The notes beneath the pieces are model-generated. The model did not search any database. It saw nothing but the letters and a program-made list of their open reading frames with translations, and was not told the DNA's origin. Shown one piece after another: positions 1 to 64,000 of a stretch of DNA of 64,000 nt (positions are counted from its first letter, which is position 1; every line of letters starts with the position of its first letter). The stretch comes from Thiobacillus sp. SCUT-2 (GTDB taxonomy: Bacteria > Pseudomonadota > Gammaproteobacteria > Burkholderiales > Thiobacillaceae). The DNA lies in assembly GCF_035621355.1 (NCBI RefSeq), contig NZ_CP141769.1, positions 1,364,001 through 1,428,000 of the forward strand. The letters run 5' to 3'. The translations under genes and the position numbers were made by a program.

Positions 1-885
1 CAGGCAGGCATCCATCTCGGATGCCATCATGTCCTCGTAATGCAGCCCCATCTCGGTGTTGTACTGGTTGGTGCAGGTCAGCTTGCCGTCATAGGAGGTG
101 GCGACCAGGTCGCAGTTGCCGTCGATCAGCACCTGCCAGCGCACGTCCATCGTGTTCGAATCCACGCAGGTGAAAATCGAGCGGTACTTGCTGCCGTCTT
201 CCAGGTCACGCCCGTCGTTGGGCAGGGGAATCGAGAACTCGCCGCCGCAGAAGACGCGGGTGGTGTGGTTGATGTTGGGGTCGACCGGATCACGCTTGTC
301 GGGGAAGGTGCCGTGGAAGCCCTGGACGTTCGGCAGCTCGGTGATCTTGTCGGTTTCCATGGTATCCATGCGGACGCGTGCGAGGCGGCCGTGGATCTTG
401 TCGTTGACGAACATGTACTTGCCGTCGTAGACGCCGTCCGTGTAGGACTGGTGGAGGTGGTGCGTGTCGCCCGTGTGGTATTTCAGCGTGCCGTCGGGCT
501 TGGTGCCGATGATCGCCTTCGATTCGTTGGTGATGCCCCAGCCGACCAGCGCGTCCATGTTGAAGACGGGGATCCGCTTGAGCTCGCGGCCCGAGGGAAT
601 GCCGTAGATGCGCACTTCGCCCGAGTGGCCGCCGCTGGAGAAGGAGTAGTACTCGTCGAGCTGGCCCGGCGGCACTTCGTACTTGCTGTAGTCGACCGCG
701 CCGGCCGCAGCCGCCGGTGCGGCGCCGCCGGTCGCTGCCGGAGCCGCCGCCTCCTTCTTGTTGCAGGCGGACAGCCCCAAGGAGAGACCCGCGCCGGACA
801 GGCCGACCAGCGCGGCCGTGTTCATGAATTTGCGGCGACCCAGATCGGGCGGCGTGTCGGAGAGTTTGCTATCGTCCTGTGTCAT
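1..885 (-). CDS. nosZ: nitrous-oxide reductase NosZ, N-terminal part (gene runs off the left edge)
   Basis: NosZ is the periplasmic multicopper enzyme that reduces N2O to N2, the last step of denitrification. The first 295 codons are present. Residues 1-45 carry a twin-arginine signal (GRRKFM followed by a hydrophobic stretch and an Ala-rich linker), as expected for Tat export of the folded copper protein. The beta-propeller follows, with the CuZ-ligand motif DTHHLHQSYTDG near residue 130, and then FHGTFPDKRDP and YNTEMGLHYEDM, all typical of clade I (Tat-type) NosZ. The C-terminal CuA domain lies outside the window. The start is the ATG at 885, just before the Tat signal, with GGGAG and AGGA upstream. 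It is transcribed away from narX. The rest of the nos cluster (nosDFYL) cannot be seen. Confidence 0.95.
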   Translation of the reverse strand, partial: MTQDDSKLSDTPPDLGRRKFMNTAALVGLSGAGLSLGLSACNKKEAAAPAATGGAAPAAAAGAVDYSKYEVPPGQLDEYYSFSSGGHSGEVRIYGIPSGRELKRIPVFNMDALVGWGITNESKAIIGTKPDGTLKYHTGDTHHLHQSYTDGVYDGKYMFVNDKIHGRLARVRMDTMETDKITELPNVQGFHGTFPDKRDPVDPNINHTTRVFCGGEFSIPLPNDGRDLEDGSKYRSIFTCVDSNTMDVRWQVLIDGNCDLVATSYDGKLTCTNQYNTEMGLHYEDMMASEMDACL

Positions 886-1244
886 GTCCTATTGACTCCC
901 TGTCTCAGGTGGAACCGGCACGCCATCCCGGACGGGGACGACGCACGCGCATGGTGCGAAACACGCAGGAGGCCCTGGGGCCGCCTGCCGATGCGACAAA
1001 ATGTCGCACTTGGAACATAGCATAAAAAGCAGAGAAAATGATCCTTAATTGTGGTCAGCGATCCGCGACGGTGCGTGCTTCCCCGGGGAAGGGAAGGCGC
1101 TGCGCCGCAGGGGAGGTAGGCGGTTAAGCCCCTGTTTTTGCGCAAGCTGCCCCGATCGTTGCTGGCATCCGCCGTGCCGGCTTAATCCATTGGAGGTACT
1201 CCCTTATATCCGGGCGCGAAGGGCCCCGGTGCGAGCGGGAAAGC
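886..1244. other. divergent nosZ / narX intergenic region
   Basis: This 359-bp gap separates two divergent genes and must hold both promoters. It contains one perfect inverted repeat (992-1008) and a locally AT-rich patch (about 1009-1050), where a minus-strand -10-like TATGCT could serve nosZ. I see no confident sigma-70 or FNR (TTGAT-N4-ATCAA) site. Any reading frames here are probably shadows. Confidence 0.5.
992..1008. promoter_or_regulatory. perfect inverted repeat upstream of nosZ, candidate operator
   Basis: The arms TGCGACA (992-998) and TGTCGCA (1002-1008) are perfect reverse complements around an AAA spacer. The site lies 107-123 bp upstream of the nosZ start, next to an AT-rich patch, in the gap between nosZ and narX. 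It is not the canonical FNR/DNR palindrome. The position suits a regulator of nitrous-oxide reduction, but the protein is unknown. Confidence 0.5.
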
Positions 1245-3149
1245 ATGAGAGAACGACGCGGATTCCTGCAGCATTCCCTGCTGCTCAAGCTGGGCGGGGC
1301 GCTGGCGCTGATTGCCTGCTTCGCCATCCTAGGCATGGCCAGCTCGGGCATCATCGCGGAATCGGTCCAGGGCAGCAGCGAGGCGATCAACCAGGCAGGC
1401 AGCCTGCGCATGCAGGCCTACCGCATGAGCAGCCTGGCGCTGGCTGCACGTCCGGGTGACGGGACCCGGGCGGCTGCGGCGATGGAGGAGGCGATCGCGA
1501 AATTCGACGCGACGCTGCGCGATCCGCACATTACGTCGACGATGTCGCGGCAGGGCGACACCGCGCTCGCTGCCAGCTACGCCAGCGTGCAGGATGCCTG
1601 GACGCAGCGCATGAAGGCGCGCTTCGCGGCGGTCGCCCCGGGCGGCGGCGACGCCGGCGGCGCGGCGCTGATCGACGACACCACGCGCTTCGTCGGCCAG
1701 ATCAACGATCTGGTCAAGCAGATCGAGCGCGATACCGAGGACAAGATCCTCGTCCTGCGCATGGTGCTGGGGGCGGCGCTGCTGATGACGCTGCTGGTCG
1801 GCGCCTTGACCCTTTACCTGGCGCGCAACGACCTGATCCTGCCGTTGCGCGACCTGCTGGCCTTCGCCGCCCGCGTCGGCCAGGGGAACCTCGCGGTGCG
1901 CACCGAGCACACCGGGAGCGACGAGTTGGGGCGGCTCGGCCAGGCCTTCAACCACATGGCGGAAGACCTCTCCAAGCTGTATCAGAACCTCGAAGCGCGG
2001 GTGGAGGAGAAGACCGCCGAGCTCACCATCGCCAACCGTTCGCTGGAGCTGCTCTATCATTCGATCGCGCGCCTGTACAACGGGCCGGTGGCGCCGGAAA
2101 CCTACGCCATCCTGCTGAAGGATCTGGAGAACGTGCTGGGCGTCGGGCACGGGCTGGCCTGCCTGGTGGAATCCGGAGGCTCCCGCGCGCGCGTCATCGC
2201 CAGCACGCTGCATCCGGAAACGGGCGATCCCGACCTGTGCGGCCTGATGAGCTGCGCCGAATGCCTCGCGCACCAGACGCTCGACGTCCTGCCGCTGCGC
2301 GACGGGCGGCGCGTGCTGACGCTGCCGTTGAAGGACGCCGAGCACCACTACGGCGTGCTGCAGCTCGACATGCCGCCGGGGCGCGAGCTTGCGCCGTGGC
2401 AGATGCAGCTGCTGGACGCGCTGTCGCGCCACATCGGCGTCGCCATCGGCACGGCGCGCCGCATCGAGCAGAGCCGCCGGCTGTCGCTGCTGGAAGAGCG
2501 TGCGGCGCTGGCGCGCGAGCTGCACGACTCGCTGGCGCAGTCGCTCGCGTACATGAAGATCCAGGTGAGCCGCCTCAAGCCGCTGCTACCCGCGCCGGAC
2601 GACGCGGGCGGCGGCGGGGAGGCGGCCGAGGTTCTGGCGGAACTGCGCGAAGGGCTCAACAGCGCCTATCGCCAGCTGCGCGAATTGCTGACCACCTTCC
2701 GCCTGCGCATCGAAGGCGAGGGCCTCGGCGCCGCGCTGCGCACCACGGTGGACGAGTTTTCCGGGCGCGGCGGCATCCCGATCACGCTGGAGGCCCATCT
2801 CGCCGGCTGCACGCTCAGCGCGAACGAGGAGATCCACACGCTGCAGATCGTGCGCGAGGCGCTGTCGAACGTGATCAACCATGCGCGGGCGCACGCCGCC
2901 GAGGTGCGGGTCGTCTGCAACAGCGACGGCTCCGTGTCGGCGACCGTCACTGACGACGGCATCGGCGTCCGGCAGGCCGCGGGCACCCACCATTACGGCA
3001 TGGCCATCATGGAGGAACGCGCCCGGCACCTGGGCGGCCAGCTCACCGTGGAAAACCTGCCGACCCTGGGCGCGCGAGTCACGCTACACTTCACGCCGGG
3101 GCACGAACCCGAGCGTGCCGTTCCGATCCATCCCGTCCATCCGTCCTGA
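1245..3149 (+). CDS. narX: NarX-type nitrate/nitrite sensor histidine kinase
   Basis: This is a 634-residue membrane sensor kinase. It has a first membrane segment (about 15-37) and a periplasmic sensor whose EAINQAGSLRMQAYR (about residues 47-61) matches the nitrate-binding P-box of NarX. A second membrane segment (about 173-193), a HAMP domain, and a GAF-like region with a C-x4-C-x2-C cluster (CGLMSCAEC) follow. Then come the HisKA_3 dimerisation box with the phospho-acceptor (ARELHDSLAQSL) and a HATPase domain (REALSNVINHA, DDGIGV). The start is the ATG at 1245, preceded by a purine-rich stretch. narL follows 7 nt downstream, so the two form one unit. Its place beside nosZ suggests that nitrate or nitrite controls denitrification genes here. 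The family is clear; the exact ligand is inferred from the P-box. Confidence 0.9.
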   Translation: MRERRGFLQHSLLLKLGGALALIACFAILGMASSGIIAESVQGSSEAINQAGSLRMQAYRMSSLALAARPGDGTRAAAAMEEAIAKFDATLRDPHITSTMSRQGDTALAASYASVQDAWTQRMKARFAAVAPGGGDAGGAALIDDTTRFVGQINDLVKQIERDTEDKILVLRMVLGAALLMTLLVGALTLYLARNDLILPLRDLLAFAARVGQGNLAVRTEHTGSDELGRLGQAFNHMAEDLSKLYQNLEARVEEKTAELTIANRSLELLYHSIARLYNGPVAPETYAILLKDLENVLGVGHGLACLVESGGSRARVIASTLHPETGDPDLCGLMSCAECLAHQTLDVLPLRDGRRVLTLPLKDAEHHYGVLQLDMPPGRELAPWQMQLLDALSRHIGVAIGTARRIEQSRRLSLLEERAALARELHDSLAQSLAYMKIQVSRLKPLLPAPDDAGGGGEAAEVLAELREGLNSAYRQLRELLTTFRLRIEGEGLGAALRTTVDEFSGRGGIPITLEAHLAGCTLSANEEIHTLQIVREALSNVINHARAHAAEVRVVCNSDGSVSATVTDDGIGVRQAAGTHHYGMAIMEERARHLGGQLTVENLPTLGARVTLHFTPGHEPERAVPIHPVHPS

Positions 3150-3156
3150 CTTCGTC

Positions 3157-3816
3157 ATGCAAGCGGCTTCCCCCCATACCATCCTGATCGTCGACGACCA
3201 CCCGCTGTTCCGCAAGGGGGTGATCCAGCTCATCCAGGCCGACCCGGAATTCCGCTTCGTCGGCGAGGCCCCGAGCGGGCGCGAGGGCATCGAGCTTGCG
3301 CAGCGCCTGCAGCCGGACATGATTCTGCTGGACCTCAACATGAAGGACATGGACGGGGTCGAGGTCCTGCGGACCCTGAAGGAGGCGGGGCTCGATTCGC
3401 GCATCATCATGCTCACGGTGTCGGACCAGGCCGAGGACCTGATCGCCGCGCTGCAGGCCGGTGCCGACGGCTACCTGCTGAAGGACACGGAGCCCGAGGA
3501 CCTGATGCAGCAGCTCGCCGAGGCCGCGCGCGGCAAGATCACGATCAGCGAGCGCCTGACCCAGCTGCTCGTCGTGTCCCTGCGCGAGAAGAGCCGTCCC
3601 GTCACCCCGTCCGAGGCGGGGCTCACCGAGCAGGAAAGCCGCATCCTCGAGCATCTCGTCGACGGCAAGAGCAACAAGCTGATCGCGCGCGACATGGGCA
3701 TCGCCGAGGGCACCGTGAAGGTCCACGTGAAGCATCTCCTGAAGAAGCTCAACCTCCGCTCGCGGGTCGAGGCCGCGGTGTGGGCCGACCGCTGCCGCCG
3801 CCAGGCCAAGCCCTGA
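3157..3816 (+). CDS. narL: NarL-family response regulator
   Basis: This is a 219-residue cytoplasmic transcription factor. Residues 8-125 form a receiver domain (ILIVDDHPLFRKG, phospho-acceptor Asp in ILLDLNMKDMDG, conserved Lys in YLLKD). Residues 150-215 form a LuxR-type helix-turn-helix (LTEQESRILEHLVDGKSNKLIA, GTVKVHVKHLLKKL). The start is the ATG at 3157, because the receiver fold begins directly after it; longer frames read back into narX. There is no clear Shine-Dalgarno, and the 7-nt gap suggests translational coupling to narX. It is the expected phosphorylation partner of NarX. Targets are not visible here, though nosZ is a natural candidate. Confidence 0.9.
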   Translation: MQAASPHTILIVDDHPLFRKGVIQLIQADPEFRFVGEAPSGREGIELAQRLQPDMILLDLNMKDMDGVEVLRTLKEAGLDSRIIMLTVSDQAEDLIAALQAGADGYLLKDTEPEDLMQQLAEAARGKITISERLTQLLVVSLREKSRPVTPSEAGLTEQESRILEHLVDGKSNKLIARDMGIAEGTVKVHVKHLLKKLNLRSRVEAAVWADRCRRQAKP

Positions 3817-3883
3817 CGCCTTGCTTTTTCGGACCGGTCCCTCTTCAATGAAATCGAGGGATTCCGGAACGCGCAAGGAGGAC

Positions 3884-4336
3884 ATGATGCCCATCGGCGA
3901 AATCTGCAACCGCGAAGTCGTCATCGCGGAGACGTCGCTCCCCGTCACCGAAGCGGCGCAGCTGATGCGCGCCCATCACGTCGGCGACCTCGTCGTCGTC
4001 GAGGAGCGCGCGGGGCGCCGTCACCCCGTCGGCATCGTCACCGACCGCGACATCGTCGTCGAGGTGGTGGCCGCGGGTGTCAATCCGGAGGCGCTCAAGG
4101 TCGGCGACATCATGGGATCCGACGTGGCGACGGTGCGCGAAGGCGAAGGGCTGTTCGAGGCGCTGCGCTACATGCGCGACAAGGGCGTGCGGCGCATGCC
4201 GGTGGTGGACGCCGCGGGCGGGCTGGTCGGGATACTCACGCTCGACGACCTGCTGGGCCTGCTGGCGGAAGAGATGATGGAACTCGCCAAGCTGGTGTCG
4301 CACGAACGGCAGCGCGAATCGGTGGCGCGCCACTGA
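3884..4336 (+). CDS. CBS-domain pair protein
   Basis: This is a 150-residue stand-alone tandem CBS protein. CBS1 spans about 8-65 (ITDRDIVVEVVA-like VGIVTDRDIVVE) and CBS2 about 75-130 (RRMPVVDAAGGLVGILTLDDLL). Such pairs bind adenosine nucleotides and often act as small energy or redox sensors with an unknown partner. A strong AAGGAGG at 3875-3881 supports initiation at the ATG at 3884 or the adjacent ATG at 3887, which has the better spacing; the longer upstream frame is not needed. It lies 67 nt after narL on the same strand, so co-transcription is possible. Its specific role is unknown. Confidence 0.85.
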   Translation: MMPIGEICNREVVIAETSLPVTEAAQLMRAHHVGDLVVVEERAGRRHPVGIVTDRDIVVEVVAAGVNPEALKVGDIMGSDVATVREGEGLFEALRYMRDKGVRRMPVVDAAGGLVGILTLDDLLGLLAEEMMELAKLVSHERQRESVARH

Positions 4337-4382
4337 ACCGTTTCGGACGCCGGCCAGCGACGCGAGCGCTGCGCTATCGCGC

Positions 4383-5783
4383 CTAGCGGCCGGGATCAGT
4401 CCGGCCCGCCGGCTCGGGCGGCGCCGTCCGTCCACCCGCATTCTTCAGCAGCTGCACGCTGGCAGCGAGGCGGCGGCTGTGGATGTCCACCGCACCGCGT
4501 TCCGCCGCGAGCTCCTGGGCCTGGGCGGTGATCACGTTGAGCGCGCTGATCGTGCCGGCGCGATATTGATCCTCCGCGATCTCGCGGGCACGGCGGGCCG
4601 CCGCCAGCGTCTGCTCCTGTTCGCCGGTTTCCCGTTCGAGCAGGCGGGCGGCGGCGAGGTTGTCCTGCACTTCCTGGAAGGCGGTCAGCACGGTCTGCCG
4701 GTAGACGGCCACGGCCTGGTCGTAGCCGGCCCGCGCCTGTTCGACACCCGCGCTGCGTGCGCCGCCGTCGAACAGCGTCATCGCGAGGCTGGGACCGAGC
4801 GACCAGAGGCGGTTCGGCGCATCGAACAGGCGGGCGAGCGCGCTCGCCCGCCCCCCGGCCGTGGCGCCCAGGTCGACCAGCGGATAGTAGGCCGTCTGCG
4901 CGAGGCCGATCTGCGCATTGGCGGCGGCGGCCAGGCGTTCGGCCGCGGCGAGGTCGGGACGCTGCTCCAGCAGGGTCGACGGGAGCAGGGTCGGGGCGGG
5001 CGGAACGGCCGGCAGCGGCGCACGCGCTTCGGCCGGGGCGGCCTTGCCGCCCAGCAGCGCCGTCAGGGCGTGTTCGAGCTGCGCCCGCTGCAATTCGATT
5101 TCGCTGAGCTGCGTGCGGACCGTGCCGAGCTGGGTCTCGGCCTGGGCGATGTCGAGGCGCGACGCGACCCCGGCGGCATAGCGGTCGCCGGTCAGCGCGA
5201 GGAAGCGGGCGTAGGCGGCCTGGGTGCGCTGCAGGAGGCGGTGCTGCGCGTCGGCCGCGCGCAGCTGGAACCAGGTCTGCGCCAGCAGCGCCTGGGTCGA
5301 CAGCCGCGCCGCCGCGAGATCGTCGGCGCTCGCCTCGGCGCGCGCCTGGGCGGCTTCGACGCTGCGGCGCACGCGCCCCCACAGGTCGATCTCCCAGCTG
5401 GCGCTGACGAGCAGGCTGACGCTGTCGGTGGTGGCGCCGGTGCTGTGGCTGCGGCTGGCCGCGGCGGACCCGGTGACGGTCGGGAAGCGCGCGGCGGCGG
5501 CGCTGTTCACGGCTGCGCGTGCCGCGCGGTATTGCGCCTCGGCGGCCTTGAGCGTCTGGTTGTCCACGACCACCTGCGCTTCGAGGCGGTCGAGTTCGGC
5601 GTCGCCGAAGACGCGCCACCAGTCGGCCGGGACCTCGAAGCGCCCCGGCTGCGTCGCGCGCCATTCGTCGCCGGCCTCGCTGAAGCGGGCGGGAAGCGCG
5701 ACCTCGGGGCGGCGGTAGTCGGGGCCGACCGCGCAGGCGCCCAGGCACAGCAGGGGAAGAACCAGAATCAGGCGTGATCGCAC
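4383..5783 (-). CDS. NodT/OprM-family outer-membrane efflux lipoprotein
   Basis: This is a 466-residue outer-membrane channel of a tripartite RND pump. The N-terminus is a lipoprotein signal with lipobox LGAC (Cys at about 16), followed by VGPDYRRPE, the usual NodT/OprM start. Two outer-membrane-factor repeats follow, with long coiled helices (AAEAQYRAARAAVNSAAAARFP, LDIAQAETQLGTVRTQL). The start is a GTG at 5783 with AAGGAG 6 nt upstream. It is the last gene of the efflux operon, starting 10 nt after the second RND subunit stops. It converges with the CBS gene, leaving 46 nt between them. Efflux substrates cannot be deduced. Confidence 0.9.
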   Translation of the reverse strand: MRSRLILVLPLLCLGACAVGPDYRRPEVALPARFSEAGDEWRATQPGRFEVPADWWRVFGDAELDRLEAQVVVDNQTLKAAEAQYRAARAAVNSAAAARFPTVTGSAAASRSHSTGATTDSVSLLVSASWEIDLWGRVRRSVEAAQARAEASADDLAAARLSTQALLAQTWFQLRAADAQHRLLQRTQAAYARFLALTGDRYAAGVASRLDIAQAETQLGTVRTQLSEIELQRAQLEHALTALLGGKAAPAEARAPLPAVPPAPTLLPSTLLEQRPDLAAAERLAAAANAQIGLAQTAYYPLVDLGATAGGRASALARLFDAPNRLWSLGPSLAMTLFDGGARSAGVEQARAGYDQAVAVYRQTVLTAFQEVQDNLAAARLLERETGEQEQTLAAARRAREIAEDQYRAGTISALNVITAQAQELAAERGAVDIHSRRLAASVQLLKNAGGRTAPPEPAGRTDPGR

Positions 5784-5793
5784 GGGGGCTCCT

Positions 5794-8700
5794 TCAGGCG
5801 TTGTGCAGCGCCGGCACCGGCGGGGCCGGGCGGCGCATGACGAGGTTGCGCAGCCGGTCCATCAGCAGGTAGACGACCGGCGTAGTGTAGAGGGTCAGCG
5901 CCTGGCTGACCAGCAGGCCGCCGACGATGGCGATGCCGAGCGGGTTGCGCAGCTCGGCGCCGTCACCGCTGCCGAGCGCCAGCGGCACGGCGCCGAAGGT
6001 CGCGGCCAGCGTGGTCATCATGATCGGACGGAAACGCCGCTGCGCCGCACGATAGATCGCGCGCGCGGCGCTGACGCCGTGGCGGCGCTGGTGCCCGATC
6101 GCGAAATCGATCATCAGGATCGCGTTCTTCTTGACGATGCCGATCAGCAGGATGATGCCGATCAGGGCGATGACGTCGAACTCGTTGCCGAAGGCCATCA
6201 GCGCCAGCAGGGCGCCCACGCCCGCCGAGGGCAAGGTCGACAGGATGGTGATCGGGTGGATGAGGCTTTCGTAGAGCACGCCCAGCACGATGTAGACCGT
6301 CAGCAGCGCGGTCAGGATCAGGATCGGCTGGCTGGCGAGCGACTCGCGGAAGGCCTTGGCCGTGCCCTGGAAACTGCCGTGCACCGTGGTCGGCACACCC
6401 ATCCGCCCGAAGGCACGGTCGATGGCGGCGGCGGCCTCGTCGAGCGACACGCCGGGCGCGAGGTTGAAGCTGATCGTCGTCGCGGGGAAGGTGCCCTGAT
6501 GGTTGACCGCGAGCGGCGTATTCGTCGTCTCGATGTGCGCGATGTCGGACAGCGCGACCTGCCCGCCACCCGGCGTGCCGAACCAGACCGAGCGCAGCGT
6601 CTCCGGGCTGGCCAGCCATGCCGGTGCCAGCTCCATGACGACGCGGTACTGGTTGAGCGGGTTGTAGATCACCGACACCTGGCGCTGGCCGAAGGCGTCG
6701 TTGAGCGTCGCGTCGACCGCGCGCATCGTCAGGCCGAGGCTGGCCATGCGGTCGCGGTCGAACACCAGGCTGGTCTGCAGGCCCTTGGTCTGCTGGTCGG
6801 AGCTGACGTCGACGAGCTCGGGCAGGTTCATCAGCGCGCGCCGGATGCGCGGCTCCCAGGCGCGCAGGTCGTCTAGATGGTCGGCCTGCAGGGTGTACTG
6901 GTAGTTGGCGTTGCCCGGCCGGCCGCCGACGCGCACGTCCTGCGCCGGGCTGAGGAAGAGGCTCGCCCCCGCGACGCGTCCCAGCCTGGCGCGCAGCCGG
7001 CCGACGACCTTGTCCGCCCCGACCTTGCGTTCGCTCAAGGGCTTCAGCGTGACGAACATGAAGCCGGAGTTCTTCTGCCCGCCGCCGGTGAAGCCGACGA
7101 CCGTATCGACGGCCGGGTCGCGCTGGACGATGGCCATCAGGTCGAGCATCTTCTGGCGCATCGCCTGGAAGGAGATGCTCTGGTCCGCCTGCACGATGCC
7201 GATGACGCGGCCGGTGTCCTGCTGCGGGAAGAAGCCCTTCGCGATCGTCGCGTAGAGATGCACGTTGAGCGCGATCGTCAGCGCCAGCAGAGCCAGCATG
7301 AGGCCGCTGTGGCGCAGCGACCAGGCCAGGCTGGCGCGATAGCCCGCCTTGAGCCGGCGCAGCAGGCGGGCGCTCCAGCGCGCCCAGCGCCCCGCAGGGG
7401 CCGCGGCCGGGCGCGGCTTGAGCAGGTGGGCGCACAGCATCGGCGTGGTGGTCAGCGAGACGAGCATCGACACCAGGATCGCGGCCGCCAGGGTGAAGGC
7501 GAACTCGCGGAACAGGCGGCCGACGATGCCGCCCATGAACAGGATGGGAATGAAGACCGCGACCAGCGAGAGGCTGATCGACACCACCGTGAAGCCGATC
7601 TCGCGCACGCCCGCCAGCGCCGCGTCGAACGGGCGCTTGCCGCCTTCGAGGTGGCGGCTGATGTTCTCGACGACGACGATCGCGTCGTCGACCACGAAGC
7701 CGGTGGCCACGGTCAGCGCCATCAGCGAAAGGTTGTCGATGCTGTAGCCGGCGAGGTACATGACCGCGCTGGTGCCGATCAGCGACACCGGGACGGCGAG
7801 GCCCGGGATCAGCGCCGCGCGCAGCCGGCGCAGGAACAGCAGCACGACGAGCAGCACGAGCCCGACCGCGATCGCGAGCGTGCGCTGGACTTCGTGCAGC
7901 GAGCCGCGGATCGTCGGGGTGCGGTCCATCACCACCTTGAGATCGATCGCCGCCGGGATCGACGCGCGCAGATGCGGCAGCAGCGCGTTGACCTGGTCGA
8001 CGGTGTCGATGATGTTGGCGCCGGGCTGGCGATACAGGATCAGCAGCACCGCCGGCCGGCTGTTGGCGGCGCCGAAGTGGCGCACGTCCTGCACCGAATC
8101 GTCCACGGTGGCGACGTCGGCGAGCCGCAGCGGCGCGCCGTCGACGTAGCGCAGGATCAGCGGCCGGAAATCGGCCGCCGTGCGGCCCTGGTCGCTGGCG
8201 CCGAGCTGCCAGTGGCGCGCGCCGCGCTCGAGCGCGCCGAGCGGCCGGTAGGCGTTGCTGGCGGCGATGGCCGCGCGCACGTCCTCGAGCGCGAGGCCGT
8301 TATGGCTGAGCGCGGTCGGATTGAGTTCCACCCGCACTGCCGGCAGCGCGCCGCCGCCGATGTTGACCTGGCCGACGCCGGCGACCTGCGACAGCCGTTG
8401 CGCGAGCACGGTCGAGGCGGCGTCGTACATCTGCCCCGGCGACAGCGTGGCCGAGGTCAGCGACAGGATCATGATCGGCGCGTCGGCCGGGTTGACCTTG
8501 CGATAGGTCGGCATCGACGGCAGTCCCGACGGCAGCAGCGCCCGCGCCGCCTGGATCGCGGCCTGCACGTCGCGCGCGGCGCCGTCGATGTCGCGGCCGA
8601 GGTCGAACTGCAGCACCACGCGCGTGTTGCCGAGCGAACTGGACGAGGTGATCTCGGTCACGCCGGCGATGCGTCCGAGCGTGCGCTCCAGCGGCGTCGC

Positions 8701-8889
8701 CACGGTCGCCGCCATGGTCTCGGGGCTCGCTCCCGGCAGCGAGGCCTGCACCATGATGGTTGGAAAGTCGACCTGCGGCAGCGGCGCCACCGGCAGGCGG
8801 AAATACGCGACGATGCCCGCCAGCACGATGCCCAGCGTCAGCAGCGTCGTCGCGACCGGGCGCCCGATGAAGGTGGCGAAGAAATTCAT
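5794..8889 (-). CDS. mdtC: RND efflux permease, MdtC/MuxC-like
   Basis: This 1031-residue inner-membrane proton antiporter is the normal length for the HAE1 RND family. It has the N-terminal TM1 ([19 protein letters not shown]), two large periplasmic porter regions, and the TM4 proton-relay motif with consecutive Asp residues ([17 protein letters not shown]). The C-terminal repeat carries the conserved [21 protein letters not shown]. Its ATG overlaps the stop of the upstream RND gene by 4 nt (ATGA). Two consecutive RND genes between one adaptor and one outer-membrane channel is the MdtABC/MuxABC architecture, in which the two permeases form a heterotrimer. The substrate is unknown; multidrug export is typical of the family. 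Confidence 0.9.
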
Positions 8890-11800
8890 GCCGGCTCCGC
8901 CGCGCCGCGGCGCCCGCCGAAGCGGGCCGACAGGCGGTCGAAGGCAAGGTAGATCACCGGCGTGGTGAACAGCGTCAGCACCTGGCTGACCAGCAGGCCG
9001 CCGACCATGGCGAGGCCGAGTGGCTGGCGCAGCTCGGCGCCGACGCCGGTGCCGAGCATCAGCGGCAGGGCGCCGAGCAGCGCCGCCATCGTCGTCATCA
9101 GGATCGGCCGCAGGCGCAGCAGGCAGGCCTGGTAGATGGCCTCGCGCGGCGGCAGCCCCTGTTCGCGCTCGGCCGACAGCGCGAAGTCGATCATCAGGAT
9201 CGCGTTCTTCTTGACGATGCCGATCAGGAGAATGATGCCGATGATGCCGATGATGTCGAGCTCCTGGCCTGCCAGCGCCAGCGCCAGCAGCGCGCCGACG
9301 CCGGCGGAGGGCAGGGTCGAGAGGATGGTGACCGGATGGATGGCGTTCTCGTAGAGCACGCCCAGCACGATGTACATGGTCACCACCGCGGCAAGGATCA
9401 GCAGCAGCGTGTTGGTCAGCGAGGCCTGGAACGCCAGCGCGGCGCCCTGGAAGCTCGTTTCGATCGACGCCGGCAGGCCGAGCGCGGCCTCCGCCTGGCG
9501 GACCGCTGCGACGGCGGCGCCCAGCGAACCGCCCGCGGGGACGTTGAACGACACGGTGGCGGCCGGGAACTGCCCAAGGTGGCTGATCAGCAGCGGCATG
9601 CGCCGCTCCTCGATGTGCGCGACGGCGGTCAGCGGCACCTGCCGGCCCGAGGCGGTCGGCACGTAGAGCCCGTCAAGTGCGGCGGGACCGGCCTGGAATT
9701 CCGGTTTCACCTCCAGCACCACGCGGTACTGGTTCGACTGCGTGAAGATGGTCGAGATCAGGCGCTGGCCGAAGGCGTCGTAGAGCGCGTTGTCGATCGC
9801 CGCCACCGACACACCCAGGCGCCCCGACGCGTCGCGGTCGATGTCGACGTAGGCCTGCAGGCCGTCGTTCTGCAGGTCGCTGGCGACATCAGCGAGCTCG
9901 GGGAGCTGCTTCAGCCGCGCCACCAGCTTCGGCACCCATTCGGCGAGCGCCTGCGCATCCGGCGAGCCCAGCGTGAACTGGTACTGCGAGCGCGAGACGC
10001 GATCCTCGATCGTGAGGTCCTGCACCGGCTGCAGATAGAGCGCGATGCCGGGCACCTGCTTGGCCGCCTCGGCCAGCCGGCGCATGATGGGGCCCACCGC
10101 GTCCTTGCGCTGCGCCTTCGGCTTCAGGGCGATCTGCAGCCGCCCGCTGTTGAGGGTGATGTTGCTGCCGTCGACGCCGATGAAGGAGGCCACGCTGTCG
10201 ACCGCGGGGTCCTGCAGGATCGCCGCGGCCAGCGCCTGCTGGCGGTGCGCCATCGCGGCATACGAGACGGTCTGGTCGGCCTCGGTGATGCCCTGCAGGA
10301 GGCCGGTGTCCTGCACCGGAAAGAAGCCCTTGGGAATCCAGACATACAGCGCGGCGGTCAGTCCCAGCGTGGCGACGGCCACCCACAGCGTCGCGGTCTG
10401 GCGGTCGAGAACCCAGGTCAGCGCCCGGCCGTAGGCCGCGACGACGCGCTGGAACAGCGGATCGGGCTGGTGGCGCTTCTCGGCACGCAGCAGGCGGGCG
10501 CAGAGCATGGGCGTCAGGGTCAGCGACACGACCGCGGAGATCAGGATCGCCACCGCCAGCGTGATCGCGAACTCGTGGAACAGGCGGCCGACGACGTCGC
10601 CCATGAACAGCAGCGGGATCAGCACGGCGATCAGCGAGAAGGTCAGCGAGATGATCGTGAAGCCGATCTGCTTCGAGCCCTTGAGTGCCGCTTCCAGCGG
10701 CGATTCGCCGGCCTCGACGTGGCGCGTGATGTTCTCGATGACGACGATCGCGTCGTCGACGACGAAGCCGGTCGCGATCGTGAGCGCCATCAGCGTGAGG
10801 TTGTTGATCGAGAAGCCGGCCAGGTACATGACGCCGAAGGTGCCGACCAGCGAGATCGGCACCGCCAGGCTGGGGATGACCGTGGCCGAGGCCTTGCGCA
10901 GGAACAGGAAGATCACCATCACCACCAGCGCCACGGCGAGCAGCAGCGAGAACTCGACGTCGGCGACCGAGGCGCGGATGGTGGTGGTGCGGTCGGACAG
11001 CAGGTGCACGTCGATGGCGGCCGGCAGGCTCGCCTGCAGGCCCGGCAGCGCCGCCTTGATGCGGTCCGCCACTGCGATGACGTTGGCGCCCGGCTGCCGC
11101 TGCACGTTGACGATGACGCCGGGGCGCGCGTCGGCCCAGGCGGCGAGGCGCGCGTTCTCGGCGCCGTCGACGACGTCGGCCACGTCCTTGAGGCGGATCG
11201 GCGCGCCGTTGCGGTAGGCGACGACAAGGTCGACGTAGTCGTCGGCGCTCTTCAGCTGGTCGTTGGCGTCGATCGCCGAGGCGCGGTGGGCGCCGTCGAA
11301 GCTGCCCTTGGGCGTGTTGACGTTGGCGGCGCCGACCGCCGCGCGCAGATCCTCCAGCGACAGGCCGGCGGCTGCCAGCGCCTTCGGATTCGCCTGGATG
11401 CGCACCGCAGGGCGGCGCCCGCCGGCCAGCGTGACCAGCCCGACGCCCGGCAGCTGCGAGATCTTCTGCGCCACGCGGCTCTCGACGAGGTCGTGCAGGC
11501 GCGTCACCGGCAGCGACGGCGAGGTCACCGCGAGCGTCAGGATCGGCGCGTCGGCCGGGTTGACCTTGCTGTAGACCGGCGGCAGCGGCATGTCGGTCGG
11601 CAGCAGGTTGGACGCGGCGTTGATCGCGGCCTGGACCTCCTGCTCGGCAATGTCGAGCGTGAGCTCGAGGCCGAAACGCAGCGTGATGACCGATGCGCCG
11701 CCCGAGCTGGTCGAGGTCATCTGCACCAGGCCCGGCATCTGGCCGAGCTGGCGCTCCAGCGGCGCCGTGATCGAGGCCGTGACGACCTCGGGGCTGGCGC

Positions 11801-11957
11801 CGGGATAGAGCGCCATGACCTGGATCGTCGGGTAGTCCACCTCGGGCAGCGCCGACAGCGGCAACAGGCGGTAGGCCACCGTGCCCGCCAGCAGGATCGC
11901 CAGCATCAGCAGCGAGGTCGCGACCGGCCGCAGGATGAAGAGGCGGGACGGATTCAT
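8886..11957 (-). CDS. mdtB: RND efflux permease, MdtB/MuxB-like
   Basis: This 1023-residue RND permease is paralogous to its downstream neighbour. It starts [18 protein letters not shown], carries the TM4 motif [21 protein letters not shown] and the late motif [19 protein letters not shown]. The start is placed at 11957 and not 78 nt further upstream, because homologues begin at this Met and the longer form would overlap the adaptor gene. The adaptor stop is 7 nt away, so the two genes are coupled. It is the expected partner of the MdtC-like subunit in a B2C-type heterotrimer. Confidence 0.9.
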
Positions 11958-11964
11958 CCGGGAC

Positions 11965-13242
11965 TCAGCGTGCCGCGCCGGTGACGCCTCGGGCCAGGTC
12001 GCCGGCGGCGGGGCGCGTTTTTCCCTGTGAGGCACCGGTACCGCGTGCAGCCTTGCCGGCGCCGGGCACGACGACCTCGGCCCTGGCGCCGTCGCGCAGC
12101 TTGTCGGCGCCGTCGACGACCAGCTTGTCGCCTGGCTCGAGCGCGCCGCTCACGGCCATCCAGTCGCCGTCGACCGCGCCCGGCTGGACCGGCACGACTC
12201 TCACGGTGCCGTCGGCGCCGACGCGGTAGACGAAGCTGCCCTTGTCGCCGCGCTGGACGGCGGCGGTCGGAATCGCGACGACCTGGTGCAGGACGTCGAG
12301 CAGCAGGCGGACATTGACGAACTGGTTGGGGAACAGGCGGTTGTCGCGGTTCGCGAATTCCGCCTTGACGCGGATCGTGCCGGTGGCCGGGTCGATCTGG
12401 TTGTCGGTGGTGAGCAGGCGGCCCTCGGCCAGCCGGGCCCGCTGCTCGCGATCCCAGGCTTCGACGGGGAGGCTCTGGTGCGCGGCGGCCCGGCGGCTGA
12501 TCGCCGGCAGCCTGGCCTCGGGCACCGAGAACACCACCGTGGTGGGCTGCAGCTGGACGATGGTGGCGAGCCCCGCGGCATCGCTGGCGTGCACCTGGTT
12601 GCCCGGATCGACCTGCCGCAGGCCGATCCGGCCCGATGCGGGCGCGACGACGCGCGTGTAGCCGAGCTGCAGCGCGGCGTTGTCGACCAGGGCGCGGTCG
12701 GCAACGACCGTGCCCTGGCACTGCCGCACCAGCGCCTCCTGGCTGTCGACCTGCTGGCGCGCGATGGCATCCTTGGCCAGCAGGTCGCGGTAGCGCGCGA
12801 GATCGAGGCGGGCGTTGTCGAGCAGGGCGGTGTCGCGCGTCAGCTGCCCGCGGGCCTGCTCGAGCTGGATGCGGAAAGGACGCGGGTCGATCTCGGCGAG
12901 CAGGTCGCCCGCCTTCACCATCTGCCCTTCGCGGAAATTCACGCGCAGCAGCGTGCCGTCCACCTTCACGCGCACGAGGGCGAGGTTGCGCGGCGTCACG
13001 GTGCCGAGCGCGTCCACCCAGACGCGGATGTCGCGCTTCTGGATCGTCTCCACCGACACCGGTTGCGCATGGTTGCCCCCGCTGCCCTTCATGCCGCCAT
13101 GCCCGCCGCCTGCCGCAACAGGCGGCGCGCGGTGACTGCTCCAGTACCAGGCGCCCCCGATCAGGCCGGCCAGCAGAAGTGCCACGAGTGCGGCACGCAG
13201 TGGATGACGGTGGCGGGAAGGCGCGACGGATTCGGGAGCCAT
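11965..13242 (-). CDS. mdtA: RND periplasmic adaptor (membrane fusion protein), MdtA-like
   Basis: This is a 425-residue adaptor that bridges the RND pump and the outer-membrane channel. It has an N-terminal anchor (about 10-32, [20 protein letters not shown]), then a biotinyl-lipoyl half ([19 protein letters not shown]), a helical hairpin (about 120-190, with [26 protein letters not shown]), and beta-barrel and proximal domains ([35 protein letters not shown]). The ATG at 13242 is preferred over an upstream TTG. It is the first gene of the operon mdtA-mdtB-mdtC-outer-membrane factor. No regulator gene is adjacent. Confidence 0.9.
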
Positions 13243-13547
13243 ATGCAATTGGAATGGGTGGGTGATGAAAGCGGTCGGGCGCGCGCCGGCAGGCGTGCCG
13301 GAATCCGCCGGATGCAGCGACCGAGCGGAGCGGCGCGCGACTCAAGCGAACGCCGACGGGCCTTCGTAACGCGTCGCGCGGTCAGGCAGCGTCCCGGGGC
13401 GTCGGCACGGCAGGGCCAGGGCATGGCAAAGGTACAAAAGAGAATAGGAATGAGCGAGATGATAAGAGGTTCCGGCTGTCCGCGGCGGCGCTTCGCGCAT
13501 CGTCTCCGCGCTGCGAGCCGGGCCCGGTCCCCGCGCGGCGCCGGCGG
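13243..13547. other. gap between hypE 3' end and the efflux operon
   Basis: This 305-bp region lies downstream of hypE and upstream of mdtA, both on the minus strand. It must contain the efflux promoter unless the operons are continuous. It holds a GC-rich palindrome (CCGGGCCCGG, near 13517) that could contribute to a hypE terminator, but there is no T-tract. I see no convincing -35/-10 pair and no credible gene. Confidence 0.4.
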
Positions 13548-14552
13548 TCAGCAGATCCGCGGCAGCGGATCATCCTCCAGTTCATCCAGCACGCGGCGCC
13601 CGCCCAGGCCCGTTTCCAGGATCACCCGTGCGCCGCCCACCTCGATGCGGCCGATGACGGCCGCTTCCTGTCCCTCGGGCAGCGCGTGCCAGCGGGCGAG
13701 CACTTCGTCGGCGGCAATCGGGTCGGCGACGGCGACGACCCGGCCCTCGCATGCCAGAAAATACGGGTCGTAGCCGAGCATCTCGCAGACCGACGCGACC
13801 TGGGGGCGCACCGGCACGGCGTCCTGATCGAGCACGACGCTGTGTCCGGTGGCGCGGGCGATCTCGTGGGCGACCGTGGCCAGGCCGCCGCGCGTCGGGT
13901 CGCGCATGAACTTGAGGTCCGGGAAATCGCGGACGGCCCGCGTCAGCGGCAGGACCGACGCCGAATCCGAGTGCAGGCTGCCCGACAGCCCGAACTGCTC
14001 GCGCGCCAGCATGACGGCGACGCCGTGGTCGCCGACCGGCCCCGAGACGAGGATGGCGTCGCCGGGCCCGATGCGCCCCATGGCGAGCCGGGCCGACGCG
14101 CGCCGCACGCCGATGCCGGCGACGGTCAGGTAGAGGCCGCTGCCTTCGCCGCGGCGGACCACCTTGGTGTCGCCCGCGACCACCGCGACGTGGTTGTGGC
14201 GTGCGGCGCGCGCGAAGCTGGCGATGTAGCGGTCGAGCCGGGCGATCTCCAGCCCTTCCTCGATGAGGGCAGACAGCGTGAAATAGCGCGGCTCGGCGCC
14301 GGCGACGGCGAGGTCGTTGACCGCGCCGTGCACCGCCAGCGAGCCGATGTCGCCCCCCGGAAAGTCGAGCGGGTCCACCGTGAAGCCGTCCGTGGTCACC
14401 AGGATGTCGCCGTCGAGCGGCGGCAGCGCGACGGCGTCGGCATCCGTATCGAGCAGCGGGTTGCCGAGGTGGAGATTGAAAATGTTGGCGATGAGCTCGC
14501 GCATGAGGCGGCCGCCGTTGCCATGCGCGAGGAGGATGCGGGTGTCGTCCAT
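13548..14552 (-). CDS. hypE: hydrogenase maturation factor HypE
   Basis: HypE dehydrates the carbamoyl group received from HypF to make the cyanide ligands of the [NiFe] centre. The 334-residue protein starts MDDTRILLAHGNGGRLM and has the PurM-like ATP-binding fold (NDLAVAGAEPRYFTL, GDTKVV, DPTRGGLATVAHEI). It ends in the diagnostic PRIC, whose terminal Cys carries the thiocarboxamide and thiocyanate. It is the last gene of the hypCABDFE operon, 4 nt after hypF. Length and C-terminus are intact, so it should be functional. Confidence 0.97.
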   Translation of the reverse strand: MDDTRILLAHGNGGRLMRELIANIFNLHLGNPLLDTDADAVALPPLDGDILVTTDGFTVDPLDFPGGDIGSLAVHGAVNDLAVAGAEPRYFTLSALIEEGLEIARLDRYIASFARAARHNHVAVVAGDTKVVRRGEGSGLYLTVAGIGVRRASARLAMGRIGPGDAILVSGPVGDHGVAVMLAREQFGLSGSLHSDSASVLPLTRAVRDFPDLKFMRDPTRGGLATVAHEIARATGHSVVLDQDAVPVRPQVASVCEMLGYDPYFLACEGRVVAVADPIAADEVLARWHALPEGQEAAVIGRIEVGGARVILETGLGGRRVLDELEDDPLPRIC

Positions 14553-14556
14553 GTTG

Positions 14557-16842
14557 TTACCGGTGAAGGAATTCGATGACCTGGCCGAAGCTTAACCCGG
14601 CGTCGTTCACCGGGATACGCTGCGGCAGGCAGGCCGTGAAGCCGGCGGCCCGGAGTCCTGCGATCGCGGCCTCGGCGAGCACGCGGTTCTGGAACACGCC
14701 GCCGGTGAGGCCGACGCTGCTGGCGCCCGTCGCCTCGCGCAGCCGCACGGCCTGGTCGACGAGCGCCTGCGCAAGGCTCGCGTGGAAGACCGCGGCGCGT
14801 TCGGCAACGGGAACGGCCGGGTCGGCGAGCATGGGCAGCAGCGGTGCCCAGTCGCTGCGCCAGAGGCCGGCGGCATCGGGTTCGAGCGGCAGGGGAATGG
14901 CGCGTGGGCTACCGGCCCGCCCATCGACGGGGCGGTCCCGCGCCTTGTCGGGGGGCTCAGGGCGAAGGGCGCATGCCTGCGCCAGGGCGTCCAGCTGCAT
15001 CGGGCCTTCGCCCTCGAAGCTGGCGTGGGTGCAGACGCCGGCAAGCGCCGCGGCGGCGTCGAACAGGCGCCCGACGGCGGTGCTCACCGGGCTGTTGAGC
15101 CGCGCGGCCCAGGCCTGATGGAGGGGCGCCGGGGCGAACGGCGCGTCGGCGCCGGTTTCCCACCGCAGCGCTGCCGCCGCGCGCCACGGCTCGCGCCCGG
15201 CCTTGTCGCCGCCGGGCAGGCGGAACGGGCGGAACGATGCCGCGTGACGCCAGCGGCCGGGCGCGCCGGTGAAGGCTTCGCCGCCCCACAGCGTGCGGTC
15301 GGCGCCGAGGCCGACGCCGTCCCAGGCGAACACGATCCAGTCTTCCGTTTCCGGAAATTCCCAGGCCAGCGCGGACGCGTGCGCATGGTGATGCCAGACT
15401 TCGGCGAGCGGCAATCCGCTGTCGCGCGCGTAGCGGCGGTAGCCGTAGCCGGGATGGCGGTCGACGATGAGCCGCTTCGCCTCGACCTGGTAGAGCCGCT
15501 GCAGGTCGGCAGCCACCTGCGCCAGCGTGTCGAGGCTGCGCGCGGTGTCGAGTTCGCCGATGTGCGGCGAGACGACGGCACGGTTTTCCCATGCGAGGCA
15601 GACCGTGTTCTTCATGTGGCTGCCGAGCGCGAGCAAAGGCTCGGAAAGCGGCACGGGCAGGTCGAGCTCGAGCGGCGCGCTGCCGCGGCCGAGGCGCAAC
15701 GGGCGGGGCGCGCCGGCGATTGGGCGGTACACCGGGTCGTCGGCCGGGCGCACGATGGGGCGGTCGTGGTGCAGGAAGGCGTCGGCCAGATGCGCGAGGC
15801 GGGCCTGTGCATCGGCGTTCTCGGTCAGCACCGGCTCGCCCGAGAGGTTCCCCGACGTGGCGACGAGCGCTCCGCCGAAGTCGGCGAGCAACAGGGCGTG
15901 CAGCGGCGAGTACGGGAGCAGGCAGCCGATTTCCGCGAGGCCCGGCGCGATGTGACGCGACAGGTTCGCGCCGGCGCGCTTCGGCAGCAGCACGATGGGG
16001 CGCTCGGGCGAGGCGAGGAAGGCTTCGAGCGCCGGCGTCGCGTGCACCGCCGCGCGCAGGGCGTCGAGGCCGGGGAACATCACGGCCAGGGGCTTGGCCG
16101 GGCGCGGCTTGCGCTCGCGCAGCGCGGCGATGGCCGCGTCGTTCGTGGCGTCGCACATCAGGTGGTAGCCGCCGACGCCTTTCGCCGCGACGATCTTTCC
16201 GGCGCGCAGCGCGGCAACGGCGGCGGCGAGCGCCGCTTCGTCGCCCGGCTCGATGCGCTCGCCCTCCACGAAATGCAGATGCGGCCCGCACACCGGGCAC
16301 GCCATCGGCTCGGCATGGAAGCGGCGGTCGAGCGGATTCTCGTATTCGGCGCGGCAGTCCGGGCACAGCGCGAAATCGCGCATCGCCGTGTTCGGCCGGT
16401 CGTAGGGCAGGGCGGTGATCAGCGTGTAGCGCGGGCCGCACTGGGTGCAGTTGATGAAGGGATAGCGATGGCGGCGGTTCGCCGGGTCCTCGAGCTCGGC
16501 GAGGCAGTCGGCGCAGACGAAGCCGTCGGCGGGCAGGTGGATGTCGGCCTCGCGGCCGGCGGCGCTGTCGAGGATGGCGAACGCCGCGTGCCCTTCGGGC
16601 GGGCAGCGGCTCATGCCCAGCGGGCCGGGCGCCGACAGCGGCGGCGCCTCGGCGACGAGCGCCGCGACGAAGCGCTCCAGCTGCGCGGGTTCGCCCTCGG
16701 CGTGGATCTCGACCGCGCCGCTGGCATTGCGTACCCAGCCGGTGATGCCGTGACGATGCGCGAGACGATGGACGAAGGGCCGGAAGCCCACGCCCTGCAC
16801 CTTGCCGCTGAGGGTGAGGTGACGGGCCTCGCGTTCAGGCAT
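14557..16842 (-). CDS. hypF: carbamoyltransferase HypF
   Basis: HypF makes carbamoyl-AMP from carbamoyl phosphate and ATP and passes the carbamoyl group to HypE for the CN ligands. The 761-residue protein has all domains in order: acylphosphatase-like (about 5-90, GKVQGVGFRPFVHRLA), two zinc-finger pairs (about 105-185, CADC, CTQC, CPDC, CPVC), YrdC-like (about 200-370) and the Kae1-like carbamoyltransferase (VWHHHAHASALAWE near 470). The start is the ATG at 16842, because homology begins at MPEREARHLTL; a longer frame reads back into hypD. It overlaps hypD by 8 nt. Confidence 0.96.
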   Translation of the reverse strand: MPEREARHLTLSGKVQGVGFRPFVHRLAHRHGITGWVRNASGAVEIHAEGEPAQLERFVAALVAEAPPLSAPGPLGMSRCPPEGHAAFAILDSAAGREADIHLPADGFVCADCLAELEDPANRRHRYPFINCTQCGPRYTLITALPYDRPNTAMRDFALCPDCRAEYENPLDRRFHAEPMACPVCGPHLHFVEGERIEPGDEAALAAAVAALRAGKIVAAKGVGGYHLMCDATNDAAIAALRERKPRPAKPLAVMFPGLDALRAAVHATPALEAFLASPERPIVLLPKRAGANLSRHIAPGLAEIGCLLPYSPLHALLLADFGGALVATSGNLSGEPVLTENADAQARLAHLADAFLHHDRPIVRPADDPVYRPIAGAPRPLRLGRGSAPLELDLPVPLSEPLLALGSHMKNTVCLAWENRAVVSPHIGELDTARSLDTLAQVAADLQRLYQVEAKRLIVDRHPGYGYRRYARDSGLPLAEVWHHHAHASALAWEFPETEDWIVFAWDGVGLGADRTLWGGEAFTGAPGRWRHAASFRPFRLPGGDKAGREPWRAAAALRWETGADAPFAPAPLHQAWAARLNSPVSTAVGRLFDAAAALAGVCTHASFEGEGPMQLDALAQACALRPEPPDKARDRPVDGRAGSPRAIPLPLEPDAAGLWRSDWAPLLPMLADPAVPVAERAAVFHASLAQALVDQAVRLREATGASSVGLTGGVFQNRVLAEAAIAGLRAAGFTACLPQRIPVNDAGLSFGQVIEFLHR

Positions 16843-17932
16843 CGGCGGCAACACGCACGCCGCCGGCCCACCAGATGCGGCAGGCGCCCTCGTCCGACAC
16901 CATGCAGGGACCGACCGGGTTGCGCGGCGTGCAGGCCTTGCCGTAGATGCGGCACTGGTTGGGATAGATCTTGCCGAGCACGACCTGCGCGCAGTCGCAG
17001 CCGGGCGGCATCTCGCCGGCGCGGCGGCGCCCCGGATCGGCATGGTCGGGAAACAGCACGCGCGCGTCGTGCTGCGCCAACGCGGGCTTCAGCGCGTAGC
17101 CGGAGTTCGGAATGACGCCGATGCCGCGCCAGTTGGCGTCGACGACGTCGAGTGCCGCATTCATGAATCGCTGCGCCGTCGGGTTGCCGCCGGGGTGGGC
17201 GACTTCGGTGTAGCAGTTGTCGAGGAAGCGCTCGCCGGTCTTGAGCTGGCGCAGCACGGAATAGAAGGAAGCGAGCAGCGACTCGGTACCGAAGCCGGCG
17301 ACCGCGCACGGGATCTCGTGGCGGTCCACCACGAAGCGCCATTCCTCCGGCCCCATCACGGTCGAGACGTGGCCGGGTGCGACGAGCGCATCGAAGCCGG
17401 GGCTGCCCGAGTCGAGGAGCATGGCGACGGCCGGCCAGGTCAGTCGGCCGGACAGCAGGATGGCAAGATTGGGGGGAACACCTTCGGCCAGCATCGCCGC
17501 GGTCGGCGCCGTGGTCGTCTCGAAGCCGGCGGCGAAGAACACCACCGGACGGCCGGGGTTCTCGCGCGCGATTTTCCGGGCGTCAAGCGGGCTCGCGATC
17601 GGCCGCACGTCGGCGCCGGCGGCCTGGGCCTCGGCGAGCGAGCGCACCTCGCCCTTCCTGACGTTGACCGGCACCCGCAGCATGTCGCCGTAGGCGACGA
17701 GGATGACCTTGTCCCTGAGCGCGAGCTGGATCGCCTGGTAGACGTCCTCCTCGGGGCACACGCACACCGGGCAGCCTGGGCCGGGCACCAGTTCGAGCCA
17801 TTTCGGCAGCGCGCCGCGCAGGCCGGCGTGCGTGATCGAGCGCTCGTGTCCGCCGCACACGTTCATGATCTTGACGGTGCGGCCGAAGTCGAGGGCGTGG
17901 AGCTTGTCCAGCCAGGCGCGGGCTTCGTCCAT
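16835..17932 (-). CDS. hypD: hydrogenase maturation factor HypD
   Basis: This is a 365-residue iron-sulfur protein that, with HypC, is the scaffold on which Fe(CN)2CO is built. It shows the family signatures CGGHERSITHAGLRGALP, GPGCPVCVCP, GFETTTAPTAAML and the Cys-rich C-terminus (GCDCAQVVLGKIYPNQC, ACTPRNPVGPCMVS) that binds the 4Fe-4S cluster. The start ATG at 17932 shares one base with the hypB stop (TGATG), so the genes are translationally coupled. Longer upstream frames lie inside hypB and are rejected. Confidence 0.97.
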   Translation of the reverse strand: MDEARAWLDKLHALDFGRTVKIMNVCGGHERSITHAGLRGALPKWLELVPGPGCPVCVCPEEDVYQAIQLALRDKVILVAYGDMLRVPVNVRKGEVRSLAEAQAAGADVRPIASPLDARKIARENPGRPVVFFAAGFETTTAPTAAMLAEGVPPNLAILLSGRLTWPAVAMLLDSGSPGFDALVAPGHVSTVMGPEEWRFVVDRHEIPCAVAGFGTESLLASFYSVLRQLKTGERFLDNCYTEVAHPGGNPTAQRFMNAALDVVDANWRGIGVIPNSGYALKPALAQHDARVLFPDHADPGRRRAGEMPPGCDCAQVVLGKIYPNQCRIYGKACTPRNPVGPCMVSDEGACRIWWAGGVRVAADA

Positions 17933-18738
17933 CAGGCAGTCGCGGCGTGGTAGGTCTGGCCGTCGGGCTGGATCGCCGGGCGGCGCGACTGGCCAAGCGC
18001 GACGCGGGCACGCTGGGCCGCGAGTTCGTTGCGCAGCCAGGCGAGCCAGGCGTCCATGCCGAGGTCCTTGCGCGCGGAGAGCCGCATGACCGGCGCCGGA
18101 TTGGCGAGATCGCGCAGGTGCGATTCGGCCTTGGCGGGCTCGAAGTCGTCGAGCACCGCGAGCAGGTCGGTCTTGGTGATGAGCATCGCATCGGCGGCGC
18201 GGAACATGACCGGGTACTTCGCCGGCTTGTCGTCGCCCTCGGTGGTCGAGAGCAACGTCACGTTGAGGTGCTGGCCGAGGTCGAAGCTCGCCGGGCACAC
18301 GAGGTTGCCGACGTTCTCGATGAAGAGGATGTCGACGCCGTCGAGATTCATGTGGTGCAGCGCGTCGTGCACCAGATGCGCGTCGAGATGGCAGGCGGTG
18401 CCGGTGACGATCTGGTGCGCCTGGACGCCCTTGGCGCGGATGCGCTCGGCGTCGTTCTCGGTCTCGAGGTCGCCCTCGATCACGGCGCAGGTGAACTCAT
18501 CCTTCAGTGCGGTGAGCGTGGCTTCCAGCAGCGCGGTCTTGCCGGAGCCGGGCGAGGACATGAGATTGATCGCGAGGATGCCGCGGCGGTCGAAGTGTTC
18601 CCGGTTGTGGCCGGCCTGGTCGTCGTTCTTCTGCAGGAGGCCCTTCAGCACCGAAACCGCCGTCGCGCCTTTCGCAACGGGCTTGAACGCCAGATGACGG
18701 TTACCGGGGGTGAGGTTGCAGCCGCAGGTGTCACACAT
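17932..18738 (-). CDS. hypB: hydrogenase nickel-insertion GTPase HypB
   Basis: This is a 268-residue SIMIBI-class GTPase that delivers nickel to the hydrogenase large subunit together with HypA. The N-terminus MCDTCGC carries the high-affinity metal motif. The P-loop is SSPGSGKTALLE, followed by EGDLETENDAERI, TGTACHLDAHLV, IENVGNLVCPASFDLG and ITKTDL (guanine specificity). There is no His-rich stretch, so it lacks the nickel-storage function of some homologues. It lies after hypA across a 41-nt gap that contains heptamer repeats. Confidence 0.97.
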   Translation of the reverse strand: MCDTCGCNLTPGNRHLAFKPVAKGATAVSVLKGLLQKNDDQAGHNREHFDRRGILAINLMSSPGSGKTALLEATLTALKDEFTCAVIEGDLETENDAERIRAKGVQAHQIVTGTACHLDAHLVHDALHHMNLDGVDILFIENVGNLVCPASFDLGQHLNVTLLSTTEGDDKPAKYPVMFRAADAMLITKTDLLAVLDDFEPAKAESHLRDLANPAPVMRLSARKDLGMDAWLAWLRNELAAQRARVALGQSRRPAIQPDGQTYHAATA

Positions 18739-18757
18739 GTCGGGTAAGTGGCAAGCC

Positions 18758-18780
18758 GTGAGTGGTGAGTAGTGAGGGGT
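18758..18780. repeat. short GTGAGTG-type heptamer array between hypA and hypB
   Basis: Three successive heptamers (GTGAGTG, GTGAGTA, GTGAGGG) fill the 41-nt gap upstream of the hypB start. The same motif recurs in three gaps of the ATPase operon (29227, 30801, 34138), so this is a dispersed intergenic repeat, not chance sequence. In this minus-strand operon it lies in the opposite transcriptional orientation to the ATPase copies. Confidence 0.75.
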
Positions 18781-19133
18781 CAGGTGGGGACGGTTTCGAG
18801 TTCGACGCTTTCGAGCAGCAGTTCGTCGCCGGAAATGACTTGCGTGTGCCAGTCGCCGCAGGCGCCGCAGACGAGGCGGTTCATCGCGGCCTCCGTCTCG
18901 GCGCCGCAGGTCTGGCAGCGCACCTTGATCGGCGCGGTGACGAGGTCCAGCACGGCGTGTTCCATGCGGCTGCCGGCGGCGGCCAGCGGGAAGGCGCTCC
19001 CCAGGAGTTCGGGCACGACGCCGGCGAGCGGGCCGATGCGCACGCGAATGAGTGAGGCGGAGACGGCGTGATGCTGGCGGATCACGTCTTCCACCTGTTC
19101 GACCAGCGCCTGCGCGACCGCGAGTTCATGCAC
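18780..19133 (-). CDS. hypA: hydrogenase nickel-insertion protein HypA
   Basis: This is a 117-residue nickel chaperone. It starts MHELAVAQALV, where His2 is the nickel ligand of the family. A C-terminal zinc ribbon has two CxxC pairs (CQTC near 73, CGAC near 90). The start is a GTG at 19133; no ATG would keep the essential MHEL start. It overlaps hypC by 8 nt, which supports coupled translation. It works with HypB in loading nickel into HynL. Confidence 0.96.
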   Translation of the reverse strand: MHELAVAQALVEQVEDVIRQHHAVSASLIRVRIGPLAGVVPELLGSAFPLAAAGSRMEHAVLDLVTAPIKVRCQTCGAETEAAMNRLVCGACGDWHTQVISGDELLLESVELETVPT

Positions 19134-19371
19134 CCCCCGCCTCCTGGGCCTGGCCCTCGAGGATCTGGTCGAGCAGGTCCCACGAGGTACGGGCGTCGGC
19201 TTCGGTGACGGTCTGGATCGCGTAGCCGACGTGCACCATCACGAAGTCGCCGACCGCGGGCAGGGTGTCCTGCATCATGAAGAGGCTGACGTCGCGCCAT
19301 ACGCCCTTGGCCTGGCAGCGGGCGGTGAAGCCTTCGATCGATTCGATCCGCATCGGGATGGCGAGGCACAT
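19126..19371 (-). CDS. hypC: hydrogenase maturation chaperone HypC
   Basis: This is an 81-residue HypC/HupF-family chaperone. The N-terminal MCLAIP carries the essential Cys2 that holds the Fe(CN)2CO unit and contacts the large-subunit precursor. The body GDFVMVHVGYAIQTV and the C-terminal helix are typical. It is the first gene of the hypCABDFE operon, and its start faces the hydrogenase structural operon across 152 bp. A single HypC-type gene is present in the window. Confidence 0.97.
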   Translation of the reverse strand: MCLAIPMRIESIEGFTARCQAKGVWRDVSLFMMQDTLPAVGDFVMVHVGYAIQTVTEADARTSWDLLDQILEGQAQEAGGA

Positions 19372-19523
19372 AAGCGGCGATCAGTAACTACACTGGGTTT
19401 TGAGTATACGTGATTTGCCGGTCCGCAGCGGTTCGAGAATATTACGAAATAGTGATGAACAATCAAAAGCTTGAGCGCAATACTTGGTTGTTATTGTCAA
19501 AACCTGCTGTTAGATTCGGCCCC
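19372..19523. promoter_or_regulatory. divergent hyp / hydrogenase-ATPase promoter region
   Basis: This 152-bp gap between hypC (minus) and the hydrogenase protease gene (plus) is clearly more AT-rich than its neighbours (for example 19435-19515). It must drive both operons unless further promoters exist downstream. Short symmetric pieces are present (TCAA-AAGC-TTGA near 19463), but none matches a known hydrogenase regulator site well enough to name. Confidence 0.5.
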
Positions 19524-19997
19524 ATGAAAACGCTCGTGCTCGGCATCGGCAACACCCTGCTCACCGACGAAGGCGTGGGGGTGCACGTGCTGCAGGCGCT
19601 CGAACCCGAGCTCGGCCATCGCGACGACGTGACGCTGCTCGACGGCGGCACGCTCTCCTTCACGCTTGCGGGGCCGATCGAGGAGGCGGATGCGCTGATC
19701 GTCGTCGACGCCGCCAACATCAAGACCCGGCCCGGCGAATGGGCGCTGCTGGAGGGGAACGACATGGATGCCTTCCTGATGGCCAACCGCAAGGCGTCGG
19801 TGCACGAAGTCGGGCTCACCGACCTGCGCGCGATCGCCTTGCTGGCGGGCCACTGGCCCGCGAAGCGCGCGATGCTCGCCATCCAGCCCGCGGTCATCGA
19901 CTGGGGCGAGGCGCCCACGCCTGCGGTCGCCGCTGCCATTCCGCCGGTGTGTGCCGCCATCGTCGAACAGATCCGGACCTGGAACCATGTCGCTTGA
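19524..19997 (+). CDS. hynD: hydrogenase maturation endopeptidase (HyaD/HupD/HynD family)
   Basis: This is a 157-residue nickel-dependent protease that removes the C-terminal peptide of the large subunit after metal loading. The N-terminus MKTLVLGIGNTLLTDEGVGVH contains the metal-binding Glu. The conserved GGT and DA segments follow (LLDGGTLSF, IVVDAANI), then the late His in SVHEVGLTDL. The start is the ATG at 19524; upstream codons in the same frame have no homology. It is the first gene of the 15-kb plus-strand run and overlaps the next gene by 11 nt. Its substrate should be HynL, whose cleavable tail follows DPCIACAVH. Confidence 0.93.
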   Translation: MKTLVLGIGNTLLTDEGVGVHVLQALEPELGHRDDVTLLDGGTLSFTLAGPIEEADALIVVDAANIKTRPGEWALLEGNDMDAFLMANRKASVHEVGLTDLRAIALLAGHWPAKRAMLAIQPAVIDWGEAPTPAVAAAIPPVCAAIVEQIRTWNHVA

Positions 19998-20403
19998 CGC
20001 GATTCCGATCCACGTCGTTTCCGTTGCGCCCCCCGAGCCCGGGCTGACCGGCAATGCGCCGCCGCTTCTGCGCGAGCTGCACGAAATGGTGCGGCGCCTG
20101 CTCGACGGCGGCGAAGCGGCTGCCATCGACCTGTCGGCGCTGCCGCTGACGCCGGCCGACCTCGATTGGCTGCGCGGCAGGCTGGGCGAGGGCGAGATCG
20201 CCGTCACGCTCGAGGCCAACGGCGAGTCCCGGCTCGAGGAAACGGCCTGCCCGGGCATCTGGTGGGTGACGCATCGCAACGAACAGGGCGCCGTCGCCGC
20301 GCAGTTCATCGAAGTGACCTTCGTTCCCGAGCTCGTCAAGGCGCATCCCGCCGACGTCGCGCTCGGGCTGGAGCAGCTGGAATCGATGCTGGCCGACCTG
20401 TAG
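19987..20403 (+). CDS. hupH: HupH/HyaF-family hydrogenase expression/formation protein (short form)
   Basis: This is a 138-residue protein resembling the HupH/HyaF C-terminal domain (ALPLTPADLDWLRGRLGEGEIAV-like region, ETACPGIWWVTHRN, IEVTFVPELVKAHPADV). HupH-type proteins act late in maturation, probably on the small subunit or its iron-sulfur clusters. Full HupH proteins are about twice this length, so this is a single-domain version. The ATG at 19987 overlaps the protease gene by 11 nt; hynS follows after 58 nt. The family assignment is good; the molecular role is less certain. Confidence 0.8.
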   Translation: MSLDAIPIHVVSVAPPEPGLTGNAPPLLRELHEMVRRLLDGGEAAAIDLSALPLTPADLDWLRGRLGEGEIAVTLEANGESRLEETACPGIWWVTHRNEQGAVAAQFIEVTFVPELVKAHPADVALGLEQLESMLADL

Positions 20404-20461
20404 GCGGCGCTTCGCGCTCGGTCGGCAGGGCTGGGGTGTTTGACATCAGGAGAGACGCATC

Positions 20462-21541
20462 ATGCAGGGTCCGTTGATCGATACGCTTGCGCGGCGAGGC
20501 GTGACGCGCCGCACCTTCCTCAAGTACTGCGCCACGCTGGCCTCGATGATGGCGCTGCCGCCGAGCGCGGGGCGCGCGATGGCCGAGGCCATGGCTGCGG
20601 CCAGGCGGCCTTCGGTGATCTGGCTGCCGTTCCAGGAATGCACGGGCTGCACCGAATCGATCACGCGTTCGCACTCGCCGAGCATCGAAGGCATGATCTT
20701 CGACATGATCTCGCTCGACTACCAGGAGACGCTGATGGCCGCCGCCGGCCACCAGGCCGAGGAAGCGCGCGCCAACGCGATGAAGGACAACTACGGCAAG
20801 TACGTGCTGATCGTCGACGGCTCGATTCCGCTGGCGCAGAACGGGGCCTACTCGTGCATCGGCGGTCGCTCCAACGTCGACCTCCTGAAGGAAGCGGCGG
20901 CGGGGGCGGCGGCGATCGTCGCCATGGGGACATGCGCGTCCTTCGGCGGCATTCCGAAGGCGAATCCCAATCCCACCGGCGCCGTCTCGGTGGCCGACCT
21001 CATCAAGGACAAGCCCATCGTCAACGTGCCGGGCTGTCCGCCGATCCCGGTCGTGATGACCGGCGTGCTGGCGCACTACCTGACCTTCGGCAGCCTGCCC
21101 GAGCTCGACGACAAGGGCCGCCCGAAGGCGTTCTACGGCGACACCATCCACGACCGCTGCTACCGCCGGCCGTTCTACGACCAGGGCAAGTTCGCCAAGA
21201 CCTTCGACGACGAGGGTGCGCGCATGGGCTGGTGCCTGTTCGAGCTCGGCTGCAAGGGACCGGTCACCCACAACGCCTGCGCCACCGTGAAGTGGAACGG
21301 CGGCACCTCCTGGCCGGTCGAGTCGGGGCACGGCTGCATCGGCTGCTCGGAGCCCGATTTCTGGGACGGCGGCGGCTTCTACAAGGCGCTGTCGGTGCCG
21401 GCGAGCCCGGTGAAGATCGGCGCCGCGGCCGCCGTGGCCGGCGCTGCGGTCGGCGTGGGGGTGAGCGTCGCCAACCGCGTCAAGAAGCGCGCCGCCAAGG
21501 CCTCGCACGAGACGACCACGCTGGCCGATCTGGAGAAATGA
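20462..21541 (+). CDS. hynS: [NiFe] hydrogenase small subunit, Isp-type (group 1e)
   Basis: This is the 359-residue electron-transfer subunit. The Tat signal (RRTFLKYCATLASMM, about 16-30) exports the heterodimer. Cluster ligands are visible: ECTGCTES (proximal), GTCASFGG, NVPGCPP, HDRCYRR, WCLFELGCKGP and GCIGCSEPDFWD. The residue between the first two cysteines is Gly, and the later position is also Gly. The extra cysteines of oxygen-tolerant group 1d enzymes are therefore absent, and standard oxygen sensitivity is predicted. The C-terminus has a hydrophobic Ala/Val/Gly stretch. AGGAGA precedes the ATG by 8 nt. Isp1 and Isp2 lie between hynS and hynL, which defines the Isp type. Confidence 0.96.
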   Translation: MQGPLIDTLARRGVTRRTFLKYCATLASMMALPPSAGRAMAEAMAAARRPSVIWLPFQECTGCTESITRSHSPSIEGMIFDMISLDYQETLMAAAGHQAEEARANAMKDNYGKYVLIVDGSIPLAQNGAYSCIGGRSNVDLLKEAAAGAAAIVAMGTCASFGGIPKANPNPTGAVSVADLIKDKPIVNVPGCPPIPVVMTGVLAHYLTFGSLPELDDKGRPKAFYGDTIHDRCYRRPFYDQGKFAKTFDDEGARMGWCLFELGCKGPVTHNACATVKWNGGTSWPVESGHGCIGCSEPDFWDGGGFYKALSVPASPVKIGAAAAVAGAAVGVGVSVANRVKKRAAKASHETTTLADLEK

Positions 21542-21543
21542 GC

Positions 21544-22203
21544 ATGAACGACCTGCAGTTCCTGACCTGGGTACGCGGACCGGCGCTCGCGGCTGCCGTG
21601 GGCATCTTCGTGCTGGGCGTCGTCTGGCGCCTGCTCGAGATCTATTCGCTCGGCCGCAAGGCCGACCTCGCCGCGCCGCGCCACGCGGCCGGGGCCTCCG
21701 GCCTGCATACCGTCTTCCGCCGCTCGCTGCCCCCGCCCGGCATGCTGAAGCGCTCGCCGGTGAGCTATATCGGCGGCTACATCTTCCATATCGGGCTGGC
21801 GATCATCGTATTCCTGGGCGCACCGCACATCCTGCTGATCCAGAACCTGATCGGGCTGTCGTGGCCGGCGCTGCCCTCGCAGTTCATCGGCCTGGCGGCC
21901 GTGGTGACGATGGCGGCGATGGTGATGATGCTCGTCGACCGCATCAACAAGCCGGTCAAGCGCTTCCTCAGCACCTTCGAGGACTGGTTCACCTGGGCGG
22001 TGACCTTCCTGCCGGTGCTGACGGGCTGGATGGCGACGCAACATCTGCTGCTGCCCTACACCCGCATGCTGGCGCTGCACATCCTCACGGTGGAGGTCCT
22101 GCTCGTCGTGCTGCCCTTCACCAAGCTGTTCCACGGCTTCACGCTGTTCGGCTCGCGCTGGTACAACGGGCGCGTGAACGCGCACCGGGGCGTGCCGGTA
22201 TGA
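21544..22203 (+). CDS. isp1: Isp1, b-type cytochrome membrane anchor of the hydrogenase
   Basis: This is a 219-residue integral membrane protein of the NarI/DsrM-like type with about five hydrophobic segments. His residues sit in the helices suited to heme b (YIFHIGLAII, ATQHLLLPYTRMLALHIL, KLFHGFTLF). It should pass electrons from the hydrogenase and Isp2 to the quinone pool at the inner membrane. It starts 2 nt after hynS. The gene order small subunit-isp1-isp2-large subunit is the recognised arrangement of Isp hydrogenases in purple sulfur bacteria and thiobacilli. Confidence 0.92.
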   Translation: MNDLQFLTWVRGPALAAAVGIFVLGVVWRLLEIYSLGRKADLAAPRHAAGASGLHTVFRRSLPPPGMLKRSPVSYIGGYIFHIGLAIIVFLGAPHILLIQNLIGLSWPALPSQFIGLAAVVTMAAMVMMLVDRINKPVKRFLSTFEDWFTWAVTFLPVLTGWMATQHLLLPYTRMLALHILTVEVLLVVLPFTKLFHGFTLFGSRWYNGRVNAHRGVPV

Positions 22204-22255
22204 GCGGCCGCGCCTGTCACCCGGATCTGTCCTGCATCGCCATGGAGGAAGCCGC

Positions 22256-23518
22256 ATGAGCGCCTCGCTGGAAAAGGGCCTCCACGCCCTGAAGGAAGTC
22301 ATCGACGCCCCGATCGCGAGCTATTTCAACAGCTGCGTCCACTGCGGACTGTGCGCGGAAGCCTGCCTGTTCTACACGGAGACGGGCGATCCCAAATACA
22401 CGCCGATCCACAAGCTCGAACCGCTGCGCCGCGTCTACGAGCAGGAATACACGCTGCTCGGCCGATTGAAGAAGATGGCCGGCCTGTCGAAGCCGGTGAC
22501 CGACGCCGAGCTCGACGCCTGGCAGGAACTGGTCTACGACAGCTGCACGATGTGCGGGCGCTGCTCGATGGTCTGCCCGGTCGGCAACGACCTCGTCTAC
22601 ATGGTGCGCAAGCTGCGCGAAGGCATGGCGGTGTCCGGCCACGTGCCGGACGGCATCAGGAGCGCGACCGCGCGGACGGTCGAGCAGGGCGGACCGATGG
22701 GCCTGAAGTGGCCGGCCGTCGCCAACGTGCTCAGGCACGCCGAGGAGAACACCGGCGTGAAGATCCCGGTCGACCAGGAAGGCGCCGACTACCTCGTGCT
22801 GCTGTCGTCGATGGAGATCGTCAACTACCCGGAATACATCGAAGCGCTCGCCAAGATCTTCCGCAAGGCGGGGCTCAGCTTCACGCTCGCATCCGATGCC
22901 TTCGAGGCCACCAACGCAGGCATCCAGATCGGCAATTCGGACCTCGCGAAGGTGATCGTGTCGCGCATCGTCGACGCCGCCGAGCGCCTCAAGGTCAAGC
23001 GCGTGCTGTCGCCCGAGTGCGGCCATGCCTACATGGCGATCCGCTGGGAGGGCCCCAACCTGGTCGGGCGGCGCTTCGGCTTCGCGGTCGTCCACGTGCT
23101 GGAACTGCTCGACGAACTGCGGCGCAAGGGCGTGCTCAAGATGAAGGACCGCATCAAGGACCCGCTGATCCTGCACGACCCCTGCCAGATCGTGCGCCGC
23201 GGCGGCGTGCTGCAGGCGCCCGAGCTGCTGATCAACCAGGTCGCCGAGAACTACATCCCGATCGCCGACAAGCAGAAGATGAACTGGTGCTGCGGCGGCG
23301 GCGGCGGCGCGTCGGCGATCCACACGGAACCGGCCGAGGCGCTGCGCGCCAAGGCGTTCAAGATCAAGAAGCGCCAGATCGAGGAGGCGGGCGTCGGCAC
23401 GATGGTGACCTTCTGCGCCAACTGCCGCATCACGATCGAGGAAGGGTTCGACCACTACGAGATGAATACCAAACTGCTCGGCCTGACCGAGCTGCTGGCG
23501 GAACATCTGGAGGACTGA
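22256..23518 (+). CDS. isp2: Isp2, HdrD/DsrK-like iron-sulfur protein of the hydrogenase
   Basis: This is a 420-residue cytoplasm-facing iron-sulfur protein. Two ferredoxin motifs (CVHCGLCAEAC about 24-34 and CTMCGRCSMVCP about 98-109) bind 4Fe-4S clusters. The C-terminal CCG-type domain has NWCCGGGGG with CANC (about 345-395); the first CCG repeat is reduced to a single ECG. It resembles HdrD and DsrK and is predicted to connect with Isp1 as DsrK does with DsrM. A GGAGGAA stretch precedes the ATG. hynL starts 4 nt after it. Confidence 0.92.
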   Translation: MSASLEKGLHALKEVIDAPIASYFNSCVHCGLCAEACLFYTETGDPKYTPIHKLEPLRRVYEQEYTLLGRLKKMAGLSKPVTDAELDAWQELVYDSCTMCGRCSMVCPVGNDLVYMVRKLREGMAVSGHVPDGIRSATARTVEQGGPMGLKWPAVANVLRHAEENTGVKIPVDQEGADYLVLLSSMEIVNYPEYIEALAKIFRKAGLSFTLASDAFEATNAGIQIGNSDLAKVIVSRIVDAAERLKVKRVLSPECGHAYMAIRWEGPNLVGRRFGFAVVHVLELLDELRRKGVLKMKDRIKDPLILHDPCQIVRRGGVLQAPELLINQVAENYIPIADKQKMNWCCGGGGGASAIHTEPAEALRAKAFKIKKRQIEEAGVGTMVTFCANCRITIEEGFDHYEMNTKLLGLTELLAEHLED

Positions 23519-23522
23519 CTAC

Positions 23523-25316
23523 ATGACCACAGCACAACGCGTCGTCGTCGACCCGATCACGCGCATCGAGGGGCATCTGCGCATCGAGGCCGAAACCGAC
23601 GCCGGCGGCAAGATCACCCGCGCCTATTCGGCCGGCACCATGGTGCGCGGCATCGAGATCATCCTGCGCGGCCGCGATCCGCGCGATGCCTGGGCCTTCG
23701 CGCAGCGCATCTGCGGCGTCTGCACCCTGGTGCACGGCATCGCGTCGGTGCGCGCGGTCGAGGATGCGCTGCATCGCGCGATCCCCAGCTACGCGATCCC
23801 GAAGAACGCCGAGCTGATCCGCAACCTGATGATCGCGGCGCAGTTCGTGCACGACCACGTCATGCACTTCTACCATCTGCACGCGCTCGACTGGGTCGAC
23901 GTGGTATCGGCGCTGAAGGCCGATCCGAAGGCGACCTCGGCGCTGGCACAGGGCATTTCCAGCTATCCGAAGTCGTCGCCCGGCTACTTCGCCGACGTGC
24001 AGAAGAAGGTCAAGACCTTCGTCGAGCAGGGCCAGCTCGGCATCTTCGCCAACGCCTACTGGGGCCATCCCGCCTACAAGCTGCCGCCGGAGGCCAACCT
24101 GATGGCGGTGGCGCACTACCTCGATGCGCTGGCCTGGCAGCGCGACGTCGTGAAGCTGCACACGATCTTCGGCGGCAAGAATCCGCACCCCAACTTCCTC
24201 GTCGGCGGCGTGCCCTCGGCCATATCCGTCCAGCCCGGCGCGGGCCACGGCCACGGCGGGCCGCATTATCGGGGCGGGCAGGATGCCACCGCGCTCAACA
24301 TCGTCGGCCTCGAGACGGTGCAGAACGTGATCCGGCAGATGCGCGAGTTCGTCGACCAGGTCTACGTGCCCGACACGCTGGCGATCGCCGGCTTCTACAA
24401 GGAGTGGGGCGGCATGGGCGAGGGGCTGGGCAACTTCCTGTCGTTCGGCGACCTGCCGTCGAAAGGCTTCTGGGAGTCCGATTCCTTCCTGATCCCGCGC
24501 GGGGTGATCCTCAACCGCGATCTCTCGACCGTGCATCCGATCGACCTCGACGACGACAAGGAGATCCAGGAGTTCGTCAGCCATTCCTGGTACAAGTACG
24601 GCGGCGGCGACGCGCAGGGCCTGCATCCGTTCAAGGGCGAGACCGAGCTTCACTACACGGGCCCCAAGCCGCCCTACGAACATCTCGACGTCGACCACAA
24701 GTATTCGTGGCTGAAGTCGCCGCGCTGGAAGGGTCACGCGATGGAAGTCGGCCCGCTGGCGCGGGTGCTGATGATGTACGCGAGCGGCAACGCGCAGGCC
24801 AGGGAGCTCGTGGGCTACACGCTGAAGACGCTGAACGTGCCGGCGCAGGCGCTGTTCTCGACGCTGGGGCGCACGGCGGCGCGCACGCTCGAGACCAAGA
24901 TCCTCGCCGACGCCATGCAGGGGTGGTACGACGAACTCGTCGCCAACATCAAGGCGGGCGATCTCAAGACCTTCAACGAGCAGTACTGGGAGCCCTCAAG
25001 CTGGCCGCGCCACATGCAGGGCGTGGGCCTGATGGAAGCGCCGCGCGGCGGCCTCTCCCACTGGATCGTCGTCGACGACGGCAAGATCAGCAACTACCAG
25101 GCCGTGGTGCCGAGCACCTGGAACGCCGGCCCGCGCGATGCCCAGGGCCAGCCGGGGGCCTACGAGGCGGCGCTGCAGCACAACCACGTCATGCACGACC
25201 CCAAGCAGCCGATCGAGATCCTGCGCACCATCCATTCCTTCGACCCCTGCATCGCCTGCGCCGTACACGTCACCGACCCGGACGGCGAGGAGCTCGTCCA
25301 GGTCAAGATCAAATAA
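23523..25316 (+). CDS. hynL: [NiFe] hydrogenase large subunit, Isp-type (group 1e)
   Basis: This 597-residue catalytic subunit splits H2 at the [NiFe] site. The N-terminal metal motif is RICGVCTLVHG (about 61-71) and the C-terminal one is DPCIACAVH (about 574-582). A 15-residue tail (from VTDPDGEEL) follows the His, and the HynD protease should remove it. RIEGHLRIE near the start is typical of group 1. The length is normal for the group. A His/Gly-rich loop (GHGHGGPH, about 240) is notable but not unusual. hupE follows after 32 nt. Confidence 0.96.
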   Translation: MTTAQRVVVDPITRIEGHLRIEAETDAGGKITRAYSAGTMVRGIEIILRGRDPRDAWAFAQRICGVCTLVHGIASVRAVEDALHRAIPSYAIPKNAELIRNLMIAAQFVHDHVMHFYHLHALDWVDVVSALKADPKATSALAQGISSYPKSSPGYFADVQKKVKTFVEQGQLGIFANAYWGHPAYKLPPEANLMAVAHYLDALAWQRDVVKLHTIFGGKNPHPNFLVGGVPSAISVQPGAGHGHGGPHYRGGQDATALNIVGLETVQNVIRQMREFVDQVYVPDTLAIAGFYKEWGGMGEGLGNFLSFGDLPSKGFWESDSFLIPRGVILNRDLSTVHPIDLDDDKEIQEFVSHSWYKYGGGDAQGLHPFKGETELHYTGPKPPYEHLDVDHKYSWLKSPRWKGHAMEVGPLARVLMMYASGNAQARELVGYTLKTLNVPAQALFSTLGRTAARTLETKILADAMQGWYDELVANIKAGDLKTFNEQYWEPSSWPRHMQGVGLMEAPRGGLSHWIVVDDGKISNYQAVVPSTWNAGPRDAQGQPGAYEAALQHNHVMHDPKQPIEILRTIHSFDPCIACAVHVTDPDGEELVQVKIK

Positions 25317-25348
25317 AACCACACCATCCCGACTCCGGAGAACCCGAT

Positions 25349-25921
25349 ATGAAGCCAAGCATCCTTTCCCGCGCCGTCACCCTGGTCGTTCTCTGCCTCG
25401 CGGCCGGAAGCGCGGCCGCGCATCCCGGCCACCTGGCGGCCGGCTTTGCCGGCGGGCTGGCGCATCCCTTCATGGGGCTCGACCACATGCTCGCGATGAT
25501 CGCGGTCGGCCTGTGGGCCGCCCAGTTGGGCGGCCATGCGCGCTGGGCCGTGCCGACGTCCTTCGTCGGTGCCATGGGTGCGGGCGGCGCGCTGGCGTGG
25601 ACGGGCGCCGTGCTGCCGCATGTCGAAACCGGCATCGCCCTGTCCGTGCTGGTGCTCGGTCTGCTGGTCGCGACCCGGCGCCAGTGGCCGGTGGCGGCCG
25701 GGGCGGCGATCGCGGCGGTTTTCGCGCTGTTCCATGGCTATGCGCACGGGCTTGAGATGCCGCAGGTCGCGTCACCCGTGCTGTACGCGCTGGGCTTCAC
25801 CGTGGCGACCATGAGCCTGCATGCCGTCGGCCTCGCCGCCAGCGTGGTCGGCCGCCGCGCGATGCAGCTCGCCGGCATCGCCATTACGGCGGCGGGCCTG
25901 ACCCTGGTGCTGGGCGTGTAA
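25349..25921 (+). CDS. hupE: HupE/UreJ-family nickel permease
   Basis: This is a 190-residue membrane protein with a signal-like first segment ending AAAHPGH, the HupE signature HPFMGLDHMLAM (about 45-56) and further hydrophobic helices, including ALFHGYAHGLEMP with conserved His. HupE proteins take up nickel for hydrogenase assembly. The start is the ATG at 25349, with GGAG upstream. The first ATPase gene begins 15 nt after the stop. The family is clear; the direct nickel role is known for homologues only. Confidence 0.9.
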   Translation: MKPSILSRAVTLVVLCLAAGSAAAHPGHLAAGFAGGLAHPFMGLDHMLAMIAVGLWAAQLGGHARWAVPTSFVGAMGAGGALAWTGAVLPHVETGIALSVLVLGLLVATRRQWPVAAGAAIAAVFALFHGYAHGLEMPQVASPVLYALGFTVATMSLHAVGLAASVVGRRAMQLAGIAITAAGLTLVLGV

Positions 25922-25936
25922 GGCAGGGCTGGCAGC

Positions 25937-26254
25937 GTGGCCGACGAACTGCAGCGACTGCTCGACGCCGAGGCGCGCGCCCAGGCGGCGATCGACGCCG
26001 CCAGCCGCGAGCGCCAGGGCATGATCGATGCCGCGCTCGCCGCAGCGCGCGACGCGGATGCCCGCTTCGAGGCCGGCCGCAGCGAGTTGCGCGCGCCCTT
26101 TCTCCACGAGGCGCAGCTGCGCGCCGACCAGGCGGTGGCGGAACTTGTGCGCAAGTATGCGGAACGCCAGCGCGCCCTGCGCGAGCTGGCCGCGCGCCAC
26201 GAGTCGGAGGCGGTGGATGCCGCGCTGACCCTCCTGCTCGATCCGGGCGCGTGA
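25937..26254 (+). CDS. ntpH: V/A-type ATPase peripheral stalk subunit (H/G-like)
   Basis: This is a 105-residue, highly charged, Ala-rich helical protein predicted to be almost entirely coiled coil (LLDAEARAQAAIDAASRER, AELVRKYAERQRALREL). In V/A-ATPases a small subunit of this kind pairs with subunit E to form the peripheral stalk. Sequence alone would not name it; the call rests on size, coiled coil and its place at the head of the ATPase operon. The start is a GTG at 25937, 15 nt after hupE, linking the hydrogenase and ATPase genes. Confidence 0.7.
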   Translation: MADELQRLLDAEARAQAAIDAASRERQGMIDAALAAARDADARFEAGRSELRAPFLHEAQLRADQAVAELVRKYAERQRALRELAARHESEAVDAALTLLLDPGA

Positions 26255-26306
26255 GCCGGTTGCGCGCCTGGTGAGGGGGCGCACGGCGACGTTTCCGCAT
26301 TCACCC

Positions 26307-27350
26307 ATGTCCGCCTATCTCGATACCCGCGTCAGTCTCTATTCCGGCCGCCTCTGGCGCGACGCGGAGCTCGATGCGCTGGTGAGCGTGCCGGACGGCG
26401 CGATGGCCGCCACGCTGGTCGCGCACGGCCTGCCGCAACTGGTCGCCGGCTACGATCGCCCGGAGGGTGCGCAGCACGATCCCCGTTCGCTCGAGCAGCG
26501 GATCATCGCCCGGATCCTCGACGAAACCCAGGTGTTGATCCGCCCGCTGGCCGGCGAGGCGCGCGCCTTCCTGGCCTTCTGGACGGCGCGCTTCGAGATC
26601 TCCAACGTCAAGACGCTGCTGCGCAGCAAGATGTCCGGCGAACGGCCGGCCGCCGCACTTGCGCGCCTGACGCCGATGGGGCCGTTCGCGCGCCTGGACA
26701 ACCAGGCGCTTGCCCACGCCGAGGACGTCGGCGAGCTGCTGCGCCGGCTCGAGGCCGGCCCGTATGCCGACATCGTCCGCCATGCCCGCCGCGCCTTCGA
26801 GCAGAGCCACGACCCGTTCAGCCTGGACGCCGCGCTCGACCGCAGCTACTACGAGGGCCTGGTGCTGCGTGCGCACCCGCTCGAGACGGAACTGGGGGCG
26901 CCGTTCCGCTCCCTCATGTCCAGCCTGATCGATCGCATCAACCTGGTGTGGCTGCTGCGCTACCGCTTCAACTACAAGCTGCCGCCGGCGCAGGTCTATT
27001 ACCTGCTGGTGGGTTCGCGCTATGGGCTGGGCGGCGCGCGCCTGCGCGAGCTGGCGGCGCTCGACAGCACGCAGGCGGTGCTCGCCGCGCTGCCGGCGCC
27101 GTGGCAGGCGCAGCTGGCTGGCGTGGCCGACATCCCCGGCGCGTTTGCGCGCATGGAAGACCTGGCCGCGGCGCAGGCGCGGCGTGTCCTGCGTTCGAAT
27201 GCGCCCGGCGTGGCGCGGTCCTTCGCCTACCTCATCCTGCGCGAACGCGACCTGCGGGCGGTACGCGCCGTTCTGCGCGGCCGGCATCTGGGCCTCGCCG
27301 AAGCCGACATTCGTACGGCGCTGCGCCGCGCGGCCAACGAGGATTTCTGA
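26307..27350 (+). CDS. ntpC: V/A-type ATPase subunit C (AC39 family)
   Basis: This is a 347-residue cytoplasmic subunit that couples the central rotor stalk to the membrane ring. It is Arg/Leu-rich and all-helical, with AC39-like features (SAYLDTRVSLYSGRL at the start, FEISNVKTLLRSK near 102, DRINLVWLLRYRFNYKL near 215). The start is the ATG at 26307; an earlier in-frame codon adds only unrelated residues. Its stop shares a base with the next ATG (TGATG), so translation is coupled to subunit I. Confidence 0.88.
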   Translation: MSAYLDTRVSLYSGRLWRDAELDALVSVPDGAMAATLVAHGLPQLVAGYDRPEGAQHDPRSLEQRIIARILDETQVLIRPLAGEARAFLAFWTARFEISNVKTLLRSKMSGERPAAALARLTPMGPFARLDNQALAHAEDVGELLRRLEAGPYADIVRHARRAFEQSHDPFSLDAALDRSYYEGLVLRAHPLETELGAPFRSLMSSLIDRINLVWLLRYRFNYKLPPAQVYYLLVGSRYGLGGARLRELAALDSTQAVLAALPAPWQAQLAGVADIPGAFARMEDLAAAQARRVLRSNAPGVARSFAYLILRERDLRAVRAVLRGRHLGLAEADIRTALRRAANEDF

Positions 27351-29233
27351 TGCTGCGCGCCGAACCCCTGCTGCGGATCGAACTGCTGATGCTGGCCTCC
27401 GAAGTGCAGGACGCCACGCTGGCGCTGGCGCGCTTCGGCGTATTCAGCCCGGCGGCATCCGCCCTCGACCAGCTCGCCGAATCGCCTGCGGCGGCCTATC
27501 GCGAAGCCTGGCTCGAAGCCGACGCGCGCCTCGCCAAGCTGCTCGAGCAGTGTGGCGACACCGGGCCGCTGCAGATTCCGGCGGATGCCGAGGCACCGGC
27601 ACTGGCCGACCTGGAAGAACTGAACGCCTGGCTGAAGGAGGTGTGGGGGGCCTGTCTCGCCTGCCACGAAAGCGAAATGCGCATCGCCGAGACGCGCAGC
27701 CACCTCGACGCCCTGGAGGAGACGCTGGGCAAGCTCGAAGGGCTCGATGTCGATCTTGCCAGGCTGCTGCGGCAGGACGGTCTTCTGGCGGTGCGCATCG
27801 GCAGCCTGCCGGCGGGCGAGGCCAGGCGCGTCACCGAGGCGTTGGCGATGAGCAGCCACCTGGTCGCGCGCTTCGACCAGGTCGGCGAGCAGGTGTTCGC
27901 GGTCATCGCCGGGCCGCGCGCGCGCCAGGACGAGGTGGCGGGACTGCTGTCCCAGGCGGGATGGCACGAGTTGCCGGTGCCCGCGGAATTGCGTACCCAC
28001 CCGCAGGCGGCGCGGGCCTGGCTGGAGGCGGAGCGGAGCCGGCTGCAAGCCGATTCCACGGCCGCCTGCGAGGTGCGCGACGGCCTGCACGACCGCTTTG
28101 GCCCGCGCCTGCGCGAGGCGCGCCTGCGGCTGGCACTGGCGCGGCCGCTTGCCGAGGCGGCGCTGGCCGGGGTGCGTGGCCGGGGGGGGCTTGCCGCCCT
28201 GTCGGGCTGGATTCCCAAGCGCCAGCTGGATGCGCTGCGCGCGACCCTCGACAGCCGCTTCCACGGCCGCTACTGGCTCGAACTGCGCGAGCCTGCGCCG
28301 CGCGACCTCGCCGAGGTGCCCTCGCTGGTGCGCTACCCGGCCTGGCTGGCCCCCTTCGTCCCGCTGGTGAAAAGCTATGGCGTGCCGCGCTACGGCGAAT
28401 TCGACCCGGTCCTGCCGTTCGCCTTCACCTATCTGCTGCTGTTCGGCGCCATGTTCGGCGACGTCGGCCACGGCGGCGTCCTGCTGCTGCTGGCGCTCGC
28501 GTTGCGCAAGCGCCTGGGACGCCTCGCCTGGGTGGGCGTGGCGGCCGGCGCGGTGTCGATGCTGTTCGGGCTGCTGTACGGCAGCGTCTTCGGCTTCGAA
28601 GACCTCCTTGCGCCGCTCTGGCTGTCGCCCCTGCACAATCCCGAGCGCGTCCTCGGCATCGCCGTCGCCTTCGGGGTCGGCTTCATCGGCTGCACGCTCC
28701 TGGCCAACATCTGGAACAGGGGCGTCGCCGGCCGCGCCGCCGAGGCCCTGTTCGACGCCGGTGGCCTGGCGGGGCTGGCGTTCTACCTCGGTTCGGTCGG
28801 CCTGCTGGCGAGCCTCGCAGGCCTTGCCTCGGTTGGCCGCGCGGCCGCCGTCGTCGCGGCGGCCGGCCTGGCCGCGATCGCGGCGTACAAGTGGACCGAG
28901 ATCCGGGGAACGCCGGGCGAGCGCATGCTCGTCGCCTTCATCGAGGTGCTCGAGACCGCCATCAGCCTGTTTTCGAATACGCTGTCGTTCATGCGGGTGG
29001 CGGCGTTCAGCCTCAACCACGTGGCCCTCGCGCTGGCCGTGTTCACGCTCGCGAACGGCATGCAGGCGGCCGGGCACGGGCTGACCGTCGTGCTCGGGAA
29101 CGCCGTCATCATCGTGCTGGAGGGGGGCATCGTCGCGATCCAGGCGCTGCGCCTGATGTACTACGAGGGCTTCTCGCGCTTCTTCAGCGGCGACGGCAAG
29201 TCCTTCGTGCCGCTGCGGCTGGCGGAGCAGTGA
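27350..29233 (+). CDS. ntpI: V/A-type ATPase subunit I (a-subunit, stator)
   Basis: This is the 627-residue membrane stator subunit that forms the ion half-channels. The N-terminal half (about 1-330) is a soluble coiled arm. The C-terminal half has about seven membrane helices, starting at PVLPFAFTYLLLFGAMFGDVGHG. It includes the ion-path segment EVLETAISLFSNTLSFMRVAAFSLNH, whose Arg faces the rotor carboxylate, and the end YYEGFSRFFSGDG. The start is coupled to subunit C. A heptamer repeat begins within its last codons. Confidence 0.92.
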   Translation: MLRAEPLLRIELLMLASEVQDATLALARFGVFSPAASALDQLAESPAAAYREAWLEADARLAKLLEQCGDTGPLQIPADAEAPALADLEELNAWLKEVWGACLACHESEMRIAETRSHLDALEETLGKLEGLDVDLARLLRQDGLLAVRIGSLPAGEARRVTEALAMSSHLVARFDQVGEQVFAVIAGPRARQDEVAGLLSQAGWHELPVPAELRTHPQAARAWLEAERSRLQADSTAACEVRDGLHDRFGPRLREARLRLALARPLAEAALAGVRGRGGLAALSGWIPKRQLDALRATLDSRFHGRYWLELREPAPRDLAEVPSLVRYPAWLAPFVPLVKSYGVPRYGEFDPVLPFAFTYLLLFGAMFGDVGHGGVLLLLALALRKRLGRLAWVGVAAGAVSMLFGLLYGSVFGFEDLLAPLWLSPLHNPERVLGIAVAFGVGFIGCTLLANIWNRGVAGRAAEALFDAGGLAGLAFYLGSVGLLASLAGLASVGRAAAVVAAAGLAAIAAYKWTEIRGTPGERMLVAFIEVLETAISLFSNTLSFMRVAAFSLNHVALALAVFTLANGMQAAGHGLTVVLGNAVIIVLEGGIVAIQALRLMYYEGFSRFFSGDGKSFVPLRLAEQ

Positions 29234-29290
29234 GCAGTGAGCAGTGAGCGGACCGTCTTCCGCCGCACTGCTTACCGCTCACCGTTCACC
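29227..29290. repeat. heptamer array with inverted arm between ntpI and ntpK
   Basis: Three GCAGTGA units start inside the ntpI stop codon and are followed by GCGG. Then comes an inverted arm containing CTGCTTACCGCTCACC. The two halves are partly complementary, so the transcript could fold into a hairpin between these subunit genes. The CTGCTT..GCTCACC arm recurs at 30918 and 34194. Confidence 0.75.
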
Positions 29291-29304
29291 AAACAGGAGG
29301 AGAC

Positions 29305-29742
29305 ATGACTGGATTGATCGCATGCCTGGTGCTGCCCGTGGCGGCGACGCTGGGCGCCGGAATCTGGCTCGAGCTGAAGCCGCGCCGGCTTTCCGCCGCG
29401 TGGCTGAAGGGCGGGCTGCTGGCCAACGTCGCGCTGTTCGGCCTGGGGCTTGCCACCGTCATGCTGGTCGGCGTGCAGGACGTGCTGGCCGCGGAGCCTG
29501 CCGCAGCCGCCGCCGGCGGCATCACGCTCGGCCAGGGCCTCGCGCTGCTCGGCATCGGCTTGCCGACGGGCCTCGCCGCGATCGCCGCCGCGCTGGCGCT
29601 CGGGCCGATCGGCTCGGCCGCGCTCGCCGTCATCGCCGAGAAGCCGGAGATGTTCGGCCGCACCCTGGTCTACATGGGACTGGCCGAAGGGATCGCGATC
29701 TACGGCCTGGTGATGTCGATCCTGCTGCTCGGCAAGCTCTGA
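29305..29742 (+). CDS. ntpK: V/A-type ATPase proteolipid subunit K (c-ring)
   Basis: This is a 145-residue four-helix proteolipid. Helices lie at about 1-22, 36-57, 74-104 and 114-143. The only membrane-buried carboxylate is Glu in GLAEGIAIYGLVMSILLL (helix 4), so there is one ion site per four helices, as in V-type rings. The first hairpin has no acidic residue. The LPxTQ-type sodium signature of Enterococcus NtpK is not evident, which leans towards protons, but this is weak evidence. AGGAGGAGA precedes the ATG. It is separated from ntpI by the heptamer repeat. Confidence 0.9.
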   Translation: MTGLIACLVLPVAATLGAGIWLELKPRRLSAAWLKGGLLANVALFGLGLATVMLVGVQDVLAAEPAAAAAGGITLGQGLALLGIGLPTGLAAIAAALALGPIGSAALAVIAEKPEMFGRTLVYMGLAEGIAIYGLVMSILLLGKL

Positions 29743-29743
29743 C

Positions 29744-30073
29744 ATGCCGGCCGCCGGAAGCGCCCGTCTCGTCGTCCTCGGCAGCGCCGGCCTGGCCGAC
29801 GGCTTCAGCCTCATCGGGGCCGAGGTCCATCCGGATGCCGATCCCGCGACCGTCGAGCGGGTGCTCGAGCAGCTGGTCCGCAGCGGCGAGCCCGCCCTGG
29901 TGCTGCTGGAAACGCCGCTCGCGCATGCCGGCGGACCCTGGCTCGATCGCCTGCGCAGCGAAGGCGGCCAGATCGTCATCACCGAACTGCCGCCGCTGCC
30001 GGCGCCCCAGGCCTACGCGCCGGCCGTCGATGCCGTCGTACGCGCGGTGCTGGGGCCCGAGGCGCTGAAGTAG
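29744..30073 (+). CDS. ntpF: V/A-type ATPase subunit F
   Basis: This is a 109-residue central-stalk protein with the Rossmann-like pattern of subunit F (RLVVLGSAGLADGFSLIGAEV at the start, ALVLLETPLA, GGQIVITELPPLPAP). It starts 1 nt after ntpK stops. The match is to the fold and position in the operon, not to a long conserved motif. An 80-nt gap follows, with a small inverted repeat (CTTGAA at 30099, TTCAAG at 30114). Confidence 0.8.
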   Translation: MPAAGSARLVVLGSAGLADGFSLIGAEVHPDADPATVERVLEQLVRSGEPALVLLETPLAHAGGPWLDRLRSEGGQIVITELPPLPAPQAYAPAVDAVVRAVLGPEALK

Positions 30074-30153
30074 GCGAGGGGGCAATGCTGAGAACATCCT
30101 TGAAACAAGCCGCTTCAAGCAGACCTTGCAAGCGCTTGAATCCGGAGTGAAAC

Positions 30154-30804
30154 ATGGAAGCGGACGCGCAGGTTTCCCAACTCGAGCAGGCCCTGCTGCA
30201 GCAGGCCGAGACGCTCGCGCGCGAACAGTTGCAGAACGCCGAAGCGACCTGCGCGCGCATACGCGCCGAGTCGGCCGCGAAGCTCAAGCTGGCAGAGGAA
30301 CGCGAGATCCTCGCGGCCAAGGTCGAGGCCGAGCGGCAGGTGCGGCGGCAGATCCAGGCGGCGGAGACGCGGCTGTCGGCGGAACTCGACCGCCTGCGCT
30401 GGACGCTGACCGAGTCGACGCAGGCCGAAGTGCGGACGGCGTTCCGTCGCCTCGTGGCGGACCAGGCGCGCTATCTCGGCGTGCTCGAGGCGTGGCTGGC
30501 GGCGGCGGCGCAGGCGCTGCCGCCCGGCGACCTGGCGGTCGAGGTGCGGCACGAGGACGACGCGTGGCTGGCGCCGGTGTGGCCTGAAATCGTGGTGCGC
30601 GCGGCGCCGGGGCGCGCGGCGACGCTGGTCGCCCACGGCCAGCCGAGCGAAGGGGGCCTGCGGGTGCGGCTCGCCGACGACCGCGCCCGCGTCGACCAGA
30701 CCTTCGAGGCCCGCCAGGCGCGGCTTGCCGACGAGCTCGCGCGCGTCGTGATGGAACGGCTGTTCGCCAGCGCGCCCGATCTGGGCACGCTGGTGCATGG
30801 GTGA
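30154..30804 (+). CDS. ntpE: V/A-type ATPase subunit E (peripheral stalk)
   Basis: This is a 216-residue stalk subunit. The N-terminal ~100 residues are a long charged coiled coil (EQALLQQAETLAREQLQNAE, AEERE, VEAERQVRRQIQAAETRL). A compact C-terminal domain follows, ending GGLRVRLADDRARVDQTFEARQARL, which is typical of subunit E. The start is the ATG at 30154, with GGAG upstream. Its pairing partner should be the small coiled-coil protein at 25937. A long heptamer array begins in its stop codon. Confidence 0.85.
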   Translation: MEADAQVSQLEQALLQQAETLAREQLQNAEATCARIRAESAAKLKLAEEREILAAKVEAERQVRRQIQAAETRLSAELDRLRWTLTESTQAEVRTAFRRLVADQARYLGVLEAWLAAAAQALPPGDLAVEVRHEDDAWLAPVWPEIVVRAAPGRAATLVAHGQPSEGGLRVRLADDRARVDQTFEARQARLADELARVVMERLFASAPDLGTLVHG

Positions 30805-30933
30805 GTGGTGAGTGGTGAGTGGTGAGCGGTGAGCGGTGAGCGGTGAGCGGGGAGCGGTAAGCGGTGAGCGGTGAGCGGGATGGCGAGCGGGGATTGCGGG
30901 TCGGCTGCCTTCGCTCCCTGCTTGCCGCTCACC
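30801..30933. repeat. long heptamer array with inverted arm between ntpE and ntpA
   Basis: Eleven consecutive 7-bp units (GTGAGTG x3, GTGAGCG x4, GGGAGCG, GTAAGCG, GTGAGCG x2) run from 30801 to 30877. After a GC-rich middle (GGCTGCCTTCGCTCCCTGC) the inverted arm GCTTGCCGCTCACC ends at 30933. This is the largest copy of the element in the window and makes up nearly all of the 143-nt ntpE-ntpA gap. It can base-pair with itself and with the other copies. Confidence 0.85.
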
Positions 30934-30947
30934 ATACAAGGATTCCA

Positions 30948-32747
30948 ATGGGCAAGATTCTTGAAATCAACGGGCCGCTGGTCAAGCTCGAACTGCCGCA
31001 GACGGTGATCGGCGAGCAGGTGCGCGTGGGGCGTCTTGGTCTCGTCGGCGAGGTGATCGGCCGCGAGGGCGAGACGGCGCTGGCGCAACTGTACGAGGAC
31101 ACCGCGGGGCTGCGGCCGGGCGAGGTGGCGGAGGGGCTGGGCTGGCCGCTCTCGGTGGAGCTCGGCCCCGGCCTGCTGGGGGCCATCTTCGACGGCGTGC
31201 AGCGACCGCTGGCGGCGGTGCGGGAACACAGCGGCGACCGCATCGCGCGCGGCGTCGCCGTGCCTTCGCTGGCACGCGACACGCGCTGGCATTTCGTGCC
31301 CGAGCCGGCGTGGCGCGCCGGCACGGCGCTCGCGGGAGGCGAGGTGCTGGGCAGCGTCCGGGAGACCGCCTCGATCACCCACCGGATCCTGGTTCCGCCG
31401 CTGCTCGGGGGCGAGCTGCTGGAACTGGCGCCGGAGGGCGACTACACGATCGAGGAAGCCATCGGCCGGGTGAAACTCGCCGACGGCCGCATCGAGAAGC
31501 TGCGGCTGTTCCACCGCTGGCCGGTGCGGACCCCGCGCCCCTTCCGCCAGCGCGACCACGCGGTGGCGCCGCTGTTGACGGGACAGCGCATCCTCGACAC
31601 CTTCTACCCGCTGCTGAAGGGCGGCAAGGCGGCGATCCCCGGCCCCTTCGGCGCCGGCAAGACCATGCTGCAGCAGCAGATCGTGCGCTGGTGCAACGCC
31701 GAGATCGTCGTCTACGTCGGCTGCGGCGAGCGCGGCAACGAGCTCACCGACGTGCTCGAATTCATGCCCGAACTCAAGGATCCGCATACCGGCCGCCCGC
31801 TTCTGGAACGCACGCTGCTGGTCGCCAACACCTCGAACATGCCGGTCGTGGCGCGCGAGGCGTCGATCTACGTCGGCATCACGCTGGCGGAATATTTCCG
31901 CGACCAGGGCTACGACGTCGTCATGGTCGCGGACTCCACCAGTCGCTGGGCCGAGGCGCTGCGCGAGGTGTCCGGCCGTCTCGGCCAGATGCCGGTCGAG
32001 GAAGGCTATCCCGCCTATCTCGGCTCGCGGCTGGCGGCCTTCTACGAGCGCGCGGGGCGCGTCGAGACGCTTGCCGGCGGCCACGGCTCCGTCACGCTGA
32101 TCGGCGCGGTGTCGCCGCCCGGCGGCGATTTCTCCGAGCCGGTGACGAGCCACACCAAGGAGATCATCCAGACCTTCTGGGCGCTGTCGAAGGAGCTCGC
32201 CGACGCGCGCCACTACCCCGCGGTCGACTGGCTCGAGAGCTTCTCGGGCTACGTGAGTTCCGCCGCGAAGTGGTGGGCGCAACACGTTGATCCGGATTGG
32301 GAAACCGCGCGCGCGGAAGCGCTCGACCTGCTCGCCGCGTCGGAAGAGCTGCAGCGCATCGTCAACCTGGTCGGGGTCGAGGCGCTGTCGTCGGAACAGC
32401 GCTGGACGCTCGAGGCGGCCAGCCTGATCAAGGAAGGGCTGCTGCAGCAGGCGGCCACCGACGAGGTCGACAGCTACGCCTCGCCCGAGAAACAGTTCGC
32501 GCTGCTGGCGGCACTGCTGGAGATCCGGCATCAGGGCCTGCGGCTCGTCAGGCTCGGCGTGCCGGCGCGGCGCCTGATCCAGCTGCCCCTGCTGGCCCAG
32601 GCGCGGCGCTGGAAGAGCCAGCACGGAGCGGACGACTTCGACGCGCTGAAGGCGAAGATCGCCGCGATCCCGGCGGCGTTCGAGCCGCTACTGGAGGAAT
32701 ACGGGACACCCGCTGCGGGCACCCAACCGGGGGAGGCTGCGGCATGA
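30948..32747 (+). CDS. ntpA: V/A-type ATPase catalytic subunit A
   Basis: This is the 599-residue catalytic nucleotide-binding subunit. The Walker A is GPFGAGKTML (about 230), followed by ERGNELTDVL (catalytic Glu region), the Walker B-type VMVADSTSRWAEALREVSGR, and the V-type non-homologous insertion between the N-terminal barrel and the P-loop. The start is the ATG at 30948 (MGKILEINGPLVKLEL), which begins the beta-barrel; a longer frame enters the repeat array. It overlaps ntpB by 4 nt (ATGA). Confidence 0.96.
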   Translation: MGKILEINGPLVKLELPQTVIGEQVRVGRLGLVGEVIGREGETALAQLYEDTAGLRPGEVAEGLGWPLSVELGPGLLGAIFDGVQRPLAAVREHSGDRIARGVAVPSLARDTRWHFVPEPAWRAGTALAGGEVLGSVRETASITHRILVPPLLGGELLELAPEGDYTIEEAIGRVKLADGRIEKLRLFHRWPVRTPRPFRQRDHAVAPLLTGQRILDTFYPLLKGGKAAIPGPFGAGKTMLQQQIVRWCNAEIVVYVGCGERGNELTDVLEFMPELKDPHTGRPLLERTLLVANTSNMPVVAREASIYVGITLAEYFRDQGYDVVMVADSTSRWAEALREVSGRLGQMPVEEGYPAYLGSRLAAFYERAGRVETLAGGHGSVTLIGAVSPPGGDFSEPVTSHTKEIIQTFWALSKELADARHYPAVDWLESFSGYVSSAAKWWAQHVDPDWETARAEALDLLAASEELQRIVNLVGVEALSSEQRWTLEAASLIKEGLLQQAATDEVDSYASPEKQFALLAALLEIRHQGLRLVRLGVPARRLIQLPLLAQARRWKSQHGADDFDALKAKIAAIPAAFEPLLEEYGTPAAGTQPGEAAA

Positions 32748-34126
32748 AGCACGTCGAATTCCGCACCGCCGCCTCCGCGCAGGGGGGCCTTGTCGTCATG
32801 CGCGGCGTGCCCGGCGTGGCGGCCGGCTCGCGCGTGCAGCTGCGCGATCACGCCGGGCGCCTGCGCGCCGGCCTGGTGATCCGCGCGGCCGACGACGCGG
32901 TGCTGGTCGAGGTGTTCGAGGGCACCGACGAACTCGACCTCGAGCGCACCTGGGTGCGCTTCCTCGACGAGCCGTTCAGGCTGCCCGTGTCGCGCGACAT
33001 CCTCGGCCGCGTGTTCAACGGCGCCGGGCTGCCGCGCGACGGCCGTCCGCCGATCATTTCGGCCGATCGCCGCGACGTCAACGGCGAGCCGCTCAATCCG
33101 GCCGCGCGCGCCTATCCGCGCGAATTCATCCAGACCGGCATCTCGGCGATCGACGGCATGAATTCGCTGACGCGCGGCCAGAAGCTGCCGATCTTTTCCG
33201 GCGGCGGCCTGCCGCACAACCGGGTCGCGGCGCAGATCGTGCGCCAGGCGAGGCTGCTCGGCGAGGAGGCGGCCGAGTTCGTGATCGTGTTCGCGGCCTT
33301 CGGCGCCTCGCACGCCGATGCGCAGTTCTTCCGGGAGAGCTTCGAGGAATCCGGCGTGCTCAACAAGGTCGTGATGTTCCTGAATCTCGCCGACGAGCCG
33401 GTGATCGAGCGCCTGCTGACGCCGCGCGCCGCGCTCACCGCCGCCGAGTATCTCGCCTACGATCTCGACACCCACGTGCTGGTCGTGATGACCGACATGA
33501 CCGCCTACGCCGAGGCCTTGAGGGAGGTCGCGGTGCTGCGCGGCGACGTACCGGCGCGCAAGGGCTACCCGGGCTACCTGTATTCCGATCTCGCCGAGCT
33601 CTACGAGCGGGCAGGGCGCATCAAGAACCGGCGCGGCTCGATCACGCTGATTCCCGTGCTGTCGATGCCGTCCGACGACATCACCCATCCGATTCCGGAC
33701 CTTACCGGCTACATCACCGAAGGCCAGATCGTGCTCGGGCGCGAGCTCGCCAACCAGGGCGTCTACCCGCCGGTGACGGTGCTGCCTTCCCTTTCCAGGT
33801 TGATGAAGGACGGCATCGGCAAGAACTTCACCCGCGAGGACCATCCGCACGTCGCCAGCCAGCTCTTCGCCAGCTACGCCAAGGCGCTCGAGGTGCGCGG
33901 GCTGGCCGCGATCATCGGCGCCGAGGAATTGAGCGAGGCCGACCGCCGCACGCTGGCGTTCGCCGAGGCCTTCGAACGCCGCTTCATCGGGCAGGGCGAG
34001 GACGAGGACCGCAGCATCCACGAGACGCTCAACCTCGCCTGGGACCTGCTGTCGATGCTGCCCCCGGAAGCGCTGGTCCGCGTGTCGGAGGACGAGCTGG
34101 CGAAGTATCACAAGGGGGCGGCGTGA
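32744..34126 (+). CDS. ntpB: V/A-type ATPase regulatory subunit B
   Basis: This 460-residue non-catalytic nucleotide-binding subunit alternates with A in the hexamer. In place of a functional P-loop it has IFSGGGLPHNRVAAQI (about 155), the family signature. TDMTAYAEALREV, GYPGYLYSDLAELYERAGR and SMPSDDITHPIPDLTGYITEGQ also match. GGGAGG precedes the ATG at 32744, which overlaps the ntpA stop. A heptamer repeat follows before ntpD. Confidence 0.96.
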   Translation: MKHVEFRTAASAQGGLVVMRGVPGVAAGSRVQLRDHAGRLRAGLVIRAADDAVLVEVFEGTDELDLERTWVRFLDEPFRLPVSRDILGRVFNGAGLPRDGRPPIISADRRDVNGEPLNPAARAYPREFIQTGISAIDGMNSLTRGQKLPIFSGGGLPHNRVAAQIVRQARLLGEEAAEFVIVFAAFGASHADAQFFRESFEESGVLNKVVMFLNLADEPVIERLLTPRAALTAAEYLAYDLDTHVLVVMTDMTAYAEALREVAVLRGDVPARKGYPGYLYSDLAELYERAGRIKNRRGSITLIPVLSMPSDDITHPIPDLTGYITEGQIVLGRELANQGVYPPVTVLPSLSRLMKDGIGKNFTREDHPHVASQLFASYAKALEVRGLAAIIGAEELSEADRRTLAFAEAFERRFIGQGEDEDRSIHETLNLAWDLLSMLPPEALVRVSEDELAKYHKGAA

Positions 34127-34137
34127 AGCCGGCGAGA

Positions 34138-34216
34138 AGTGAGCGGGAAGCGGTGAGCGGAAACCCCACTCACGGCGCTGCCTTTGCCGCGCCCTGCTTA
34201 CGGCTCGCCGCTCACC
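34138..34216. repeat. heptamer array with inverted arm between ntpB and ntpD
   Basis: AGTGAGCGGGAAGCGGTGAGCGG-type units start 12 nt after ntpB (written here as a class of GTGAGCG repeats). After a middle segment with GCTGCCTTTGCC, the inverted arm CTGCTTACGGCTCGCCGCTC plus ACC ends 4 nt before the ntpD start. The arm is shared with the two copies further upstream, and the middle with the ntpE-ntpA copy. Pairing of the two halves could mask the ntpD ribosome-binding site. Confidence 0.75.
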
Positions 34217-34220
34217 GATC

Positions 34221-34841
34221 ATGAGAAGACGCCTGTCCGTTCCGCCGACGAAGAGCGCGCTGCTGCAGGTGGGGCGGCAGGCGCGCTTCCTGGAGCAGGG
34301 CCGGCAGATGCTGGAGAAGAAGCGCGACCTGCTGACGCGCCTGGTGTACGAGCGGCTCGCGCAGTATCGCGAGCTGCGCGCGCAGACGCAGCGCGAGCTC
34401 GCCGAGGCCTACCGCTGGCTCGGCATCGTGCAGATGCGCATGGGCGAGCAGATGCTGCGGCAGGCGTCGGTCGGGCTGAAGCCGGCGGTGGCGATCCGCG
34501 TCGTGGCGCGTTCCAGCGTCGGCGTCGAATACCCCAGCGTCAGCGCCGAGCCGCTGCCGCTGCAGCCGGTCGGCCTGATGTGGACCGACGTCAGCTTCGA
34601 CGAGGCGCGCCTGCGGCTGCGCGAGCTGACGGTGACGCTGGCCCGCCTGGGCGAAGCCGAGAACGCCCTGTGGCGGCTGCTGGCGGCGAGCCGCAAGACG
34701 CAGAAGCGCGTCAACGCCCTGAAATACAACATTATTCCGCGCTACCAGGCGACGGTGCAGCACATTCGCGCCGCGCTCGAGGAGGACGAGCGCAACACGC
34801 TGTTCCAGATCAAGGTTCTGCGCGCACGGCGAGCCGGTTGA
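34221..34841 (+). CDS. ntpD: V/A-type ATPase central stalk subunit D
   Basis: This is a 206-residue rotor-axle subunit. It is a long antiparallel coiled coil (LQVGRQARFLEQGRQMLEKK at the start, RKTQKRVNALKYNIIPRYQATV near the C-terminus), which is the recognised signature of subunit D. The ATG at 34221 has no separate Shine-Dalgarno because the repeat arm ends 4 nt before it. It is the last gene of the 15-kb hydrogenase-ATPase run. Its 3' end overlaps the 3' end of the convergent PEP-CTERM gene by 32 nt. Confidence 0.92.
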   Translation: MRRRLSVPPTKSALLQVGRQARFLEQGRQMLEKKRDLLTRLVYERLAQYRELRAQTQRELAEAYRWLGIVQMRMGEQMLRQASVGLKPAVAIRVVARSSVGVEYPSVSAEPLPLQPVGLMWTDVSFDEARLRLRELTVTLARLGEAENALWRLLAASRKTQKRVNALKYNIIPRYQATVQHIRAALEEDERNTLFQIKVLRARRAG

Positions 34842-35760
34842 GCCCCATCCGGCGCCGGCCGGCGGCGAGCAAGGCCATTCCACCGATGGCGAGGAGCATG
34901 CGGGAATCCGGCTCGGGAACGGACGCACCGGCACCGGCCTCACCGGCGAGCGAGAACGCCGCATTGAACGTGGGCGCCGGCTGGCCGCCGACGATGTCGG
35001 TTCCGATCCGCAGCCAGTCCGGGTCGAGGTTGGCGTCGCGTATCCAGCTCTGCAGGTCGGGCGTGAACGGCGTGCCCGGCGGCACGATCGGGCGGGGTGC
35101 CGACAGCCACAGGAAGTCGCCCTTGGTCAGCCCCACGAGCGGCACGAAAAAGTAATGGTCCGCGGCAAGGTCGAAGGGCGTGCCGAAGCTCACGTCGAAC
35201 ATCACCTCGCTTCCCGTCTGCGGACCCTCGCCCCCGGTGGCCTGGTTGGGCAGCGAATGAATCCCGCTGATCACCGAGTTGGCGGCGGTGAAGCCCGCGC
35301 TCAGCAGCATCGTGCTGAATGTCAGCGTGCCGAGCGCACTGTCGCGGCTGTCGAACGCGACGTCGGCCGGCGAATTGACCCGCGTCGGCACCTGGGACGT
35401 CGAGTAGGTCGGGGCGCCCGAGGTGCGCCCGATATCGGAGTCGTCGGGGAAGACACGATAAATCCGGATCGCCACCTGGCCGATGTCGGAAGCCGACGCG
35501 CCGCCGGTCAGGAGGCCGGTGAAGGTCGCGTGATTGAGCTGGGTCTGGCTGCCAAGGACGAAATCGTCGGCGGTTTCGGTCTCGATTCCCGGGGGACCGG
35601 CGAGATGCGAGGCGGTGGCCATCTGGCCGTCCGGATCGCCGGTGCTGAACGTGAACGGAACGGCAAGGGCCAGGGACGGGACCAGGGCGAACGGCGAAAG
35701 CATCCGGGCCAGCGGGCTTGCAACGCGGCGGAGCAGGGCGGCGCAAGGGGTTGGTTTCAT
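34810..35760 (-). CDS. PEP-CTERM sorting-domain protein of unknown function
   Basis: This is a 316-residue exported protein. An N-terminal signal (about 10-33, ending LALAVPFTF) and a C-terminal sorting tripartite signal (VPEPDSRMLLAIGGMALLAAGRRRMG, given here by its VPEP, hydrophobic segment and RRR cluster) mark it for exosortase processing. The middle is Ser/Thr/Gly-rich without a recognisable enzyme domain. The start is the ATG at 35760, with AGGAGA upstream; a longer frame lacks a signal. No exosortase is in the window. It is convergent with, and overlaps, ntpD. Confidence 0.8.
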   Translation of the reverse strand: MKPTPCAALLRRVASPLARMLSPFALVPSLALAVPFTFSTGDPDGQMATASHLAGPPGIETETADDFVLGSQTQLNHATFTGLLTGGASASDIGQVAIRIYRVFPDDSDIGRTSGAPTYSTSQVPTRVNSPADVAFDSRDSALGTLTFSTMLLSAGFTAANSVISGIHSLPNQATGGEGPQTGSEVMFDVSFGTPFDLAADHYFFVPLVGLTKGDFLWLSAPRPIVPPGTPFTPDLQSWIRDANLDPDWLRIGTDIVGGQPAPTFNAAFSLAGEAGAGASVPEPDSRMLLAIGGMALLAAGRRRMGLNRLAVRAEP

Positions 35761-35991
35761 CACGGTCTCCTGCGGTAGGGCGGGATCGGTGCCTGCGCGA
35801 GTTCCACGTGCGCAGCGCCGAGGTGGAAGCCTCATGCATCAAGCGTGCCGAAGAGGACAGCGCGCGTATTTTCAGGGGGTTAGCGCGCCCGCTCCCTGAT
35901 CGGCCGGCGCACGTGTCAAAGAATCCGACAGCGCGGCCTGCCGCCGGGGAGGTCCGGAGAGCGATCGCCCCTGCAGGCACGGGCGTTTTCC

Positions 35992-36020
35992 TTGACACAT
36001 TCTAACTATCGTTAGACTAT
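35992..36020 (+). promoter_or_regulatory. promoter and overlapping operator of the ArsR-rhodanese gene
   Basis: The -35 is TTGACA (35992-35997) and the -10 candidate is GACTAT (36015-36020), 17 bp apart. A perfect inverted repeat, TCTAAC (36001-36006) and GTTAGA (36011-36016) around TATC, lies in the spacer and enters the -10. A repressor bound here would block RNA polymerase. The start codon is only 7 nt further on. Position and symmetry fit autoregulation by the ArsR-family protein encoded next. Confidence 0.75.
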
Positions 36021-36027
36021 TACCTGC

Positions 36028-36690
36028 ATGAACAATCGCGAACTCAAGGACCTGCTCTACGAACAGGTTGCCCGCATCGGCAAGGCCGTCTCCAGCCCCA
36101 AGCGGCTCGAACTGCTCGAGCTCCTGGCGCAGGGCGAGAAGACGGTCGACGTGCTGGCGCAGGAGGCCAGCATCGATATCAAGCTCGCCAGCGCCCACCT
36201 CAAGGTGCTGAAGCAAGCGCGCCTGGTCGAAACCCGGCGCGACGGCCGCTTCATCGCCTATCGCCTGAGCGGCGACGACGTCGGCGCGCTCTGGGTCAAC
36301 CTGCGCACCGTGGCCGAGGAGCACCTGCTCGAGCTCAAGCTGGCGATGGACGCGATCTTCGCGGCGCCGGAGAAGCTCGACGCCGAAACCCGCCAGTCGC
36401 TGATGGAGAAAGCGCGGCGCGGCGACGTCGTGGTCATCGACGTGCGCCCGGCGGCCGAATATGCCAGCGGCCACCTGCCGTTCGCACGCTCGATGCCGCT
36501 CGACGAGATCCGCCAGCGCATCAGGGAACTGCCCGCCGACAGGGACATCGTCGCGTATTGCCGCGGGCCGTTCTGCATGATGTCGGCCGAGGCGGTGGCG
36601 CTGCTGAAGGAGCACGGCTACCGCGCGCAGAAGATCGCCGACGGCACCGCCGAATGGCTCGCCGCCGGCCTGCCGCTGGCCGAGTCCTGA
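36028..36690 (+). CDS. ArsR-family regulator fused to a rhodanese domain
   Basis: This is a 220-residue protein. The N-terminal winged helix (about 8-95: SSPKRLELLELLAQGEKTVDVL, ASAHLKVLKQARLVETRRDG) is ArsR-like, and a C-terminal rhodanese domain (about 120-215) has the active-site loop YCRGPFCMMS. The two Cys in that loop are the only cysteines in the protein, so the DNA-binding half lacks the metal or dithiol sites of SmtB or SqrR. I infer that sulfane sulfur on the rhodanese Cys is the signal. The next genes encode a persulfide dioxygenase-like protein and a transporter, which fits sulfide or persulfide control. Confidence 0.9.
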   Translation: MNNRELKDLLYEQVARIGKAVSSPKRLELLELLAQGEKTVDVLAQEASIDIKLASAHLKVLKQARLVETRRDGRFIAYRLSGDDVGALWVNLRTVAEEHLLELKLAMDAIFAAPEKLDAETRQSLMEKARRGDVVVIDVRPAAEYASGHLPFARSMPLDEIRQRIRELPADRDIVAYCRGPFCMMSAEAVALLKEHGYRAQKIADGTAEWLAAGLPLAES

Positions 36691-36732
36691 TTCCCTTTCT
36701 GTTTTCGATACCAAGACCCAAGGAGACCCCCG

Positions 36733-37479
36733 ATGTTCTTCCGTCAACTGCTCGCCAAGGACGCCACGCTGTCCTACTTTTTCGGCTGCGGCTCGTGCCA
36801 TGTCGGCGTCGCCGTCGACCCCGTGCTCGGCGACGAGCAGTGGTTCATCGACGAAGCCGCGAAGCAGGACGTCAAGATCACCCACGTGATCGACACCCAC
36901 GTCCATGCCGACCACTTCTCCGGCGGGCGCAAGCTCGCCGAACTGACCGGCGCGCACTACTGCCTGCACGAGGCCAACGCGGGCCGCGTGCAGTACCCGT
37001 TCGAGGCGCTGAAGGATGGCCAGCGCATCGACGTCGGCAACGTCTTCATCGACGTGCTGCACACCCCCGGCCACACGCCGGATTCGATCTGTCTCCTGGT
37101 GACCGACAAGCGCCGCGCCACGGCGGGAGAAAATGCGGCGCCCTGGTTCGTCCTGAGCGGCGACACCCTGTTCGTCGGCAGCGCCGGCCGGCCCGATCTT
37201 GCCGGCAAGGAAACCGAGATGGCCGGGCAGATCTGGGATACGCTGCAGCAGCGCCTGATGGCGCTGCCGGCCGAGGTCGAACTCTATCCCGGCCATACCT
37301 CGGGCAGCGCCTGCGGCGCCGGCATGTCGGGCAAGCCGATGTCGACGATCGGCTTCGAGAAGCGCTGGAACCCGATGCTGTCGATGAGCCGCGACGAATT
37401 CGTCGCGACGCTGACGCAGTCGATCCCGCCGCGTCCCGCCGAAATGGACCGCATGGTCGCCTTCAACCTCGGGAGCTGA
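36733..37479 (+). CDS. ETHE1/Blh-like persulfide dioxygenase (metallo-beta-lactamase fold)
   Basis: This 248-residue protein has the metallo-beta-lactamase motif THVHADHFSGG (about 56-66), then HTPGHTPDSICLL, SGDTLFVG(S)AGRPDL and YPGHTSG. These match the persulfide dioxygenase/glyoxalase II branch. Such enzymes oxidise glutathione persulfide to sulfite with one Fe. AAGGAGA precedes the ATG by 7 nt. It lies between the rhodanese-fused regulator and an MFS transporter 1 nt downstream, so an operon for sulfane-sulfur handling is likely. A glyoxalase-type hydrolase is the alternative. Confidence 0.8.
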   Translation: MFFRQLLAKDATLSYFFGCGSCHVGVAVDPVLGDEQWFIDEAAKQDVKITHVIDTHVHADHFSGGRKLAELTGAHYCLHEANAGRVQYPFEALKDGQRIDVGNVFIDVLHTPGHTPDSICLLVTDKRRATAGENAAPWFVLSGDTLFVGSAGRPDLAGKETEMAGQIWDTLQQRLMALPAEVELYPGHTSGSACGAGMSGKPMSTIGFEKRWNPMLSMSRDEFVATLTQSIPPRPAEMDRMVAFNLGS

Positions 37480-37480
37480 G

Positions 37481-38794
37481 ATGTCCGCCTCCCTCGCCCA
37501 TGAGGTGGCGGAGTACCGCTACGGCATCCGCCACAACTTCGCGCAGTTCTCGCACCAGCTGGTGCAGGTGTTCCTGGTCGGGCTCACCATCGGCATGTTC
37601 CGCACCGTCGTTCCGGCGCTCGCCGAGTCCGAATTCGGCGTCGCCAAGGGCTCGTTCATGATGCTGATGGCCTTCGTCACCGCCTTCGGCTTCGTCAAGG
37701 GCACGCTCAATTTCGTCGCCGGAAGGCTGTCCGAGCGCATGGGCCGCAAGAAGGTGCTGTTCTTTGGCTGGCTGGTGGCCGTGCCGATGCCGTTCATGAT
37801 CCTCTACGCGCCCTCGTGGAACTGGATCGTCGCGGCGACGGTGCTGCTCGGCGTCAACCAGGGCCTGACCTGGTCGATGACGCAGACGGCCAAGCTCGAT
37901 CTCACCAGTGCCAGCCAGCGCGGCCTCACCATCGGCCTGAACGAGTTCTCCGGCTACTTCGGCGTCGCGGTCGCGGGCATCGTCACCGGCTACATGGCCG
38001 CGGCCTACGGGCCGCGCGAGGGACTGATGCTGTTCGGCCTCACGGTCATCCTGCTGGCGGGCCTGCTGACGCTGGTGTGGGTCAAGGACACGCTGCCGTG
38101 GGCGCAGGCCGAGGGCAAGCGGCACGCAGCGGGACAGATGACCGGGCCGCAGCCGCGTTATCCGGCCAACATTTCCGACCAGCCCGGCACCTGGGACGTG
38201 TTCACGCTGATGTCCTGGCGCGACGCGCGCATGGCGTCGATCAGCCAGGCCGGGCTGGTCGAGAAATTCGTCGACGCGCTGGTGTGGGTGTTCTTCCCGG
38301 TCTACCTCCACCAGCGCGGGCTGTCCCTGCCCGGCATCGGCTGGGTGGTCGGCGTCTACGGCTTCGTCTGGGGCATTTCGCAGTTCTTCACCGGCCACCT
38401 GTCCGACCGTGTCGGCCGCAAGCAGCCCATCGTGTGGGGGATGTGGCTGTGCGGCGCCGGCGTCGCGCTGGTCGTGCTCGGCGAGGGCGAACTCTGGTGG
38501 TCCCTCGCTGCGGCGCTGACGGGCTTCGGCATGGCGCTCTTGTACCCGACGCTGTCCGCCGCGGTGTCCGACATCGCGCACCCGAGCTGGCGCGGCTCGG
38601 CGATCGGCATCTACCGCTTCTGGCGCGACCTCGGCTACGGCATCGGCGCGCTGCTGCTGGGCGCGGTGGCCGCGCTGGCCGGCGGCATCGAGGCGGGCTT
38701 CTGGTTCACCGCGGCGGCCATGTTCGTCTCCGGGCTCATTGTCCTGATGGCGTGCGAGGAAACCCACCCGCGTCTCAACCCGGCCACCGATTGA
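37481..38794 (+). CDS. MFS transporter
   Basis: This is a 437-residue major facilitator protein with about 12 hydrophobic helices. It carries the loop 2-3 type motif GRLSERMGRKKVLFFGW (about 80-97) and its second-half counterpart GHLSDRVGRKQPIVWG (about 305-320). A hydrophilic loop sits near 205-235. It starts 1 nt after the persulfide-dioxygenase-like gene, so it is part of that operon. The substrate is unknown; export of a sulfur oxyanion or uptake of a sulfur compound would fit the context but is only inference. Confidence 0.88.
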   Translation: MSASLAHEVAEYRYGIRHNFAQFSHQLVQVFLVGLTIGMFRTVVPALAESEFGVAKGSFMMLMAFVTAFGFVKGTLNFVAGRLSERMGRKKVLFFGWLVAVPMPFMILYAPSWNWIVAATVLLGVNQGLTWSMTQTAKLDLTSASQRGLTIGLNEFSGYFGVAVAGIVTGYMAAAYGPREGLMLFGLTVILLAGLLTLVWVKDTLPWAQAEGKRHAAGQMTGPQPRYPANISDQPGTWDVFTLMSWRDARMASISQAGLVEKFVDALVWVFFPVYLHQRGLSLPGIGWVVGVYGFVWGISQFFTGHLSDRVGRKQPIVWGMWLCGAGVALVVLGEGELWWSLAAALTGFGMALLYPTLSAAVSDIAHPSWRGSAIGIYRFWRDLGYGIGALLLGAVAALAGGIEAGFWFTAAAMFVSGLIVLMACEETHPRLNPATD

Positions 38795-38825
38795 TGCGCC
38801 TGCGAGACGCAGCCGGCCATCGAAC

Positions 38826-39467
38826 GTGAACCCCGCCGACTACGACGCCTGGTACGCCACGCCGCGCGGGCGCTGGATCGGGAATACCGAATATGCGCTG
38901 GCAATGCGCGGTCTGGCCGCACGACCCGGCAGCACGCTGCTCGACGTCGGCTGCGGCACCGGCTGGTTCACCCGCCGCGCCGCAGCCGACGGCCTTCTCG
39001 CGACGGGGCTCGACCGTGATCCGCGCGCGCTCGATTTCGCGCACAGCCACGGCGGCGCCGCGTGCGGCTGGGCCGAGGGCGACGCGACCGCGCTGCCGTT
39101 CGGGGACGCCAGCTTCGATCACGTGATGTCGATCGCCGCCCTGTGCTTCGTGGAAGACGAGCCGCGCGCGGTGGCCGAGATCGTGCGCGTTGCGCGCCGC
39201 AGCTTTGCGATCGGCTGGCTCAATCGCGCCAGCCTGCTGTACCGGCAGAAAGGGCGTGCAGGCGGCAGCGGCACCTACCGCGGGGCCCGCTGGCATACCG
39301 CAGGCGAGCTTCGCGCATTCTTCGCGGGCCTGCCGGTGCGCGCGCTGCGCGTGCGCTCGGCGGTTTTCCTGCCTTCCGGGACCGCGTTGGCTCGCCGACT
39401 CGAGGCGGCCATTCCGGATGCCTTGCCGTGGGGCGGGATGCTGATCGTTTCGGGCCTGAAGACCTGA
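38826..39467 (+). CDS. class I SAM-dependent methyltransferase
   Basis: This is a 213-residue methyltransferase of the UbiE/Methyltransf_11 kind. Motif I is LLDVGCGTGWFTRRAA (about 38-53), the acidic end of beta 2 is GLDRDPRALDFA, and motif II/III is DATALPFGDASFDHVMSIAALCFVEDEPRA. The start is a GTG at 38826; no ATG gives a complete fold. It lies 31 nt after the MFS gene and may be the last gene of that operon. A degenerate copy of its C-terminus lies at 51008. The substrate is unknown. Confidence 0.85.
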   Translation: MNPADYDAWYATPRGRWIGNTEYALAMRGLAARPGSTLLDVGCGTGWFTRRAAADGLLATGLDRDPRALDFAHSHGGAACGWAEGDATALPFGDASFDHVMSIAALCFVEDEPRAVAEIVRVARRSFAIGWLNRASLLYRQKGRAGGSGTYRGARWHTAGELRAFFAGLPVRALRVRSAVFLPSGTALARRLEAAIPDALPWGGMLIVSGLKT

Positions 39468-39585
39468 GGCGGGCGTTGGCCAAGGGGGCTGCCCGCGAAC
39501 TTGCGCTGCGCGGCTGGCGCGAGACGCCACGCGTCCCGTGAATGCGGGCGGGCGCCACCGCCGACGCCCGATCCGGGCGAATCGA

Positions 39586-42500
39586 TCAGCCCGGCTCCGT
39601 GCCGGGGGACTGCCGAACGGTGTTCCGTTCGCCCCGGCCCCGGCGCGCGCCGAGCCAGGCGATCATCTCCTCCGTGGGCATGGGACGCGCGATCCAGTAG
39701 CCCTGGATGCGGTCGCAGCCGAGCGCGCGCATCAGCTCGAGCTGGCCCTCGCTTTCGACCCCTTCGGCAACGGTCTGCAGGGCCATGCGCCGCGCCATGT
39801 CGATGCTGCCCTGCAGGATCGCATGCGCGGTGGCGTCCGATCCTCCCTTGTTGACGAAGCTGCGGTCGAGCTTGAGCTCGGTGAAGGGAATGCGGTCAAG
39901 CTGTTCGAACGACGAATAGCCGATGCCGAAATCGTCGATCGACAGTCCGAAACCCTTCAGGCGCAGGCGCGTGAGCACCTCGAGCGCGGTGGCGAGCTCC
40001 TTCATCAGCCCGGTTTCGGTCACCTCCAGCATCACGTCGGACGGAAGCAGGCCGGCCGCCTGGGTCGTGGCATGGATGAATTCCGGCAGCCGCAGGTCGT
40101 CGAGCCAGAGTGCGGAGAGGTTGATGGCAATCGTCAATGGAAAGCCCGCGTCGTGCAGGCGGGCGCCTTCCATCAGCGCGTGCGAGACCAGGAGCTGCGA
40201 CAGTTCGCCGACCAGGCCCTCGCGTTCGGCCACCGCGATGAAAGCGTCCGGCAGAAGGATGCCCTGGCCCGGGTGCGCCCAGCGTGCCAGCGCCTCGACC
40301 CCGACGGGCTCGAGGCTGTGCGCGTCGACCTTCGGCTGGAACCAGACCGTGAATTCGTCACGGGCGATCCCTTCGCGGATCGACTGCGGCAAGACTTCCT
40401 GCGGAGCCGCGCTGCGCCGCCGGCGGGCGCGATGTTCGGTCGAACGGGTGAGCAGTGCGCTCAGCTGCGCGGCCGTCACCGGCTTGCGCACCTGCCCGAG
40501 CACCCGCAGCCCCTGCAGGTCGGCCAGCTTGCCGGCCGTGTTCAACACCTTTTCGTCCGCACCGCTCATCAGGATCACGCCGCCCAGGAAGCCGGTGCGG
40601 CCGAACTGGCGCAACAGTTCGACGCCGTCCATGGACGGCATGCTGAGGTCGCAGACGAGCGCTTCCAGCCGGCCATTCCGCTCGGCGAGAAGCCGCAGCG
40701 CGTCATGGCCGTTGTCCGCCGTGAGGACGTCCATGAAGCCCAGGCCGCGGAGCATCGAGGACATTTGCCGGAGCACGACTGGGTCATCATCGACGACGAG
40801 CACCCCGCCGTGCGCCGCGAGCGAGGGGGCCGCCGTTGCCGCGCCGGCGGGGCGGTCGCCCGCCAGCCGGGCGCGGGCGGACTCGACCTCGCCGAGCGCC
40901 GTGCGCAGCGCGGCGAGAGGCGCCTCGAGGTCGCCCACGGACACGCTTCCCGCTGCGGCCTCGAGCGCGGCGGCGAGCTGCGCGTAGCGCAGCGCGCCGA
41001 CGGTGCGGGCCGATGACTTCTGCTTGTGCATCTCCTTCGCGATCTCCGCACCCGTGGCGCCCGCGGCGAGACGCTCGAGGCCGCTCGCGGCGGAGCGGAG
41101 GAAGGTGGCGACCAGCTCGCGCGCGTGCGCCTCGTTCGTTTCGCCCAGGATGTCGTGCAGGCTGCCGAGATCGAGAATCGCATAGGGCGGCGCGGGGAGC
41201 GCCGGCGGTGTTGCCGGCGCCGCCGCCCCGAGCCAGGGTTCCAGCTTGACGCGAAGGGTCTCCAATGTCACCGGCTTGACCAGCGTGTCGTCCATCCCCG
41301 CATCGTCGCATTGCCTCAGTTCAGCGGCGTGGTCTGCGGCGGTGATGCAGACGATCGGCGTCCGTCGCGTGCCTGCCGCCTCGCGCTCGCGAACGGCGCG
41401 CGCGAGCGCGAGGCCGTCCAGCACGGGCATGTTGAGGTCGGCAAGGATCAGGTCGTAGTCGCCGCCGCTCCAGGCTTCCAGGGCGGCGGCGCCGTCGCCG
41501 ACGATGTCCGCCTCGTAGCCGAGGGTGGCAAGCTGCATGCGCAGCAGGGTCTGGTTGGGCGGGTAATCCTCGGCGACCAGCACGCGCCTGCGCAGTCCCG
41601 TCGCTTGCCGGGCCGGCGGCGCGTGGGAGGCAGGCGCCTCGGCGGCTGCCGCGACCGGAAGCTCGACCCAGAAGGTGCTGCCGTGCTCCGGCGTGCTGTC
41701 GAGGCCGATGCGGCCCGCCATCGCCTCGACGAGCCGGCGCGCGATGACGAGGCCAAGCCCGGCCCCGTCGATGGGACCTCTTTCGGCGCCGAGGCGATTG
41801 AAGGGTTCGAACAGGTGCGCGATCGCATCGGGGGCGATCCCCGGTCCCTCGTCGACCACCGAAAAGCGGACGCGGTCGTCGCCCAGGGTGCGGCACGCGA
41901 GCGTGACGTCGCCGCCCGCGCGACCGTACTTGATCGCATTCGCCACCAGCTGGTTGAGCGCCTGCGGGAGGGCATGGCGGTCGGCCGCGACCTTGCAGCG
42001 CTCGCAGGCGTTGTCGCAGTGCAGCGGCGATTTCCTGAAGCGGGCGACGGGGGCGTTCGCCTCCAGGCATGCCTCGAGCACCTCGGCCGGCACGAGCGGT
42101 TCGATCTTCAGGTCGAGACGGCCCGACTCGATCCCGGCGAGTTCCAGCATCGCGTTCATTTGCGCAAGAAGCCCGGCACCCGCCTGCCGGATCTCCTCCG
42201 CACTCGCGACCACGGCTTCGGGCAGCCCGGGCTGCATCGCGACGAGCTGCGCATGGCCGAGTATCGCGTTCAGCGGCGTGCGCAACTCATGGCTCATGCT
42301 GGCGAGAAACAGCGACTTTGCGCGGTCGGCCGCTGCGGCATCGCCCCGGGCCTTGACCAGCGCGCGGGCATCCGCCTCGCTTTCGAGCGCGTGGTGCAGG
42401 CTGCGGGCAAAACGGGGGAGGAGCGGCGCCAGCAGGCTCCGGATCGCGGCGGGCTGGGCAGGTCGCTCGCCAAACAGCAGAAGCAGGTGGCCCAGCCCGG

Positions 42501-42834
42501 GCAAGGCGAAGGCCAGGGCAGGGGGGCGGATGGCCTCGCCGGGGAGCATGACGGGAACGGCTTCGCCATCCCCCTCCAGCAGGCCGGACGGCCAGTCCAC
42601 GGTCTTGCCCTCGAGTGCCTGCAGGGCCGGCAAGCCGCTGGCGGCATACACCTGCGACGCAAACCCTTCACCCGCCGCGGCAGGCGCAGACTCCCGCAGT
42701 ACCGCAGCCCCCTCGCTGCCGGCATGGACCAGCAGCCGCTGCAGCAGCGCGACCGCCAGCGCGTGCGGCCGCGTTTCGCCCGCCATCGCCAGGGCGAGAT
42801 CGCAGAGCGCGGCAACGGTCGGGTCGGGGTTCAT
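39586..42834 (-). CDS. hybrid histidine kinase with two receivers, HPt and EAL domains
   Basis: This is a 1082-residue multidomain signalling protein without membrane helices. In order: a GAF-like N-terminus (about 1-150), HisKA (MSHELRTPLNAILGH, about 180-194), a HATPase domain with an unusual cysteine cluster (HCDNACERCKV), and receiver 1 (RVLVAEDYPPNQ, LILADLNMPVLDG). Then an HPt domain (MHKQKSSARTVGA), receiver 2 (LVVDDDPVVLRQ, CDLSMPSMDG) and a C-terminal EAL phosphodiesterase (VEALARW, EVTETGL, SIDDFGIGYSS, TVAEGVES). The metal and catalytic residues of EAL look intact, so c-di-GMP hydrolysis is the likely output. The start is the ATG at 42834, with GGAG upstream. It is the last of three co-directional signalling genes. 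Confidence 0.9.
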   Translation of the reverse strand: MNPDPTVAALCDLALAMAGETRPHALAVALLQRLLVHAGSEGAAVLRESAPAAAGEGFASQVYAASGLPALQALEGKTVDWPSGLLEGDGEAVPVMLPGEAIRPPALAFALPGLGHLLLLFGERPAQPAAIRSLLAPLLPRFARSLHHALESEADARALVKARGDAAAADRAKSLFLASMSHELRTPLNAILGHAQLVAMQPGLPEAVVASAEEIRQAGAGLLAQMNAMLELAGIESGRLDLKIEPLVPAEVLEACLEANAPVARFRKSPLHCDNACERCKVAADRHALPQALNQLVANAIKYGRAGGDVTLACRTLGDDRVRFSVVDEGPGIAPDAIAHLFEPFNRLGAERGPIDGAGLGLVIARRLVEAMAGRIGLDSTPEHGSTFWVELPVAAAAEAPASHAPPARQATGLRRRVLVAEDYPPNQTLLRMQLATLGYEADIVGDGAAALEAWSGGDYDLILADLNMPVLDGLALARAVREREAAGTRRTPIVCITAADHAAELRQCDDAGMDDTLVKPVTLETLRVKLEPWLGAAAPATPPALPAPPYAILDLGSLHDILGETNEAHARELVATFLRSAASGLERLAAGATGAEIAKEMHKQKSSARTVGALRYAQLAAALEAAAGSVSVGDLEAPLAALRTALGEVESARARLAGDRPAGAATAAPSLAAHGGVLVVDDDPVVLRQMSSMLRGLGFMDVLTADNGHDALRLLAERNGRLEALVCDLSMPSMDGVELLRQFGRTGFLGGVILMSGADEKVLNTAGKLADLQGLRVLGQVRKPVTAAQLSALLTRSTEHRARRRRSAAPQEVLPQSIREGIARDEFTVWFQPKVDAHSLEPVGVEALARWAHPGQGILLPDAFIAVAEREGLVGELSQLLVSHALMEGARLHDAGFPLTIAINLSALWLDDLRLPEFIHATTQAAGLLPSDVMLEVTETGLMKELATALEVLTRLRLKGFGLSIDDFGIGYSSFEQLDRIPFTELKLDRSFVNKGGSDATAHAILQGSIDMARRMALQTVAEGVESEGQLELMRALGCDRIQGYWIARPMPTEEMIAWLGARRGRGERNTVRQSPGTEPG

Positions 42835-42901
42835 CGCGTCTCCGGCAGGGGTTTGCCGGCGTTGCGGCCGGTCGATTCGAGGCAGGTCCACACGCTTGTC
42901 G

Positions 42902-46309
<3,408 letters not shown>

Positions 46310-46337
46310 GGGCGTTCTGTCGCGGAATGCGCAGGCG

Positions 46338-46919
46338 TCAGCGCGTCGCCTGTCGAAGGGTCCGCTCGACGATGTGCCGCAGCACACCGAGCGGGGCCGG
46401 CTTGGAATACACCGGGATGCTCGCTGGAAGACCGCCGTGGGCGTCGATTTCGGCGGCGCTCAGGGCGGTCACCACGACGATCGCGGGGGCGCCCTCCGTG
46501 ATCTGCGTCAGCCGCCGGATCATCTCGAAACCGTCCATGCCGGGCATGACGAGGTCGGCGATCACCAGCTGCGGGGCATATTTGCCGAACATGACCAGCC
46601 CGTCGAAGCCGTCCTGCGCCAGGTGCAGGGTGGCGGCAAGCTTCCATTCGGCGAATTTGATGCGGTAGAGCTCGCGCAGGACAGGTTCGTCCTCGACGAT
46701 GAGGACGCTGTGGGCGGGCGCCGCGTGCCCCTCGGCCGCCCGTTGGCCCGCCAGCATCGCGTCGACCGCGTCGCTCGGGATGCGGCGATGGCCGCCGGCG
46801 GTTTTCCAGGCCGACAGCACCCCCGACTCGACCCAGAGCTGGATGGTCGTGAGCGACACCCCGATTTTCCGGGCGGCCTCGCGGGTGGTGTAGTAGGTAG
46901 CGCGCTTGGGTTCAGACAT
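46338..46919 (-). CDS. MerR-like helix-turn-helix fused to a receiver domain
   Basis: This is a 193-residue protein. The N-terminal 60 residues are an excisionase/MerR-type winged helix (YTTREAARKIGVSLTTIQLWVESG, KTAGGHRRIP). Residues 70-190 form a receiver (VLIVEDEPVLRELY, VIADLVMPGMDGFEMI, VYSKPAPLG). The order DNA-binding then receiver is the reverse of the usual response regulator. It is the promoter-proximal gene of the signalling operon and probably the transcriptional output of one of the two hybrid kinases downstream. Confidence 0.88.
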   Translation of the reverse strand: MSEPKRATYYTTREAARKIGVSLTTIQLWVESGVLSAWKTAGGHRRIPSDAVDAMLAGQRAAEGHAAPAHSVLIVEDEPVLRELYRIKFAEWKLAATLHLAQDGFDGLVMFGKYAPQLVIADLVMPGMDGFEMIRRLTQITEGAPAIVVVTALSAAEIDAHGGLPASIPVYSKPAPLGVLRHIVERTLRQATR

Positions 46920-47031
46920 GATTCAGGCTGGATTTTTAACACTTCTCTGGACGGAGGTCGATTGCGCGCACGCGGAGGTGTCCGAAAAACGACAATGAAT
47001 CCTTAGCGGAAATTATTTTTAATACTTTTGT

Positions 47032-47059
47032 TAAAGTTAATACATTTTCGTACCGATAG
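47032..47059 (+). promoter_or_regulatory. sigma-28 (FliA)-like promoter for the chemoreceptor gene
   Basis: TAAAGTTA (47032-47039) matches the sigma-28 -35 consensus TAAAGTTT at 7 of 8 positions. ACCGATAG (47052-47059) matches the -10 GCCGATAA at 6 of 8. The spacer is 12 bp against the usual 11. It lies in the AT-rich gap upstream of a methyl-accepting chemotaxis gene, the class most often driven by FliA. The leader would be about 100 nt. No flagellar gene is in the window. Confidence 0.55.
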
Positions 47060-47167
47060 GGCTGGTACACAGCGAGCGCACGCGCCCGGGGCCCGGGCCG
47101 ATCTGCCGCAGAAGCCCGGCGCCTCGCGAAATGCCAGAACGACCATAACCAGGGAGAGTCACCCGCG

Positions 47168-48862
47168 ATGCGCAACAATCTGCCGGTCACGAATGTCGAG
47201 TACATCCTCGAGGACAGCGAGACGATCGTGTCCAAGACCGATCGCCATGGCAACATCACCTACGTCAACCAGGACTTCATCAACATCAGCGGCTTCAGCG
47301 AGGAAGAACTGCTGGGCGCGCCGCAGAACATCGTGCGCCATCCCGACATGCCGGTCGAGGCCTTCGCCGACTTCTGGCACACGCTGAAGGCCGGCAAGGC
47401 GTGGACGGGGCTGGTGAAAAACCGCTGCAAGAACGGCGACCACTACTGGGTCGAGGCCAACGCCGCCCCCCTGATCGAAAACGGCCAGATCGTCGGCTAC
47501 ACCTCGATCCGCACCAAGCCGAGCCGCGACGCCGTGCAGGCCGCCGAGGCCGCCTACCGGGCCGTCAAGGGCGGCGACAAGTCGCTGAAGATCCGCGAAG
47601 GCAACGCCGTCCGCCCGTCCTTCCTCGAGCGTTGCTGCCTCGATGCCATGAGCCGCCTGTCGCTGGCATCGATCCTGCGGATGGCGACGGTCTCGATGGT
47701 CATCCTGTTCGCCATCGTCGGCGTGCTCGGCTGGCTGCTGGCGGACGAGGCCGGCCACGGGCTGGCCGGTTGGCTCGAGGTCGTCGCCCTCGTCGGCATG
47801 CCGCTCGCCGTCCTCTTCGGCTACGCGTGCCACCGCATGGTCGTCGTGCCGCTGGCCCGTGCGCGCCATGACATCGACCGCATGAGTTCTGGCGACCTGA
47901 CGGGCCGCATCCACGCCAGCGGCACCGGCGAGGTCCAAAGCATGATGCAGGCGCTGCGCATCCTGCAGATCAACATCAAGCTGCTGGTCGGGCAGATCAA
48001 GCAGAGCACGGACATCGTCAACGCCGGCGCCAGCGAAATCGCCTCGGGCAACGCCGACCTGTCGTCGCGTACCGAATCGCAGGCCTCGAGCCTGGAAGAG
48101 ACCGCGAGCTCGATGGAAGAGCTGACCAGCACCGTCAGGCAGAACGCGGAGAACGCGCAGACGGCCAACCAGCTCGTCGTGTCCACGGCCGACGTGGCCG
48201 TCAAGGGCGGCGACGTCGTGCACCAGGTCGTCGACACCATGGCCTCGATCAAGGAGAGCTCGAAGAAGATCGCCGACATCATCGGCGTCATCGACGGCAT
48301 CGCCTTCCAGACCAACATCCTCGCGCTCAACGCCGCGGTCGAGGCCGCGCGTGCCGGCGAGCAGGGGCGCGGCTTTGCCGTCGTCGCCAGCGAGGTGCGC
48401 AGCCTCGCGCAGCGCAGCGCGAGCGCCGCCAAGGAGATCAAGACCCTGATCGAGGACTCCGTCGGCAAGGTCGACGCCGGCAGCACGCTCGCCGACCAGG
48501 CCGGCGTCGCGATGAACGAAATCGTCACCTCGGTCAAGCGCGTCGCCGCGATCATGGCCGAGATCGCCTCCGCGAGCCACGAACAGAGTGACGGCATCGA
48601 GCAGGTCAACCAGGCCGTCGGGCAGATGGACGAGATCACCCAGCAGAATGCCGCGCTGGTCGAGGAGGCCGCTGCAGCATCCGAAACCATGCAGATGCAG
48701 GCCCGCAAGCTCGCGGAACTGGTCGACGTCTTCCGGCTGGTGGATGGCGTGGCGCCGCTGCAGGCGATGCAGCCGGCTCGCCGCGCGGGCACCGTGATTG
48801 CCCTTCCCAAGGCACGGGCGGATCGCGTTCAGCCGGCACGGCTTGCCGCGAAGCGCAGGTAA
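47168..48862 (+). CDS. PAS-containing methyl-accepting chemotaxis protein (Aer-like)
   Basis: This is a 564-residue receptor. The N-terminal PAS (about 15-115: [40 protein letters not shown]) is cytoplasmic and of the Aer type, suggesting an FAD- or heme-linked redox or oxygen signal. Two membrane segments (about 175-197 and 205-225) follow, then HAMP and a long signalling coiled coil with the conserved hairpin tip [41 protein letters not shown] (the central tip is near 380). GGGAGAG precedes the ATG. It is divergent from the REC/MerR operon. Confidence 0.92.
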
Positions 48863-49024
48863 GCGGCGCGCCGGACAGGGCCGAGCGGCGGGCCGTCGCG
48901 ACCGGCGATGAGCCGAGCATTCCGGCATCGTCCACAGTAGAATCGCGTTATCGACGCCTCACCCAGGATTCACCGTACGCACGGCCACGCCGTCCCGTCC
49001 TTCTGCGCCCCCACCGCCGCCCGC

Positions 49025-50983
49025 ATGCGCAACCCATTCACAGGTGACGCCCCTGCTGCCTTCCACAGTCTGATCGAGGCGGCCCCGTATCCGCTTTTCG
49101 TGGCCGACCCGGCCGCGAGTTTCCGCTTCGTCTACGCGAACCCCGCCGCTGCCGAGCGCTTCGGGCATCCGGCCGCACGGCTGCTCGGCATGACGCTTGC
49201 CGAATGCGCGACCGACTTCGGCGCGGAGCAGGTCGATGCGCTGCAGCGCGAGGGTCACGTCGTTTTCACCACCCTGGCCCGGCTTCGGGGCTGCGAATGC
49301 ATCCAGTGCGAAATCCGCATGACCGCCGTGGAAATCGGCGGCGAGACATACATCGCCGGCGTCCTTCATGACGTCACGCAGCAGAGCAGGGCCGAGCAGG
49401 CGCTGCAACGCAGCGAAGCCCAGCTGCGCACCCTGATCGAGACGCTGCCGGACCTGGTCTGGCTCAAGGATCCGGAGGGCGTCTACCTGACGTGCAACCA
49501 GCGGTTCGAGCGCTTCTTCGGCGCGACGCGGGACGCGATCGTCGGCAGGACCGACTACGACTTCGTCGATCGTGGGCTGGCGGACTTCTTCCGCGAGAAG
49601 GACAGGCTCGCCATCGCAAGCGACCGCCCGAGCGTGAACGAGGAGGAGATCACCTACGCGGACGACGGCCACCGCGAATATCTCGAGACCATCAAGACCC
49701 CCATGTACGGGCCGCAGGGCGAGCTGATCGGCGTCCTCGGAATCGCCCGTGACATCACCCGGCGCAAGGAACTCGAGGCCGCGCTCAAGGAACGATTCGA
49801 GGTCTACCAGACGGCCATCAACACGCCGGCACTCGGGTTCTGGCTGGTCGACACCCAGGGCGCACTGCTCGAAGTCAACGATGCCTACGTCGGGCAGTCG
49901 GGCTACAGCCGCGACGAGCTGCTCCGCATGCGCATTCCCGACGTCGAGGCAGTGGAAACGCCGGAGGACACCGCGGCCCATATCGAGGCGATCAGGCAAG
50001 TCGGCTATGGCCGCTTCGAGACGATGCACCGCCGGAAGGATGGCTCGCTCTGGCCGGTCGAGGTGATCGTCACCTTTTCCGGAATCCAGGGCGGCCGCAT
50101 CTTCGTTTTCCTCGAGGACATCACCGAGCGCAGGCGCGCCAAGGAGGCGCTCGAACGCGCCAACGAGGCGCTGGAAGCACGGGTTGCGCTGCGCACCGCC
50201 GAACTGTCGATCGCCAAGGAGGAGGCCGAGCGGGCCAGCCGCGCCAAGTCCGAGTTCCTGTCGACGATGAGCCACGAACTTCGCACGCCCCTGAACGCCG
50301 TGCTCGGCTACAGCCAGCTGATGCAGATGCAGCCCGATACGAACCCGTCGCAGCGCGAGAACCTCGGCGAGATCCTCAAGGCGGGGCGGCATCTGCTCGA
50401 ACTGATCAACCAGGTGCTCGATCTTGCCAGGATCGAATCCGGCCGCGCCGATTTCGTGATCGAAAACGTCGACTGCCGCGCGCTCGTCGAAACCTGTCTC
50501 GGGCTGATCGCACCGCTCGCGCAGGCACGGCACGTCGGAATCCTGCTGCAGCCCGATGCGCTGCCCACCGAGCTCTTCGTCCGCGCCGACTCGCTGCGCG
50601 TGCGCCAGGTCTTGCTCAACCTGATGAGCAACGCCGTCAAGTACAACAAGGAACATGGCGAGGTCAGGATCAGGCTGGAGGCGGACGATGCCGCGATCCG
50701 TTTCCAGGTCGAGGATACCGGCGTGGGCATTCCGCGCGCCCGGCACGCCGAGCTGTTCCAGCCCTTCAACCGTATCGAGGCACGCAACAGCAACGTCGAG
50801 GGGGCCGGCATCGGCCTCGTCATCAGCCGCACCCTGGTCGAGGCCATGGGCGGACGAATCGGCTTCGAGAGCCAGGTCGGCGTGGGCAGCACCTTCTGGA
50901 TCGAGCTCCCGCGCGCCGAGCTCGCCGATGCCGAGGCTGGGACGTCGCCGGGCACGGCGAGGCAGGACATCGAAAACACATGA
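49025..50983 (+). CDS. PAS-PAS-PAS sensor histidine kinase
   Basis: This is a 652-residue soluble sensor kinase without a receiver of its own. Three PAS units lie at about 12-125, 135-255 and 260-385 (LPDLVWLKDPEGVYLTCNQRF, GFWLVDTQGALLEVNDAYVG). The first contains a cysteine cluster CECIQC. A coiled linker, HisKA (MSHELRTPLNAVLGYSQ) and HATPase (NLMSNAVKYN, VEDTGVGIPRA, GAGIGLVISRTLV) follow. It lies 162 nt after the chemoreceptor gene with no overlap. The partner regulator may be one of the receivers in the island. A hairpin follows its stop directly. Confidence 0.9.
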   Translation: MRNPFTGDAPAAFHSLIEAAPYPLFVADPAASFRFVYANPAAAERFGHPAARLLGMTLAECATDFGAEQVDALQREGHVVFTTLARLRGCECIQCEIRMTAVEIGGETYIAGVLHDVTQQSRAEQALQRSEAQLRTLIETLPDLVWLKDPEGVYLTCNQRFERFFGATRDAIVGRTDYDFVDRGLADFFREKDRLAIASDRPSVNEEEITYADDGHREYLETIKTPMYGPQGELIGVLGIARDITRRKELEAALKERFEVYQTAINTPALGFWLVDTQGALLEVNDAYVGQSGYSRDELLRMRIPDVEAVETPEDTAAHIEAIRQVGYGRFETMHRRKDGSLWPVEVIVTFSGIQGGRIFVFLEDITERRRAKEALERANEALEARVALRTAELSIAKEEAERASRAKSEFLSTMSHELRTPLNAVLGYSQLMQMQPDTNPSQRENLGEILKAGRHLLELINQVLDLARIESGRADFVIENVDCRALVETCLGLIAPLAQARHVGILLQPDALPTELFVRADSLRVRQVLLNLMSNAVKYNKEHGEVRIRLEADDAAIRFQVEDTGVGIPRARHAELFQPFNRIEARNSNVEGAGIGLVISRTLVEAMGGRIGFESQVGVGSTFWIELPRAELADAEAGTSPGTARQDIENT

Positions 50984-51007
50984 GGCCTGTCCGCGACGAG
51001 ACAGGCC
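50984..51007 (+). terminator. hairpin immediately after the PAS histidine kinase gene
   Basis: The arms GGCCTGTC (50984-50991) and GACAGGCC (51000-51007) are perfect complements around an 8-nt loop, starting the base after the stop codon. It lacks a T-tract, so termination strength is uncertain, but position and stem quality fit a transcription end. Confidence 0.55.
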
Positions 51008-51118
51008 GTGGCCTGCGCGCTTCGACTGCGTGCGGCGGATTTCCTGCCTCCCGGGACGGCATGCGCCGGCGGGCTCGAAGCCGTTCTTCCGAATGCCTTG
51101 CGGGGAGCGGGATTTAGG
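51008..51118 (+). pseudogene. remnant of the C-terminus of a methyltransferase paralogous to 38826-39467
   Basis: One frame reads ALRLRAADFLPPGTACAGG then LEAVLPNALRGAGF. This aligns without gaps to ALRVRSAVFLPSGTALARR and LEAAIPDALPWGGM at the end of the methyltransferase at 38826, with about half the residues identical. The nucleotide match is also visible (TTCCTGCC, GGGAC, GAATGCCTTGC). The upstream methyltransferase domain is missing, and the match stops near 51118. It is probably a relic of a duplicated gene. Confidence 0.7.
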
Positions 51119-51197
51119 TCCGCTCAGGCCGGAAGGGCCGAGGCGGACGGCGGGGAAGGGGACCCCGGCGCTGCCGTGAATCCCCTCGGCAGGCGAA

Positions 51198-52064
51198 TTA
51201 CTTCACCCGTCTGGCGCCCTTGAACTCGATGGTCGTGCCCGGCTTCATCACGAGGGCGTCGATGTGCGCCTTCCCGACCGCCTTCGCCCAGCCACCCGGA
51301 TTCTGGGTCAGGATGGGGAAGGTGCCGTAATGCTGCGGGATGGCGAGCTTCACGCCGACGGCCCTGGCGGCCTGCGCGGCCATGTCGGGTTCCATGCCGA
51401 AGTGGCCGCCGACGTTGATGAGGCCGACGTCCGGATGGTACTGCTCGCGGATCAGCTTCATGTCGCTGAAGTAGGCGGTGTCGCCGGTGTCGTAAATCGT
51501 CGGGCCGTCCTTGATCATCAGCACGAATCCCCCGGGGTTGCCGCCGTAGACCATGTCGGGCGCGTTGGGGCCGGCATGCGGGTCCTGCATGCCGCTCGAA
51601 TGGATCGCCGGCACCATCGCGACCGTCACCTCGCCGTCGGCGATCCTGATCTCGCCGCCGATGTTCATCAGCGTGTCGAAGCCCATCTGCTCCTTCGGAT
51701 AGCCGAGCAGCTTGGCCATGTTGCTGCCGAGCTCGAAGTTCGTCACCAGCCTGGCGCCGGTCTTCTTCGCCAGTGCGACCGAATCGCCCACATGGTCGAA
51801 GTGGCCGTGGGTGATCAGGATGTAGTCGGCCTTGTCGATCCCGGCGAGCGCATCCTTGTCCTTGCCGGCGGCCGGATTCATCGGATTGTTGAGCCACGGG
51901 TCGAGGTACAGCACCTTGCCCTTGGGGGTGACGATGCGGAAGGCGGCGTGGCCGAACCACGTGAGCTGCGTGACGCCGTCGGCCGCGAATGTGGGAACGG
52001 TGCCGGCGAGGGTGAGGGCGAGCGAGGCAAAGAAACCGCTCAGGATGGCAAGCATGCGGCGCAT
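51198..52064 (-). CDS. periplasmic metal-dependent hydrolase, UPF0173/UlaG-like beta-lactamase fold
   Basis: This is a 288-residue protein with a cleavable signal (about 1-27, ending PTFAADG). It has the fold's motifs: LTWFGHAAFRI, YLDPWLNNP, THGHFDHVGD (about 85-94), PAIHSSG, YDTGDTAYFSDM and INVGGHFGMEP. These are the metal ligands of the UlaG/UPF0173 group. The signal peptide places it in the periplasm, which is unusual for UPF0173 hydrolases. AAGGAG lies 6 nt before the ATG at 52064. The substrate is unknown. It is divergent from dsrA. Confidence 0.85.
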   Translation of the reverse strand: MRRMLAILSGFFASLALTLAGTVPTFAADGVTQLTWFGHAAFRIVTPKGKVLYLDPWLNNPMNPAAGKDKDALAGIDKADYILITHGHFDHVGDSVALAKKTGARLVTNFELGSNMAKLLGYPKEQMGFDTLMNIGGEIRIADGEVTVAMVPAIHSSGMQDPHAGPNAPDMVYGGNPGGFVLMIKDGPTIYDTGDTAYFSDMKLIREQYHPDVGLINVGGHFGMEPDMAAQAARAVGVKLAIPQHYGTFPILTQNPGGWAKAVGKAHIDALVMKPGTTIEFKGARRVK

Positions 52065-52447
52065 GGGGTGCTCCTTGTTGGTGTTGGGAATTCGTATGGT
52101 CGTTCGTGAAACGGAGTCAGGATAGCCCAGGCGCCAAGCGGCTGCCACGCCCCAGGGCCGCCCGCCTTCCGTCTGGGCGAATCCGGGGGTGGGGGAGAGG
52201 TCGCGTCGCGCCGCATAAATCGGAATATTCGATTGATTCGACCAATAAATATCGTTTGTTAAATAGGTAGTTCAAACCTATCTTTTGATCTGATCGCTCG
52301 TCGGCAGACGCGATTCGATGCGGCGGGCACGATCGGCCGCGCGGATCCGCGACATCCTCGCCCGGGGCTGTCCACGCGGGCAGCGGGCAGCGCGCAACGG
52401 CCGAGCATTCGAGCACCCCCGAATCATCACCGCCAAAGGAGGGCGAC
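52065..52447. promoter_or_regulatory. divergent hydrolase / dsrA intergenic region
   Basis: This 383-bp gap has an AT-rich core (about 52215-52300), which is the likely promoter zone for dsrA. It contains a perfect inverted repeat ATAGGT (52263-52268) and ACCTAT (52276-52281) with a 7-nt centre, a candidate operator. Near 52286 is TTGATCTGATCG, a poor FNR-like match with a 3-bp spacer. AAGGAGG precedes the dsrA start. The hydrolase promoter is not obvious. Confidence 0.45.
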
Positions 52448-53752
52448 ATGAGCAAACGGAAGTTCGACACCCCCAACCTCGACGAGCTCGAGCATGGCCC
52501 ATGGCCGAGCTTCGTGACCGGCCTCAAGCGCCTGGCCAAAGAGAGCCCGATGATGAACGACCTGCTGGGCCAGCTTGAAACGTCCTACCAGCACATGAAG
52601 GGCTACTGGAAGGGCGGCACGGTCGGTGTGTTCGGCTACGGCGGCGGCGTGATCCCGCGCTTCACCGAGCTGAAGGACGAGAACGGCAAGCCCGTGTTCC
52701 CCGAGGCGGCCGAATTCCACACCCTGCGCATCCAGCCGCCCCCCGGCATGCACTACACCTCCGACCTCTTGCGCAAGATGTGCGACGCATGGCAGGAAAC
52801 GGGAGGTTCGGGTCTGATCGCGTTCCACGGGCAGTCGGGCGACATCATGCTCCAGGGCGCTCGAACGGAGGATGTGCAGCGCGCCTTCGACAAATTCAAC
52901 GAGATGGGCTTCGACCTCGGCGGTGCCGGCCCCTCGCTGCGCACCTCGATGTCCTGCGTCGGCGCCGCCCGCTGCGAACATTCCTGCTTCGATGAGGCGA
53001 AGGCCCTGCGCACCGTCATCAACAACAACATCGACGACATGCACCGGCCGTCGCTGCCGTACAAGTTCAAGTTCAAGTTCTCCGGCTGCCCGAACGACTG
53101 CGTGAACGCCATCATGCGCTCGGACCTCGCGACGATCGGCACCTGGCGCGACAACATCCGCGTCGACGAGAAGCTGGTGCAAGACTACATGAAGGCCCAC
53201 GGCGAGGAAGATCTCGTCAACGACGTGGTGACGAAGTGCCCGACCAAGGCCATCACACTCGTTTCCACCGCCAAGTTCCAGCCCAGCGAGCACGTCTCCG
53301 CCGCCGACCTCGGCAACGGCAAGACGATGTGCATCGACAACAAGAACTGCGTCCGCTGCATGCACTGCCTGAACGTCATCCCCGGCGGCCTGCGGACCGG
53401 CGTGGACAAGGGCGTGACCATCCTGGTGGGGGGCAAGGGCGTGCTGAAGATCGGCGCGACCATGGGCACGGTCGTGATTCCGTTCATGAAGCTCGAGACC
53501 GACGAGGACTTCGAGAAGCTGAACGAACTGGGGCGCAACGTGATCGACTTCTTCGCCGAGAACGCGCTGGAGCACGAGCGTACCGGCGAGATGATCGACC
53601 GCATCGGCCTGACCAACTTCCTCGAAGGCGTGGATCTTCCGGTCGACCCCAACATGATCAACCAGCCGCGCATGAACCCGTTCTTCCGTTCCGACGACTG
53701 GGACGAGCAGGTCGAGAAGTGGCTGGAGTACAAGGCCAGCAAGACCGCCTGA
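52448..53752 (+). CDS. dsrA: dissimilatory sulfite reductase alpha subunit DsrA, orphan copy
   Basis: This is a 434-residue DsrA of the reverse (sulfur-oxidising) type. The siroheme/4Fe-4S ligands are present as MSCVGAARCEHSC (about 175-187) and FSGCPNDCVNA (about 215-225). The inserted ferredoxin domain has CVRCMHCLNV (about 299-308); its other cluster Cys may be the one in TKCPTKA. WKGGTVGVFGYGGGVIPRF, PYKFKFKFSGC and ENALEHERTGEMIDRIGL are close to known rDsrA. A loop near 277-295 (FQPSEHVSAADLGNG) looks longer than in Allochromatium DsrA. AAGGAGG supports the ATG. No dsrB follows; the next sequence is an hsdR fragment. DsrA normally needs DsrB, so this is a second copy, a remnant or a subunit for a DsrB made elsewhere. 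Confidence 0.95.
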   Translation: MSKRKFDTPNLDELEHGPWPSFVTGLKRLAKESPMMNDLLGQLETSYQHMKGYWKGGTVGVFGYGGGVIPRFTELKDENGKPVFPEAAEFHTLRIQPPPGMHYTSDLLRKMCDAWQETGGSGLIAFHGQSGDIMLQGARTEDVQRAFDKFNEMGFDLGGAGPSLRTSMSCVGAARCEHSCFDEAKALRTVINNNIDDMHRPSLPYKFKFKFSGCPNDCVNAIMRSDLATIGTWRDNIRVDEKLVQDYMKAHGEEDLVNDVVTKCPTKAITLVSTAKFQPSEHVSAADLGNGKTMCIDNKNCVRCMHCLNVIPGGLRTGVDKGVTILVGGKGVLKIGATMGTVVIPFMKLETDEDFEKLNELGRNVIDFFAENALEHERTGEMIDRIGLTNFLEGVDLPVDPNMINQPRMNPFFRSDDWDEQVEKWLEYKASKTA

Positions 53753-53771
53753 GCCGGCCGCCCGAGGCGTT

Positions 53772-53810
53772 CGGCCGCCACCGGGGTGCGCCTTCCGGCG
53801 CTGGCGGCCG
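53772..53810 (+). terminator. hairpin downstream of dsrA
   Basis: CGGCCGCCA (53772-53780) and TGGCGGCCG (53802-53810) are perfect 9-bp complements around a 21-nt loop, 20 nt after the dsrA stop. There is no T-tract. It could end the dsrA transcript and separates dsrA from the hsdR fragment. Confidence 0.45.
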
Positions 53811-53878
53811 ACGCGGGGCCGGGCCATCACACGCCGAGCACGCGCCTGCGGAGGCGACGCATGCCGCGGCGGGCCCAC

Positions 53879-54436
<558 letters not shown>

Positions 54437-54508
54437 CACTAACGCTGACGACCAAGCTGGCAGAAAAGGCCAATGGGCCGCTTGTACTTAAACCGTTGGG
54501 TCGGGTGG

Positions 54509-54550
54509 TAGTCAATTGGGTTCATCAACTAGTCAGTTGGGTTCGGCTGC
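54509..54550. repeat. two 21-bp direct repeats just left of dif
   Basis: The units start TAGTCAATTGGGTTC (54509) and TAGTCAGTTGGGTTC (54530) and are exactly 21 bp apart. TAGTCA begins a third partial unit at 54551, and TTGGG also occurs at 54496. Spaced repeats of about 21 bp are found at the ends of IS21-family elements. No transposase remains here. Confidence 0.6.
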
Positions 54551-54590
54551 TAGTCACACCAGCGGCACGGATTGCCTCTTCCCGTTATCG

Positions 54591-54618
54591 ACTTCGCATA
54601 ATGTATATTATGTTAAAT
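54591..54618 (+). other. dif: chromosomal dif site (XerC/XerD recombination site)
   Basis: This 28-bp site has the XerC arm ACTTCGCATAA (54591-54601), central region TGTATA (54602-54607) and XerD arm TTATGTTAAAT (54608-54618). Compared with E. coli dif as I know it, the centre and XerD arm are identical, and the XerC arm differs only in its outer four bases, in the manner of other betaproteobacterial dif sites. At dif, XerC and XerD under FtsK control resolve chromosome dimers at the terminus. It sits in non-coding, AT-richer sequence. A mobile element that uses dif could carry a copy, which is the main alternative. Confidence 0.9.
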
Positions 54619-54665
54619 CTTATTGTTTCGCGGAGCGGCCCTTGCCTTGCTGCTGTCGCTCCCAC

Positions 54666-54703
54666 GAAATTCGAGTAACACCCCCTGAAATTCTGGTAAC
54701 GGA
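54666..54703. repeat. pair of 21-bp-spaced repeats right of dif
   Basis: GAAATTCGAGTAACA (54666) and GAAATTCTGGTAACG (54687) share 12 of 15 bases and start exactly 21 bp apart. The motif resembles the multiple terminal repeats of IS21-family elements, although I recall this only in general terms. Together with 54509-54550 it brackets dif. No transposase frame lies between. Confidence 0.5.
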
Positions 54704-54874
54704 ATCCGCGCCATCCCTTCTGGCCGGGTCTGCCCGAAACTCATGGTCGGCCGCTACCGACCCCGGCGCTAAGCACGCAAAGTCTGAGGAGCGTACGGCT
54801 GTCCCATGGCGTGAAAGACTCGAAGCGCAGCAAGCGCATCGTCAGCCGCGTATTGGAGTTGGTTAGGCCGAAGC

Positions 54875-55055
54875 TTCCCGGACAGCCCAGTCGACGGTCA
54901 CCGACTTGCGCAGGCTTGGCCCGCACGGTTTCCCGGATAGCCCGGTCGACGGTCAGTCACTGACTTACTCAGGCTTTGGACTAGCTCGACCGCAATCTTC
55001 TTTGTATGTCTCAACGCCCAAACCGCGAACCGCGGCTACATTAGAAGCCATGGGC
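54875..55055 (-). pseudogene. degenerate copies of the hsdR 3' end
   Basis: Two adjacent stretches resemble the intact hsdR 3' region at 55359-55475 in the same orientation. The first (54875-54917) shares TTCCCGGACAGCCCAGTC and ACCGACTTGCGCAGGCTT. The second (54930-55055) shares TTCCCGGA.AGCCC, CAGGCTTTGGACTA, CTCGACCGCAATCTTCTTT and CCAAACC. Both have insertions or deletions and do not form a coding sequence. They are probably remnants of an earlier hsdR copy or of a repeated terminal duplication. Confidence 0.75.
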
Positions 55056-55222
55056 TACTTCTTAGCCCTCAAAGTCTTTTTCTTAATCAACCGAGAAACT
55101 TATCAGTTTCTTATCATTATTCTTATCACTTTCTTATCACTCAGCGCCCGGCCAAACACCGCTCCGCCTCGTCGCGACGGACTATTGACTACGGGGACCA
55201 GGGAGTTCGGTTCGGAATAGCT

Positions 55223-58200
55223 TCATGCGACCACCCATTCAGCCGACAGTGACTCCGCCTGTTTCAATACTGTCTCAGTCGCTTCTTCCTGCTTGTCCGG
55301 CGGATACTTGTAGCGCTTGAGCAGCGTCTTAACCATCACGCGCAGCCTGGCCCGGACAGTTTCCCGGACAGCCCAGTCAACCGTCACCGACTTGCGCAGG
55401 CTTTGGACTAACTCGACCGCAATCTTCTTTAATGTCTCGTCACCCAAACCACGGACTGCGGATTCATTAGTGGCCAAGGCGTCGTAGAACGCCATTTCGT
55501 CGTGGTTCAGCCCCAGGGCCTCGCCGCGCTGGGCGGCTTCCTGGAACTTCTTGGCCATCTCGATGAGCTCCTCGATGACCTGGGCGGTCTCGATGGCCCG
55601 GTTGCGGTAGCGCGTCAGGCTCTGCTGCAGGAGCTCGGAAAACTTGGCCTCCTGCACCACGTTGGTCTTGAAGCGCGACTTGATTTCGCCCTTGAGCAGC
55701 CGCTCCAGAAGTTCCACGGCCAGGTTGCGCTCCTTCATGTGGCGCACGTCTTCAAGGAACTCGTCGGACAGCACGCCGATATCCGGGCGTTTGAGGCCAG
55801 CCGCCGTAAAGATGTCGATGACCTCATCACTCACCACGGCCCGGCTGATGATTTGCCGAAGCGCGTGTTCCTTCTGCTCGTCCGTCAGTTTCTTGTCGGT
55901 CCCGCCGTGCTTGGTCAGCGCGGCTTTCACCGCCTGCAGGAAGGCCAATTCGTCACGGTGACCCAGGGCCTCGTCCAAGGTGCAGCACAGCGCGAACGCC
56001 TTGCTGGCGGCCAGCACCGTGTCGGCGAAGCACTTCTTGCCGTCGTCCAAGCCGAGCACGTGGTTGGCCACGGCCGGCAGGAGTTGCCAGGCCTTGGCCC
56101 GGAAGTCGCCGTACTCCACGCCGTGCAGCATGTCGTGGAGCACGTCCATCTGCTCCTGCAGCACGGCCAGCGCCTCGCGGGCGTCGATGGTCGGCTTGCC
56201 GCGGCCCTTGGCCCGGGTGTAGTCCGCCAGCGCGGCCTTGAGCTCGTTGGCGATGCCGATGTAATCCACGACCAATCCGCCGGGCTTGTCCTTGAACACC
56301 CGGTTCACCCTGGCGATGGCTTGCATCAAATTGTGGCCGCGCATCGGCTTGTCGACGTACATCGTGTGCAGGCATGGCGCGTCGAAGCCCGTGAGCCACA
56401 TGTCGCGGACGATAACGAGCTTGAACGGGTCGGCCGGGTTCTTGAACCGGGTTTCCAGCCGCTTGCGGACGTCCTTGGGATAGATGTGCGGCTTCAGCAG
56501 CGCCTTGTCAGAGGCCGAGCCGGTCATCACCACCTTGATGGCGCCCTGGGCCGGGTCGTCGCTGTGCCACTCCGGGCGCAGCGCGACGATGGCGTCATAT
56601 AGGTGTACACAGATGTCGCGGCTCATCGCCACGACCATGGCCTTGCCGTCCATGGCGGCGAGCCGGCTCTCGAAGTGGGCCACGATGTCCGCCGCCACCT
56701 TCTGGATGCGCGGCGGCGCACCCACCAGCTGCTCCAGCGCCGCCCAGCGCCGCAGCTTGGCCACCTTGGCGGCGTCGCCCTCCTCGTCCTCGGTGAGCTC
56801 GTCGACTTCGCTGTCGAGCAGCGTCACGTCCGCTTCCTTCAGCTCCAGCTTGGCCAAGCGGCTCTCGTAGTAGATGGGCACGGTGGCGCCGTCCTTGACC
56901 GCCTGCTCGATATCGTAGATGTGGACGTAGTCGCCGAACACCGCGCGCGTGTCGCGGTCGTCCAGCGAGACCGGCGTGCCGGTGAAGGCGACGAAGGTCG
57001 CGCCGGGCAACGCGTTGCGCAAGTGCTGGGCGTAACCGTAGCGCACGGCGCTGCTGCCGGTCGCCAGCACCGAAGTGGTTGTTCCGGCCTCGGCAGCCAA
57101 CAGCACGGTGGCATCATTGGCGGCCGTGGGCCTGCCCTCCCCTCCGGCCAGCCGTGCCTCGAAGCCATACTGGCTGCGGTGCGCCTCGTCGCAGATGACC
57201 ACGATGTTGCGGCGGTCGGAGAGCACGGGGAACATGTCCTCGTCCTCGCCGGGCGTGAACTTCTGGATAGTGGTGAAGACGATGCCGCCCGACGGCCGGT
57301 TGGCCAAGAGCCGACGCAGGTCCGGGCGCGTGTCGGCCTGCACGGGCGTTTCGCGCAGCATCTCGCTCGCCCCCGCGAAGACGCCGAACAGCTGGTTATC
57401 GAGGTCGTTGCGGTCGGTCACCACGACCAAGGTCGGGTTACCCATGCCGGGGTGGGCCATCAAGGCGCCCGCCAGGCAGGTCATCTCGATGCTCTTGCCG
57501 GCGCCCTGGGTATGCCACACCACCCCGCCTTTGCGGTTGCCGCCGGGTGCCGAGGCCTTCAGCACGCTCTGCACCACGGCGCGCACGGCGTGGAACTGGT
57601 GGTAGCCCGCCACCTTCTTGATGAGCTGGCCGTCGTCCTCGAACAGGATGAAGTGGCGCAGGTACTCCAGCAGCAGGTCGCGCTGGAACAGCCCATGCAC
57701 CAGCGTTTCGAGCTCGCGCATCGCCCCCAGCGGGTCGGTGGTCACGCCATCGATGGTGCGCCAGGCCATGAACCGCTCGCGGTCGCTGGTCAGCGAACCC
57801 ATGCGCGCCTGGATGCCGTCGGAAATCACCTGCAGCGCGTTGGCGTGGAACAGGTCGGGGATATCCTGCTGGTAGGCCTGCAGCTGGTTCCAAGCCGCCC
57901 AGATGTCGGCTTCCTCGTCGCCGGGGTTCTTCAACTCGACGACGACCAGCGGCAGGCCGTTCACGAAAAGCACCACATCGGGGCGGCGCGTGAGCGCGGG
58001 GCCTTGCACCGAGAACTGGTTCACCGCCAGCCAGTCGTTGGCCGCCACATCGGCAAAGTCCAGCAGCCGCACACGGTCGCCGCGCGTGTCGCCATCCTTT
58101 TGGAATTCCACCGGCACGCCGTCGACCAGCCATCGGTGCAGCTGGCGGTTGGCGCTGACCAAGGCCGGCACATTGGGGCTGAGCACGCGGCGGAGCGCGT

Positions 58201-58414
58201 CGTCGCGGGCGCCGGCCGGGATGTGCGGATTCAGGCGGGCAATGGCGTCGGCGAGTCGGTGCCGCAGCGCCACGTCACGGTAGCTGTCGCGCTCGGTGCC
58301 GGGGGTCTTGGCGTCAGGCGGCGAGATGTCGGGGCCGTGGGCGACCGACCAGCCGAGGCCGGCCAGCCATTCCAGCATGGCCTGTTCGACGTCGTCCTCG
58401 CTGATGCCGTTCAC
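55223..58414 (-). CDS. hsdR: type I restriction-modification system endonuclease subunit HsdR
   Basis: This is the 1063-residue ATP-dependent translocase and nuclease. The N-terminal PD-(D/E)xK nuclease has [21 protein letters not shown] (about 165-185). The helicase P-loop is HTQGAGKS, Walker B is [12 protein letters not shown], and motif VI-like [17 protein letters not shown] lies near 715. A helical C-terminus follows. The start is a GTG at 58414 that overlaps the upstream gene's stop by 4 nt (GTGA); the longer frame has no homology. All motifs are intact, so restriction should be active. An internal 555-bp piece is duplicated in inverted orientation at 53879. Confidence 0.95.
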
Positions 58415-59358
58415 GGCAGTTCCCGTACCAGTGGACGGAACACGCCGTCGAGCTTGGCGCCTACGTCTGCGAGCCATGACATGTAGCTGGGCCATTGCGC
58501 CTCATCGTCCAGTGGCGACTCCGGCCGGAATACAGCGATGCGACAGGCATGGCTCTCCGGCAGCTCTTGCCATTCCAGCGGAAAACCAAGCCGCTGCTCT
58601 ATGTCGGTGCGGTGCTGCAGCAACTGCTGAAAGTACTGCTTCGATTGCTCATGGGAGATATACACTTCCATGCCCAATCGCGCTTCGCGGGAGTTCACCG
58701 TGGCCGCCATCTTGAAGCCGGCGCGTCCAATCTTGATGTTCAGCCAGTGCTGGGCGCGTGGTTTCTGCGGCTTCAAAGGTGAGTTGCGAGGCTCAAGGTA
58801 GGCCAGAAAATCCGTCCAGAAGCGAAGCTGCAGCTGCTTGGTCGGGGTTGCCGTTGAGGCTGCGCGGGCGATTTCGCGGCCCGATTTGCTCCAGTCGTTC
58901 GGCTTGACGACAACATTGAAGCTCGGCGCCATCGGGGAATCGGCGATGCGCCACAGCTCGACTTCCACCGCGAAGAAGTTCAGGTCGCCCGTCGTGTTCT
59001 GGTTCAGGAACTCCAGCGCCGCCACATGCTCGGCTCTAAAGGATTCGGCCACCCACACAACTTTCTTCGCTCCCACGCCGGCGGCGTAGGTGATGATTTG
59101 GCCGAGATGCGTGTGGTTGGTCTTCTCCAGCTGGTTCTCGATGATGATTTCGCCGTCATCGTCGGAGCACAGGATGTCCACCTTGAAGTCGCCCACGGGG
59201 TGCTCGGTTGCCACAAGCTCCATTTCCGCCAGGCCCAGCGCCTCAGCGAGGAGCTGCAGGTTTTCGTCCTGCGCGAGCCAGGGGGTGAACTCGCCTGCCT
59301 CGTGCTTCCAGGCGGCGCGCAGGGATACGCGTTCAAGTCGGGCAAGGTTGGGCTTCAT
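58411..59358 (-). CDS. DUF4268-family, PD-(D/E)xK-like protein inside the hsd operon
   Basis: This is a 315-residue protein. The N-terminal half has a PD-(D/E)xK-like core ([21 protein letters not shown] then [18 protein letters not shown], with Glu-x-Gln in place of Glu-x-Lys). The C-terminal half (about 160-305) is a DUF4268-type region ([28 protein letters not shown]). It is translationally coupled on both sides: its ATG overlaps the hsdS stop (ATGA) and its stop overlaps the hsdR start (GTGA). It is therefore made in step with the restriction complex. The role is unknown; a nuclease or nucleic-acid-binding accessory is plausible. Confidence 0.85.
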
Positions 59359-60756
59359 GCGAGAGCGTCCTCCAGTTGTTCTTGGGCTTCGGGCAGGCGA
59401 AGCTTGCCGGAGATGAGGCGGGGAAGCAGCGTGTCGCGTGTCTCCGTGAGCGAGCGTGATTGCAGACCGTTTGCCAAGATACGTTCGAACAGCGGGCGCG
59501 TCAGCGCGTCAAACGCCTTGATGATTTCTGATGGCGGGTTGCAAACAAGCACTGAATTGAGCGTATCCCGGGTGATGGTGTCGAACACGCCGCCGTGTGC
59601 CAGACGCTTCAGGTCCTCCACCAATCTCTGCGCAGCCAAGTATGTAGTGGTTTCGCCTCCACTAGCTCGGGGTCTCAAGCCGTAGCAAGACTGGTTCATT
59701 GCCATCTCGACCCCAGTAAGTGCTAGTTTTCCAACTGTCCCCCGTGCAGAGATGATGGTGGTCCACATCGGGAGGATTCGCGTGGACGAGTTATCGACGC
59801 CCAATTTCGTGACGGACTTTTCTGTTGCCACGGTGAAAACCTGCCCGGCTGCTGGCGCATCCACGACTGAAAACCACGGGATATCGCCGTCCCAGTACTC
59901 CGGGACGCTTGTCTTGGGGGTGCCGCCACCAACGATATCCACTGTTTCGGAGAATGGGAGAACGGACCACCCCTTCGGAATCAACCCCAGCGCCGATTCC
60001 TCGAACTCGGCGGGGAAAAGCGCTGCCATGGCGGCGTCCATGCCTTCGGGTTTGCCGCCGGCCTGCTTGGCGCGCACCGGGTCGAAGTCGATGAACCAGC
60101 TCTTGAACAGGGCCTGGGCGATGGATTCGAGCGTAGTGTTGGTTTGGCGCAGGAGGTTGATGCGGTCGTCGAGCGCACCAAGAATGTCGGCGATACTGAC
60201 CTGAACCTCCCGTGGTGGCAGAGCGATATGGAACGCCTTAACCTCAGGAAAGTAGATGGTCTGGTGCGTGGTTCCCGAGGCAAAACGCAGAAAACTACGG
60301 CGCTCCCCAAGCAAGACGTATTTCAGGTACCGATAGTCAAGGTCTGGGCCGCACACCCAATTTACAAAATCTTGGCTTGTGGCCATGGGCACACCCATGA
60401 CGACAACATACCCAACCGATGCAGTGCGGGAGAGGCATACCGTATTCGCCGGCAGGACGCGGGCAGACGAGTTGCGGATTCCGAGTTCATTTGTGTACTG
60501 CGCTGTCTCGTATATGGTGCCGCCGTGATTTCCAGTGGCATCACGAATGCCGACCCATGGAACCGAGCCGCCCCAGTATTCGGGGTGTCGCCGACTTGGC
60601 GTGTGGCCGGTTTCTAACCTGGCAAGGTCGGTAAGCAAGCGCCACTCCCAGCCGACGGGTAATGGCGAATTGGGGTTGCCAACGGAGATGGCAATGTCGC
60701 CGGGAATGACACCGGTTGTTGCAGCTCGCCCGCCTGTGCGAGATTCCAGCGGCCGG

Positions 60757-60767
<11 letters not shown>
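59355..60767 (-). CDS. hsdS: type I restriction-modification specificity subunit HsdS
   Basis: This 470-residue subunit has two target-recognition domains and two conserved helical spacers. TRD1 starts [23 protein letters not shown]2 [22 protein letters not shown]. The spacers are [26 protein letters not shown] and the C-terminal region with [15 protein letters not shown]. Each TRD reads one half of a bipartite DNA target, which cannot be predicted here. The ATG overlaps hsdM by 11 nt. TRDs vary greatly between strains. Confidence 0.93.
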
Positions 60768-62343
<1,576 letters not shown>

Positions 62344-62689
62344 GTGCTGTTCTTGTCTTCTTATGTGTGCATCGGGGCAAGCTTACTGCACCGTGGCGCC
62401 ATTGAGCACGGCGCCGATGAAAACCGATGCCAATTCTGTTGTGGATAGCGTCTGCAAGCGAGAGCCACACTGATCCGCGCGCTCATGCACATATGCGGCC
62501 GAAACCCGCCACGCTTGTGCCAGGACCACGTGTCAAGGCATTAAACGTGCGACTATATTGACACGTTTATTACTTACGAATCAATGGCTTATTGCATTTT
62601 CATCAGAGCTTACGTATAAACCAAACTTTAATGTTCGGATGTGCAGAGATGGTTAGCAAGAAGCGTCGAGTTGCAGAAATGGCCGCCTG
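62344..62689. other. divergent hsdM / tnsA intergenic region and probable transposon end
   Basis: This 346-bp gap has lower GC from about 62530 on. The part nearest hsdM must hold the hsd promoter. The part nearest tnsA has overlapping inverted repeats (62528-62569) and AT-rich sequence up to the tnsA start. In Tn7-like elements the transposon end with TnsB-binding sites lies directly upstream of tnsA. TGTCAAGGCA at 62531 begins with the TGT typical of such ends, but I cannot fix the boundary or see a target duplication. Confidence 0.45.
62528..62569. repeat. overlapping perfect inverted repeats upstream of tnsA
   Basis: Outer pair: ACGTGTCAA (62528-62536) and TTGACACGT (62558-62566), 9 of 9 complementary. 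Inner pair: TAAACGTG (62542-62549) and CACGTTTA (62562-62569), 8 of 8, with a 12-bp spacer. They interleave, so only one can form at a time. They could be TnsB-binding sites of the transposon end or an operator for the tns genes. Confidence 0.6.
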
Positions 62690-63340
62690 ATGGCCAGAAA
62701 ACTCTATAGCCCGACCCGGACGATTTCCAACCGCGGGGAACATCCCAGGTTCATCGGTCAATTCCCGTGCGCGAAGGCCGAAGCCTCGCATCTGGTCTTC
62801 GACTCCCTGAGTGCGCTGTATTGCGGCATCTACCTCGAGTGGCTGCCAAACGTGGTCAGCATGGCCTTCGAGCCGCACGAGTTCACATTCGAAGCGGAAG
62901 CCGGCTTGCCCGAGCTGAGGTGCCACCCGGACTATGAGGCCATCCTCGACACCGGGGAAATCGAGTTCTATGAGGCAAAGTATTCACGGGATGGCCTGAG
63001 AGACGTAGAACGGGAGAAGCTTGCGCTGACCGCGGCCCACTTCGAGCGGCGCGGGATTCCCTACAAAGTGATCTACCGCGAAGATCTCGAGGCTGACGGC
63101 CTCATCGACACGATCATTCTGCTCCGGCACTACGGGCTGATGCAGTATCCCGAGGGCGCCGTCGAAGCGGCTGCACAGCGTCTGGCCCAGGGGCAGGAGG
63201 CGCCGCTCGAGGGGTGGCGCACCCGTGCCGCCGCCGCGGGCGTGCCAACCGGGCTCCTTTATCACCTGTTGTATCACCAGCGTTTGCCGCTGGTATACCG
63301 GCGTCTGCTTCCCGTGGAGCTGCAGCCATGTCGCGTCTGA
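62690..63340 (+). CDS. tnsA: TnsA-like transposition endonuclease
   Basis: This is a 216-residue protein of the TnsA endonuclease family. TnsA makes the 5' strand cuts in heteromeric Tn7-like transposases. The start is MARKLYSPTRTISNRGEHPR. The restriction-like core is FTFEAEAGLPELRCHPDYEAI with the following EIEFYEAKYSRDG, giving the Asp and Glu-Ala-Lys of the PD-(D/E)xK site (about 82-103). A C-terminal region that would contact TnsC follows. The TnsB-like gene overlaps by 13 nt. It is diverged from Tn7 TnsA, so the name is at family level. Confidence 0.8.
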   Translation: MARKLYSPTRTISNRGEHPRFIGQFPCAKAEASHLVFDSLSALYCGIYLEWLPNVVSMAFEPHEFTFEAEAGLPELRCHPDYEAILDTGEIEFYEAKYSRDGLRDVEREKLALTAAHFERRGIPYKVIYREDLEADGLIDTIILLRHYGLMQYPEGAVEAAAQRLAQGQEAPLEGWRTRAAAAGVPTGLLYHLLYHQRLPLVYRRLLPVELQPCRV

Positions 63341-64000
63341 TCTGCATGGACATCAGGCCCGGCCGGCTCATTGCTATCCAAGGCGTCAGGCACCATGTCC
63401 AGCACGTTCAGCCCGGCGGTCCTTTGCTCACCCTCAAGCCGGAAGCAGGCGGCGACGCCATAGAGATGCCCCGCTCCGAACTGGCGGCACTGCTGGTTAT
63501 CGAGGAGGCCGAGATGCTCGACGAGCTCGAGGATCCCGACGCGGACGACGTGCGGAAAGTGACCAACCTGTCTTTTCAGCCGGTGAACCGCATCATCGAT
63601 TGGCATGGCAAGGTTTTCCTGCTGCGCCAAATGATGCCGCATGCCAGCAGCTCGCCCAGAACTGCAGTGTTTCGGGCCGCTTTCGAGCGTGCCAAGGCCG
63701 AGCTGGAAAGCTGGCATCGTGCCATCGGGTTGGTTAACGCCAAGACTTGGGCATGCCGGACCATCTACAACGATCTGAGGCGCTGGAGGTCCTTTCGCTA
63801 CGCCCTATCCACCGTGCAGCGCAAAGGAGTTGAATACTGCCCCTGGAGTCAGCGGCCCGACCTATATGTAAAGGCAGAAGAGGTGTTGCTGGAGTTGGTC
63901 AAGGCGAACCCGACACTCAGCCTCGCTTCCCTGCGAGAGAAAGCGAACAAGCGTCTTGGTCATGAATTGCCTGAAGATCCGGGGCCTGCTCGTGACAACT
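63328..64000 (+). CDS. TnsB/TniA-like transposase, N-terminal part (runs off the right edge)
   Basis: The first 224 codons of a frame open to the window end. It starts MSRLICMDIRPGRLIAIQG, overlapping tnsA by 13 nt. The visible part is N-terminal: a small beta-rich region, then helical segments with basic clusters (RTAVFRAAFERAKAELESWH, YNDLRRWRSFRYAL, LASLREKANKRLGH), compatible with the DNA-binding domains of a DDE recombinase. The catalytic DDE core would lie beyond 64000. Position after tnsA is the main argument for TnsB; the sequence alone is suggestive only. Confidence 0.65.
   Translation, partial: MSRLICMDIRPGRLIAIQGVRHHVQHVQPGGPLLTLKPEAGGDAIEMPRSELAALLVIEEAEMLDELEDPDADDVRKVTNLSFQPVNRIIDWHGKVFLLRQMMPHASSSPRTAVFRAAFERAKAELESWHRAIGLVNAKTWACRTIYNDLRRWRSFRYALSTVQRKGVEYCPWSQRPDLYVKAEEVLLELVKANPTLSLASLREKANKRLGHELPEDPGPARDN

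Follow-up and report, generated by a model that had tools for sequence, protein, structure and literature searches.

A conserved, probably co-transcribed gene block of an Isp-type [NiFe] hydrogenase and a V/A-type ATPase in Thiobacillus

In a 64,000-nucleotide stretch of the Thiobacillus sp. SCUT-2 genome (the window), genes for an Isp-type (group 1e) [NiFe] hydrogenase and its accessory proteins, followed by hupE, run directly into those of a complete nine-subunit V/A-type rotary ATPase. With some confidence, we regard the block as a conserved and probably co-transcribed unit, in which a second, proton-coupled rotary ATPase would use the H2-fed gradient and replace the F-type enzyme under scarcity. 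ORF calling gave 16 consecutive genes on the + strand (19524-34841) in the order hynD-hupH-hynS-isp1-isp2-hynL-hupE-G-C-I-K-F-E-A-B-D (Table 1). Intergenic gaps range from -11 to 143 nt, the widest being that between the genes for subunits E and A (30804/30948), and 15 nt separate the end of hupE (25921) from the start of the next gene (25937). The first-pass annotation of the window had described a co-directional run with no gap above about 145 nt and a spacing of 15 nt between hupE and the ATPase genes, and both descriptions were confirmed. It had also regarded a strong promoter and terminator between hupE and the ATPase genes as evidence against a joint unit. Consensus scans, which are weak evidence, predicted neither in that gap; on the + strand of the run they found no sigma-70-like promoter and one terminator-like site, within the gene for subunit B. 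The block thus has the operon features of a common strand, short gaps and, as far as such scans indicate, no terminator-like site at the hupE-G junction, and in Thiobacillus sp. SCUT-2 it is probably co-transcribed as one unit. Scans of the whole window against Rfam (gathering threshold) and for tRNA genes were empty.

Table 1. Predicted genes of the hydrogenase-ATPase block and the neighboring maturation genes (window coordinates)
Feature	Position	Strand	Basis
hypC, hypA, hypB, hypD, hypF, hypE, divergent maturation genes	13548..19371	-	Pfam matches, 6/6
hynD, hydrogenase maturation protease (HycI family)	19524..19997	+	PF01750 E 7.5e-19
hupH-like hydrogenase expression protein	19987..20403	+	PF04809 E 4.3e-34
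hynS, [NiFe] hydrogenase small subunit, RRTFLK Tat-type signal	20462..21541	+	TIGR00391 443 bits, over cut-off
isp1, membrane electron carrier (TmcC/HmcE-like)	21544..22203	+	NCBIfam TmcC 132 bits, below cut-off; no Pfam match
isp2, Fe-S protein, CCG domain (DsrK/HmcF/TmcB-like)	22256..23518	+	PF13183, PF02754; NCBIfam DsrK 218 bits, below cut-off
hynL, [NiFe] hydrogenase large subunit, C-terminal DPCIACAVH	23523..25316	+	PF00374 E 1.4e-232
hupE, HupE/UreJ-type permease	25349..25921	+	PF04955 E 5.4e-56
V/A-ATPase subunit G (peripheral stalk), GTG start	25937..26254	+	PF03179 in 13/14 aligned members, not the window's own; PDB V-ATPase G chains by profile
V/A-ATPase subunit C (AC39)	26307..27350	+	PF01992 E 1.3e-47, scanned as 26271-27350
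V/A-ATPase subunit I	27350..29233	+	PF01496 E 8e-26
V/A-ATPase subunit K (c-ring), C-terminal hairpin with conserved Glu	29305..29742	+	PF00137 E 7.3e-16; alignments
V/A-ATPase subunit F	29744..30073	+	PF01990 E 2.7e-6
V/A-ATPase subunit E	30154..30804	+	PF01991 E 9.5e-10
V/A-ATPase catalytic subunit A, P-loop GPFGAGKT	30948..32747	+	NF003220 796 bits, over cut-off
V/A-ATPase subunit B	32744..34126	+	NF003235 705 bits, over cut-off
V/A-ATPase subunit D	34221..34841	+	PF01813 E 3.5e-42; single match in genome

Both Isp genes lie between those of the hydrogenase subunits (hynS-isp1-isp2-hynL), which is the Isp-type (group 1e) order. HynS carries a Tat signal (RRTFLK), and HynL ends in DPCIACAVH, the DPCxxCxxH end of a large subunit. 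The best solved-structure match of HynL was 3myr_B (940 bits), presumably a chain from Allochromatium vinosum. Isp1, a candidate heme b membrane protein, is TmcC/HmcE-like, though below the curated cut-off, and Pfam gave no match. The hupE product presumably has a role with nickel. Of the divergent maturation genes, hypE and hypB were named from AIRS and CobW/HypB/UreG domains.

The ATPase genes comprise the full set of subunits A, B, C, D, E, F, G, I and K, of which G was identified solely via aligned relatives. By itself, the 25937-26254 product had no significant Pfam match; in its alignment all members except the window's protein (13 of 14) match PF03179 (E up to 1, best 4.4e-8), and the profile matched V-ATPase G chains in PDB (E 1.9e-5). 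The catalytic P-loop of A and the carboxylate of K (Glu of LAEGIAIYG, in the window and the relatives shown) are both present. The best solved-structure match of A was 1vdz_A, an A-type ATPase chain that is presumably archaeal. The proton V/A-ATPases of Thermus and archaea resemble this enzyme in having all nine subunits and a similar K leader and hairpin, but their operons have other gene orders, whereas here the order is G-C-I-K-F-E-A-B-D, an F-type enzyme is present alongside and the site is behind a hydrogenase. The F-type ATPase is encoded by a separate operon near 2.98 Mb in the same genome, which bears out the view that the V-type enzyme is an addition to it. An Na+-translocating N-ATPase, a second F-type enzyme, was ruled out as the second ATPase, since A and B match V-type models over the cut-off. 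The c subunit of the F-type enzyme has an Asp-type helix, which we take to be that of ordinary proton enzymes.

The K subunit has a Thermus-like leader followed by one apparent hairpin that carries a single carboxylate, as in rings capable of ATP synthesis. When it was aligned with Enterococcus NtpK, G, I and L were found at the positions of the Na+ ligands T64, Q65 and Q110, and the aligned relatives likewise lack the ligand residues. Judged by these residues, the V/A-ATPase is most likely a proton and not a sodium enzyme. The earlier proposal of a separate ion pump stands as regards a real unit, extra to the F-type enzyme, and is narrowed by the K residues to a probable proton enzyme. Certain bacterial V-ATPases do use sodium, and the unit might instead couple H2 oxidation to sodium export. 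Na+-type V-ATPases have been reported from an alkaline aquifer (PMC8547479), but the residues in K and its relatives, together with the proton V-type ATPase reported for the sulfur oxidiser Thiohalobacter (PMC6504805), make a sodium pump very improbable here. Thiohalobacter is reported to pair its proton V-type enzyme with a sodium F-type one (PMC6504805), a pairing that is disfavoured here because the F-type c subunit helix is Asp-type.

The first-pass annotation had called for a search for the same gene order in other genomes, and the neighborhood proved to be conserved. A V/A-ATPase was found in 15 of 35 other Thiobacillus genomes, and in every one it is behind the hydrogenase. The full hynD-to-D order is kept, within contig limits, in all 15 other Thiobacillus with subunit C, although some draft copies of the block have split frames; the hupE-to-G gap in linked Thiobacillus genomes is 3-68 nt. 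(L088 duplicates L063 and was excluded throughout.) Beyond Thiobacillus, the linkage recurs in four genomes of one sister genus (G690, G529, G489 and G719), in another genus of the family (G630), in another family of the order (G569) and in another family of the class (G357). In the first sister genus hupE is absent from between the two gene sets, and hynL and G are 60-322 nt apart; the linkage thus outlives changes in between. Subunit C identity is only 42-46% in G569 and G357, yet the order is kept. Chance adjacency was rejected because the order recurs in so many other genomes, in Thiobacillus, in two sister genera and in two families beyond Thiobacillaceae.

Within the genus, every genome with subunit C also has hynL (16 of 16), against 9 of the 20 genomes that lack C (p 2.8e-4), a difference that is weak when only Thiobacillus genomes at least 90% complete are counted (10/10 and 7/11; p 0.055). 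The nine Thiobacillus genomes with hynL and no subunit C are mostly drafts. Four of these nine V-free loci end at most ~4.5 kb from hupE or hynL, so that the absence of the ATPase there rests on a whole-genome search of drafts. In the HynL tree, the V-free Thiobacillus genomes nest within the linked clade, and the V-ATPase-free G011 locus has downstream sequence in common with the V-ATPase-bearing L087, which would fit gain or loss of the ATPase at one place, in either direction. The hydrogenase-V/A-ATPase link is not obligatory, because nine Thiobacillus have the hydrogenase alone and, as described below, 1 of 20 class neighborhoods is linked.

In the A-subunit tree, from which near copies and the divergent G337 were dropped beforehand, G569 and G357 group together (95/90), apart from Thiobacillaceae, and their HynL sequences also fall outside the Thiobacillaceae clade. 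A single clade for all linked HynL, tested after removal of near copies and of a deep Isp clade, gave p-AU 0.029 with G357 and 0.075, not rejected, without it; two linked lineages are thus moderately supported by these trees. G569, whose cut B gene kept it out of the A+B tree, was placed by A alone; in the A+B tree, G357 groups with the unlinked G374 and G169.

The class search gave 21 V-ATPase genomes besides our own, of which one below the family cut-off (G265) was left unfetched. Among the 20 neighborhoods fetched, a Hyn operon is directly upstream in one (G357). In G140 and G259, formate dehydrogenase-isp1-isp2 replaces the hydrogenase ~300 nt before subunit G, and in G187 the V-ATPase genes and an NAD-linked-type hydrogenase operon point away from each other. 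The other sixteen had no Hyn gene within the fetched stretch; in fourteen of them, the nearest two predicted upstream ORFs were inspected by eye and named as, for example, MoaA-like and heme-oxygenase-like proteins. The G402 sequence starts at the ATPase and G337 is split; for G089, G207 and G230 there is little upstream sequence or the gene calls are poor. In G764, of the same order, the V-ATPase is unlinked. A general rule that V-ATPases lie behind hydrogenases was rejected on the count of 1/20. In the phylum search, 4 of 397 genomes matched, two of them over the cut-off; one is the window's own, and the second is G797, where the 2 kb preceding the gene for subunit G contain no Hyn gene. Even so, Isp-type hydrogenase spacing was found in 15/21 V-ATPase genomes of the class and in 30/347 others (Fisher 6e-11, uncorrected for phylogeny), or 10/13 and 22/~154 by a rough family count. 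Spacing was counted by hand, with an identical result from a script recount; of the 59 genomes that matched the small subunit and have no V-ATPase, 11 lack a subunit pair on one contig and were scored as not Isp. A shared lifestyle could be the cause of this co-occurrence.

Searches of open-licence papers found no description of a hydrogenase-V-ATPase operon, in agreement with the first-pass annotation, which knew of none. A parallel comes from the tubeworm symbionts. In the expression network of the Riftia symbiont, Hyd1e and V-type ATPases are reported to group with rTCA, and F1-ATPase and cbb3 with CBB; Hyd1e was raised under H2S and O2 limitation (PMC11636981). The same two enzyme classes are thus co-expressed there, apart from the F-ATPase, but the link rests on expression data and here on gene order. 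The tubeworm symbiont HMS1 is reported to be without both HyaBA and the V-ATPase set, a point weakened by its being also without denitrification, menaquinone and cobalamin genes (PMC10300362). These reports bear on whether the adjacency is a neutral relic, left when a V-ATPase operon landed behind the hydrogenase in an ancestor and inherited without joint function. One family does hold most of the linked genomes, the ATPase genes form a self-contained operon that is found elsewhere in most fetched class neighborhoods, and the hydrogenase occurs alone in nine Thiobacillus genomes. We nevertheless think a relic improbable, since the order survives the low subunit C identity of G569 and G357, with hupE between or not, perhaps in two lineages; co-occurrence is seen even without linkage; and the symbiont reports of expression and gene content describe co-expression and joint absence.

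The two enzymes are best read as an alternative, co-regulated chemiosmotic module that serves hydrogen/sulfur metabolism when oxygen or the donor is in short supply, and the conserved block suggests one separate, hydrogen-linked energy system of the cell. HynSL would be exported by the Tat route and H2 split on the periplasmic side; electrons would pass from the membrane Isp1 to Isp2 in the cytoplasm, which would hand them to sulfur-type or quinone acceptors, and the protons from H2 would stay outside. The V/A-ATPase, made together with the hydrogenase, would draw on or top up this gradient, substituting for the F-type enzyme under shortage of oxygen or of the usual sulfur donor, and would act mainly, though reversibly, as an ATP synthase. 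For this proposal the genes, their order, conservation and co-occurrence and the missing Na+ ligands come from the present analysis, and the co-expression and joint absence in tubeworm symbionts from the literature; the single transcript in Thiobacillus sp. SCUT-2, the electron route and the direction of the ATPase are what we infer.

Some V-type enzymes of bacteria, that of Enterococcus among them, pump ions, and the V/A-ATPase could likewise be an ATP-driven proton pump, hydrolysing ATP from other sources for gradient upkeep in support of reverse electron flow, H2 evolution by a reversible hydrogenase, or pH balance. Group 1e hydrogenases are reported to work in both directions (PMC7735108), and H2 evolution by the Riftia symbiont under energy limitation has been discussed (PMC11636981). 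The synthase-capable design of K, with its apparent single hairpin, one carboxylate and Thermus-like leader, speaks against a pump, as does the F-type enzyme of the same genome, which could pump too, and we consider this direction rather doubtful. Acidithiobacillus ferrooxidans counts against our explanation, since it has an Isp-type hydrogenase, yet is reported to make ATP by an F-type enzyme (PMC7735108). Its group 1e hydrogenase is like the present one in gene order, subunit families and maturation genes, but the available part of that report mentions the F1FO ATP synthase alone, whereas here hupE and a complete V/A-ATPase follow. V-type enzymes are also reported from the sulfur or iron oxidisers Achromatium (PMC4530308), Thiohalobacter (PMC6504805) and Sideroxydans (PMC5178258), in the latter two beside an F-type enzyme, as here; unlike here, no hydrogenase link is drawn in the available parts of these accounts. 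For Achromatium, calcite or vacuole roles were proposed (PMC4530308).

More tentatively, the V/A-ATPase of sulfur-oxidising Gammaproteobacteria may be the dedicated ATP end of a low-energy chemiosmotic circuit, whose redox end would be Isp1/Isp2 fed by an exchangeable periplasmic enzyme, a hydrogenase here and, in G140 and G259, formate dehydrogenase. The entire circuit would form one operon in Thiobacillaceae, on in place of the F-ATPase/cbb3 program when oxygen or sulfide is scarce. The purpose of a second rotary ATPase in bacteria that have two is a puzzle, to which the operon tie to one hydrogenase offers a testable answer. The block would also explain what V-ATPases do in sulfur bacteria and tubeworm symbionts, for some of which roles in calcite or vacuole inclusions have been guessed, and culturable Thiobacillus offers a model.

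Gene calling in the window placed 16 genes on the + strand in one unbroken run, with the hydrogenase genes followed directly by those of the V/A-ATPase. The first-pass annotation had described this co-directional run with the correct coordinates, gene count and gap limit; the widest intergenic gap, between the genes for subunits E and A, is 143 nt. In the window hupE and the subunit G gene are 15 nt apart, and a scan of this gap for a terminator-like site on the + strand found none. The genome, a single contig of 3.01 Mb, has an ordinary F-type ATPase operon near 2.98 Mb and a single match to V-type subunit D, so that the V-type enzyme is, as annotated, an addition to the F-type one. The hydrogenase large-subunit family has a second, weak match near 1.32 Mb (stretch L086).

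Features of the window and their coordinates
Feature	Position	Strand	Remarks
Efflux genes (OEP, AcrB-type, membrane fusion)	4383-13092		near the hyp genes
hyp operon: hypC, A, B, D, F, E	19371 down to 13548		divergent from the 16-gene run
16-gene run	19524-34841	+	
First seven genes of run: hynD, hupH, hynS, isp1, isp2, hynL, hupE		+	
Last nine genes of run: V/A-ATPase subunits G, C, I, K, F, E, A, B, D		+	
PEP-CTERM-like gene	34810-35760	-	weak match (E 0.011); tail-to-tail 32-nt overlap with the end of subunit D
Multi-domain sensor kinases, EAL-domain regulator, chemotaxis receptor with PAS domains	39586-50983		clustered
Type I restriction enzyme R subunit	55223-58414		region of lower GC; stretches free of gene calls ahead of the gene (about 0.8 kb) and past its gene group (1.1 kb)

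In comparison genome G013 (stretch L075), relatives of the window's efflux genes were located downstream of hynL, where neither hupE nor any ATPase gene turned up.

The product of the first ATPase gene (105 aa) gave no significant Pfam match when searched alone. Of its 14 aligned proteins, 13 match V-ATPase_G, the exception being the window's own, and a PDB search with the profile retrieved G chains of V-ATPases (E 1.9e-5). With subunit G identified through these aligned relatives and the profile, the V/A-ATPase looks complete.

Subunit C was found in 16 of 36 Thiobacillus genomes (own included); the same search covered 24 genomes from other families, all of which lack it. In each of the other 15 Thiobacillus genomes with subunit C, hynL is a short way upstream, co-oriented and on the same contig, and the gene order, for which the first-pass annotation had proposed a search in other genomes, is that of the window to the limits of each contig, with split frames in some drafts. 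The hupE-G gap in Thiobacillus loci ranges from 3 to 68 nt. Of the 20 Thiobacillus genomes in which subunit C is missing, nine carry hynL and 11 have no full-length copy of it; every genome with subunit C has hynL as well (p 2.8e-4, 36 genomes). Among the 21 genomes that are at least 90% complete, hynL is present in 10/10 with subunit C vs 7/11 without it (p 0.055).

In a sample of the order, subunit C was found in 12 of 399 genomes, of which ten were assessed, our own and the already counted G025 being left out. The ATPase operon is directly behind the Isp-type hydrogenase operon in seven (G746, a Thiobacillus; G489, G529, G690 and G719; G630; G569) and is not linked to it in G764; G600 and G532 are not evaluable, as the contig starts at or just before the ATPase. 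The linked block is also present on metagenome contigs L089-L092, whose titles, which may be wrong, are Tepidiphilus sp. J10, Gallionellaceae STA_18 and Pseudomonadota (two); some named contigs are possibly the same organisms as genomes of our set, L093 having the coordinates of G600. There is no hupE between hynL and G in L089-L092 or in the genus of G489, hynL being 60-415 nt before G. In a class sample, subunit C was found in 22 of 369 genomes (own included). The whole layout, together with the divergent hyp genes, recurs in G357, a genome of another family whose subunit C is just 46% identical.

Within the class, most of the V-ATPase operons retrieved lie next to genes other than those of a hydrogenase; their internal order, as far as it could be read, is the same. 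Linkage is not obligatory, yet the two systems are correlated. The small-subunit C-terminal domain of membrane-type hydrogenases occurs in 17/21 V-ATPase genomes vs 59/347 others (p 1.4e-9), and Isp-type spacing, for which 2,200-3,123 nt between the small-subunit match and the large subunit served as proxy, in 15/21 vs 30/347 (p 6e-11, with the same figures on recounting; our own genome is excluded). Counted roughly by family, the figures are 10/13 vs 22/~154; the total number of families was deduced from code numbers, and a V-ATPase-free member accounts for one of the ten. Co-occurrence may be due in part to shared lifestyle. Other gene neighbours were also seen. Upstream of the V-ATPase operon, G140 (L105, 2432-9711) has genes for formate dehydrogenase (the beta and gamma subunits score above NCBIfam cut-offs, alpha below), then isp1-like and isp2-like genes, with no hydrogenase subunits; G259 (L106), of the same genus, has this arrangement in copies 95-99% identical, and in both the isp-like genes end ~300 nt before G. 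In G187 (L114, 4414-8866), an NAD-linked-type hydrogenase operon with NuoF/NuoG-like diaphorase subunits, presumably Hox-type, is divergent from G.

In the tree of subunits A and B, the ATPases of Thiobacillaceae, joined by G532, make up one clade; G357 lies elsewhere, paired with G374 and G169, both of them unlinked. The tree of subunit A alone also samples G569 and makes it the sister of G357 (95/90), separate from Thiobacillaceae; in the HynL tree, too, both genomes fall outside the Thiobacillaceae clade. Constraining all linked HynL to one group gave a p-AU of 0.029, or 0.075 without G357. Because of these placements and p-AU values, the block would have either two separate origins or an old origin with retention in two lines.

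In a co-expression network of the Riftia symbiont, group 1e hydrogenase and V-type ATPases go with the rTCA cycle, and the CBB cycle is grouped with F1-ATPase, bc1 and cbb3 oxidase; Hyd1e is up under H2S and O2 limitation (PMC11636981). Neither HyaBA, a group 1 hydrogenase, nor any of the V-ATPase set is present in the tubeworm symbiont HMS1, both being reported in all available vestimentiferan symbionts; HMS1 also has no denitrification, menaquinone or cobalamin genes (PMC10300362). Gene adjacency is not addressed in these accounts of the symbionts (PMC11636981, PMC10300362). The first-pass annotation knew of no described hydrogenase-V-ATPase operon, and our word-based search of the literature, with subscription journals mostly outside it, found none. 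The parts of the block are already known; their combination is conserved and, within the reach of this search, undescribed.

HynS carries an RRTFLK signal and HynL ends in DPCIACAVH, as is usual for enzymes that are exported and matured by a protease; Fe-S and CCG domains are present in Isp2. By established half-loop logic, oxidation of H2 outside with electrons passed to the inner face produces a gradient directly. The K subunit can be aligned with the Enterococcus and Thermus rings. Positions of the Na+ ligands of Enterococcus NtpK (T64, Q65 and Q110) read G, I and L in the window, and none of the ligands is found in K subunits of aligned relatives; protons are therefore the likely coupling ion, judging from the alignment. 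The K-subunit leader is similar to that of the Thermus c subunit, which suggests a mature protein with a single hairpin and one carboxylate, and with it an enzyme capable of synthesis. The main rival reading is an ATP-driven pump; the direction that we somewhat favour is ATP synthesis, in which the V/A-ATPase would make ATP when energy supply is low.
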